A stretch of 64,000 bases of DNA. Origin: Panopea generosa. Its lineage: Eukaryota; Mollusca; Bivalvia; Adapedonta; Hiatellidae. The notes under the pieces are model-generated. The model had not been told where the DNA came from and searched no databases. It saw only the letters and a list, made by a program, of their open reading frames with translations. The translations under genes and the position numbers were made by a program. Location of the stretch: contig CM055907.1 in the NCBI GenBank assembly GCA_029582155.1, positions 31,183,983 through 31,247,982 on the forward strand, read 5' to 3'. Shown here piece after piece: positions 1 to 64,000 of this stretch; position 1 is the first letter of the stretch; each line of letters starts with the position of its first letter.

Positions 1-3000
1 TAAATATGTTGAGAATGATGTCAACATTTCTGTTTGTCAAGTTAACAAGTTGAAAATGATGTCAACATTGCTGTATATCAAGTTAACATGTTGACATTAT
101 GTTTGTCAAGATGTCATGTTGAGAATGATGTCAACATTTCAATGTGTCAAGTAAACATGTTGAGAATGATGTCAACATTTCTGTGTGTCAGGTTAACATG
201 TTGAAAATGATGTCAACATTTCTGTGTCAAGTTAACATGTTGAGAATGATGTCAACATTTCTGTTTGTCAAGTAAACAAGTTGAGAATGATGTCAACTTT
301 CTGTGTGTCAAGTTAACATTTTGAGAATGATGTCAACATTTCAGTGTGTCAAGTTAACAAGTTGAGAATGATGTCAACATTTCAGTGTGTCAAGTTAACA
401 TGTTGACTTCATGTTTGTCACATTAACATGTTGAGAATGATGTAAACATTTCTGTGTGTCAAGTTTACAAGTTGACAATGATGTCAATATTTCAGTGTGG
501 CAAATTAACAAGTTGAGAATGATGTCAACATTTCTGTTTGTCAAGTTAACAAGTTGAGAATTATATCAACATTTCTGTATGTCAAGTTAACATGTTGACT
601 TTATGTTTGTCAAGTTAACAAATTGAGAATGATGTCAACATTTCTGTGTGTCAAGTTAACATTTTGAGTATGATGTCAATATTTCAGTGTGGCAAATTAA
701 CAAGTTGAGAATGATGTCAACATTTCTGTTTGTCAAGTTAACAAGTTGAGAATTATATCAACATTTCTGTGTGTCAAGTTTACATGTTGAGAATGATGTC
801 AACATTTCTGTTTGTCAAGTTAACAAGTTGAGAATGATGTCAACATCGCTGTATGTCAAGTTAACATGTTGACATTATGTTTGTCAAGTTTACAAGTTGA
901 GAATGATGTAAACATTTCTGTGTGTCAAGATGACATGTTGAGAATGATGTCAACATTTCAATGTGTCAAGCAAACAAGATGAGAATGATGTCAACATTTC
1001 TGTGTCAAATAAATATGTTGAGAATGATGTCAACATTTCTGTTTGTCAAGTTAACAAGTTGAGAATGATGTCAACATTGCTGTATATCAAGTTAACATGT
1101 TGACATTATGTTTGTCAAGATGACATGTTGAGAATGATGTCAACATTTCAATGTGTCAAGTAAACATGTTGAGAATGATGTCAACATTTCTGTGTGTCAG
1201 GTTAACATGTTGAGAATGATGTCAACATTTCAGTGTGTCAAGTTAACAAGTTGAGAATGATGTCAACATTTCATTGTGTCAAGTTAACATGTTGACTTCA
1301 TGTTTGTCACATTAACATGTTGAGAATGATGTAAACATTTCTGTGTGTCAAGTTTACAAGTTGACAATGATGTCAATATTTCAGTGTGGCAAATTAACAA
1401 GTTGAGAATGATGTCAACATTTCTGTTTGTCAAGTTAACAAGTTGAGAATTATATCAACATTTCTGTATGTCAAGTTAACATGTTGACTTCATGTTTGTC
1501 AAGTTAACAAATTGAGAATGATGTCAACATTTCTGTGTGTCAAGTTAACATTTTGAGAATGAGGTCAATATTTCAGTGTGGCAAATTAACAAGTTGAAAA
1601 TGATGTCAACATTTCTGTTTGTCAAGTTAACAAGTTGAGAATGATATCAACATTTCTGTGTGTCAAGTTTTCATGTTGAGAATGATGTCAACATTTCTGT
1701 TTGTCAAGTTAACAAGTTGAGAATGATGTCAACATTTCTGTGTCAAGTTAACATGTTGAGAATGATGTCAACATTTCTGTTTGTCAGGTTAACAAGTTGA
1801 GAATGATGTCAACTTTCTGTGTGTCAAGTTAACATTTTGAGAATGATGTCAACATTTCAGTGTGTCAAGTTAACAAGTTGAGAATGATGTCAACATTTCA
1901 GTGTGTCAAGTTAACATGTTGACTTCATGTTTGTCACGTTAACATGTTGAGAATGATGTCAACATTTCTGTTTGTCAAGTTAACAAGTTGAGAATGATGT
2001 CAACTTTCTGTGTGTCAAGTTAACATTATGAGAATGATGTCAACATTTCAGTGTGTCAAGTTAACAAGTTGAGAATGATGTCAACATTTCAGTGTGTCAA
2101 GTTAACATGTTGACTTCATGTTTGTCACATTAACATGTTGAGAATGATGTAAACATTTCAGTGTGTCAAGTTTACAAGTTGACAATGATGTCAATATTTA
2201 AGTGTGGCAAATTAACAAGTTGAGAATGATGTCAACATTTCTGTTTGTCAAGTTAACAAGTTGAGAATTATATCAACATTTCTGTATGTCAAGTTAACAT
2301 GTTGACTTCATGTTTGTCAAGTTAACAAATTGAGAATGATGTCAACATTTCTGTGTGTCAAGTTAACATTTTGAGAATGATGTCAATATTTCAGTGTGGC
2401 AAATTGACAAGTTGAGAATGATGTCAACATTTCTGTTTGTCAAGTTAACAAGTTGAGAATTATATCAACATTTCTGTGTGTCAAGTTTTCATGTTGAGAA
2501 TGATGTCAACATTTCTGTTTGTCAAGTTAACAAGTTGAGAATGATGTCAACATTGCTGTATGTCAAGTTAACATGTTGACATTATGTTTGTCAAGTTTAC
2601 AAGTTGAGAATGATGTAAACATTTCAATGTGTCAAGTAAACAAGACGAGAATGATGTCAACATTTCTGTGTCAAATTAACATGTTGAGAATGATGTCAAC
2701 ATTTCTGTTTGTCAAGTTAACAAATTGAGGATTATATCAACATTTCTGTGTGTCAAGTTAACATGTTGAGAATGATGACAACATTTCTGTGTGTCAAGTT
2801 TACATGTTGAGAATGATGTCAACATTTCTGTTTGTCAAGTTAACAAGTTGAGCATGATGTCAACATTTCTGTATGTCAAGTTAACATTTTAAGAATGATG
2901 TCATCATTTCAGTGTGTCAAGTTAACATTTTAAGAATGATGTCAACATTTCAGTGTGTCAAGTTAACAAGTTGAGAATGATGTCAACATTTCAGTATGTC

Positions 3001-3045
3001 AAGTTAACATGTTGAGAATGATGGATGTCAACATTTCAGTATTTC
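1..3045. repeat. Minisatellite array, about 40-bp units, with higher-order structure
   Basis: The whole stretch is built from a unit of roughly 37-41 bp. Its recurring words are GTCAAGTTAACA, GTTGAGAATGATGTCAAC and ATTTCTGTGTG. Each GTTGAgaatgatgTCAAC word is a short inverted repeat with 5-bp arms and an 8-base loop, and GTTAAC is a palindrome. Some units are shortened (GTTGACTTCATGTTTGTCA, GTTGACATTATG). The order of variant units recurs: the series starting at position 1 (TAAATATGTTGAGAATG) starts again at 1010, giving a higher-order period of about 1,009 bp. Later variants (GCTGTATGTCAAG followed by GTTGACATTATG) occur near 846 and 2552. No coding potential is seen. If the exon at 4109 is real, the array is intronic. 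Confidence 0.95.
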
Positions 3046-3177
3046 CATTTAAAAAGTTGAGCTTGAGATGCATAGACCTATGGTGAATTTTTCACTTAAT
3101 TAATAATTTCAGCATCAAAAGTTGGCAAGCAACTCTGTGTTTATCCTTTAGTGGTCAACCATTCTACACATAATTTT
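3046..3177. other. Short unique spacer
   Basis: This is non-repetitive AT-rich sequence between the minisatellite and the next interspersed element. I see no gene or recognisable signal in it. Confidence 0.6.
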
Positions 3178-3985
3178 ATACCCCCGACAATCGAAGTTTT
3201 GAGGGGGTATATTGGAGTCACCCTGTGGTCGGTCTGTCGGTCGGTCTGTCCATTGCAATTTTCCTTGTCCGGAGCATCACTTGAAAAGTACTGGATGGAA
3301 TTTCATCAAACGTCATACAATGGTAGAATATAATGAGAGGAAGTGCAGTGTACAAGAAACATAACTCTATTCTTGCTAATTACAGAGTTATTGCCCTTTG
3401 ATATTTTTTCTTGTCCGGAGCATAACTTGAAAAGTACCGGATGGAATTTCATCAAGCTTCATACAATGGTAGAATATAATGTGAGGAAGTGCAGTGTACA
3501 AGAAACATAACTCTATTCTTGCTTATTGCAGAGTAATTGCCCTTTGATATATTTCCCTTGTCCGGAGCATTACTTTTAAAGTACCGGATGGAATTTCATC
3601 AAACTTCATACAATGGTAGAACATAATGACAGGAAGTGCAGTGTACAGGAAACATAACTCTATTCTTGCTAATTACAGAGTGATTGCCCTTTGATATATT
3701 TCCCTTGTCTGGAGCATTACTTTTAAAGTACTGGATGGAATTTCATCAAACTTCATACAATGGTAGAATAAAATGACAGGAAGTGCAGTGTACAAGAAAC
3801 ATAACTCTATTCTTGCTAATTACAGAGTTATTGCCCTTTGATATATTTCCCTTGTCTGGAGCATTACTTTTAAAGTACTGGATGGAATTTAATACTTCAT
3901 ATTTCATAATGGTAAACCATTTTCTGTCATGGCGGCGTTCGGGGGTATTCATCACCTTCAGTGATAGCTCTAGTTTGTTTTAAAA
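3178..3985 (+). mobile_element. Non-autonomous interspersed element with tandem core of about 146 bp
   Basis: The left end reads ATACCCCC at 3178-3185, answered by GGGGGTAT at 3203-3210 (a terminal hairpin) and by GGGGGTAT at 3941-3948. The outer words therefore also form an inverted repeat around the whole element. After the hairpin come GGTCGGTCTGTC runs, then about 4.5 tandem copies of a core that begins near TTGTCCGGAGCAT. Copies start near 3264, 3411, 3557, 3705 and 3851, a period of about 146 bp. Core words include CTGGATGGAATTTCATCAAA and AGGAAGTGCAGTGTACA. From memory, this end structure and a tandem core are common in bivalve interspersed repeats and resemble the pearl / Helentron-associated type; that assignment is inference. 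No protein is encoded. The short frames in either direction are translations of the core repeat. Confidence 0.7.
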
Positions 3986-4093
3986 GCATTCTATTTCTAT
4001 GTTCTTCACTTTGCAGGTTTTTATAACTCAAAGATTTTTAGAAGTTTGTTTAGGGACTATCATTTGCCCTGTGTTTAGCAATTTTCATGTATC

Positions 4094-4108
4094 TTTTCTT
4101 TGTTTCAG
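4094..4108 (+). other. Probable 3' splice acceptor
   Basis: A pyrimidine-rich run, TTTTCTTTGTTTCAG, ends in AG at 4107-4108, directly before a change from low-complexity DNA to sequence with coding character. This is a textbook acceptor layout. It fixes the proposed start of the terminal exon and implies a phase-2 intron, because base 4109 completes the codon begun in the previous exon. Confidence 0.55.
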
Positions 4109-4292
4109 ATCTCAGAGCTATCTCTTTTCGCCATATGGGAAGAATTGTTGTCTATCCATATTTTCTGACCTAGCTGACAAGTACATGCTTACAAAAGATA
4201 TGAGCCCAGTCTACAAAATGGTGGACATTGTTACAGAAATAATCAAAGAAGCAATCCATGAAATATCATCAATTCAACAGACAACTAGATAG
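4109..4292 (+). CDS. Putative terminal exon of a host gene, product unknown
   Basis: An open frame of about 60 codons follows the acceptor and ends with TAG at 4290-4292. It reads SQSYLFSPYGKNCC, then SIFSDLADKYMLTKDMSP, then YKMVDIVTEIIKEAIHEI and a short basic tail. Composition is balanced, with a mix of charged and hydrophobic residues, unlike the translations of nearby repeats. The last third could be an amphipathic helix. No signal peptide or transmembrane segment is visible in this piece. I do not recognise the family. The open frame extends upstream to 3999, but that part is a pyrimidine-rich intron tail and is not taken as coding. Earlier exons would lie outside the window to the left, so the intron would span the minisatellite and the element at 3178-3985. 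It could instead be a fragment of a processed gene or a chance frame. Confidence 0.45.
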
Positions 4293-4832
4293 CATAACTA
4301 ATTGTAGATAATAAATTAATATAAAAGTGCAATTCAGGGATAGAGAATTTCAAGACATCACTATCTAAGCATATTGAATATCAGGCTTATAAAACAAACT
4401 GTGGGATACTACAGTATCTGTAACATTTCTCATCATTTTGGTCCAAAATCTTTGGGAGAATGGTGTTAAATCCCATTTTTAAAAAATCCCTTAATTTTGT
4501 TGAATTCTATCTCTAACAATGAGCTGCAGGGACTGGTTTTCTGGCTCTGCATTTCTTTTTTAGAAAACTGATATTTCATTCTATTTTAAATGAGATTTAT
4601 TTCCAAAACGTTTATATCATGATTTGTATTTTTAATATTTTGCGGTATCAAGCAAGTTGGTTTCATTATTTAAACACATTGCTTTACTTTTGCCTTCGAA
4701 CATGCATGAAATAAAACACATGAAATGCTGTATCGTATGTAAAATTCTCAGGAGCTGTATTATTGTAACGTAAAAACCTAGTCTAGTCATGATCAGTTGT
4801 CTGTAATTATGTTTTGTTGTGTTATATTTTTA
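4293..4832 (+). other. Probable 3' untranslated region and downstream DNA
   Basis: This is AT-rich sequence after the stop codon with no further coding frame. Two AATAAA words are present: 4310-4315, only 17 bases past the stop and so perhaps too close, and 4710-4715, about 420 bases past it and a better candidate for the main poly(A) signal. Nothing else is recognised. Confidence 0.4.
4710..4715 (+). terminator. Candidate poly(A) signal AATAAA
   Basis: A canonical hexamer lies about 420 bases after the stop codon of the putative terminal exon. A second AATAAA is at 4310-4315. Such hexamers are frequent by chance in AT-rich DNA, so this is only suggestive. Confidence 0.3.
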
Positions 4833-5800
4833 TGCCTCCCCCCCCCCCCCCTTCCTCCACCACACACACACCACCAAATACAGTGTCTGTCCGTCCATCC
4901 TTCTGGTAATTCGAGTCCGACCTGTAACTTTGTCATGCATAGATGGATTTTATAAATACTTGCTACAAATTATCAACATAACATGGCAACGACATAACAC
5001 CCAAAATCCCACTTCAAAAGTCAAGGTCACACTTTTACTTTGTTTGACAACACTTTCAGTCTGTTTCAGGTTTCGTGTTCGGTCTGTAATTTTGTCACAT
5101 TTGGATAAATTGATAAACACTTTGCTTATATCATCAGCATGACATGACGACGTGTCATGCTTAAGACATAGAACCGTTCCTCAAAGGTTAAGGTCACACT
5201 TTCAATATAGTTCTATTAGATTTTTACAAATGGTGTCCCTGGTATTAAAAATGGCCCCGAGGATTCGATTAGTGGACACATGTCATAATAAACACTTTTT
5301 TTTTTTTTTTAATGAAACTGATTTTGCTTATATTTTCAACAATATATTCAAACAAAAGCATTGTTTGGACAAGTTAGTTCAGATTTATAAAAATGACTGG
5401 GTTCCGCTTTCTTAATGGGTCAGAAGGGGTCCCAAAATAAGATTTGTTTCAATTGGGAGAATTAACTTTCCATAAGGGGCCAGGGTGGGTCACAAAAGGG
5501 TTAAAATATAAAATTTTCAAAAATCTTCTGTCAAATTTGTTTATATTGGATATAGATTATGCCTAGTAGAGGGTTTACAGTTTGTACAAATCAAGGGGCT
5601 TGTATTTATAGAAACAATGTAAGGGGACTGAGTTTTGCATAGGAATTCTAGGTGAAACGGAAAAAACAAATAAGATTTTGTTCAATAAGAATTGACTTTC
5701 CAAAAGGGGACAGGTGAGGTGACAAAATGGTTATATTGAACATTTTCAAAATTCTTTGATTATAACCGGCTGCAAAATAAAAGACAAGATGTCATATAAA
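4833..5800 (+). mobile_element. Decayed bivalve-type interspersed element with internal tandem copies
   Basis: It starts with TATGCCTCCCCC, a long C run and a CA-rich stretch, then GTCTGTCCGTCCATCC. A core follows with the words CTGTAACTTTGTCATGCAT, ATGGCAACGACATAACACCC and AAGGTCACACTTT. A diverged second core begins near 5078 (CTGTAATTTTGTCACAT, GACGACGTGTCATGCTTAAG, AAGGTCACACTTTC), a period of about 164 bp. From about 5390 another pair of diverged copies appears, spaced about 230 bp apart. It carries GGGTCAGAAGGGGTCCC, AACTTTCCATAAGGGGCCAG and later AACTTTCCAAAAGGGG. These words are familiar from bivalve interspersed repeats (memory, not a search). The right edge near 5800 is uncertain. 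No coding sequence is supported. Confidence 0.6.
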
Positions 5801-7124
5801 AGACAAGATGTGTTCCAACAATCACTGAACGTTTCATTAAAATCCGACGACTTTTGAAAATCCATGTGCAAACCCGCAACCTACCTTAAATTTATTATTT
5901 TCATTATAATTATAGTTTGACATTTGGAGAAAAAAAATTCAGTGGATTAAAAAAAGAGAAGTTTTATATATGTTTTGTAGTTAAATTGTTCTAAATATTT
6001 ATATAATTACATGCAGTAGATTTTTCAATCTATTTTTTCCATACACTTATTACTTTTATGAAAAATGCTAATATTAAGTATTGAAAGAACATGAGAAAAA
6101 ACAAGCAGTTATAGCAGTTTCAGATAATGTTGATGTCTTTAAATAAGTAAATATTACATATATTCTTTAAATCAAAATAGATAATGTTGCATAGTCTTTC
6201 TTTGAGAATATAAGTAGGTAACATACAACATATATGTCTTATGTTGAATACTTCAATGAAGTTTTCTTATTTAGTATACAACGTGCTGAGGGCGGGTTTT
6301 TGTTTCACCAACACTTTCTCTGAATTACTGTCTTAACTGATTTTAGAATGGTAGTTTGTCTAATCTGTAACCAGTGTGACTTAAATGTACTGCAATTCTA
6401 CAGAATCCAGTGCAAAAACATGATTACCTAGATTATATTTCTGTACACTTACGTTTCCTTTAGGTACTTGTGCGAATGACCGAGTTTGTATTGGTGAGGC
6501 GTTAGTCTGCTCTCTGTTCATATGGTTATTATTTTTAGGTTAAAGAGCAAACTTGCCTTGTTAGTAAAAATAATCTTTTTTAAGGTAAGTACAAACTGAA
6601 ACACATTGGTTTGTACAGTCATTGTAACGATAACTTGCCGATATTTGATACTAATAACAACATATAAAAACCAAACTAACTCGGAGTTAATAAATTTACT
6701 AAAGAACCTGGAAAGTCTGCCTCTTAATCTACAAATATGAAAATGTTATATCAGAAATCTTGAATATACTACGTCATAATTTGCATCTTTTACATCTGAT
6801 TTATTGAAACTGTTACAATGAAATAAAAATTACAAAAAAATATATACCTGCTGGCTGGTTTTGAAGTCAATACTGGGCGAAAACGAAAGACAAATTTTGA
6901 TTGGCTAGTAACCGAGTTACAAAATCTAGTCTGGCGTACTGTATAATTTTGATAAATATGAAAAATATCAAGGACTTGTATAGAATTCCTTGAAAATATT
7001 AATAAAGTTTGTGTGTATGAAATGGTGTTATGTTTTTTTTTTATTAAATGTGTGAGTGGGTGTATTTGGGTGCAAAAGAGGAAAATTATAACAAACTAGT
7101 GACAATTTTTTAAGTGATAAATAT
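5801..7124. other. AT-rich DNA with no recognised feature
   Basis: I see only AT-rich, low-complexity sequence with poly-A and poly-T runs, for example around 5930 and 7031. No open frame with protein character, RNA gene or repeat array was recognised. Confidence 0.5.
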
Positions 7125-8173
7125 TTGGGTCCAAAATCCTCTCACTGTATATCTCTTTCAGCAATCTCGGACATAGGACTCATCATTATTAATGATAAAC
7201 AATTATTTGATCCCTTTAGAGAATTTTATCCAGATGTAAAAAGATATACCTGGAGACGAACTAGGCCTTTACAACAAACCAGGCTGGATTTTTTCTTGTT
7301 AACAGATGATTTTTTAGCATATACCGGTACATGTATTAAGATGTGCGACATTCAATCTAGTTATAAATCTGACCATTCTATAGTAATTCTAAAACTTTGT
7401 TTAAAGGAGATACAACATGATAAGGGATTATGGAAGCACAACTCACTTCTATATGATCTGGAATATTTATCCATAATCAATAACAAAATACATGAAATAA
7501 AGAAGCAGTATTGTTTACCAGTATATAATACAGAAAATTTAACTGACATCCCCAATGAAGATATTCAATTTGTTATTAATGACCAGTTTTTTCTTGAAAC
7601 CTTAATGATGGAGTTACGAGATATATCAATTTTTATATGCAAGTTATAAAAAAAAATTAAACAGAAAAAGAACTTATTGAAAAAATAAATAACTTGGAAA
7701 TAACTTTAAATCAAAATAAGGTTAAAATTAAAGAATGATTTGGAATTGTTACATAATGATAAAATCAAAGGACATGTAGCAGGATCTAAAGCTAAGTGGG
7801 TTGAGGAAGGTAACTTTTTTTGCAATTTAGAAAAAAATAATTTTGTGAGCAAAATTATTCCAAAAATAGTAAAAGATAATGGAGACATTATTGACAATCA
7901 ATCATATATTTTTAAAGAAACAAAATCCTTTTATGAAAATTTATATTCTTGTCATGAAAATGATCACATAGATATTGACCTTGAAAATTGTATAAAATAT
8001 ACTGATGTGCCAAAATTATCGGAAGACGAATCCAACAGTGTAGAAGGAAACATTACATGTGCAGAGGCATCAAAAACATTATATTTAATGACGAATGACC
8101 GAAGCCCTGGTAGTGATGGCTTTTCTAGCAACTTTTATAAAGTTGTTGGAAAAAAATTGGTGCATTTTTTGTA
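7125..8173 (+). mobile_element. L1/Tx1-like LINE, 5' part: endonuclease end and RT linker
   Basis: The frame from 7125 carries the C-terminal endonuclease signature: YPDVKRYTWRR, then TRLDFFL (residues about 52-58) and the catalytic SDHSIV (S82-D83-H84). These match the end of the apurinic-like endonuclease of L1/Tx1-type LINEs. The N-terminal endonuclease is absent, so the copy is 5' truncated near 7150-7190. After a break around 7650-7740 the reading resumes with KIKGHVAGSKAKWVEEG and CNLEKNNFVSKIIPKI, and ends with NDRSPGSDGFSSNFYK, the linker and the first RT block. The copy is then cut by the SINE at 8174. It is a dead fragment with stops and frameshifts between blocks. The same element continues at 8453 and again at about 13200. 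Confidence 0.85.
8162..8173 (+). repeat. Target-site duplication of the SINE, left copy
   Basis: GCATTTTTTGTA here matches GCATTTGTTGTA at 8441-8452 in 11 of 12 positions. The two copies bracket the SINE, as expected for LINE-mediated insertion. Confidence 0.6.
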
Positions 8174-8440
8174 TTGATTGAGTGATTGAATAGTTAACAG
8201 CTAACAGACTATCAGTAAACCTAACCACTGTTTCCCGAGATTAACCAGTACTCGAGCACACCTTGTCTCTGCAAGTAACTGATAACTTTCCCACTTGAAT
8301 CAGTGGTGAGAGACGAATGATAATGAGACACAATGTCGTATATCAATCATCACAGAGACTGTTGCCGGATGGGGGGTTCAAACTCATGACCCCTGGATTG
8401 ATAGTCGGACGCATAACTGACTGAGCTAATCGGGCCCGGA
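8174..8440 (-). mobile_element. tRNA-derived SINE inserted in the LINE
   Basis: Read on the minus strand, the 5' end at 8440 starts a tRNA-like head. A box-A-like word TAGCTCAGTCAG (8417-8428) is followed by a box-B-like word GAGTTTGAACC (8375-8385), set in GGGGTCAT...CCCCCC as in a T-arm. These are the internal RNA polymerase III promoter elements of tRNA-SINEs. A non-tRNA body of about 160 bp follows, with the words CAAGTGGGAAAGTTATCAGT and CAGTGGTTAGGTTTACTG. The 3' end is a loose AATCACTCAATCAAT-type tail. The body recalls the conserved central domain of the MetaSINE group in bivalves, but that is from memory. Flanking 12-bp duplications with one mismatch support true retroposition, and the LINE reading frame blocks resume on the far side. 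Confidence 0.8.
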
Positions 8441-8452
8441 GCATTTGTTGTA
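8441..8452 (+). repeat. Target-site duplication of the SINE, right copy
   Basis: GCATTTGTTGTA pairs with GCATTTTTTGTA at 8162-8173, with one mismatch. The right flank then continues with LINE sequence. Confidence 0.6.
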
Positions 8453-9021
8453 AGATAAATTAATTATGATCTAGACATAGGTTCTTTATCAGTTACCCAG
8501 AGACAGAGTATAATAACATGCATACCTAAAGAAATCTTCTAAAAAATTGGAGGCCAATTACCCTACTTAATGTTGTATACAAAATAGCTTCAGGCATTAT
8601 AGCAAATAGAATTAAAACTGTTTTAAGCAAGCTTATAAGTAAAGAACAAACTGGTTTTTATAAAAGGGTCAGATATATGGGTGATAACACTAGATTATTA
8701 TATGATGTAATGCATATTTGTGAAGATAAAAATATACCAGGATTATTACTGCAAATTGATTTTGAGAAAGCTTTCGATACATTATCTTGGTCTTTCATAA
8801 GAAAGACTCTACGCTTTTTTAAATTTGAAGAATCCATACAAAAGTGGATAAAAGTTTTTTGTAATATACAATCATGTACGCCAATGCGGATTTTTATCTG
8901 ATGTTTTCAGTATAGGACGTGGTTGTCATCATGGGGATCCCTTGTCACCTTATATATACATTCTTTGCGGTGAAATCCTTACCATAAAGATAAAAAATAA
9001 TAATAATATTAATGGATTTGA
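8453..9021 (+). mobile_element. L1/Tx1-like LINE, reverse transcriptase core
   Basis: This continues the LINE after the SINE. In order: LSVTQRQSIITCIPKE (from about 8486), NWRPITLLNVVYKIASG (from about 8545), KEQTGF and MGDNTRLLYDVM. Motif A follows as LLLQIDFEKAFDTLSWSFI, with its catalytic aspartate, in the frame that closes at 8901. After a frameshift comes motif B as GRGCHHGDPLSPYIYILCGE (about 8910-8970), then KIKNNNNING. These are the fingers and palm blocks of a LINE RT. The catalytic YADD-type motif C is missing here because the minus-strand LINE interrupts the copy at about 9022. It reappears near 13214. Confidence 0.85.
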
Positions 9022-9329
9022 TTATTTATTTCCTCCTATGTGGAGAGCACATACATACAATAGAATAACAAATTACAATATAAATAAAGAAAGAAATAAT
9101 ACATATAACACAAGGCACAATTAATAACAATTTTACACAATATAATGTAATATATTATGTTATGAGCAATATAAATGTTATGCTAAAAAAATTAATTATA
9201 CTTCATTAAACATATAAAATGATTTTAATGATGACATGATAACCGAACAACCAATATTGTTGAAACGAAATAAAAGATATTAGAAGGAAATCAGTTCTAG
9301 ACGCAAAATGTCAGTATTGATAAAATTAT

Positions 9330-10634
9330 ACTTAGCTACACTGCACTTCCCATTTACCGGTAATCTGATCAAATTAGGTGCAGAGCGCAAACAATATTTA
9401 CAAGACAATTATGATTTTTTGTATCATTTGTGACAATCGGTCTTAAGCCATTAATCAGTGCAATTATTTGCATCTTAGGAGTAAGAGCTACAAATGCGTT
9501 GAAGGACACAGGGCCGATTGTGATATAAATTGTTTTCCAGAGTTTTTCTCTAACATTTTCAGATTCGTAACATTCTAAAATAAGATGTAAATTTATACAA
9601 GTAACACATCTGTTACATTTTGGACAAATCTTTGTGAATGTGTCACTGAAGAATAAGGCATATGATATTTATAGTACTTTGACATTCAGCGGTATATGTA
9701 GGGTATAGTTTTGATAGATGCCAGAGATCACAAACATTGTACAACATTGGTTTGACAGAAATAAAATCTGTATGGGTATTATCTAGGTATATTCTGTTTG
9801 ACCAATTACTCTCTTTAACTCTGTTGATATTGGTGTTAATAAGTTTTTTCTCCATTTAAATTTAGATGGGTAAATTCCCGAAACAACAAAGTCACTCAAA
9901 ATTGAAGATAAAGAATACTTATTTAAAATACGCATGATATCGGGTATGAAACCATGTTGATTTGATGGATGAGCTTGGTATTGTAAAAACCTGTAAATAA
10001 AAATATTTGTTACTATGTGATCACAGTTTGACCGACTCAACTGACCAAGAAATGACAATTTTCTTTTATCAGTTAAACTTTCTAAAGTCTGTGACCCAAT
10101 TAAACTTAAACATACGTCGGTTCTGGTATACAATGGGACAGATTGCATTATTTTAACACAAAATCGATGGGATTTTTCTAGCGTCAACATATCACATTTT
10201 GATATTTGGTTTTACAATTCACATCCGTATAAAGCCTTAGGCAAAACAACAGAATTATAAATTTTCATCGAAGTTATAAGATGTAGACCATCTTCATGAA
10301 TATCTGAATTTTTCGGCCCTAGAAATATACCTCTAAGTTTAGAGCACATGCCCTTAATGCGTTGTTCATCAAACATATACTTCTTGCAGACCACACCTAG
10401 ATGTGTATATTCTGTTGTCTCTTCAACATATTTATTACCTAACTTCCATTTATGTGTGGTATTGTTATACTGCGTTTTTGTTTCGTTAAAAACAATAACT
10501 GAACATTTAATAGCATTATATAAGTATCTCCATTTAAATGAGTATGCATTACATATGTCCATCATTTTGTCCAGTCCGAATTTAAAACTAGATTTTGTAC
10601 GATTGACATTCTGACTGTTTTGGTGACTACGCAC
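9330..10634 (-). pseudogene. LINE ORF2 C-terminal part (post-palm domain and zinc-knuckle tail)
   Basis: The frame 10634-10212 reads LDKMMDICNAYSFKWRY, KCSVIVFNETK, EYTHLGVVCKKYM and YNSVVLPKALYGCEL. This is the thumb-side sequence typical of bivalve LINE ORF2 proteins. The next frame (10190-9783) continues with HRFCVKIMQSVPLYTRTDV, LSFLGQLSRSNCD and NQHGFIPDIMRILNKYSL. A frameshift near 9800-9850 leads to WSNRIYLDNTHTDF. Further on, CPKCNRCVTCINLHLILEC (about 9560-9640) gives a C-terminal Cys/His cluster like the CCHC tail of LINE ORF2. The YADD motif and everything before it are missing. At least two frameshifts and several stops make it non-functional. Confidence 0.75.
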
Positions 10635-10669
10635 TATGAGACTAATCTGATTGTGTATTAAATCTCCGT

Positions 10670-11841
10670 GAGTAAGTAGATCCTGAAACCATCGGGCCTA
10701 CAAGTAAGACCTCTGGGCCAAAAATACAGATCACTCATAAGATATGCGTTTTGATCATCTTCCACATTAACACGAACGACAACTGGTTTGAATTTACTTC
10801 TAAAAATCGAAACCTTAGTAACCTTTGGATCCCCTTTTCGAACCTACACAGCCACCTTATGTTATAATCAGAAAAATTGGACAGGCCATCATCATCTTCG
10901 CGATTAAAAACTATATTTTCCTGATAATTGTCTACTTTACTACTATGCATCTCACGATCAGTGAACTTAACCAGCGGTATCTGGTGTGACGTCGGAGTAT
11001 GCTTTGCAGCTTTTGGTGCAGATGGGGTTCCAATGGATTCTATAATAGTGCTAAAATTCACTGAGTTGTGTCCGTGCAGGCTACTAACTTTTTTTAGTGT
11101 TGCCATCTCTACATTAGGTGACACGCTAACCTCAGTTGGTTTGAGATCAGCGCCTGACTCATAATCTAATTGCTTTGATGTGTGATCTGAACATTAGGCA
11201 CCGCAATAGTTGGTGTTATTGTTTGCCGTTTAGTGCTTGAGCAAATGTCACCTGATAGAGTTATACTATCAGTAGTGTCAACTTCACCTGCAGGAGCAAC
11301 TAGATTCTGTAACGTTTTGTGCATATTTCCTGGTTTTATTTTCTTGTTTCTTATTTGTTTGGTTGGAATAAGTTTTTCAGAATTACTAATTTTAAACGTT
11401 ACGGAATCAAAGTTTTCCTCATAAGCTTTAACATTGTCTCTGATAATTTTCATTTCATGTTTCAGTGACACTATACCAGATGCTTTATCTGATTCAAAAC
11501 GCTCCACACAAAGTAGTGTTTTGCGACACAGAGCTTTGTAAGCTGCAAACGTCTTGCTTAATACTCATTATCGTGTCTTTAAGTACATTAATTTGTTTAG
11601 TTCTCGCACTTTCATTTGCGGCATACTTTTGTTTAAAGCTGAGCAAATCAGCTTGTAAGTTCAACACAGTTTCTTGAAGAAGATGAATTTCAGTGCTAGT
11701 TTTGTGGCCATCCGACGATGCTGACGGTGTAGGACCACGGCATGGTGTAGAGAAGCGGCTATCTGGAATTGAGGTGTCATCCCACCATTGATTTTTGTTC
11801 TTTATTCTATAGTAAATAATAAAAGTTTGAAGGCTTGTCAT
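10670..11841 (-). pseudogene. LINE ORF1 C-terminal half with coiled coil
   Basis: Three overlapping frames (11841-11494, 11507-11166, 11124-10735) join into one decayed ORF1. The first has a probable coiled coil, around TEIHLLQETVLNLQADLLSF and QINVLKDTIMSIKQDVCSL, usual for LINE ORF1 proteins that trimerise and bind RNA. It continues through a frameshift into VERFESDKASGIVSLKHEM, then a polar, Ser/Thr-rich stretch. The end reads NIRWLCRFEKGIQRLLRF and, in a shifted frame, YFWPRGLTCRPDGF. That last word resembles the FWP...CR ending of bivalve LINE ORF1 proteins as I remember them. About two frameshifts are visible. Immediately downstream the ORF2 tail begins, with no endonuclease between. 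Confidence 0.55.
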
Positions 11842-12232
11842 TCATAGAGAGACCCAAATGAAAGAAGTGAAACCTACATTTTACTGTTTGTCAACCTCTG
11901 CACTATCAAAATTTGGTGAGAAAAGTAGGGGTCATGTGTCATATAAGAGATATTTTTTCTACTCAGTGTGTACACTGGTGACAAAGTGAAAGTAGACTTC
12001 CGAAATCATGTATTCATACCCCAATTTCCAAGCATCAATTTTTTTTCTAAATTCACAATTCAAACATGACAATGCTGTCAAAGTGTTCAAAATACATCAA
12101 TAATGCCATTCAAATAAAAAAATGAGCATTAAAATAAGGAAAATGCATTTTTAAAGAAGAAGAAATGAGGATTATTTAAAACCGCCATTATGCGATACCC
12201 CACGGAAGCACTTCCTTTTTGCAATGGTGGTA
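11842..12232. other. Non-coding stretch interrupting LINE ORF1
   Basis: About 390 bp without open frames separates the two ORF1 parts. It contains AAAGTAGGGGTCATGTGTCA and GGTGACAAAGTGAAAGTAGA words that look like another interspersed repeat, possibly a small insertion. I found no clear target duplication or terminal repeat. Confidence 0.35.
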
Positions 12233-12830
12233 CTATGCCTTGACATGGAACGTAGCTTGCTGGTACAAAGCATCTCCTCTATTTCTGGGCAATTTGGGTC
12301 TGATCCTTCTTATACGGACAACAGTGTATGAATTCCATCGACATTTTTTCCGGAAGTGAATCACCAGACCGAGTCTGTATTCGTTTTTTTTAATTTGACA
12401 GCTACTATACGGTGAATCGGGCATGCCTTTAACCATTTCGAACAGGTCAGAACGAATTTCGTCTAATTTAATGTCAAAGGCACGATACATTTTAAGAATA
12501 ACATCCTTAAACATGAAGCGTGGAAAGTTTCTAAAAGCCGACGACAACTGTTGAAATTGCGATTCGGTGATATTTTGCACGTCATACACAGATGAACAAC
12601 TAGTGTCGAATATTTGTCCATTTTGGAAATCATCAGGCAATTTCATTGTCATATAAGTCTAATTTATCAGCGGTGTACAAATCCGTGTTGTTGAAGTAAG
12701 GAACCTTTACTACCGTATTATCACTAAGAACGACAGATGTTAACTCAGTGTACGACAAATCAACACTTTCCGATGCCTCACTGTTACTACAGGTGTTCGC
12801 TTATCAGTAATTCTTCACAATCGACTTTTG
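12233..12830 (-). pseudogene. LINE ORF1 N-terminal part
   Basis: The frame 12652-12233 reads FQQLSSAFRNFPRFMFKDVI, LKMYRAFDIKLDEIRSDLF and EMVKGMPDSPYSSCQIKK, a helical, charged segment. Just upstream in another frame, NSEASESVDLSYTELTSVV and KVPYFNNTDLYTADKLDLYD continue the same protein, so a frameshift lies near 12655. The order and strand fit ORF1 of the nested LINE. I do not recognise a named domain. Region 12830-13195 would be its 5' untranslated leader, with no features seen. Confidence 0.5.
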
Positions 12831-13195
12831 CCTCGGGCACACTATAGCTATGCACCAGTTAGTCACTATTAAGATTATCCTTGGTAAGGTAATCAACTGA
12901 CAAAGCGATATTTGTCCCTCAGGCATATGTTTTTCTTTTCGACATGTAATATGGCCGCTACTACACGTGAAAATTTAATCAGTACACCTTTTTCTTCAAT
13001 AATTTCACTGTTAATGTAATATCTATTAGAAAATAAGTTCAAATGTTTACCTCATCCTATGTAACTTCACGCACACACATATAAAATTCTCAACATAGTA
13101 TCCAATATTTCCACCATAAAATGTGAACAAATACGAGCACCAAAATAACACGTCTTCGCACTTTGAGATTTTATAAAAAAAAAATTATAAATATA

Positions 13196-15000
13196 AATAA
13201 TACAGAATATATTGCGAATTTGCAGATGATACTTCAGTACCATTAGATGATTCAGATAGCTCACTTAATGAAACTTTCAGAATTACAGTTTTTCACAAAT
13301 ATTCGGCCTGAAAATCAATTTTGAAATAGCTCCAGTGATATAGATTGGTTAAAAAAAGTACAGCACACATTCAATAAAAACCAGCTGGAAACTGTCATGG
13401 GGTCAAACTGAATTTAAGTTGTTTGGAATAAAATTTAATGTGGATTTGGATAAAATGATTATGTTGAATTATAATGAAAATATAGACAAAATTAAAAACT
13501 CAATCGGCTTTTGCTATAGAAGATTTTTAACTCCAATAGGAAAAATAACTGTAATTAAAAGTTTATTAATTCCGTCATTTAACCATCTTATTTTTTCTAT
13601 TCCAAGTCCATAGGACAATTATATCAAGCAATTAAATGACATCTAATACAAATTTCTTTGGTATGGACCAGCAAAAATTAAAAGATCAGTTATTACAAAA
13701 CATTTTCTTGAAAGAGGTTTAAAAAGGATCACTTTAAGGGCTTTTATATGTAGCCTAAAAATTACTTGGATCAGGAGACATACCAATTCAGATGGGTTGT
13801 GGCAACACTTGTGTAACTCATTTTTTGATTTAAATAAAGTTTTAACTTGTGGTAAACATTACCCAGAGAAATTATTAAAATCTATATAAAAAAAAAAAAT
13901 TTGAAAAGATGTTCTAAACTCATATTTAACTTTTTTAAATAGTTACAAAGTAGATAAAATTTCTTAAAATGCCATTTTTTATAATCATCATATATTGATT
14001 GGAAAACAGAGTGTTTTTCTTAAAAGTTGGCATGATAAAGGTATAATGTATATAAATTACTTAATTGATATTAATGGTAAATACTACACAAAAGAAGATA
14101 ATGAAAAAAATACAAATATTAAAATTAACTATCTACATTTGCTCGGTATGACAACAGCAATCAAATAATTTAAAAAGTTAATCAGCTGTAAAGTGAACAT
14201 AAAAAGGAACCAAATCCTTTAATTCCATCAAATTTGCTCGCCAAAATGACTTGTTCAAAGTGCGAGGGTAAATAAAAACTTATACATACTTACATCATTC
14301 CATCACATGTGTTTCCAATTCTGAAAAACAAAACTGGGACTAAACCAATGTATGACATTTCAAATAGAAATAATGAGAAACCAACAAGCCAGAGTAAATA
14401 GAATGAAATGATTGATATAGATGAAAGTGATTGGAATATATACTATAACATTCCTTTCCAAGTAACAAGAGACACTAAACTCAATGGTTACAATATCGAC
14501 TTCTACATCGATGTACTGTTTGTAAGAAACAGACAGAAACATTGCAACATATCTTTTGGCATGGCTCTCATACACCAGAAAAAATTATCAAATGTAATGA
14601 TGCATCTAAATAATATAAATAGTCAAGTACAATGGAATGAAATCCTGTTTCCATTTGGGATTTCGAAAAATGATAAAAGAACATTAACAGACAACTTGAT
14701 CATTCTTGAGATAAAACGATACATTTATGCAAGTAGAATGACACTTCTTCCTATAAAGGACTCCTGACGAGTATGAAATCCATGTTTGACGTAAATAGAT
14801 GTCTATCTGTTAAGAACGGACTATCTGACAAATTCGAGGAGGACTGGAGTATCATACTTATATCTGTAAAATAAACCTGGATGTGGACTGTATATGTTGT
14901 TGATATTTGCTTCAACCTCTTGGCAACGCGGTAACGTGTTCTCAACACCTCACCCATCAGGTTCTCAACACCTACCCAAACATGTCAATATTGTCAAGTT
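13196..15000 (+). mobile_element. L1/Tx1-like LINE, 3' part: RT motif C to C terminus
   Basis: Immediately right of the nested LINE the reading resumes with CEFADDTSVPLDDSDSSLNE (from about 13211), which is RT motif C of the first LINE (ADD catalytic pair). Next comes FGIKFNVDLDKMIMLNYNEN (13419 onward), then RRFLTPIGKITVIKSLLIP and FNHLIFSIPSP, then in shifted frames GPAKIKRSVI, LWQHLCNSFFDLNKVLTCGK and YPEKLLKSI. The frame 14408-14767 gives ESDWNIYYNIPFQVT, MMHLNNINSQVQWNEILFPF and KRYIYASRM. The tail KSMFDVNRCLSVKNGLSD and KFEEDWSIIL ends near 14865. Frames change repeatedly, so the copy is dead. The 3' boundary lies somewhere in 14870-15110 and no poly(A) tail is clear. Confidence 0.85.
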
Positions 15001-16600
15001 TAATTGAAAATCAAATTAGTTTCAATTAACAAACTAATAATCTGACAGCAGGAAAGGACAAGGGGATGGGGTTATATTGTATTGTAATTCGTGTACAATT
15101 TACAGCCGCTGAAAATGACACATGCACAGAACTTTTAATTCTTTGGTCCCAGATTTTTAAATTTGCTTTAAGTAATAATCCAAAACTTATTTACCGGTAT
15201 CCATAATTATGAAGAAGTTTGAGAAAATTCATCTGTTTCCGTATAAAATTAAACACCATACAATTATCTTGTTTAATAAAAATATCACAAATAAATCAAA
15301 TAAAAAAAAATCAGAAACCGTAAAAGAAAACATTCCCAATTAATTTGTGTTTAAAATTGGTGAAGTGAATCTGATTACAAAATGTGTATACTGCAGCTAA
15401 AATAATGACTAGAAATTTTCCTTCAAACCTCAAAATCTTTAATTCAAGACCATTTTGCATGGTCGAAACATGTTTAAACATCTAGGATTACATAAAAACT
15501 TACAGTTTATGTTAAGAAATCAATTGCCTGTGAGTTATGAATGATTAATTTGCCAGATATTGAATCCCTCGTGTGCTGTGTCAGGATATGCAAGTTTCCT
15601 ATCCTATACAAGTCCTTGATTGAATAGATTTTAAATAGTTGTACCAGTCTGGTCATACACATAGACTTCCGGTTTATATCTCATGTTTTACGATAGTCTT
15701 GTTCATATGCGACGCTTGCTTTTCTAAAAGACAAACGTCTTGACAGGTTGTGCAGAAGAAACTTTTGAATCTGGAAGTAAGATCTGATTGGCTGAAACAA
15801 CCACCTATGCAATGGTTATGTTATAATGAAATTTAAAAATATTTATTCGGACGGAAGTCTTGGCAGTTATCTTTGAATAAGAACGTGGTCTATTTGTTTA
15901 GCCGATGGACACGGTCTGAAAATAGACAATAATGAAACAAGTTGTAACATTCCTTAACATGTACCGTTTGTAAGTAATTATAGATACTAGTACTATTTAT
16001 CTCTAAAGACTATAATCCTCTATCTCCCTCAAAGTCTTTGGTAACTTATTCCAAACAAAGACTGAAATGATGGTACAAACATTTGACAATTAAATGTAAG
16101 AAATCAACAGATTCTTTAATAAATGGGGATATACATGTGCAGTAATTATAATGTCAATTGTCACTAGGAATAAATGACTAATGTTACACCTGTAAGTTTA
16201 TCTTAGAATGAACTTATATGGAAATCGTTTTATTTAAGTTTAAAAATAATTATTATTTACGTAAAATCATGTTTTAATGTACTTGTTTTATCAGCCAGGT
16301 ACATTTCTACACGTTAATCCGTTTAGCAAAATCTATCCGCTTTATTGTACATGTGTTGACAACTTTATTAACTTATCTGTTCTTGTTTGAAAGCCACCAG
16401 CTTTACAATTAATCCATGCGGCTATTATCAATTCAAAACTTGTTACTAGGGGATTGTTGCCAAGATTAAAAAAAGACCCGCCAAAATGTATTGTTATTTA
16501 ATTGGTTACTATAGATTACAAGTGCTAGTAACATGGTAATTTTGTTAAAGCGCTTTAAACACTTTTTAGTGATGAAAAAGGAGTTAACGGGTTAGGAGTT
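15001..16600. other. AT-rich DNA, no gene recognised
   Basis: I see no coding frame, RNA gene or tandem array here. A small perfect inverted repeat lies at 15015-15038 (8-bp arms ATTAGTTT / AAACTAAT with an 8-base loop), and poly-A runs occur around 15300. Confidence 0.5.
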
Positions 16601-17240
16601 AGTCGCAGAGAGCGTACTTTGGTTTCGTTCTTCAGTTTTCGTGTTTCAACATTCACAATGTAGTTCTTAAGCAGTGCAGCGGTTTCGGCCGCTAGGCGCG
16701 ACGTATGGTGCTTAAGCAGACTTCTAACTAGCTCATATCAATTTTAATTTCAAACAGGAACAATTACAACTTCACACAAGTAAATTAATTAGCAGTGACT
16801 GTGTAATTTTGTACTATATTACTATAGTGTATATATTGTTATTTACTAAACGGATGTTTATGTTGTGTAATTATGTTTAATGAATATACGAATTGAAATA
16901 CAATGACTGAACTTTACATCAAGTGTTTATTTTCAATCACTACCGTCTTCAACCGTTATCGGCGGCACAAACCTGTCATAGATGTTACAATTGGTGAAGA
17001 ACCGAGAGTGTTTTCACCAACGGTATTTTCTCTCACAGCGAGTACATTACAAAAGCGAGCTGATCCACCCAACAGGCCGAGATGCGGACCGCACAATCTC
17101 CTATATTTTCAACATCAATAACCATGCGGATAACAACACGACCTCGGATGTTTCCCCGTTATTCAAGATCATGTATACAATTCACAGATTCAAGAGATGC
17201 AATTAACAAATATTCAGATGTGTTTCGGTGCCTGTGGCCG
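16601..17240. other. Locally GC-richer unique DNA, no gene recognised
   Basis: A short GC-richer patch around 16675-16720 (GCAGCGGTTTCGGCCGCTAG) stands out against the AT-rich surroundings, with TTAAGCAG repeated on both sides. Three overlapping open frames of 66-74 codons at 16903-17282 show no recognisable domain and compete with each other, so none is called as coding. Confidence 0.4.
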
Positions 17241-17513
17241 TTCATATTTGGATATACCGAGATGTTGTTATACTTTATCTAGACATTCAGAAGCTAGATG
17301 TGTTTGCGGATCTCCGTAACAGTTATTCTTGGATACGCCGAGATGCAGACAAGATATTCAAACGTTCATACCTGTTTTCATTCCATTATTTATTCTTGGA
17401 GACACTGAAGTATTGACAGTAATTTTATTCAAACAGTGAGACGTGATTTCATTCCAGTACTAAAATATGTGATTTGATCACTGTTAACATTTATTCTTAG
17501 ATACGCCGATATG
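17241..17513 (+). repeat. Dispersed short motif, about four decayed copies
   Basis: A word close to TTATTCTTGGATACGCCGAG, usually followed by ATG, recurs at 17241-17267, 17322-17345, 17386-17414 and 17489-17513, with spacings of about 81, 64 and 103 bp. GGCCGAGATGCGG at about 17077 may be a fifth partial copy. It looks like a very old tandem repeat or a multi-site motif; I recognise no function. Confidence 0.4.
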
Positions 17514-18100
17514 TGATTTGAGACTTTACATTGATTGGACTGTGTTGTCAGTCAATTCATAGTTTTATATGTATTCATATGTATTTGTTACTTATAACAT
17601 TCTCTATTCAAATTGTAGAAAATAGCAGACATTTAAAGGATTTCCCATCTTGTATTGTAATCACTAACTGAGTGTATTCGTCAATTATTTATGATACAAC
17701 ATTTATTTTTTTAATTGATCTGTCCTCTTTGTGTAATGTGTAATTGCCATTTCTTGAATTACATTTTCAATGTATGGGACCGTTGCAGTCCCATTTTAGT
17801 GTTATAGGACGGAACAAGTGCGATTCCAACGTATAATTTCCACAGGAACCTGTGCGCTTTCTGTGATATTTATTTTAAGGTCCAATATGCGATCCATATT
17901 TCATTAATTTATACTTCTATTACGAATATTAATACTACTAACTACAATTGAGGTAGGAAATGCGATACGAAACGCTTTCAAAGTTAAGGTGAGATTTTCA
18001 AATGGTAATGTTGTACTATACTGTAAAGGCGACGAATATATATAAACAAACCGCGTTTACTTTGGAATGTTTAATGATTGTATACGAGGGTTTTTAATTG
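17514..18100. other. AT-rich DNA, no gene recognised
   Basis: Nothing is recognised except a perfect small hairpin at 17774-17794 (ATGGGAC / GTCCCAT, 7-base loop). Confidence 0.45.
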
Positions 18101-18340
18101 TCGAGTATCGAGTTTCGAGTAAGGAAAGTGAGTTTCGAGTAACAAAAGTGAGTTTCGAGTAAGGAAAGTGAGTATCGAGTAACAAAAGTGAGTTTCGAGT
18201 AAGGAAAGTGAGTATCGAGTTACAAAAGTGAGTTTCGAGTAAGGAAAGTGAGTTTCGAGTAACAAAAGTGAGTTTCGAGTAAGGAAAGTGAGTATCGAGT
18301 TACAAAAGTGAGTTTCGAGTAACAAAAGACAGTTTCGTGT
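18101..18340 (+). repeat. 20-bp minisatellite in 40-bp dimers, first locus
   Basis: From 18121 the unit GTGAGTTTCGAGTAACAAAA recurs in strict 20-bp register for about 11 units, preceded by a partial start at 18101. Two variants alternate (…AAGGAAA… and …AACAAAA…), giving a 40-bp dimer, and some units carry TATCGAGT in place of TTTCGAGT. The open frame on the minus strand (LLETHF repeats) is a product of the repeat and is not a gene. Confidence 0.9.
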
Positions 18341-20525
18341 AACAGTTATTTAATTAATTCAACCATATTAATTAAAATGACTTGTATTTAAAATACTTGG
18401 TTGCTAAATATATAATGTCGGTTCTTGATATTTTCATAACTTTAAGATGATTACTCCTTGAACAGTTTATTTTACTTCTTGAATTCAATTGTATTTGCTA
18501 ATGCAACATACGACGTTCTGAAATTTACATCAATAAAAAAGAGAATCCAATTAAGACAACTGATGTAGCCTTAGATTTTCTCAAAATAATGGTTAGGATT
18601 TGGGTCGAATTTGGTCGCCAATCAAGTAAAATGAACGTTAAAACAACTACGTTTAATTTAGCAGTATTATTGCTTTTATGTTACATCACTGCTCCCTAAC
18701 AGGTATATTCGTGATATGTTCTACTAATATATATACACATATATATATATATATATATATATATGTCTTGTTTTTCAAAAAACATTTCCGTACATTTTTC
18801 TTTTAAAAATTAGATTTTAAATCAATAAAATATCATGATTTATTTGAAACCCTGATGAGATTTTGTTAAATTTGCAATTTATTATCATGTTTATTTTCAA
18901 TGAGATAGCTATATTTCTTTATTAAATCCATTAATTTAAACATATAACAAGTCATTTATTTAGGAAGGCGTTGCAATGATGTCCACTTTCTCTGCAATGT
19001 TCATGGTTACGTTGTTGTATTTAAGTAACGTATTATTTGAAAACAAGTAATTCTTCTTTTAATCTTGAAAGATTAGAAAATCCACCGAATTCCAATGTTG
19101 ATTTAATTAAAAAAACTTAAGCAGTTAATATAAACCTTTATGCGCTCTTTCTGAAACCTAAATCGGAAGTTCCTCAAAATGTTAATAAGAAATTGAACAT
19201 AGATTTTAAATACAGACATGAGTATAGATGACTTGAAAATATAATACAAACAAAACTTCATATTTGTGGAAGACCCAAAACTTAAGACGCTACAGACCAA
19301 ACTTTTTCATCGAATATTTTTTACGAATACCCCGGAACAAACTTTATAAATGAGGATTAAGTGAAACTGAATTGTTTTCCTTTTCTAAATACACAAGGGA
19401 AACAAATTTTCAATTTTTCTATTAATATTTGTTTTATATTTTGTATTCTTTTTCGTACGACTGTTGCAAGTAAAATTCAATATTTCTTATGATATAACTT
19501 TCCCAAATACACTGTTTGGCCCTATAATTTCTTAACAAGATAATGTTATGTTCGTATGTATCTTAATCTACTTACTCAGGCAGATTAAAAACAACAACAA
19601 GATTTTGATATTTTTAAAGCACAAATAAAACGTTATAAAGAAGATATTCACTTTATATATATCCTACATCAACGGCAAATAATTTAAAGGCAAAATGGAA
19701 CATTATTAGAAATATATTTTTAAGTAAATTATTCTGTTTATCTTCCTCTGCACAATGATCAATAATTACCACTATACATGTGTTATCAGTTGATTATAAA
19801 TAGTGTTGTTTTTCTATTTTCATCGTATACAAAAAATAAAAACAACATTATTTTTATTGCTTCATAAAACAACAAATTCTCTGTAGTCGAATTATCTTAT
19901 ATATATCGTTCGGTTTTATGGAATCTTTTCTATTTATTTGTGACGGAAGACAAATCCCAAGTTTTAGGCGCAAGCGGTTATCTGGTCAGAATCACCGCCC
20001 TAAGGTAAGCAAGCTGATTAGCTTCCTCACAACACAATACAATTTTTTTGTAATATTTGTAACATTTGTTTATGTTTCTTTCATTTCTGACAACCAAAAC
20101 TTTTTTTTTAAAAAGTAAGATAAAAAAATAAGATATAAATATATAATATAAAATACCATGTTATGATGCTGACACATTTTAGCTGCCAAAAGATAAGAAA
20201 AAATAAATACATATAGATATTCAACTACAGCAACAATGTGGGTTTTGAATTTTGTAAAAGAAAAAGATGCCTCTCCACAAAACGGTTACAAATGCATATA
20301 ATGCCATTTTATTCATAATATTAGATGTTTTATGTGATCTGGTAACCCAGTTCAATTAAATGAAACAGCTTTTTCAGCCACGTCATGATGGCACGGTCTT
20401 ACAAACACATTCATGACTAATAATCAGCGTGTAAAATCTGACATCACTCAATTTGATTTAATGTGTCTCTCGGGAGACCCCACCTTCTGTAAATAGCAAG
20501 GCACAATAGAATGAGATTCACTTTT
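18341..20525. other. AT-rich DNA with a TA microsatellite, no gene recognised
   Basis: An alternating TA run occupies about 18728-18765. The rest is AT-rich with poly-T and poly-A stretches. A short open frame at 19918-20118 contains GTAAGC after a basic segment and could be a chance splice donor; it is not supported as a gene. Confidence 0.45.
18728..18765. repeat. TA dinucleotide microsatellite
   Basis: This is a run of alternating TA with one interruption (TATACACATATA) near its start. Confidence 0.85.
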
Positions 20526-20632
20526 AGTAGGAAATGAGTTTCGAGTTAGAAAAGTGAGTTTCGAGTAAAGAAAGTGAGTTTCGAGTAAAGAAAGTGAGTT
20601 TCGAGTAACAAAAGTGAGTTTCGAGTAAGGCT
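20526..20632 (+). repeat. 20-bp minisatellite, second locus
   Basis: About five units of the same 20-bp sequence as at 18.1 kb (AAAGTGAGTTTCGAGTAAAG and variants) lie in strict register. The locus is 2.2 kb from the first array and is preceded by GAGATTCACTTTTAGTAGG, which recurs near the satellite edge at about 21,720. Confidence 0.88.
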
Positions 20633-21705
20633 AAACGAGTGTTGTTAAAAATATAAATCGTGACAAAAAGACATGTAGTTTAAAATAGTAGTTTAAACAT
20701 GTAAGCTTAAAATACATCATTGAATAACAAAGGTCTTGTTTTATAGTAACGTATATACAATATCGACTTTACCACTAACTGTTCCATTCCCCCACCGAGT
20801 TAACTATTTTGTTGTCTGTGGTATGTAGCTTTTAAAATTGTTGTAATTTCAACTGCCCGTCTCTTCTTTTTGGTCTGTGAGGGAAGGCAGTGTTTTCTGG
20901 ATGTAGTCATACTTGATCGCTTTATTTCCTTTTTTATTAAATGAGGACATCTTTTTTATTTGCATGTGTTTAAAACAGGCATGTAAGAAATAAAAATGTA
21001 TGGTGTTGTAAGAGCTAATTCATTGTTTTTGGTTGACATATATAAACACTTTAAGTAAATACAATTATTGTAACGAAGGTAAATTTAAATCGCAAAGTTA
21101 CAGTTAAAGTAGAAATAATATGTAACATCACATCATATTGGCAGCACAATATTTTTGTGCATTAGTTTATATATCAGAATTACAGTAATTTAACCTTATT
21201 ACCACTGATTTATTCCTTATAAGCAATTTTACGTAAGCCATATATACTTGAGTAAAAACATTTTTATTTCCTTTTTTGTTTGATTTGTTGTAAATTTTCC
21301 TATACAAAACGAGTCGTACAAACATCTGTTATGTCAGAAATTACATGTATTTCATTGGTCTACCAAACGTCCATTATATGTGCGTCCAAAACATTTTTAA
21401 ACAACGTATTGAAGGACACAAAGTCTGCAAAACTTTGTGTCTACATTAATGCACTCTAAATAAAAGCATGTTTGTTGTTGTTTCGTATGTTTGTTTAATT
21501 TTTTGGGTAGGGGGAGAGGTTTTAAGGGAGTAGATTTACATATATGTTTACATACACCTCAGTCATTGTTTCAGTGTTTTAACTCGTGACATAAAGTCTT
21601 CACGACGTACCTGACATCACACATGATGTCAGGATTTTATATATACCTCCATAGTGTACGATGGTTTTAACTTATTTAAAAGTTTAATGTAGATTAACCC
21701 TACAG
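20633..21705. other. AT-rich DNA between minisatellite and satellite array
   Basis: No coding frame is supported. A perfect hairpin with 10-bp arms and a 7-base loop lies at 21415-21441 (GACACAAAGT / ACTTTGTGTC). Confidence 0.45.
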
Positions 21706-21772
21706 AAAGATATTTTTGGGAGATTCACTTGTAGTAGGAAACGAGTTGGAAAAATCTCCCAAAAATATCTTT
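21706..21772. repeat. Perfect 20-bp inverted repeat at the satellite edge
   Basis: The left arm 21706-21725 and the right arm 21753-21772 are exact reverse complements over 20 bases, with a 27-base loop. The arms contain GATATTTTTGGGAGAT and ATCTCCCAAAAATATC. Satellite sequence begins at the right arm's last bases (TTTTATTTTTTGTGTTGAT). The loop carries AGTAGGAAACGAGTT, which resembles the start of the minisatellite at 20.5 kb. Confidence 0.9.
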
Positions 21773-21802
21773 TATTTTTTGTGTTGATTATAATTTGGAA
21801 AA

Positions 21803-24800
21803 GTGCAATACATTTTTGTTCGCTCTGTCGCTCTATACTCATTAAGCAATCGTGTTTGTTTAATGCCATTTAATACAAACGAATAATCCATTTTGATTTT
21901 ATTCATATGAATTACATTTTCCACACGATTAATACATTTTGAGCTTGTTCTTTACAGTATATAGCTACAGAGATAGGTTTGTTCCACTTAATGTATTACG
22001 AATACATTATTATGATGCTTATACAGCGATTGAGATTGATTTGTTTCACTTAATACATACGAATATTACATTGGGTGTTCTGGTATTGCTGTTCTGTTTG
22101 GTATACATGTACAGAGACTTATTTGTGCCAATTAATACACACGAATATTACATTTTGAGATTTTTTTCAGAACAAAGCTATAGAGACTGATTTGTTCCAA
22201 TGAATACAAAGAACATTTTGAGTATTTTTCTTTTCATAGTTCTGCTATAGAAATTGATTTGTTCCACTTAATTCACGCCATTATTTCATTTTGAATTCAT
22301 TCAACTAAATTCATAGCAATATTATATTTTGTATTGTTCTATTTAGTATACATCTTATACACATTGATTAGTTCCACTGAATGCATGCGAATATGATATT
22401 AATATATTTTCTTTTATTGACCCTGAGAGCACCGCAGTATTACATTTTGTACTTTTTTTTCTACTGCAAAACTGTTTGATTAATACTAATTAATGCAAGG
22501 ACATTTTATTTTTTGTGTTGATTATAATTTGAAAACAGTGCAATATAATTGTATTTGCTCTATCTCTCTCTACTAATTAAGCAATAGTGTTTCATTAATG
22601 CCATTTAATGCAAACGAATTATCCATTATGATTTTATCAAAATGAATTACATTTTCCACACGAATATTACATTTTAAGCTTGTTCTATACAGTATACACT
22701 ACAGAGATATGTTTGTTCCACTTAATTCATACGAATATAACATTATGAGGTTTTAATTTTTTTTCAGTATACAGCAATCTAGATTGATTTATTTCACTTA
22801 ATTACATACGAATATTACATTTTGAGCTTGTTCTATACAGTATACGCTACATAGATATGTTTGTTCCACTTAATTCATACGAATATAACATTATGAGGTT
22901 TTATTTTTTTTTCAGTATACAGCAATCTAGATTGATTTATTTCACTTAATTACATACGAATATTACATTTTGAGCTTGTTCTATACAGTATACACTACAG
23001 AGATATGTTTGTTCCACTTAATTCATACGAATATAACATTATGAGGTTTTTATTTTTTTTCCAGTATACAGCAATCTAGATTGATTTATTTCACTTAATT
23101 ACATACGAATATTACATTTTGAGCTTGTTCTATACAGTATACGCTACATAGATATGTGTGTTCCACATAATTCATACGAATATAACATAATGAGGTTTTA
23201 TTTTTTTCAGTATACAGCGATAGAGATTTATTTCTTTCACTTAATTACATACGAATATTACATTTATAGGTGTTATTTTCTATTTAGTATACAGATTCAT
23301 TTGTTTCCATTAATACACACGAATTAGGAGTTTGTTCTATTCAGATTACTGCTGAATAGATTGATTTGTTCTACTTATTACCCACGAATATCGGATTGCG
23401 AGCTGGTTCTATTCAGTTTACAGCTACAGAGATTGGTTTATTCCACTTAATACACGCGATTCGATTATTTGATTTTCAACTAAATTCACAGCAATAATAT
23501 ATTTTTTGTTGTTCTCCACAGTACACATCCATGCAAATTGATTAGTTCCAGTTAATGCATGCGAATTATTATATTTTGTTTTATTTCAGCCTTAGATCAC
23601 CTCCAAATTACATTTTTTATTTTTTCCTACTTCAAAACTATTTGATTAGTTCTACTTAATGCAAGGAAATATTATTTATTTTGTTGATTATCATTTAAAA
23701 ACAGTGCAATATATTTTTGTTTTCTCTATCGCCTCTATTCTAATTAAGCAATAGTGTTTGTTTAATGCCATTTGATACAAACGAATAATCCATTTTGCTG
23801 GTATTAAAATGAATTACATTTTCCACACGTTTTTTTACATTTTGAGCTTGTTATAGCTACAGAGATTGGATTGTTCCACTTAATACATACGAATACAATA
23901 TTATGAGGTTTTATTCTTTTCAGTATCAAGCGATTGATATTCATTTGATTCACTTAATACATACGAATATTACATTGACTGTTTGTTCTACTTGGTATAC
24001 AGGTGTAGATATTTATTTGTAACAATTAATACACACGAATATCACATTTACATTTTTTTTTCTATTAAGTATACAGCTATACAGATTTATTTGTTTCCCT
24101 TAATACACACGAATAAAGTGTTTGTTCTATTAAGTTTACAACTAAAGAGATTTATTTGTTTACTTAATATACACAAATATTACATTTTGAGTGTGTTCTA
24201 TGCAGTATGCAGCTACAGAGATTGATTTCTTCTACTTAATACACACGAATATTACATTTTGTTTTTATTTTTTGTTTGTTCTATTAAGTAAACATCTATA
24301 CAGATTGAGAAGTTCCCTTTAATACACGCAATTTTTTTCATTTTTTATTCATTCAACTTAATCAACAGCACAGCAATATTACATTTTGTGTTCTATTTAG
24401 CATACATCTATACAAATTGATTAGTTCCACTTTATGCAGGCGAATATTACATTTTGATCATTACTTTTCATCATAGGGCTATAGCGATTTATTTGTTCCC
24501 CTTAATACACACGAATATGACATTTTGTGTTTGTTATATTAAGTATACATCTATACACGCGATATTTTCATTTTGTAGTCATTAACCTAAATAAACAGCA
24601 ATATTTTAGTTTTTGTTGTTCATTTTAGTATACATCTATACAAATTGATTAGTTCCACTTAATGCATGCAATTATGACATAGCATTATTATATTTTGTTT
24701 TATTTAAGCTAACATCACCGCGATATTACATTTTGAGGTTTTTTTTTCTATTTAGTATACAGATTCATTTGTTTCCCTTAATACACACGAATTAGGTTTT

Positions 24801-27800
24801 TGTTCTATACAGTTTACAGCTATATAGATTTATTTGTTCTACTTAATACACACGAATATTACATTTTGAGTTTGTTCTATTCAGTTTACAGCTATAGAGA
24901 TTGATTTCTTCAGCTGGTTCTATTCAGTATACAGCTACAGAGATTGTTTTTCCCACTTACTACACGCGATGCGATTATTTGATTTTCAATTAAATTCATA
25001 ACAACATTATATTTTTGTTGTTCTATTTAGTATACATCTATACAAACTGATTAGTTCCACTTAATGCATGCGAATATGACATAGCATTATTACATTTTGT
25101 TTCATTTAAGCTGAGATCACCGCAATATTACTTTTTTTTTCTACTGCAAAACTGTTTGATTAATACTACTTAATGCAAGGACATTTTATTTTTTGTGTTG
25201 ATTAAAATTTGAAAAAAAAACAGTGCAATATATTTTTGTTTGCTCTATCTCTCTATACTAATTAAGCAATAGTATTTGTTTAATGCCATTTAATACAAAT
25301 GAATAATCCAATATGATTTTATCAAAATGAATTACATTTTCCACACGATTAATACATTTTAAACTTGTTCTGTTCAGTATACAGCTACAGAGATTTTTTT
25401 CCCACTTAATACAGCGATTTATTTGTTCCCCTTAATACACACGAATATGACATTTTGTGTTTGTTATATTAAGTATACATCTATACACGCGATATTTTCA
25501 TTTTGTTGTCATTAACCTAAATAAAAAGCAATAGTTTAGTTTTTGTTGTTCATTTTAGTATACATCTATACAAATTGATTAGTTCCACTTAATGCATGCA
25601 ATTATGACATAGCATTATTATATTTTGTTTTATTTAAACTAACATCACCGCGATATTACATTTTGAGTGTTTTTTTTCTATTTAGTATACAGATTCATTT
25701 GTTTCCCTTAATACACACGAATTAGGTTTTTGTTCTATACAGATAACAGCTATATAGATTTATTTGTTCTACTTAATACACACGAATATTACATTTTGAG
25801 TTTGTTCTATTCAGTTTACAGATATAGAGATTGATTTCTTCAGCTGGTTCTATTCAGTATACAGCTACAGAGATTGTTTTTCCCACTTACTACACGCGAT
25901 GCGATTATTTGATTTTCAATTAAATTCATAACAACATTATATTTTTGTTGTTCTATTTAGTATACATCTATACAAACTGATTAGTTCCACTTAATGCATG
26001 CGAATATGACATAGCATTATTACATTTTGTTTCATTTAAGCTGAGATAACCGCAATATAACTCTTTTTTTTTCTACTGCAAAACTGTTTGATTAATACTA
26101 CTTAATGCAAGGACGTTTTATTTTTTGTGTTGATTAAAATTTGAAAAAATAAAACAGTGCAATATAATTTTGTTTGCTCTATCTCTCTATATTAATTAAG
26201 CAATAGTGTTTGTTTAATGCTATTTATACACGAATAATCAATTTAAATTTTTATTCAAATGAATTACATTTTCCACACGAATATTACATTTTGAGCTTGT
26301 TCTATACAGTATACACTACAGAGATATGTTTGTTCCACTTAATTCATACGAATATAACATTATGAGGTTTTATTTTTTTTTCAGTATACAGCGATAGAGA
26401 TTTATTTCTTTCACTTAATTACATACGAATATTACATTTATAGGTGTTATTTTCTATTTAGTATACAGATTCATTTGTTTCCATTAATACACACGAATTA
26501 GGAGTTTGTTCTATTCAGATTACTGCTGAATAGATTGATTTGTTCTACTTATTACCCACGAATATCGGATTGCGAGCTGGTTCTATTCAGTTTACAGCTA
26601 CAGAGATTGGTTTATTCCACTTAATACACGCGATTCGATTATTTGATTTTCAACTAAATTCACAGCAATAATATATTTTTTGTTGTTCTCCACAGTACAC
26701 ATCTATGCAAATTGATTAGTTCCAGTTAATGCATGCGAATTATTATATTTTGTTTTATTTCAGCCTTAGATCACCTCCAAATTACATTTTTTATTTTTTC
26801 CTACTTCAAAACTATTTGATTAGTTCTACTTAATGCAAGGAAATATTATTTATTTTGTTGATTATCATTTAAAAACAGTGCAATATATTTTTGTTTTCTC
26901 TATCGCCTCTATTCTAATTAAGCAATAGTGTTTGTTTAATGCCATTTGATACAAACGAATAATCCATTTTGCTGGTATTAAAATGAATTACATTTTCCAC
27001 ACGTTTTTTTACATTTTGAGCTTGTTATAGCTACAGAGATTGGATTGTTCCACTTAATACATACGAATACAATATTATGAGGTTTTATTCTTTTCAGTAT
27101 CAAGCGATTGATATTCATTTGATTCACTTAATACATACGAATATTACATTGACTGTTTGTTCTACTTGGTATACAGGTGTAGATATTTATTTGTAACAAT
27201 TAATACACACGAATATCACATTTACATTTTTTTTTCTATTAAGTATACAGCTATACAGATTTATTTGTTTCCCTTAATACACACGAATAAAGTGTTTGTT
27301 CTATTAAGTTTACAACTAAAGAGATTTATTTGTTTACTTAATATACACAAATATTACATTTTGAGTGTGTTCTATGCAGTATGCAGCTACAGAGATTGAT
27401 TTCTTCTACTTAATACACACGAATATTACATTTTGTTTTTATTTTTTGTTTGTTCTATTAAGTAAACATCTCTACAGATTGAGAAGTTCCCTTTAATACA
27501 CGCAATTTTTTTCATTTTTTATTCATTCAACTTAATCAACAGCACAGCAATATTACATTTTGTGTTCTATTTAGCATACATCTATACAAATTGATTAGTT
27601 CCACTTTATGCAGGCGAATATTACATTTTGATCATTACTTTTCATCATAGGGCTATAGCGATTTATTTGTTCCCCTTAATACACACGAATATGACATTTT
27701 GTGTTTGTTATATTAAGTATACATCTATACACGCGATATTTTCATTTTGTAGTCATTAACCTAAATAAACAGCAATATTTTAGTTTTTGTTGTTCATTTT

Positions 27801-30157
27801 AGTATACATCTATACAAATTGATTAGTTCCACTTAATGCATGCAATTATGACATAGCATTATTATATTTTGTTTTATTTAAGCTAACATCACCGCGATAT
27901 TACATTTTGATGGTTTTTTTTCTATTTAGTATACAGATTCATTTGTTTCCCTTAATACACACGAATTAGGTTTTTGTTCTATACAGTTTACAGCTATATA
28001 GATTTATTTGTTCTACTTAATACACACGAATATTACATTTTGAGTTTGTTCTATTCAGTTTACAGCTATAGAGATTGATTTCTTCAGCAGGTTCTATTCA
28101 GTATACAGCTACAGAGATTGTTTTTCCCACTTAATACACGCGATGCGATTATTTGATTTTCAATTAAATTCATAACAACATTATATTTTTGTTGTTCTAT
28201 TTAGTATACATCTATACAAACTGATTAGTTCCACTTAATGCATGCGAATATGACATAGCACTATTACATTTTGTTTCATTTAAACTGAGATAACCGCAAT
28301 ATAACTCTTTTTTTTTCTACTGCAAAACTGTTTGATTAATACTACTTAATGCAAGGACGTTTTATTTTTTGTGTTGATTAAAATTTGAAAAAAAAAACAG
28401 TGCAATATAATTTTGTTTGCTCTATCTCTCTATATTAATTAAGCAATAGTATTTGTTTAATGCCATTTAATACAAACGAATAATCCATTATGATTTTATC
28501 AAAATGAATTACATTTTCCACACGATTATTACATTTTAAACTTGTTCTATTCAGTATACAGCTACAGAGATTTTTTTTCACCACTTAATACACGCGATGC
28601 GATTATTTGATTTTTAACTAAATTCACAACAATATTATATTTTTCGTTGTTCTATTTAGTATACATCAATACAAATTGATTAGTTCCAATTTTTTGTTTC
28701 ATTTAAGCTCAGATAATCGCAATATAACATTATTTTTTCTATTGCAAAACTGTTTGATTAATTCTACTTAATACAAGGACATTTTATTTTTTGTGTTGAT
28801 TATAATTTGGAAGAGTGCAATATATTTTTATTTGCTCTACCTCTCTATACTAATTAAGCAATAGTATTTGTTTAATGCCATTTAATACAAATGAATAATC
28901 CATTATGATTTTATCAAAATGAATTACATTTTCCACACGATTAATACATTTTAAACTTGTTCTATTCAGTATACAGCTACAGAGATTTTTTTCCCACTTA
29001 ATACAGCGATTTATTTGTTCCCCTTAATACACACGAATATGACATTTTGTGTTTGTTATATTAAGTATACATCTATACACGCGATATTTTCATTTTGTAG
29101 TCATTAACCTAAATAAACAGCAATATTTTAGTTTTTGTTGTTCATTTTAGTATACATCTATACAAATTGATTAGTTCCACTTAATGCATGCAATTATGAC
29201 ATAGCATTATTATATTTTGTTTTATTTAAGCTAACATCACCGCGATATTACATTTTGAGTTTTTTTTTTCTATTTAGTATACAGATTCATTTGTTTCCCT
29301 TAATACACACGAATTAGGTTTTTGTTCTATACAGTTTACAGCTATATAGATTTATTTGTTCTACTTAATACACACGAATATTACATTTTGAGTTTGTTCT
29401 ATTCAGTTTACAGCTATAGAGATTGATTTCTTCAGCTGGTTCTATTCAGTATACAGCTACAGAGATTGTTTTTCCCACTTAATACACGCGATGCGATTAT
29501 TTGATTTTCAATTTAATTCATAACAACATTATATTTTTGTTGTTCTATTTAGTATACATCTATACAAATTGATTAGTTCCACTTAATGCGTGCGAATATG
29601 ACATAGCATTATTACATTTTGTTTCATTTAAGCTGAGATAACCGCAATATAACTTTTTTTTTCTACTGCAAAACTGTTTGATTAATACTACTTGATGCAA
29701 GGACGTTTTATTTTTTGTGTTGATTAAAATTTGAAAAAAAAACAGTGCAATATAATTGTGTTTGCTCTATCTCTCTATACTAATTAAGCAATAGTATTTG
29801 TTTAATGCCATTTAATACAAACGAATAATCCATTATGATTTTATCAAAATGAATTACATTTTCCACACGATTAATATATTTTAAACTTCTTCTATTCAGT
29901 ATACAGCTACAGAGATTTTTTTCCCACTTAATACACGCGATGAGATTATTTGATTTTTAACTAAATTCACAACAATATTATATTTTTCGTTGTTCTATTT
30001 AGTATACATCTATACAAATTGATTAGTTCCAATTTTTTGTTTCATTTAAGCTCAGATAATCGCAATACAACATTAATTTTTCTATTGCAAAACTGTTTGA
30101 TTAATTCTACTTAATAAAAGGACATTTTATTTTTTGTGTTGATTATAATTTGGAAAA
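21803..30157 (+). repeat. Satellite HOR copy, 8,355-bp variant (leftmost)
   Basis: The copy is bounded by the anchor GTGCAATA of the linker with the TCGCTCTATACTCATTAAG form. It opens with the block that all other copies share (TTCTTTACAGTATATAGCT near 21945). Inside are a segment of about 2.2 kb duplicated at an offset of 3,174 bp (23,211 to about 25,405 against 26,385 to about 28,580) and a segment near 24,486-25,290 duplicated again at about 25,424. Confidence 0.75.
22674..23270 (+). repeat. Local fourfold expansion of a 149-bp monomer dimer
   Basis: A two-monomer unit starting AGCTTGTTCTATACAGTATA begins near 22674, 22823, 22972 and 23121, an exact 149-bp step. The corresponding places in later HOR copies (for example about 40,520-40,810) hold fewer dimers, so this is a local tandem gain. 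Confidence 0.8.
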
Positions 30158-33100
30158 GTGCAATATATTTTTGTTTGCTCTGTCGCTCTATACTCATTAA
30201 GCAATAGTGTTTGTTTAATGCCATTTAATACAAACGAATAATCCATTTTGATTTTATTCATATGAATTACATTTTCCACACGATTAATACATTTTGAGCT
30301 TGTTCTTTACAGTATATAGCTACAGAGATAGGTTTGTTCCACTTAATGTATTACGAATACATTATTATGATGCTTATACAGCCATTGAGATTGATTTGTT
30401 TCACTTAATACATACGAATATTACATTGGGTGTTCTGGTATTGCTGTTCTGTTTGGTATACATGTACAGAGATTTATTTGTGCCAATTATACACACGAAT
30501 ATTACATTTTGGGATTTTTTTCAGAACAGAGCTATAGAGACTGATTTGTTCCAATGAATACAAAGAACATTTTGAGTATTTTTCTTTTCATAGTTCTGCT
30601 ATAGAAATTGATTTGTTCCACTTAATACACGCCATTATTTCATTTTGAATTCATTCAACTAAATTCACAGCAATATTATATTTTGTATTGTTCTATTTAG
30701 TATACATCTTATACACATTGATTAGTTCCACTGAATGCATGCGAATATGATATTATTATATTTTCTTTTATTGAACCTGAGAGCTCCGCAGTATTACATT
30801 TTGTACTTTTTTTCTACTGCAAAACTGTTTGATTAATACTAATTAATGCAATGACATTTTATTTTGTGTGTTGATTATAATTTGAAAACAGTACAATATA
30901 ATTTTATTTGCTCTATCTCTCTCTACTAATTAAGCAATAGTGTTTCATTAATGCCATTTAATACAAACGAATAATCCATTATGATTTTATCAAAATGAAT
31001 TACATTTTCCACACGATTATTACATTTTAAACGTGTTCTATACAGTATACAGCTACAGAGATAGGCTTGTTCCACTGAATACATACGAATATAGCATTAT
31101 GAGGTTTTATTCTTTTCAGTATATAGCGATAGATATTCATTTATTTCACTTAATAGATATGAATATTACATTTGACGTTTTTTTCTATACAGCTATACAC
31201 ATTCATTTGTTTCCCTTAATTCATACGAATTAGGTGTTTGTTCTATTCATTTGACATCTGAACAAAATTATTTGTTCTACTTAATACACACGAATATTAC
31301 ATTTTGTGTTCATTTTGTTTTTATTCTATTAAGTATACTGCTAAACAGGTTGCTTAGTTCCATTTAATACACGCGATTATTTCATTTTGTATTCATAAAC
31401 CTTATTAAACAGCACAGAAATATTATATTTTGTGTTGTTTTGTTTAGTATACATATTGATTAGTTCCACTTAATACAGGCGAATATTACATAGCATTATA
31501 ACATATGCTTTTATTTAAGATAAGAGCACCGCAATATTACATTTTGAATTTGTTTCTATTCATTATAGAGCATAACAGTTTGATTAGTTCTACTTAATAC
31601 AATGACATATTATTTGTTGTGTTGATTATAATTTGTAAACAGTTCAATATTTTTTGTTTCCTCTATAGCTCTAAATGCTAATTAATCAATAGTGTTTGTT
31701 TAATGCTATTTATACACGAATAATCCATTTTAATTTTTATTCAAATGAATCACATTTTCCACACAAATATTACATTTTGAGATTGTTCTATACAGTATAC
31801 ACTACAGAGATATGTTTGTTCCACTTAATTCATACGAATATAACATTATGAGGTTTTATTTTTCTTTCAGTATACAGCAATCTAGATTGATTTATTTCAC
31901 TTAATTACATACGAATATTACATTTTGAGCTTGTTCTATACAGTATACGCTACATAGATATGTTTGTTCCACATAATTCATACGAATATAACATAATGAG
32001 GTTTTATTTTTTTCAGTATACAGCGAAAGAGATTTATTTCTTTCACTTAATTACATACGAATATTACATTTATAGTGTTATTTTCTATTTAGTATACAGA
32101 TTCATTTGTTTCCATTAATACACACGAATTAGGAGTTTGTTCTATTCAGATTACTGCTGAATAGATTGATTTGTTCTACTTATTACCCACGAATATCGGA
32201 TTGCGAGCTGGTTCTATTCAGTTTACAGCTACAGAGATTGGTTTATTCCACTTAATACACGCGATTCGATTATTTGATTTTCAACTAAATTCACAGCAAT
32301 AATATATTTTTTGTTGTTCTCCATAGTACACATCTATGCAAATTGATTAGTTCCAGTTAATGCATGCGAATTATTATATTTTGTTTTATTTCAGCCTAGA
32401 TCACCTCAATATAACATTTTCTATTTTTTCCTACTTCAAAACTATTTGATTAGTTCTACTTAAATGCAAGGAAATATTTTTTTTTTTGTTGATTATCATT
32501 TGAAAACAGTGCAATATATTTTTGTTTTCTCTATCGCCTCTATACTAATTAAGCAATAGTGTTTGTTTAATGCCATTTGATACAAACGAATAATCCATTA
32601 GTTTGCTTGTATTAAAATGAATTACATTTTCCACACGTTTTTTACATTTTGAGCTTGTTATAAGCTACAGAGATTGGATTGTTCCACTTAATACATACGA
32701 ATACAATATTATGAGGTTTTATTCTTTTCAGTATAAAGCGATTGATATTCATTTGATTCTCTTAATACATATGAATATTACATTTGACGTTTTTTTCTAT
32801 ACAGCTATACACATTCATTTGTTTCCCTTAATTCATACGAATTAGGTGTTTGTTCTATTCATTTGACATCTGAACAAAATTATTTGTTCTGCTTAATACA
32901 CACGAATATTACATTTTGTGTTCATTTTGTTTTTATTCTATTAAGTATACTGCTAAACAGGTTGCTTAGTTCCATTTAATACACGCGATTATTTCATTTT
33001 GTATTCATAAACCTTATTAAACAGCACAGAAATATTATATTTTGTGTTGTTTTGTTTAGTATACATATTGATTAGTTTCACTTAATACAGGCGAATATTA

Positions 33101-34379
33101 CATAGCATTATAACATATGCTTTTATTTAAGATAATAGCACCGCAATATTACATTTTGAATTTGTTTTTCTATTCATTATAGAGCATAACAGTTTGATTA
33201 GTTCTACTTAATACAATGACATATTATATGTTGTGTTGATTATAATTTGTAAACAGTTCAATATTTTTTGTTTCCTCTATAGCTCTAAATGCTAATTAAT
33301 CAATAGTGTTTGTTTAATGCTATTTATACACGAATAATCCATTTTAATTTTTATTCAAATGAATTACATTTTCCACACGAATATTACATTTTGAGCTTGT
33401 TCTATACAGTATACACTACAGAGATATGTTTGTTCCACTTAATTCATACGAATATAACATTATGAGGTTTTTTTGTTTTTTTTTCAGTATACAGCAATCT
33501 AGATTGATTTATTTCACTTAATTACATACGAATATTACATTTTGAGCTTGTTCTATACAGTATACGCTACATAGATATGTTTGTTCCACATAATTCATAC
33601 GAATATAACATAATGAGGTTTTATTTTTTTCAGTATACAGCGGTAGAGATTTATTTCTTTCACTTAATTACATACGAATATTACATTTATAGTGTTATTT
33701 TCTATTTAGTATACAGATTCATTTGTTTCCATTAATACACACGAATTAGGAGTTTGTTCTATTCAGATTACTGCTGAATAGATTGATTTGTTCTACTTAT
33801 TACCCACGAATATCGGATTGCGAGCTGGTTCTATTCAGTTTACAGCTACAGAGATTGGTTTATTCCACTTAATACACGCGATTCGATTATTTGATTTTCA
33901 ACTAAATTCACAGCAATAATATATTTTTTGTTGTTCTCCATAGTACACATCTATGCAAATTGATTAGTTCCAGTTAATGCATGCGAATTATTATATTTTG
34001 TTTTATTTCAGCCTAGATCACCTCAATATAACATTTTCTATTTTTTCCTACTTCAAAACTATTTTATTAGTTCTACTTAATGCAAGGAAATATTTTTTTT
34101 TTGTTGATTATCATTTGAAAACAGTGCAATATATTTTTGTTTTCTCTATCGCCTCTATACTAATTAAGCAATAGTGTTTGTTTAATGCCATTTGATACAA
34201 ACGAATAATCAATTTTGCTTGTATTAAAATGAATTACATTTTCCACACGTTTTTTACATTTTGAGCTTGTTATAGCTACAGAGATTGGATTGTTCCACTT
34301 AATACATACGAATACAACATTATGAGGTTTTATTCTTTTCAGTATAAAGCGATTGATATTCATTTGATTCACTTAATAC

Positions 34380-34388
34380 ATACGAATA
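34380..34388 (+). repeat. Target-site duplication, left copy
   Basis: ATACGAATA here is repeated exactly at 34550-34558, bracketing the insertion. Empty paralogous sites carry a single copy, for example in the ACATACGAATATTACATTG context near 41,485. Confidence 0.85.
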
Positions 34389-34549
34389 ATGCATGAATAA
34401 TCTGTGATAGTTGTATATATTTTATGTCAATATTATAGCGATAGTCTCTTGTAATTCTAATATTGAATGGCTATGTACGTTGTATGTGTTACCGTATGTT
34501 TTATTTATATGTTTGTACATAGATGAGACTTAAATAAAGATATATATAT
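34389..34549 (+). mobile_element. Small retroposon (5'-truncated LINE tail) inside the satellite
   Basis: These 161 bp bear no resemblance to the satellite. The 3' end reads ATGAGACTTAAATAAAGA followed by a TA-rich tail, that is, an AATAAA signal and a simple repeat tail. A perfect 9-bp target duplication flanks it. This is what a severely 5'-truncated LINE, or a SINE-like copy mobilised by one, leaves behind. The family is not recognised. Closely related satellite copies lack it, so it inserted after those copies diverged. Confidence 0.8.
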
Positions 34550-34558
34550 ATACGAATA
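34550..34558 (+). repeat. Target-site duplication, right copy
   Basis: This is an exact match to ATACGAATA at 34380-34388; satellite monomer sequence resumes immediately afterwards. Confidence 0.85.
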
Positions 34559-37500
34559 TTACATTGATTGTTTGTTCTATTTGGTATACAGGTGTAGATA
34601 TTTATTTGTAACAATTAATACAAACGAATATCACATTTAGATTTTTTTTCTATTAAGTATACAGCTATACAGATTTATTTGTTTCCCTTAATACACACGA
34701 ATAAGGTGTTTGTTTTATTAAGTTTACAGCTAAAGAGATTTATTTGTTTACTTAATACACACAAATATTACATTTTGAGTGTGTTCTATGCAGTATGCAG
34801 CTACAGAGATTGATTTCTTCTACTTAATACACACGAATATTACATTTTGTTTTTATTTTTTGTTTGTTCTATTAAGTAAACATCTATACAGATTGAGAAG
34901 TTCCATTTAATACACGCGATTTTTTTCATTTTTAATTCATTCAACTTAATCAACAGCACAGCAATATTACATTTTCTATTCTATTTAGCATCCATCTATA
35001 CAATTTGATTAGTTCCACTTTATGCAGGCGAATATTACATTTTGATCATTACTTTTCATCATAGGGCTATAGCGATTGATTTGTTCCCCTTAATACACAC
35101 GAATATGACATTTTGTGTTTGTTATATTAAGTATACATCTATACACGCGATATTTTCATTTTGTAGTCATTAACCTAAATAAACAGCAATATTTTAGTTT
35201 TTGTTGTTCATTTTAGTATACATCTATACAAATTGATTAATTCCACTTAATGCATGCAATTATGACATAGCATTATTATATTTTGTTTTATTTAAGCTAA
35301 CATCACCGGTATATTACATTTTGAGGTTTTTTTTTCTTTTTAGTATACAGATTCATTTGTTTCCCTTAATACACACGAATTAGGTTTTTGTTCTATACAG
35401 TTTACAGCTATATAGATTTATTTGTTCTACTTAATACACACGAATATTACATTTTGAGTTTGTTCTATTCAGTTTACAGCTATAGAGATTGATTTCTTCA
35501 GCTGGTTCTATTCAGTATACAGCTACAGAGATTGTTTTTCCGACTTAATACACGCGATGCGATTATTTGATTTTCAATTAAATTCATAACAACATTATAT
35601 TTTTGTTGTTCTATTTAGTATACATCTATACAAACTGATTAGTTCCACTTAATGCATGCGAATATGACATAGCATTATTACATTTTGTTTCATTTAAGCT
35701 GAGATAACCGCAATATAACTCTTTTTTTTCTACTGCAAAACTGTTTGATTAATACTACTTAATGCAAGGACGTTTTATTTTTTGTGTTGATTAAAATTTG
35801 AAAAAAAAAACCAGTGCAATATAATTTTGTTTGCTCTATCTCTCTTTTCAGTATACAGCAATATAGATTGATTTATTTCACTTAATTACATACGAATATT
35901 ACATTTTGAGCTTGTTCTATACAGTATACGCTACATAGATATGTTTGTTCCACATAATTCATACGAATATAACATAGTGAGGTTTTATTTTTTTCAGTAT
36001 ACAGCGATAGAGATTTATTTCTTTCACTTAATTACATACGAATATTACATTTATAGTGTTATTTTCTATTTAGTATACAGATTCATTTGTTTCCATTAAT
36101 ACACACGAATTAGGAGTTTGTTCTATTCAGATTACTGCTGAATAGATTGATTTGTTCTACTTATTACCCACGAATATCGGATTGCGAGCTGGTTCTATTC
36201 AGTTTACAGCTACAGAGATTGGTTTATTCCACTTAATACACGCGATTCGATTATTTGATTTTCAACTAAATTCACAGCAATAATATATTTTTTGTTGTTC
36301 TCCATAGTACACATCTATGCAAATTGATTAGTTCCAGTTAATGCATGCGAATTATTATATTTTGTTTTATTTCAGCCTAGATCACCTACAATATAACATT
36401 TTCTATTTTTTCCTACTTCAAAACTATTTGATTAGTTCTACTTAAATGCAAGGAAATATTTATTTTTTTTGTTGATTATCATTTGAAAACAGTGCAATAT
36501 ATTTTTGTTTTCTCTATCGCCTCTATACTAATTAAGCAATAGTGTTTGTTTAATGCCATTTGATACAAACGAATAATCCATTAGTTTGCTTGTATTAAAA
36601 TGAATTACATTTTCCACACGTTTTTTACATTTTGAGCTTGTTATAGCTACAGAGATTGGATTGTTCCACTTAATACATACGAATACAATATTATGAGGTT
36701 TTATTCTTTTCAGTATAAAGCGATTGATATTCATTTGATTCACTTAATACATACGAATATTACATTGACTGTTTGTTCTATTTGGTATACAGGTTTAGAT
36801 ATTTATTTGTAACAATTAATACAAACGAATATCACATTTAGATTTTTTTTCTATTAAGTATACAGCTATACAGATTTATTTGTTTCCCTTAATACACACG
36901 AATAAGGTGTTTGTTCTATTAAGTTTACAGCTAAAGAGATTATAATACACACAAATATTACATTTTGAGTGTGTTCTATGCAGTATGCAGCTACAGAGAT
37001 TGATTTCTTCTACTTAATACACACGAATATTACATTTTGTTTTTATTTTTTGTTTGTTCTATTAAGTAAACATCTATACAGATTCAGAAATTCCATTTAA
37101 TACACGCGATTTTTTTCATTTTTTATTCATTCAACTAAATCAACAGCACAGCAATATTACTTTTTCTATTCTATTTAGCATACATCTATACAATTTGATT
37201 AGTTCCACTTTATGCAGGCGAATATTACATTTTGATCATTACTTTTCATCATAGGGCTATAGCGATTGATTTGTTCCCCTTAATACACACGAATATGACA
37301 TTTTGTGTTTGTTATATTAAGTATACATCTATACACGCGATATTTTCATTTTGTAGTCATTAACCTAAATAAACAGCAATATTTTAGTTTTTGTTGTTCA
37401 TTTTAGTATACATCTATACAAATTGATTAGTTCCACTTAATGCATGCAATTATGACATAGCATTATTATATTTTGTTTTATTTAAGCTAACATCACCGGT

Positions 37501-38896
37501 ATATAACATTTGAGGGTTTTTTTCTTTTTAGTATACAGATTCATTTGTTTCCCTTAATACACACGAATTAGGTTTTTGTTCTATACAGTTTACAGCTATA
37601 TAGATTTATTTGTTCTACTTAATACACACAAATATTACATTTTGAGTTTGTTCTATTCAGTTTACAGCTATAGAGATTGATTTCTTCAGCTGGTTCTATT
37701 CAGTATACAGCTACAGAGATTTTTTTTCCACTTAATACAGCGATTTATTTGTTCCCCTTAATACACACGAATATGACATTTTGTGTTTGTTATATTAAGT
37801 ATACATCTATACACGCGATATTTTCATTTTGTAGTCATTAACCTAAATAAACAGCAATATTTTAGTCTTTGTTGTTCATTTTAGTATACAACTATACAAA
37901 TTGATTAGTTCCACTTAATGCATGCAATTATGACATAGCATTATTATATTTTGTTTTATTTAAACTAACTTCACCGCGATATTACATTTTGATTTTTTTT
38001 TTTCTATTTAGTATACAGATTCATTTGTTTCCCTTAATACACACGAATTAGGTTTTTGTTCTATACAGATTACAGCTATATAGATTTATTTGTTCTACTA
38101 AATACACACGAATATTACATTTTGAGTTTGTTCTATTCAGTTTACAGCTATAGAGATTGATTTCTTCAGCTGGTTCTATTCTGTATACAGCTACAGAGAT
38201 TGTTTTTCCCACTTAATACACGCGATGCGATCATTTGATTTTCAATTAAATTCATAACAACATTATATTTTTGTTGTTCTATTTAGTATACATCTATACA
38301 AACTGATTAGTTCCACTTAATGCATGCGAATATGACATAGCATTATTACATTTTGTTTCATTTAAGCTGAGATAACCGCAATATAACTCTTTTTTTTCTA
38401 CTGCAAAACTGTTTGATTAATACTACTTAATGCAAGGACGTTTTATTTTTTGTGTTGATTAAAATTTAAAAAAAAACAACAGTGCAATATAATTTTGTTT
38501 GCTCTATCTCTCTATATTAATTAAGCAATAGTATTTGTTTAATGCCATTTAATACAAATGAATAATCCATTATGATTTTATCAAAATGAATTACATTTTC
38601 CACACGATTATTACATTTTAAACTTCTTCTATTCAGTATACAGCTACAGAGATTTTTTTTCACCACTTAATACACGCGATGCGATTATTTAATTTTTAAC
38701 TAAATTCACAACAATATTATATTTTTCGTTGTTCTATTTAGTATACATCTATACAAATTGATTAGTTCCAATTTTTTGTTTCATTTAAGCTCAGATAATC
38801 GCAATATAACATTAATTTTTCTTTTGCAAAACTGTTTGATTAATTCTACTTAATACAAGGACATTTTATTTTTTGTGTTGATTATAATTTGGAAAA

Positions 38897-41800
38897 GTGC
38901 AATATATTTTTGTTCGCTCTGTCGCTCTATACTCATTAAGCAATAGTGTTTGTTTAATGCCATTTAATACAAACGAATAATCCATTTTGATTTTATTCAT
39001 ATGAATTACATTTTCCACACGATTAATACATATTGAGCTTGTTCTTTACAGTATATAGCTACAGAGATAGGTTTGTTCCACTTAATGTATTACGAATACA
39101 TTATTCATGATGCTTATACAGCGATTGAGATTGATTTGTTTCACTTAATACATACGAATATTACATTGGGTGTTCTGGTATTGCTGTTCTGTTTGGTATA
39201 CATGTACAGAGACTTATTTGTGCCAATTAATACACACGAATATTACATTTTGAGATTTTCTTTCAGAACAGAGCTATAGAGACTGATTTGTTCCAATGAA
39301 TACAAAGAACATTTTGAGTATTTTTCTTTTCATAGTTCTGCTATAGAAATTGATTTGTTCCACTTAATACACGCCATTATTTCACTTTGAATTCATTCAA
39401 CTAAATTCACAGCAATATTATATTTTGTATTGTTCCATTTAGTATACATCTTATACACATTGATTAGTTCCACTGAATGCATGCGAATATGATATTATTA
39501 TATTTTCTTTTATTGTACCTGAGAGCTCCGCAGTATTACATTTTGTACTTTTTTTCTACTGCGAAACTGTTTGATTAATACTAATTAATGCAAGGACATT
39601 TTATTTTTTGTGTTGATTATAATTTGAAAACAGTGCAATATGATTTTATTTGCTCTATCTCTCTCTACTAATTAAGCAATAGTGTTTCATTAATGCCATT
39701 TAATACAAACGAATAATCCATTATGATTTTATCAAAATGAATTACATTTTCCAAACGATTATTACATTTTAAACGTGTTCTATACAGTATACAGCTACAG
39801 AGATAGGCTTGTTCCACTGAATACATACGAATATAGCATTATGAGATTTTATTCTTTTCAGTATATAGCGATAGATATTCATTTGTTTCACTTAATACAT
39901 ATGAATATTACATTTGACGTTTTTTTCTATACAGCTATACACATTCATTTGTTTCCCTTAATTCATACGAATTAGGTGTTTGTTCTATTCATTTGACATC
40001 TGAACAAAATTATTTGTTCTACTTAATACACACGAATATTACATTTTGTGTTCATTTTGATTTTATTCTATTAAGTATACTGCTAAACAGGTTGCTTAGT
40101 TCCATTTAATACACGCGATTATTTCATTTTGTATTCATAAACCTTATTAAACAGCACAGCAATATTATATTTTGTGTTGTTTTGTTTAGTATACATATTG
40201 ATTAGTTCCACTTAATACAGGCGAATATTACATAGCATTATAACATATGCTTTTATTTAAGATAAGAGCACCGCAATATTACATTTTGAATTTGTTTCTA
40301 TTCATTATAGAGCATAACAGTTTGATTAATTCTACTGAATACAATGACATATTATTTGTTGTGTTGATTATAATTTGTAAACAGTTCAATATCTTTTGTT
40401 TCCTCTATAGCTCTATATGCTAATTAATCAATAGTGTTTGTTTAATGCTATTTATACACGAATAATCAATTTAAATTTTTATTCAAATGAATTACATTTT
40501 CCACACGAATATTACATTTTGAGCTTGTTCTATACAGTATACACTACAGAGATATGTTTGTTCCACTTAATTCATACGAATATAACATTATGAGGTTTCA
40601 TTTTTGTTTCAGTATACAGCAATCTAGATTGATTTATTTCACTTAATTACATACGAATATTACATTTTGAGCTTGTTCTATACAGTATACGCTACATAGA
40701 TATGTTTGTTCCACATAATTCATACGAATATAACATAATGAGGTTTTATTTTTTTCAGTATACAGCGAAAGAGATTTATTTCTTTCACTTAATTACATAC
40801 GAATATTACATTTATAGGTGTTATTTTCTATTTAGTATACTAGTATACAGATTCATTGTTCTATTCAGATTAATGCTGAATAGATTGATTTGTTCTACTT
40901 ATTACCCACGAATATCGGATTGCGAGCTGGTTCTATTCAGTTTACAGCTACAGAGATTGGTTTATTCCACTTAATACACGCGATTCGATTATTTGATTTT
41001 CAACTAAATTCACAGCCATAATATATTTTTTGTTGTTCTCCATAGTACACATCTATGCAAATTGATTAGTTCCAGTTAATGCATGCGAATTATTATATTT
41101 TGTTTTATTTCAGCCTAGATCACCACAATATAACATTTTCTATTTTTTCCTACTTCAAAACTATTTTATTAGTTCTACTTAATGCAAGGAAATATTATTT
41201 TTTTTGTTGATTATCATTTGAAAACAGTGCAATATATTTTTGTTTTCTCTATCGCCTCTATACTAATTAAGCAATAGTGTTTGTTTAATGCCATTTGATA
41301 CAAACGAATAATCCATTTTGCTTGTATTAAAATGAATTACATTTTCCACACGTTTTTTACATTTTGAGCTTGTTATAGCTACAGAGATTGGATTGTTCCA
41401 CTTAATACATACGAATACAACATTATGAGGTTTTATTCTTTTCAGTATAAAGCGATTGATATTCATTTGATTCACTTAATACATACGAATATTACATTGA
41501 TTGTTTGTTCTATTTGGTATACAGGTGTAGATATTTATTTGTAACAATTAATACAAACGAATATCACATTTAGATTTTTTTTCTATTAAGTATACAGCTA
41601 TACAGATTTATTTGTTTCCCTTAATACACACGAATAAGGTGTTTGTTTTATTAAGTTTACAGCTAAAGAGATTTATTTGTTTACTTAATACACACAAATA
41701 TTACATTTTGAGTGTGTTCTATGCAGTATGCAGCTACAGAGATTGATTTCTTCTACTTAATACACACGAATATTACATTTTGTTTTTATTTTTTGTTTGT

Positions 41801-43641
41801 TCTATTAAGTAAACATCTATACAGATTCAGAAATTCCATTTAATACACGCGATTTTTTTCATTTTTTATTCATTCAACTTAATCAACAGCACAGCAATAT
41901 TACTTTTTCTATTCTATTTAGCATACATCTATACAATTTGATTAGTTCCACTTTATGCAGGCGAATATTACATTTTGATCATTACTTTTCATCATAGGGC
42001 TATAGCGATTGATTTGTTCCCCTTAATACACACGAATATGACATTTTGTGTTTGTTATATTAAGTATACATCTATACACGCGATATTTTCATTTTGTAGT
42101 CATTAACCTAAATAAACAGCAATATTTTAGTTTTTGTTGTTCATTTTAGTATACATCTATACAAATTGATTAAGTTCCACTTAATGCATGCAATTATGAC
42201 ATAGCATTATTATATTTTGTTTTATTTAAGCTAACATCACCGGTATATTACATTTTGAGGGTTTTTTTTCTTTTTAGTATACAGATTCATTTGTTTCCCT
42301 TAATACACACGAATTAGGTTTTTGTTCTATACAGTTTACAGCTATATAGATTTATTTGTTCTACTTAATACACACAAATATTACATTTTGAGTTTGTTCT
42401 ATTCAGTTTACAGCTATAGAGATTGATTTCTTCAGCTGGTTCTATTCAGTATACAGCTACAGAGATTTTTTTTCCACTTAATACAGCGATTTATTTGTTC
42501 CCCTTAATACACACGAATATGACATTTTGTGTTTGTTATATTAAGTATACATCTATACACGCGATATTTTCATTTTGTAGTCATTAACCTAAATAAACAG
42601 CAATATTTTAGTCTTTGTTGTTCATTTTAGTATACAACTATACAAATTGATTAGTTCCACTTAATGCATGCAATTATGACATAGCATTATTATATTTTGT
42701 TTCATTTAAACTAACTTCACCGCGATATTACATTTTGATTTTTTTTTTCTATTTAGTATACAGATTCATTTGTTTCCCTTAATACACACGAATTAGGTTT
42801 TTGTTCTATACAGCTTACAGCTATATAGATTTATTTGTTCTACTTAATACACACGAATATTACATTTTGAGTTTGTTCTATTCAGTTTACAGCTATAGAG
42901 ATTGATTTCTTCAGCTGGTTCTATTCTGTATACAGCTACAGAGATTGTTTTTCCCACTTAATACACGCGATGCGATCATTTGATTTTCAATTAAATTCAT
43001 AACAACATTATATTTTTGTTGTTCTATTTAGTATACATCTATACAAACTGATTAGTTCCACTTAATGCATGCGAATATGACATAGCATTATTACATTTTG
43101 TTTCATTTAAGCGAAGATAACCGCAATATAACTCTTTTTTTTCTACTGCAAAACTGTTTGATTAATACTACTTAATGCAAGGACGTTTTATTTTTTGTGT
43201 TGATTAAAATTTAAAAAAAAACAACAGTGCAATATAATTTTGTTTGCTCTATCTCTCTATATTAATTAAGCAATAGTATTTGTTTAATGCCATTTAATAC
43301 AAATGAATAATCCATTATGATTTTATCAAAATGAATTACATTTTCCACACGATTATTACATTTTAAACTTCTTCTATTCAGTATACAGCTACAGAGATTT
43401 TTTTTCACCACTTAATACACGCGATGCGATTATTTAATTTTTAACTAAATTCACAACAATATTATATTTTTCGTTGTTCTATTTAGTATACATCTATACA
43501 AATTGATTAGTTCCAATTTTTTGTTTCATTTAAGCTCAGATAATCGCAATATAACATTAATTTTTCTTTTGCAAAACTGTTTGATTAATTCTACTTAATA
43601 CAAGGACATTTTATTTTTTGTGTTGATTATAATTTGGAAAA
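38897..43641 (+). repeat. Satellite HOR copy, 4,745 bp (standard length)
   Basis: This is the first copy of the standard 4.74-kb form, with linker anchors in the order of about 735, 755, 845, 2,000 and 416 bp. It carries the GTATACTAGTATAC palindrome (40,835-40,848) that marks this group of copies and is absent from the corresponding places near 32,095, 33,705 and 36,070. Confidence 0.85.
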
Positions 43642-45426
43642 GTGCAATATATTTTTGTTCGCTCTGTCGCTCTATACTCATTAAGCAATAGTGTTTGTTT
43701 AATGCCATTTAATACAAACGAATAATCCATTTTGATTTTATTCATATGAATTACATTTTCCACACGATTAATACATATTGAGCTTGTTCTTTACAGTATA
43801 TAGCTACAGAGATAGGTTTGTTCCACTTAATGTATTACGAATACATTATTATGATGCTTATACAGCGATTGAGATTGATTTGTTTCACTTAATACATACG
43901 AATATTACATTGGGTGTTCTGGTATTGCTGTTCTGTTTGGTATACATGTACAGAGACTTATTTGTGCCAATTAATACACACGAATATTACATTTTGAGAT
44001 TTTCTTTCAGAACAGAGCTATAGAGACTGATTTATTCCAATGAATACAAAGAACATTTTGAGTATTTTTCTTTTCATAGTTCTGCTATAGAAATTGATTT
44101 GTTCCACTTAATACACGCCATTATTTCACTTTGAATTCATTCAACTAAATTCACAGCAATATTATATTTTGTATTGTTCCATTTAGTATACATCTTATAC
44201 ACATTGATTAGTTCCACTGAATGCATGCGAATATTACATTTTGATCATTACTTTTCATCATAGAGCTATAGCGATTTATTTGTTCCCCTTAATACACACG
44301 AATATGACATTTTGTGTTTGTTATATTAAGTATACATCTATACACGCGATATTTTCATTTTGTAGTCATTAACCTAAATAAACAGCAATATTTTAGTCTT
44401 TGTTGTTCATTTTAGTATACAACTATACAAATTGATTAGTTCCACTTAATGCATGCAATTATGACATAGCATTATTATATTTTGTTTTATTTAAACTAAC
44501 TTCACCGCGATATTACATTTTGATTTTTTTTTTCTATTTAGTATACAGATTCATTTGTTTCCCTTAATACACACGAATTAGGTTTTTGTTCTATACAGCT
44601 TACAGCTATATAGATTTATTTGTTCTACTTAATACACACGAATATTACATTTTGAGTTTGTTCTATTCAGTTTACAGCTATAGAGATTGATTTCTTCAGC
44701 TGGTTCTATTCTGTATACAGCTACAGAGATTGTTTTTCCCACTTAATACACGCGATGCGATCATTTGATTTTCAATTAAATTCATAACAACATTATATTT
44801 TTGTTGTTCTATTTAGTATACATCTATACAAACTGATTAGTTCCACTTAATGCATGCGAATATGACATAGCATTATTACATTTTGTTTCATTTAAGCTGA
44901 GATAACCGCAATATAACTCTTTTTTTTCTACTGCAAAACTGTTTGATTAATACTACTTAATGCAAGGACGTTTTATTTTTTGTGTTGATTAAAATTTAAA
45001 AAAAAACAACAGTGCAATATAATTTTGTTTGCTCTATCTCTCTATATTAATTAAGCAATAGTATTTGTTTAATGCCATTTAATACAAATGAATAATCCAT
45101 TATGATTTTATCAAAATGAATTACATTTTCCACACGATTATTACATTTTAAACTTCTTCTATTCAGTATACAGCTACAGAGATTTTTTTTCACCACTTAA
45201 TACACGCGATGCGATTATTTAATTTTTAACTAAATTCACAACAATATTATATTTTTCGTTGTTCTATTTAGTATACATCTATACAAATTGATTAGTTCCA
45301 ATTTTTTGTTTCATTTAAGCTCAGATAATCGCAATATAACATTAATTTTTCTTTTGCAAAACTGTTTGATTAATTCTACTTAATACAAGGACATTTTATT
45401 TTTTGTGTTGATTATAATTTGGAAAA
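43642..45426 (+). repeat. Satellite HOR copy, 1,785-bp deleted form
   Basis: It opens like the standard copy, but at about 44,226-44,240 it jumps from the first block to the late block: TGCATGCGAATAT is followed directly by TACATTTTGATCATT. It also lacks the 480-bp internal duplication. The two losses (2,472 and 480 bp, measured in the neighbouring copy) add up exactly to the 2,952-bp shortfall against 4,737 bp. Confidence 0.85.
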
Positions 45427-45560
45427 GTGCAATATATTTTTGTTCGCTCTGTCGCTCTATACTCATTAAGCAATAGTGTTTGTTTAATGCCATTTAATAC
45501 AAACGAATAATCCATTTTGATTTTATTCATATGAATTACATTTTCCACACGATTAATACA
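45391..45560 (+). repeat. Linker module of the satellite (reference instance)
   Basis: This is a segment of about 170 bp distinct from the monomers. It runs through ATTTTATTTTTTGTGTTGAT, AAGTGCAATATA, CTCATTAAGCAATAGTG, TTTAATGCC, ACGAATAATCCAT and TGAATTACATTTTCCACACG. It recurs more than 40 times in the array and divides it into blocks. Some instances are truncated (35,812 and 54,488). Confidence 0.85.
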
Positions 45561-48500
45561 TATTGAGCTTGTTCTTTACAGTATATAGCTACAGAGATAG
45601 GTTTGTTCCACTTAATGTATTACGAATACATTATTATGATGCTTATACAGCGATTGAGATTGATTTGTTTCACTTAATACATACGAATATTACATTGGGT
45701 GTTCTGGTATTGCTGTTCTGTTTGGTATACATGTACAGAGACTTATTTGTGCCAATTAATACACACGAATATTACATTTTGAGATTTTCTTTCAGAACAG
45801 AGCTATAGAGACTGATTTGTTCCAATGAATACAAAGAACATTTTGAGTATTTTTCTTTTCATAGTTCTGCTATAGAAATTGATTTGTTCCACTTAATACA
45901 CGCCATTATTTCACTTTGAATTCATTCAACTAAATTCACAGCAATATTATATTTTGTATTGTTCCATTTAGTATACATCTTATACACATTGATTAGTTCC
46001 ACTGAATGCATGCGAATATGATATTATTATATTTTCTTTTATTGTACCTGAGAGCTCCGCAGTATTACATTTTGTACTTTTTTTCTACTGCGAAACTGTT
46101 TGATTAATACTAATTAATGCAAGGACATTTTATTTTTTGTGTTGATTATAATTTGAAAACAGTGCAATATGATTTTATTTGCTCTATCTCTCTCTACTAA
46201 TTAAGCAATAGTGTTTCATTAATGCCATTTAATACAAACGAATAATCCATTATGATTTTATCAAAATGAATTACATTTTCCAAACGATTATTACATTTTA
46301 AACGTGTTCTATACAGTATACAGCTACAGAGATAGGCTTGTTCCACTGAATACATACGAATATAGCATTATGAGATTTTATTCTTTTCAGTATATAGCGA
46401 TAGATATTCATTTGTTTCACTTAATACATATGAATATTACATTTGACGTTTTTTTCTATACAGCTATACACATTCATTTGTTTCCCTTAATTCATACGAA
46501 TTAGGTGTTTGTTCTATTCATTTGACATCTGAACAAAATTATTTGTTCTACTTAATACACACGAATATTACATTTTGTGTTCATTTTGATTTTATTCTAT
46601 TAAGTATACTGCTAAACAGGTTGCTTAGTTCCATTTAATACACGCGATTATTTCATTTTGTATTCATAAACCTTATTAAACAGCACAGCAATATTATATT
46701 TTGTGTTGTTTTGTTTAGTATACATATTGATTAGTTCCACTTAATACAGGCGAATATTACATAGCATTATAACATATGCTTTTATTTAAGATAAGAGCAC
46801 CGCAATATTACATTTTGAATTTGTTTCTATTCATTATAGAGCATAACAGTTTGATTAATTCTACTGAATACAATGACATATTATTTGTTGTGTTGATTAT
46901 AATTTGTAAACAGTTCAATATCTTTTGTTTCCTCTATAGCTCTATATGCTAATTAATCAATAGTGTTTGTTTAATGCTATTTATACACGAATAATCAATT
47001 TAAATTTTTATTCAAATGAATTACATTTTCCACACGAATATTACATTTTGAGCTTGTTCTATACAGTATACACTACAGAGATATGTTTGTTCCACTTAAT
47101 TCATACGAATATAACATTATGAGGTTTCATTTTTGTTTCAGTATACAGCAATCTAGATTGATTTATTTCACTTAATTACATACGAATATTACATTTTGAG
47201 CTTGTTCTATACAGTATACGCTACATAGATATGTTTGTTCCACATAATTCATACGAATATAACATAATGAGGTTTTATTTTTTTCAGTATACAGCGAAAG
47301 AGATTTATTTCTTTCACTTAATTACATACCAATATTACATTTATAGGTGTTATTTTCTATTTAGTATACTAGTATACAGATTCATTGTTCTATTCAGATT
47401 AATGCTGAATAGATTGATTTGTTCTACTTATTACCCACGAATATCGGATTGCGAGCTGGTTCTATTCAGTTTACAGCTACAGAGATTGGTTTATTCCACT
47501 TAATACACGCGATTCGATTATTTGATTTTCAACTAAATTCACAGCCATAATATATTTTTTGTTGTTCTCCATAGTACACATCTATGCAAATTGATTAGTT
47601 CCAGTTAATGCATGCGAATTATTATATTTTGTTTTATTTCAGCCTAGATCACCACAATATAACATTTTCTATTTTTTCCTACTTCAAAACTATTTGATTA
47701 GTTCTACTTAAATGCAAGGAAATATTTATTTTTTTTGTTGATTATCATTTGAAAACAGTGCAATATATTTTTGTTTTCTCTATCGCCTCTATACTAATTA
47801 AGCAATAGTGTTTGTTTAATGCCATTTGATACAAACGAATAATCCATTAGTTTGCTTGTATTAAAATGAATTACATTTTCCACACGTTTTTTACATTTTG
47901 AGCTTGTTATAGCTACAGAGATTGGATTGTTCCACTTAATACATACGAATACAATATTATGAGGTTTTATTCTTTTCAGTATAAAGCGATTGATATTCAT
48001 TTGATTCACTTAATACATACGAATATTACATTGACTGTTTGTTCTATTTGGTATACAGGTTTAGATATTTATTTGTAACAATTAATACAAACGAATATCA
48101 CATTTAGATTTTTTTTCTATTAAGTATACAGCTATACAGATTTATTTGTTTCCCTTAATACACACGAATAAGGTGTTTGTTCTATTAAGTTTACAGCTAA
48201 AGAGATTATAATACACACAAATATTACATTTTGAGTGTGTTCTATGCAGTATGCAGCTACAGAGATTGATTTCTTCTACTTAATACACACGAATATTACA
48301 TTTTGTTTTTATTTTTTGTTTGTTCTATTAAGTAAACATCTATACAGATTCAGAAATTCCATTTAATACACGCGATTTTTTTCATTTTTTATTCATTCAA
48401 CTTAATCAACAGCACAGCAATATTACTTTTTCTATTCTATTTAGCATACATCTATACAATTTGATTAGTTCCACTTTATGCAGGCGAATATTACATTTTG

Positions 48501-50163
48501 ATCATTACTTTTCATCATAGGGCTATAGCGATTGATTTGTTCCCCTTAATACACACGAATATGACATTTTGTGTTTGTTATATTAAGTATACATCTATAC
48601 ACGCGATATTTTCATTTTGTAGTCATTAACCTAAATAAACAGCAATATTTTAGTTTTTGTTGTTCATTTTAGTATACATCTATACAAATTGATTAGTTCC
48701 ACTTAATGCATGCAATTATGACATAGCATTATTATATTTTGTTTTATTTAAGCTAACATCACCGGTATATTACATTTTGAGGGTTTTTTTTCTTTTTAGT
48801 ATACAGATTCATTTGTTTCCCTTAATACACACGAATTAGGTTTTTGTTCTATACAGTTTACAGCTATATAGATTTATTTGTTCTACTTAATACACACAAA
48901 TATTACATTTTGAGTTTGTTCTATTCAGTTTACAGCTATAGAGATTGATTTCTTCAGCTGGTTCTATTCAGTATACAGCTACAGAGATTTTTTTTCCACT
49001 TAATACAGCGATTTATTTGTTCCCCTTAATACACACGAATATGACATTTTGTGTTTGTTATATTAAGTATACATCTATACACGCGATATTTTCATTTTGT
49101 AGTCATTAACCTAAATAAACAGCAATATTTTAGTCTTTGTTGTTCATTTTAGTATACAACTATACAAATTGATTAGTTCCACTTAATGCATGCAATTATG
49201 ACATAGCATTATTATATTTTGTTTTATTTAAACTAACTTCACCGCGATATTACATTTTGATTTTTTTTTTCTATTTAGTATACAGATTCATTTGTTTCCC
49301 TTAATACACACGAATTAGGTTTTTGTTCTATACAGATTACAGCTATATAGATTTATTTGTTCTACTAAATACACACGAATATTACATTTTGAGTTTGTTC
49401 TATTCAGTTTACAGCTATAGAGATTGATTTCTTCAGCTGGTTCTATTCTGTATACAGCTACAGAGATTGTTTTTCCCACTTAATACACGCGATGCGATCA
49501 TTTGATTTTCAATTAAATTCATAACAACATTATATTTTTGTTGTTCTATTTAGTATACATCTATACAAACTGATTAGTTCCACTTAATGCATGCGAATAT
49601 GACATAGCATTATTACATTTTGTTTCATTTAAGCTGAGATAACCGCAATATAACTCTTTTTTTTCTACTGCAAAACTGTTTGATTAATACTACTTAATGC
49701 AAGGACGTTTTATTTTTTGTGTTGATTAAAATTTAAAAAAAAACAACAGTGCAATATAATTTTGTTTGCTCTATCTCTCTATATTAATTAAGCAATAGTA
49801 TTTGTTTAATGCCATTTAATACAAATGAATAATCCATTATGATTTTATCAAAATGAATTACATTTTCCACACGATTATTACATTTTAAACTTCTTCTATT
49901 CAGTATACAGCTACAGAGATTTTTTTTCACCACTTAATACACGCGATGCGATTATTTAATTTTTAACTAAATTCACAACAATATTATATTTTTCGTTGTT
50001 CTATTTAGTATACATCTATACAAATTGATTAGTTCCAATTTTTTGTTTCATTTAAGCTCAGATAATCGCAATATAACATTAATTTTTCTTTTGCAAAACT
50101 GTTTGATTAATTCTACTTAATACAAGGACATTTTATTTTTTGTGTTGATTATAATTTGGAAAA
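45427..50163 (+). repeat. Satellite HOR copy, 4,737 bp (reference copy)
   Basis: Linker anchors lie at 45,427, 46,162, 46,913, 47,758 and 49,749, and the next copy starts at 50,164, giving intervals of 735, 751, 845, 1,991 and 415 bp. The long interval contains an exact-register 480-bp tandem duplication (48,527-49,006 and 49,007-49,486). After about 47,690 this copy switches to the sequence subtype seen at 36.5 and 55.2 kb. Confidence 0.87.
48527..49486 (+). repeat. 480-bp tandem duplication within the HOR
   Basis: Two head-to-tail copies, 48,527-49,006 and 49,007-49,486, each start at AGCGATT…TTGTTCCCC and end at CACTTAATAC. They differ at a few sites (for example TAGTTTTTG against TAGTCTTTG). 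Equivalent pairs occur in the other 4.74-kb copies, while the late part of the 6.9-kb copy and the 1.8-kb copy have a single unit. Confidence 0.85.
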
Positions 50164-53100
50164 GTGCAATATATTTTTGTTCGCTCTGTCGCTCTATACT
50201 CATTAAGCAATAGTGTTTGTTTAATGCCATTTAATACAAACGAATAATCCATTTTGATTTTATTCATATGAATTACATTTTCCACACGATTAATACATAT
50301 TGAGCTTGTTCTTTACAGTATATAGCTACAGAGATAGGTTTGTTCCACTTAATGTATTACGAATACATTATCATGATGCTTATACAGCGATTGAGATTGA
50401 TTTGTTTCACTTAATACATACGAATATTACATTGGGTGTTCTGGTATTGCTGTTCTGTTTGGTATACATGTACAGAGACTTATTTGTGCCAATTAATACA
50501 CACGAATATTACATTTTGAGATTTTCTTTCAGAACAGAGCTATAGAGACTGATTTGTTCCAATGAATACAAAGAACATTTTGAGTATTTTTCTTTTCATA
50601 GTTCTGCTATAGAAATTGATTTGTTCCACTTAATACACGCCATTATTTCACTTTGAATTCATTCAACTAAATTCACAGCAATATTATATTTTGTATTGTT
50701 CCATTTAGTATACATCTTATACACATTGATTAGTTCCACTGAATGCATGCGAATATGATATTATTATATTTTCTTTTATTGTACCTGAGAGCTCCGCAGT
50801 ATTACATTTTGTACTTTTTTTCTACTGCGAAACTGTTTGATTAATACTAATTAATGCAAGGACATTTTATTTTTTGTGTTGATTATAATTTGAAAACAGT
50901 GCAATATGATTTTATTTGCTCTATCTCTCTCTACTAATTAAGCAATAGTGTTTCATTAATGCCATTTAATACAAACGAATAATCCATTATGATTTTATCA
51001 AAATGAATTACATTTTCCAAACGATTATTACATTTTAAACGTGTTCTATACAGTATACAGCTACAGAGATAGGCTTGTTCCACTGAATACATACGAATAT
51101 AGCATTATGAGATTTTATTCTTTTCAGTATATAGCGATAGATATTCATTTGTTTCACTTAATACATATGAATATTACATTTGACGTTTTTTTCTATACAG
51201 CTATACACATTCATTTGTTTCCCTTAATTCATACGAATTAGGTGTTTGTTCTATTCATTTGACATCTGAACAAAATTATTTGTTCTACTTAATACACACG
51301 AATATTACATTTTGTGTTCATTTTGATTTTATTCTATTAAGTATACTGCTAAACAGGTTGCTTAGTTCCATTTAATACACGCGATTATTTCATTTTGTAT
51401 TCATAAACCTTATTAAACAGCACAGCAATATTATATTTTGTGTTGTTTTGTTTAGTATACATATTGATTAGTTCCACTTAATACAGGCGAATATTACATA
51501 GCATTATAACATATGCTTTTATTTAAGATAAGAGCACCGCAATATTACATTTTGAATTTGTTTCTATTCATTATAGAGCATAACAGTTTGATTAATTCTA
51601 CTGAATACAATGACATATTATTTGTTGTGTTGATTATAATTTGTAAACAGTTCAATATCTTTTGTTTCCTCTATAGCTCTATATGCTAATTAATCAATAG
51701 TGTTTGTTTAATGCTATTTATACACGAATAATCAATTTAAATTTTTATTCAAATGAATTACATTTTCCACACGAATATTACATTTTGAGCTTGTTCTATA
51801 CAGTATACACTACAGAGATATGTTTGTTCCACTTAATTCATACGAATATAACATTATGAGGTTTCATTTTTGTTTCAGTATACAGCAATCTAGATTGATT
51901 TATTTCACTTAATTACATACGAATATTACATTTTGAGCTTGTTCTATACAGTATACGCTACATAGATATGTTTGTTCCACATAATTCATACGAATATAAC
52001 ATAATGAGGTTTTATTTTTTTCAGTATACAGCGAAAGAGATTTATTTCTTTCACTTAATTACATACGAATATTACATTTATAGGTGTTATTTTCTATTTA
52101 GTATACTAGTATACAGATTCATTGTTCTATTCAGATTAATGCTGAATAGATTGATTTGTTCTACTTATTACCCACGAATATCGGATTGCGAGCTGGTTCT
52201 ATTCAGTTTACAGCTACAGAGATTGGTTTATTCCACTTAATACACGCGATTCGATTATTTGATTTTCAACTAAATTCACAGCCATAATATATTTTTTGTT
52301 GTTCTCCATAGTACACATCTATGCAAATTGATTAGTTCCAGTTAATGCATGCGAATTATTATATTTTGTTTTATTTCAGCCTAGATCACCACAATATAAC
52401 ATTTTCTATTTTTTCCTACTTCAAAACTATTTTATTAGTTCTACTTAATGCAAGGAAATATTATTTTTTTTGTTGATTATCATTTGAAAACAGTGCAATA
52501 TATTTTTGTTTTCTCTATCGCCTCTATACTAATTAAGCAATAGTGTTTGTTTAATGCCATTTGATACAAACGAATAATCCATTTTGCTTGTATTAAAATG
52601 AATTACATTTTCCACACGTTTTTTACATTTTGAGCTTGTTATAGCTACAGAGATTGGATTGTTCCACTTAATACATACGAATACAACATTATGAGGTTTT
52701 ATTCTTTTCAGTATAAAGCGATTGATATTCATTTGATTCACTTAATACATACGAATATTACATTGATTGTTTGTTCTATTTGGTATACAGGTGTAGATAT
52801 TTATTTGTAACAATTAATACAAACGAATATCACATTTAGATTTTTTTTCTATTAAGTATACAGCTATACAGATTTATTTGTTTCCCTTAATACACACGAA
52901 TAAGGTGTTTGTTTTATTAAGTTTACAGCTAAAGAGATTTATTTGTTTACTTAATACACACAAATATTACATTTTGAGTGTGTTCTATGCAGTATGCAGC
53001 TACAGAGATTGATTTCTTCTACTTAATACACACGAATATTACATTTTGTTTTTATTTTTTGTTTGTTCTATTAAGTAAACATCTATACAGATTCAGAAAT

Positions 53101-56100
53101 TCCATTTAATACACGCGATTTTTTTCATTTTTTATTCATTCAACTTAATCAACAGCACAGCAATATTACTTTTTCTATTCTATTTAGCATACATCTATAC
53201 AATTTGATTAGTTCCACTTTATGCAGGCGAATATTACATTTTGATCATTACTTTTCATCATAGGGCTATAGCGATTGATTTGTTCCCCTTAATACACACG
53301 AATATGACATTTTGTGTTTGTTATATTAAGTATACATCTATACACGCGATATTTTCATTTTGTAGTCATTAACCTAAATAAACAGCAATATTTTAGTTTT
53401 TGTTGTTCATTTTAGTATACATCTATACAAATTGATTAGTTCCACTTAATGCATGCAATTATGACATAGCATTATTATATTTTGTTTTATTTAAGCTAAC
53501 ATCACCGGTATATTACATTTTGAGGTTTTTTTTCTTTTTAGTATACAGATTCATTTGTTTCCCTTAATACACACGAATTAGGTTTTTGTTCTATACAGTT
53601 TACAGCTATATAGATTTATTTGTTCTACTTAATACACACAAATATTACATTTTGAGTTTGTTCTATTCAGTTTACAGCTATAGAGATTGATTTCTTCAGC
53701 TGGTTCTATTCAGTATACAGCTACAGAGATTTTTTTTCCACTTAATACAGCGATTTATTTGTTCCCCTTAATACACACGAATATGACATTTTGTGTTTGT
53801 TATATTAAGTATACATCTATACACGCGATATTTTCATTTTGTAGTCATTAACCTAAATAAACAGCAATATTTTAGTTTTTGTTGTTCATTTTAGTATACA
53901 TCTATACAAATTGATTAATTCCACTTAATGCATGAAATTATGACATAGCATTATTATATTTTGTTTTATTTAAGCTAACATCACCGGTATATTACATTTT
54001 GAGGGTTTTTTTTCTTTTTAGTATACAGATTCATTTGTTTCCCTTAATACACACGAATTAGGTTTTTGTTCTATACAGTTTACAGCTATATAGATTTATT
54101 TGTTCTACTTAATACACACAAATATTACATTTTGAGTTTGTTCTATTCAGTTTACAGCTATAGAGATTGATTTCTTCAGCTGGTTCTATTCAGTATACAG
54201 CTACAGAGATTGTTTTTCCGACTTAATACACGCGATGCGATTATTTGATTTTCAATTAAATTCATAACAACATTATATTTTTGTTGTTCTATTTAGTATA
54301 CATCTATACAAACTGATTAGTTCCACTTAATGCATGCGAATATGACATAGCATTATTACATTTTGTTTCATTTAAGCTGAGATAACCGCAATATAACTCT
54401 TTTTTTTCTACTGCAAAACTGTTTGATTAATACTACTTAATGCAAGGACGTTTTATTTTTTGTGTTGATTAAAATTTGAAAAAAAAAACCAGTGCAATAT
54501 AATTTTGTTTGCTCTATCTCTCTTTTCAGTATACAGCAATATAGATTGATTTATTTCACTTAATTACATACGAATATTACATTTTGAGCTTGTTCTATAC
54601 AGTATACGCTACATAGATATGTTTGTTCCACATAATTCATACGAATATAACATAGTGAGGTTTTATTTTTTTCAGTATACAGCGATAGAGATTTATTTCT
54701 TTCACTTAATTACATACGAATATTACATTTATAGTGTTATTTTCTATTTAGTATACAGATTCATTTGTTTCCATTAATACACACGAATTAGGAGTTTGTT
54801 CTATTCAGATTACTGCTGAATAGATTGATTTGTTCTACTTATTACCCACGAATATCGGATTGCGAGCTGGTTCTATTCAGTTTACAGCTACAGAGATTGG
54901 TTTATTCCACTTAATACACGCGATTCGATTATTTGATTTTCAACTAAATTCACAGCAATAATATATTTTTTGTTGTTCTCCATAGTACACATCTATGCAA
55001 ATTGATTAGTTCCAGTTAATGCATGCGAATTATTATATTTTGTTTTATTTCAGCCTAGATCACCACAATATAACATTTTCTATTTTTTCCTACTTCAAAA
55101 CTATTTGATTAGTTCTACTTAAATGCAAGGAAATATTTATTTTTTTTGTTGATTATCATTTGAAAACAGTGCAATATATTTTTGTTTTCTCTATCGCCTC
55201 TATACTAATTAAGCAATAGTGTTTGTTTAATGCCATTTGATACAAACGAATAATCCATTAGTTTGCTTGTATTAAAATGAATTACATTTTCCACACGTTT
55301 TTTACATTTTGAGCTTGTTATAGCTACAGAGATTGGATTGTTCCACTTAATACATACGAATACAATATTATGAGGTTTTATTCTTTTCAGTATAAAGCGA
55401 TTGATATTCATTTGATTCACTTAATACATACGAATATTACATTGACTGTTTGTTCTATTTGGTATACAGGTTTAGATATTTATTTGTAACAATTAATACA
55501 AACGAATATCACATTTAGATTTTTTTTCTATTAAGTATACAGCTATACAGATTTATTTGTTTCCCTTAATACAAACGAATAAGGTGTTTGTTCTATTAAG
55601 TTGACAGCTAAAGAGATTATAATACACACAAATATTACATTTTGAGTGTGTTCTATGCAGTATGCAGCTACAGAGATTGATTTCTTCTACTTAATACACA
55701 CGAATATTACATTTTGTTTTTATTTTTTGTTTGTTCTATTAAGTAAACATCTATACAGATTCAGAAATTCCATTTAATACACGCGATTTTTTTCATTTTT
55801 TTATTCATTCAACTTAATCAACAGCACAGCAATATTACATTTTGTGTTCTATTTAGCATACATCTATACAAATTGATTAGTTCCACTTTATGCAGGCGAA
55901 TATTACATTTTGATCATTACTTTTCATCATAGAGCTATAGCGATTGATTTGTTCCCCTTAATACACACGAATATGACATTTTGTGTTTGTTATATTAAGT
56001 ATACATCTATACACGCGATATTTTCATTTTGTAGTCATTAACCTAAATAAACAGCAATATTTTAGTCTTTGTTGTTCATTTTAGTATACAACTATACAAA

Positions 56101-57095
56101 TTGATTAGTTCCACTTAATGCATGCAATTATGACATAGCATTATTATATTTTGTTTTATTTAAACTAACTTCACCGCGATATTACATTTTGATTTTTTTT
56201 TTCTATTTAGTATACAGATTCATTTGTTTCCCTTAATACACACGAATTAGGTTTTTGTTCTATACAGATTACAGCTATATAGATTTATTTGTTCTACTAA
56301 ATACACACGAATATTACATTTTGAGTTTGTTCTATTCAGTTTACAGCTATAGAGATTGATTTCTTCAGCTGGTTCTATTCTGTATACAGCTACAGAGATT
56401 GTTTTTCCCACTTAATACACGCGATGCGATCATTTGATTTTCAATTAAATTCATAACAACATTATATTTTTGTTGTTCTATTTAGTATACATCTATACAA
56501 ACTGATTAGTTCCACTTAATGCATGCGAATATGACATAGCATTATTACATTTTGTTTCATTTAAGCTGAGATAACCGCAATATAACTCTTTTTTTTCTAC
56601 TGCAAAACTGTTTGATTAATACTACTTAATGCAAGGACGTTTTATTTTTTGTGTTGATTAAAATTTAAAAAAAAACAACAGTGCAATATAATTTTGTTTG
56701 CTCTATCTCTCTATATTAATTAAGCAATAGTATTTGTTTAATGCCATTTAATACAAATGAATAATCCATTATGATTTTATCAAAATGAATTACATTTTCC
56801 ACACGATTATTACATTTTAAACTTCTTCTATTCAGTATACAGCTACAGAGATTTTTTTTCACCACTTAATACACGCGATGCGATTATTTAATTTTTAACT
56901 AAATTCACAACAATATTATATTTTTCGTTGTTCTATTTAGTATACATCTATACAAATTGATTAGTTCCAATTTTTTGTTTCATTTAAGCTCAGATAATCG
57001 CAATATAACATTAATTTTTCTTTTGCAAAACTGTTTGATTAATTCTACTTAATACAAGGACATTTTATTTTTTGTGTTGATTATAATTTGGAAAA
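50164..57095 (+). repeat. Satellite HOR copy, 6,932-bp variant
   Basis: This is the standard copy plus about 2.2 kb. After the long interval it has a truncated linker joined to TTTTCAGTATACAGCAATAT (about 54,515-54,545), then a second set of late blocks, so the minus-strand-like marker block occurs twice (about 52,529 and 55,205). The same join is present at about 35,840. Confidence 0.85.
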
Positions 57096-60000
57096 GTGCA
57101 ATATATTTTTGTTCGCTCTGTCGCTCTATACTCATTAAGCAATAGTGTTTGTTTAATGCCATTTAATACAAACGAATAATCCATTTTGATTTTATTCATA
57201 TGAATTACATTTTCCACACGATTAATACATATTGAGCTTGTTCTTTACAGTATATAGCTACAGAGATAGGTTTGTTCCACTTAATGTATTACGAATACAT
57301 TATCATGATGCTTATACAGCGATTGAGATTGATTTGTTTCACTTAATACATACGAATATTACATTGGGTGTTCTGGTATTGCTGTTCTGTTTGGTATACA
57401 TGTACAGAGACTTATTTGTGCCAATTAATACACACGAATATTACATTTTGAGATTTTCTTTCAGAACAGAGCTATAGAGACTGATTTGTTCCAATGAATA
57501 CAAAGAACATTTTGAGTATTTTTCTTTTCATAGTTCTGCTATAGAAATTGATTTGTTCCACTTAATACACGCCATTATTTCACTTTGAATTCATTCAACT
57601 AAATTCACAGCAATATTATATTTTGTATTGTTCCATTTAGTATACATCTTATACACATTGATTAGTTCCACTGAATGCATGCGAATATGATATTATTATA
57701 TTTTCTTTTATTGTACCTGAGAGCTCCGCAGTATTACATTTTGTACTTTTTTTCTACTGCGAAACTGTTTGATTAATACTAATTAATGCAAGGACATTTT
57801 ATTTTTTGTGTTGATTATAATTTGAAAACAGTGCAATATGATTTTATTTGCTCTATCTCTCTCTACTAATTAAGCAATAGTGTTTCATTAATGCCATTTA
57901 ATACAAACGAATAATCCATTATGATTTTATCAAAATGAATTACATTTTCCAAACGATTATTACATTTTAAACGTGTTCTATACAGTATACAGCTACAGAG
58001 ATAGGCTTGTTCCACTGAATACATACGAATATAGCATTATGAGATTTTATTCTTTTCAGTATATAGCGATAGATATTCATTTGTTTCACTTAATACATAT
58101 GAATATTACATTTGACGTTTTTTTCTATACAGCTATACACATTCATTTGTTTCCCTTAATTCATACGAATTAGGTGTTTGTTCTATTCATTTGACATCTG
58201 AACAAAATTATTTGTTCTACTTAATACACACGAATATTACATTTTGTGTTCATTTTGATTTTATTCTATTAAGTATACTGCTAAACAGGTTGCTTAGTTC
58301 CATTTAATACACGCGATTATTTCATTTTGTATTCATAAACCTTATTAAACAGCACAGCAATATTATATTTTGTGTTGTTTTGTTTAGTATACATATTGAT
58401 TAGTTCCACTTAATACAGGCGAATATTACATAGCATTATAACATATGCTTTTATTTAAGATAAGAGCACCGCAATATTACATTTTGAATTTGTTTCTATT
58501 CATTATAGAGCATAACAGTTTGATTAATTCTACTGAATACAATGACATATTATTTGTTGTGTTGATTATAATTTGTAAACAGTTCAATATCTTTTGTTTC
58601 CTCTATAGCTCTATATGCTAATTAATCAATAGTGTTTGTTTAATGCTATTTATACACGAATAATCAATTTAAATTTTTATTCAAATGAATTACATTTTCC
58701 ACACGAATATTACATTTTGAGCTTGTTCTATACAGTATACACTACAGAGATATGTTTGTTCCACTTAATTCATACGAATATAACATTATGAGGTTTCATT
58801 TTTGTTTCAGTATACAGCAATCTAGATTGATTTATTTCACTTAATTACATACGAATATTACATTTTGAGCTTGTTCTATACAGTATACGCTACATAGATA
58901 TGTTTGTTCCACATAATTCATACGAATATAACATAATGAGGTTTTATTTTTTTCAGTATACAGCGAAAGAGATTTATTTCTTTCACTTAATTACATACGA
59001 ATATTACATTTATAGGTGTTATTTTCTATTTAGTATACTAGTATACAGATTCATTGTTCTATTCAGATTAATGCTGAATAGATTGATTTGTTCTACTTAT
59101 TACCCACGAATATCGGATTGCGAGCTGGTTCTATTCAGTTTACAGCTACAGAGATTGGTTTATTCCACTTAATACACGCGATTCGATTATTTGATTTTCA
59201 ACTAAATTCACAGCCATAATATATTTTTTGTTGTTCTCCATAGTACACATCTATGCAAATTGATTAGTTCCAGTTAATGCATGCGAATTATTATATTTTG
59301 TTTTATTTCAGCCTAGATCACCACAATATAACATTTTCTATTTTTTCCTACTTCAAAACTATTTTATTAGTTCTACTTAATGCAAGGAAATATTATTTTT
59401 TTTGTTGATTATCATTTGAAAACAGTGCAATATATTTTTGTTTTCTCTATCGCCTCTATACTAATTAAGCAATAGTGTTTGTTTAATGCCATTTGATACA
59501 AACGAATAATCCATTTTGCTTGTATTAAAATGAATTACATTTTCCACACGTTTTTTACATTTTGAGCTTGTTATAGCTACAGAGATTGGATTGTTCCACT
59601 TAATACATACGAATACAACATTATGAGGTTTTATTCTTTTCAGTATAAAGCGATTGATATTCATTTGATTCACTTAATACATACGAATATTACATTGATT
59701 GTTTGTTCTATTTGGTATACAGGTGTAGATATTTATTTGTAACAATTAATACAAACGAATATCACATTTAGATTTTTTTTCTATTAAGTATACAGCTATA
59801 CAGATTTATTTGTTTCCCTTAATACACACGAATAAGGTGTTTGTTTTATTAAGTTTACAGCTAAAGAGATTTATTTGTTTACTTAATACACACAAATATT
59901 ACATTTTGAGTGTGTTCTATGCAGTATGCAGCTACAGAGATTGATTTCTTCTACTTAATACACACGAATATTACATTTTGTTTTTATTTTTTGTTTGTTC

Positions 60001-61838
60001 TATTAAGTAAACATCTATACAGATTCAGAAATTCCATTTAATACACGCGATTTTTTTCATTTTTTATTCATTCAACTTAATCAACAGCACAGCAATATTA
60101 CTTTTTCTATTCTATTTAGCATACATCTATACAATTTGATTAGTTCCACTTTATGCAGGCGAATATTACATTTTGATCATTACTTTTCATCATAGGGCTA
60201 TAGCGATTGATTTGTTCCCCTTAATACACACGAATATGACATTTTGTGTTTGTTATATTAAGTATACATCTATACACGCGATATTTTCATTTTGTAGTCA
60301 TTAACCTAAATAAACAGCAATATTTTAGTTTTTGTTGTTCATTTTAGTATACATCTATACAAATTGATTAGTTCCACTTAATGCATGCAATTATGACATA
60401 GCATTATTATATTTTGTTTTATTTAAGCTAACATCACCGGTATATTACATTTTGAGGTTTTTTTTTTCTTTTTAGTATACAGATTCATTTGTTTCCCTTA
60501 ATACACACGAATTAGGTTTTTGTTCTATACAGTTTACAGCTATATAGATTTATTTGTTCTACTTAATACACACAAATATTACATTTTGAGTTTGTTCTAT
60601 TCAGTTTACAGCTATAGAGATTGATTTCTTCAGCTGGTTCTATTCAGTATACAGCTACAGAGATTTTTTTTCCACTTAATACAGCGATTTATTTGTTCCC
60701 CTTAATACACACGAATATGACATTTTGTGTTTGTTATATTAAGTATACATCTATACACGCGATATTTTCATTTTGTAGTCATTAACCTAAATAAACAGCA
60801 ATATTTTAGTCTTTGTTGTTCATTTTAGTATACAACTATACAAATTGATTAGTTCCACTTAATGCATGCAATTATGACATAGCATTATTATATTTTGTTT
60901 CATTTAAACTAACTTCACCGCGATATTACATTTTGATTTTTTTTTTCTATTTAGTATACAGATTCATTTGTTTCCCTTAATACACACGAATTAGGTTTTT
61001 GTTCTATACAGATTACAGCTATATAGATTTATTTGTTCTACTAATACACACGAATATTACATTTTGAGTTTGTTCTATTCAGTTTACAGCTATAGAGATT
61101 GATTTCTTCAGCTGGTTCTATTCTGTATACAGCTACAGAGATTGTTTTTCCCACTTAATACACGCGATGCGATCATTTGATTTTCAATTAAATTCATAAC
61201 AACATTATATTTTTGTTGTTCTATTTAGTATACATCTATACAAACTGATTAGTTCCACTTAATGCATGCGAATATGACATAGCATTATTACATTTTGTTT
61301 CATTTAAGCTGAGATAACCGCAATATAACTCTTTTTTTTCTACTGCAAAACTGTTTGATTAATACTACTTAATGCAAGGACGTTTTATTTTTTGTGTTGA
61401 TTAAAATTTAAAAAAAAACAACAGTGCAATATAATTTTGTTTGCTCTATCTCTCTATATTAATTAAGCAATAGTATTTGTTTAATGCCATTTAATACAAA
61501 TGAATAATCCATTATGATTTTATCAAAATGAATTACATTTTCCACACGATTATTACATTTTAAACTTCTTCTATTCAGTATACAGCTACAGAGATTTTTT
61601 TTCACCACTTAATACACGCGATGCGATTATTTAATTTTTAACTAAATTCACAACAATATTATATTTTTCGTTGTTCTATTTAGTATACATCTATACAAAT
61701 TGATTAGTTCCAATTTTTTGTTTCATTTAAGCTCAGATAATCGCAATATAACATTAATTTTTCTTTTGCAAAACTGTTTGATTAATTCTACTTAATACAA
61801 GGACATTTTATTTTTTGTGTTGATTATAATTTGGAAAA
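57096..61838 (+). repeat. Satellite HOR copy, 4,743 bp (standard length)
   Basis: It has the same block order as the copies at 38,897 and 45,427 and is nearly identical to the copy at 38,897 in the later blocks (for example ACAGGTGTAGATATT and the full AAAGAGATTTATTTGTTTAC). Confidence 0.87.
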
Positions 61839-64000
61839 GTGCAATATATTTTTGTTCGCTCTGTCGCTCTATACTCATTAAGCAATAGTGTTTGTTTAAT
61901 GCCATTTAATACAAACGAATAATCCATTTTGATTTTATTCATATGAATTACATTTTCCACACGATTAATACATATTGAGCTTGTTCTTTACAGTATATAG
62001 CTACAGAGATAGGTTTGTTCCACTTAATGTATTACGAATACATTATCATGATGCTTATACAGCGATTGAGATTGATTTGTTTCACTTAATACATACGAAT
62101 ATTACATTGGGTGTTCTGGTATTGCTGTTCTGTTTGGTATACATGTACAGAGACTTATTTGTGCCAATTAATACACACGAATATTACATTTTGAGATTTT
62201 CTTTCAGAACAGAGCTATAGAGACTGATTTGTTCCAATGAATACAAAGAACATTTTGAGTATTTTTCTTTTCATAGTTCTGCTATAGAAATTGATTTGTT
62301 CCACTTAATACACGCCATTATTTCACTTTGAATTCATTCAACTAAATTCACAGCAATATTATATTTTGTATTGTTCCATTTAGTATACATCTTATACACA
62401 TTGATTAGTTCCACTGAATGCATGCGAATATGATATTATTATATTTTCTTTTATTGTACCTGAGAGCTCCGCAGTATTACATTTTGTACTTTTTTTCTAC
62501 TGCGAAACTGTTTGATTAATACTAATTAATGCAAGGACATTTTATTTTTTGTGTTGATTATAATTTGAAAACAGTGCAATATGATTTTATTTGCTCTATC
62601 TCTCTCTACTAATTAAGCAATAGTGTTTCATTAATGCCATTTAATACAAACGAATAATCCATTATGATTTTATCAAAATGAATTACATTTTCCAAACGAT
62701 TATTACATTTTAAACGTGTTCTATACAGTATACAGCTACAGAGATAGGCTTGTTCCACTGAATACATACGAATATAGCATTATGAGATTTTATTCTTTTC
62801 AGTATATAGCGATAGATATTCATTTGTTTCACTTAATACATATGAATATTACATTTGACGTTTTTTTCTATACAGCTATACACATTCATTTGTTTCCCTT
62901 AATTCATACGAATTAGGTGTTTGTTCTATTCATTTGACATCTGAACAAAATTATTTGTTCTACTTAATACACACGAATATTACATTTTGTGTTCATTTTG
63001 ATTTTATTCTATTAAGTATACTGCTAAACAGGTTGCTTAGTTCCATTTAATACACGCGATTATTTCATTTTGTATTCATAAACCTTATTAAACAGCACAG
63101 CAATATTATATTTTGTGTTGTTTTGTTTAGTATACATATTGATTAGTTCCACTTAATACAGGCGAATATTACATAGCATTATAACATATGCTTTTATTTA
63201 AGATAAGAGCACCGCAATATTACATTTTGAATTTGTTTCTATTCATTATAGAGCATAACAGTTTGATTAATTCTACTGAATACAATGACATATTATTTGT
63301 TGTGTTGATTATAATTTGTAAACAGTTCAATATCTTTTGTTTCCTCTATAGCTCTATATGCTAATTAATCAATAGTGTTTGTTTAATGCTATTTATACAC
63401 GAATAATCAATTTAAATTTTTATTCAAATGAATTACATTTTCCACACGAATATTACATTTTGAGCTTGTTCTATACAGTATACACTACAGAGATATGTTT
63501 GTTCCACTTAATTCATACGAATATAACATTATGAGGTTTCATTTTTGTTTCAGTATACAGCAATCTAGATTGATTTATTTCACTTAATTACATACGAATA
63601 TTACATTTTGAGCTTGTTCTATACAGTATACGCTACATAGATATGTTTGTTCCACATAATTCATACGAATATAACATAATGAGGTTTTATTTTTTTCAGT
63701 ATACAGCGAAAGAGATTTATTTCTTTCACTTAATTACATACGAATATTACATTTATAGGTGTTATTTTCTATTTAGTATACTAGTATACAGATTCATTGT
63801 TCTATTCAGATTAATGCTGAATAGATTGATTTGTTCTACTTATTACCCACGAATATCGGATTGCGAGCTGGTTCTATTCAGTTTACAGCTACAGAGATTG
63901 GTTTATTCCACTTAATACACGCGATTCGATTATTTGATTTTCAACTAAATTCACAGCCATAATATATTTTTTGTTGTTCTCCATAGTACACATCTATGCA
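61839..64000 (+). repeat. Satellite HOR copy, cut by the window end
   Basis: The first 2,162 bp of another standard copy follow the same order of markers (GTATACTAGTATAC again near 63,776). The array therefore continues beyond the window. Confidence 0.85.

What the first reader, a model, noticed from the sequence alone, without database searches (positions are those of the whole stretch)
21771..64000. A three-level satellite: about 72-bp monomer, linker-bounded blocks, 4.74-kb HOR
Monomers with GTATAC and CGAATATTACATTT boxes are grouped by a 170-bp linker into blocks, and blocks into HORs of 8,355, 8,739, 4,745, 1,785, 4,737, 6,932 and 4,743 bp plus a partial copy. HORs with a separate spaced linker module are unusual outside centromeric satellites. 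The right-hand copies look nearly identical, implying recent homogenisation. The array could be a centromeric, pericentric or heterochromatic block; nothing in the sequence decides which.
Basis: partly seen in the sequence, partly recalled or inferred. Interest (0 to 1): 0.75.

Follow-up and report, generated by a model that had tools for sequence, protein, structure and literature searches.

The report
Geoduck centromere-like higher-order satellite array
This is a real, layered tandem-repeat array from the Pacific geoduck clam; the same repeat family was found at one place on each of eight chromosomes, mostly with a different repeat length on each, which is how centromere DNA often looks, but there are no centromere protein data to prove it.

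Summary
The array runs 22 kb past the window (about 64 kb in all). The host is the Pacific geoduck, Panopea generosa: the assembly length matches to the base. Genome searches place the ~72-bp family at one locus on each of 8 of 19 chromosomes, plus one lone monomer on a ninth (most lists capped at 100 rows). Seven arrays have their own dominant period. Arrays lie more centrally than random (P=0.007, a post-hoc test); being on eight different chromosomes is weak evidence alone (P=0.17). Monomer order is shared with 6 of 7 other arrays tested. The "linker" contains two decayed monomers around a better-conserved core. Best reading: centromeric satellite of eight chromosomes, alpha-satellite-like in architecture (confidence 0.5). 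Against: 11 chromosomes showed none, no exact CENP-B box and no dyad excess, no CENP-A data. Rivals: non-centromeric interstitial satellite, or retired centromeres.

The parts
21845..64000 (+). Satellite array (runs on to C14:31,270,213, 22 kb past the window)
   Evidence: Monomer HMM scan, 666 of 667 matches on + over the extended 104 kb; extent
21909..39002 (+).
   Evidence: Pieces mostly 94-98% to the reference HOR, overlapping matches 85-93%
39003..43747 (+). HOR copy, 4745 bp
   Evidence: 99.83% to reference
43748..45532 (+). Deleted HOR copy, 1785 bp
   Evidence: Matches reference positions 1-487 (99.6%) and 3479 to the end (99.7%)
45533..50269 (+). HOR copy, 4737 bp
   Evidence: 99.44% to reference
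50270..57201 (+). HOR copy with internal duplication, 6932 bp
   Evidence: 98.98% over 4322 bp, then reference 1604-3556 (95.1%) and 3479 to the end (99.7%) again
57202..61944 (+). HOR copy used as reference, 4743 bp; 51 monomer matches; linker spacings 426, 732, 752, 841 and 1992 bp recur in units of this kind
   Evidence: Linker spacing; monomer count
61945..64000 (+). HOR copy cut by the window end (4734 bp in the genome)
   Evidence: 99.50% to reference
22453..22662 (+). Example linker: two diverged monomers around a core, plus tail ending GAATTACATTTTCCACACG
   Evidence: 197.5 bits; make-up of the linker consensus

Best explanation
A low-abundance satellite family (at least about 0.53 Mb, 0.036% of the assembly) that marks the centromere or centromere-adjacent DNA of eight of the nineteen geoduck chromosomes. 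Shown: a ~72-bp monomer family, blocks bounded by a recurring composite linker, higher-order repeats whose length differs between chromosomes, one locus per chromosome. Inferred: CenH3 nucleosomes assemble on the homogenised core, perhaps two monomers (about 147 bp) per nucleosome; the linker core may be a protein-binding box analogous to, but not homologous with, the CENP-B box; unequal exchange in the array core repeatedly amplifies multi-kilobase units while the edges decay. The other eleven chromosomes would have centromeres on other or unassembled DNA.
For: One locus per chromosome on C4, C7, C9, C11, C14, C16, C18, C19: 94 of 94 linker-segment matches and all listed monomer matches (100 of 170, 100 of 162) fall in these loci, apart from one monomer on C5. 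Central positions: 0.33-0.66 of chromosome length for seven, 0.825 for C16; P=0.007 under uniform placement, a test chosen after seeing the data. Different dominant spacings: C14 4.74 kb; C18 about 3.50; C7 3.25/6.28 and C9 5.58/9.98; C11 4.05/5.72; C19 1.80/5.04 and C4 2.00/3.70. Monomers average 75% identity within and 73% between six sampled chromosomes while complete C14 units are 99% alike, the alpha-satellite pattern as described in PMC5615363 passages. Core homogenised, left part older. Monomer order shared with 6 of 7 arrays (5 shuffles as control). Two exon-like pieces of a divergent H3-like sequence on C18 fit, but do not prove, a CenH3 gene.
Against: Eleven of 19 chromosomes showed no array member at the sensitivity used. 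Eight loci on eight different chromosomes has P=0.17 by chance. No exact CENP-B core box (motif recalled) in the fetched stretches; with one mismatch 2, 1, 7, 3, 0, 1, 0 on C4, C5, C7, C16, C19, C14, C18. Dyad symmetries not above simulation and lower than in the flanks. Arrays are small (16-104 kb). C16 lies at 82% of its chromosome and has no dominant period. The histone-like pieces match ordinary H3 best. A minisatellite private to this locus also exists, so single-locus repeats are not unique to this family. No chromatin, FISH or Hi-C data.
Confidence: 0.5

Rival explanations
1. An interstitial, non-centromeric satellite: an old multi-monomer unit was copied to eight chromosomes by rare ectopic exchange or circle reinsertion, and each array then expanded locally by unequal crossing-over with no function.
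For: Shared monomer order; lone monomer on C5 with no other monomer match beyond one weak one in the 20 kb fetched; placement on different chromosomes not significant alone, P=0.17; strand switches inside the C4, C7, C16 and C19 arrays; a private minisatellite nearby.
Against: Central placement, P=0.007, post hoc; no second locus on any chromosome among listed matches; a dispersed repeat from the array's flank was by contrast found on 16 chromosomes in 40 scored of 861 candidates.
Confidence: 0.28
2. Retired or pericentric arrays: the family once carried centromeres or now lies in flanking heterochromatin, and kinetochores sit on other sequence nearby.
For: Only 8 of 19 chromosomes; small sizes; C7, C16 and C19 arrays broken by other sequence, including, by eye, an LTR-type element in C16 and a 3.1-kb inverted-repeat element co-amplified in C7.
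Against: Complete C14 units are nearly identical, so exchange continued until recently; C18 units recur regularly at about 3.50 kb.
Confidence: 0.17
3. Helitron-type mobile-element core repeats, as for many oyster satellites.
For: In Crassostrea gigas nine of the 11 most abundant satellites are dominantly mobile-element-associated (PMC8268682 abstract).
Against: Eight flanks of five sampled arrays share no border sequence; 4 flank-to-flank matches in all, the only long one being a dispersed repeat. No scattered copies among the listed genome matches.
Confidence: 0.03
4. Assembly artefact: collapse or chimeric expansion of repeats.
For: PacBio/Falcon assembly with 26.5-kb read N50; a 500-N gap inside the C19 array; a segment repeated about 56.7 kb apart in C11 (positions).
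Against: The C14 array has no N; the same monomer family is on eight chromosomes and monomer order agrees across most. Copy number may be wrong; the family itself is not an artefact.
Confidence: 0.02

Closest known systems
Primate alpha-satellite higher-order repeats
   Same: Monomers about 75% alike, complete units 99% alike, unit length differing by chromosome, homogenised core with older edge (description in PMC5615363 passages)
   Different: 72-bp not ~170-bp monomer; no exact CENP-B box found; arrays 16-104 kb; a composite linker punctuates the unit; no sequence relationship tested or claimed; centromere function untested
Cg170 and other CenH3-associated repeats of the oyster Crassostrea gigas
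   Same: Bivalve tandem repeat; Cg170 is centromeric on only 4-7 of 10 chromosome pairs, as this family is on 8 of 19 (PMC7348941 section 3.2 and Discussion read)
   Different: Cg170 is also scattered through the genome inside Helitrons; this family showed one locus per chromosome
Scallop Adamussium colbecki Ac4p1 satellite
   Same: Bivalve satellite with subrepeats, for which its authors invoke higher-order repeat units (PMC5874043 passages)
   Different: About 726-bp unit with a variable number of subrepeats; here units of kilobases with about 50 monomers and chromosome-dependent length
Beetle satellites with higher-order repeats
   Same: Higher-order units by joint amplification of neighbouring monomers (PMC5615363 passages)
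   Different: Usually dimeric; here about 50 monomers and a recurring linker

Membership tests
Higher-order-repeat satellite (alpha-satellite-like architecture) | Diverged monomers (70-90%) within the unit, more than 95% identity between units | tested here: met
   Monomers 75% mean within chromosomes; complete C14 units 99.1-99.8%; thresholds from PMC5615363 passages
Higher-order-repeat satellite (alpha-satellite-like architecture) | Chromosome-specific unit length | tested here: met
   Different dominant spacings on C14, C18, C7, C9, C11, C19, C4; C16 has none
Alpha-satellite proper | ~170-bp monomer, with CENP-B box (box recalled) | tested here: not met
   Monomer about 72 bp; no exact CENP-B core box
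Centromeric satellite | Main array on every chromosome | tested here: not met
   Found on 8 of 19 chromosomes; oyster centromeres are also not uniform, so this lowers but does not exclude
Centromeric satellite | Position at primary constriction | tested here: inconclusive
   Central positions, P=0.007, post hoc; no karyotype paper found
Centromeric satellite | CENP-A/CenH3 occupancy | not testable with these tools
   No ChIP data
Helitron-associated satellite (oyster type) | Conserved element ends flanking the repeats; many scattered short arrays | tested here: not met
   No shared border sequence among 8 flanks of 5 arrays; no scatter among listed matches

The most novel reading that the evidence does not exclude
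The first localised, chromosome-specific higher-order centromeric satellite in a bivalve: eight of nineteen centromeres run on one family whose composite linker carries a conserved core acting as a kinetochore-protein box, while the other eleven have switched to different DNA, giving a within-genome experiment on centromere turnover.
Probability: 0.3. Interest if true: 0.7.

Novelty: new member of a known kind. Interest (0 to 1): 0.5.

Why it matters
Bivalve centromeres are little characterised: the one bivalve CenH3 study that turned up in these searches (oyster, PMC7348941) found scattered, non-uniform repeats. A repeat restricted to one mostly central locus per chromosome gives ready FISH probes and ChIP targets in a clam, and the contrast between eight chromosomes with it and eleven without lets centromere turnover be tested inside one genome. 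The geoduck genome paper's main text has no occurrence of 'centromer' or 'satellite'.

Tried and rejected
Coding or RNA origin: no Rfam match in the window at gathering score; the longest stop-to-stop frame in the window's part of the array is 113 aa; 10 of 11 ORFs of at least 90 aa left of the array were scanned and none hit Pfam at E up to 0.001. CENP-B boxes (motif recalled) and dyad symmetries: no support. Shared pericentric flank: a 1.4-kb match between the right flanks of C14 and C16 turned out to be a dispersed repeat, found on 16 chromosomes. Linker as a more conserved module overall: identity over aligned letters favoured it (79.5% vs 73.4% between chromosomes), but with gaps counted the means are equal (0.587 vs 0.589) and only its core exceeds the best monomer window (0.766 vs 0.662); linkers were chosen with a C14-based model, so this leans towards C14-like copies, and C9 gave none that passed. 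Monomer order against C11 did not exceed shuffles (268 vs up to 278 bits, 2 kb sampled). AA/TT autocorrelation at 10 and 21-22 bp is weak (about 0.03), no stronger than many other lags; the peaks at 42, 72, 78, 120 and 147 bp probably reflect the repeat. Papers: none held joins Panopea with karyotype and metacentric; no geoduck satellite paper appeared among the rows listed (20 of 252; 25 of 842; 15 of 2,152; 5 of 5; 4 of 4; 15 of 20; 3 of 3).

Full report
WHERE IT IS. The window is G000:C14:31183983-31247982 of a genome of 1,474,161,289 bases in 39 contigs. The Pacific geoduck genome paper (PMC10729735; passages and abstract seen) reports the same total to the base, 39 scaffolds and 19 chromosomes, built from PacBio reads (N50 26.5 kb) with Falcon and Hi-C. 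I therefore take the host to be Panopea generosa and C1-C19 to be its chromosomes. The words 'centromer' and 'satellite' have no occurrence in that paper's main text.

THE OBSERVATION. BLAST of the 57202-61944 unit against the extended locus shows four other complete units of 4.73-4.75 kb at 99.1-99.8%, one deleted unit (1785 bp), one with an internal duplication (6932 bp), a rearranged left part (mostly 94-98%, with overlapping matches at 85-93%) and a 97.3% partial unit at the right edge. The array has 666 of 667 monomer matches on one strand, spans about 64 kb (C14:31205827-31270213) and is broken by one 3.1-kb insert beyond the window. Linkers recur at spacings of 426, 732, 752, 841 and 1992 bp, which add up to one unit; the reference unit has 51 monomer matches. 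G+C in the array is about 27% against 28-36% in the left flank.

MONOMER AND LINKER. The balanced model consensus is 71 bp, and consensus sequences of the sampled chromosomes differ little. The linker is about 180-215 bp. Scored with the monomer model, the linker consensus holds two decayed monomers (24.6 and 10.8 bits; the best of 500 shuffles reached 6.3) flanking a core with no significant match, and a short tail. With gaps counted, linker and monomer are equally conserved between chromosomes on average (0.587 and 0.589), but the best 33-bp linker window reaches 0.766 against 0.662 for the monomer (89 unique linkers from 7 chromosomes, 483 unique monomers from 8). A 33-base core pattern with up to three mismatches occurs 335 times in the genome with no control match; the 100 listed lie on C7, C9, C11, C14 and C19.

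WHOLE-GENOME DISTRIBUTION. Several patterns were run over the whole assembly; lists are capped at 100 rows. A 36-base linker segment (up to 3 mismatches) gave 94 matches, all listed, all inside one locus on each of C4, C7, C9, C14, C16, C18 and C19. An exact 18-base monomer core gave 170 matches; the 100 listed, in contig order up to C16, lie only on C4, C7, C9, C11, C14 and C16. A gapped pattern gave 162; the 100 listed, in contig order up to C18, lie on those plus C18 and one lone monomer on C5. The listed rows lie in the same loci; one search also has 137 unlisted rows, some of them chance (26 control matches). So C1-C3, C6, C8, C10, C12, C13, C15 and C17 show no member, and C5 only one monomer, at this sensitivity; more diverged members could be missed, and C20-C39 were fully covered only. 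Minimum extents are 16.0, 71.5, 85.7, 104.2, 64.4, 25.8, 80.4 and 86.4 kb for C4, C7, C9, C11, C14, C16, C18 and C19, 0.534 Mb in all (several taken from first and last listed matches and including interruptions).

ARE THE LOCI SPECIAL? As a contrast, a 1.4-kb dispersed repeat next to the array was found on 16 chromosomes among 40 scored of 861 candidates. Eight random loci would all fall on different chromosomes 17% of the time, so that alone says little; their central placement is less likely by chance (P=0.007; joint 0.001, with eight chromosome lengths interpolated for the weighting). I chose that test after seeing the positions. Seven arrays lie at 0.33-0.66 of their chromosomes and C16 at 0.825. 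Against uniqueness, a 41-bp minisatellite at the window's left end is private to this locus too (83 of 83 matches on C14).

ANCESTRY. Best alignments of the C14 unit with other arrays exceed five monomer-order shuffles for 6 of 7 chromosomes: 692 vs up to 366 bits (C4), 774 vs 389 (C7), 1112 vs 499 (C16), 605 vs 405 (C19), 469 vs 252 (C18), 435 vs 283 (C9), but 268 vs 278 (C11) (C9, C11 and C18 from 2-4 kb samples). Most arrays thus seem to descend from a shared multi-monomer unit and later grew different units: about 3.50 kb on C18, 3.25/6.28 on C7 and 5.58/9.98 on C9, 4.05/5.72 on C11, 1.80/5.04 on C19 and 2.00/3.70 on C4, with no dominant spacing on C16. On C7 the 6.28-kb unit is a 3.2-kb satellite block plus a 3.1-kb inverted-repeat element amplified with it.

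MECHANISM. Shown: layered amplification, recent homogenisation of the core, older left part, different units on different chromosomes. Inferred: centromere function. The closest architectural parallel is primate alpha-satellite (monomers 70-90% alike, units over 95%; PMC5615363 passages). Features that do not support it: absence from 11 chromosomes, no exact CENP-B box, no dyad excess. Oyster centromeres are also non-uniform between chromosomes (PMC7348941, section 3.2 and Discussion read), so absence from some chromosomes is not fatal. Two H3-like pieces on the minus strand of C18, 16 kb apart (C18:4477839-4477949 and 4461712-4461828), could be exons of a CenH3 gene: against ordinary H3 they show 8 differences in 35 and 8 in 38 aligned residues, yet ordinary H3 is still their best match in the PDB sequences, with a yeast-type CenH3 (cnp1) close behind for the second. 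That they belong to one gene is not shown, and the middle of the fold was not found.

VERDICT. Centromeric at 0.5; interstitial or retired satellite otherwise. By architecture it is a new member of a known kind. Higher-order units have been invoked for a scallop satellite (PMC5874043 passages); I saw no bivalve report of a satellite confined to one locus per chromosome with chromosome-dependent units among the listed rows, which search only open-licence papers and, for the large result sets, show only the top rows.

Noticed in passing
window 1-3061 (and C14:31170423-31171371, 31182967 on): 41-bp minisatellite with a 192-bp higher period, found only at this locus (83 of 83 pattern matches on C14).
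   Followed up: partly
window 3258-3890: 147-bp tandem repeat, 4.3 copies, 93% matches.
   Followed up: no
window 7125-11124: Broken frames that look by eye like LINE reverse transcriptase; no Pfam hit.
   Followed up: partly
window 18110-18344, 20535-20628, 21707-21771: 20-bp minisatellite twice; the motif GAGATTCACTT just before the second copy (20513) recurs at 21720, inside a perfect 19-bp-arm hairpin (21707-21725 / 21753-21771) at the array's left border.
   Followed up: partly
C5:65145268-65145327 (L018): A lone satellite monomer, the only member listed off the eight arrays.
   Followed up: partly
C7:26038080-26041174, 26044362-26047457, 26050644-26053619 (L020-L022): 3.1-kb element that matches its own reverse complement at about 92%, amplified together with the satellite unit, copies 99.5-99.9% identical.
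   Followed up: partly
C16:52996394-53001097 (L028): By eye an LTR-retrotransposon-like element with long open frames inside the C16 array; described as it stands, no family search run.
   Followed up: no
C18:4461712-4477949 (L040, L042): Two divergent H3-like pieces, possible CenH3 exons.
   Followed up: partly
C11:27838592 and 27895320 onward: Segment repeated about 56.7 kb apart inside the C11 array: real duplication or assembly artefact (positions).
   Followed up: no
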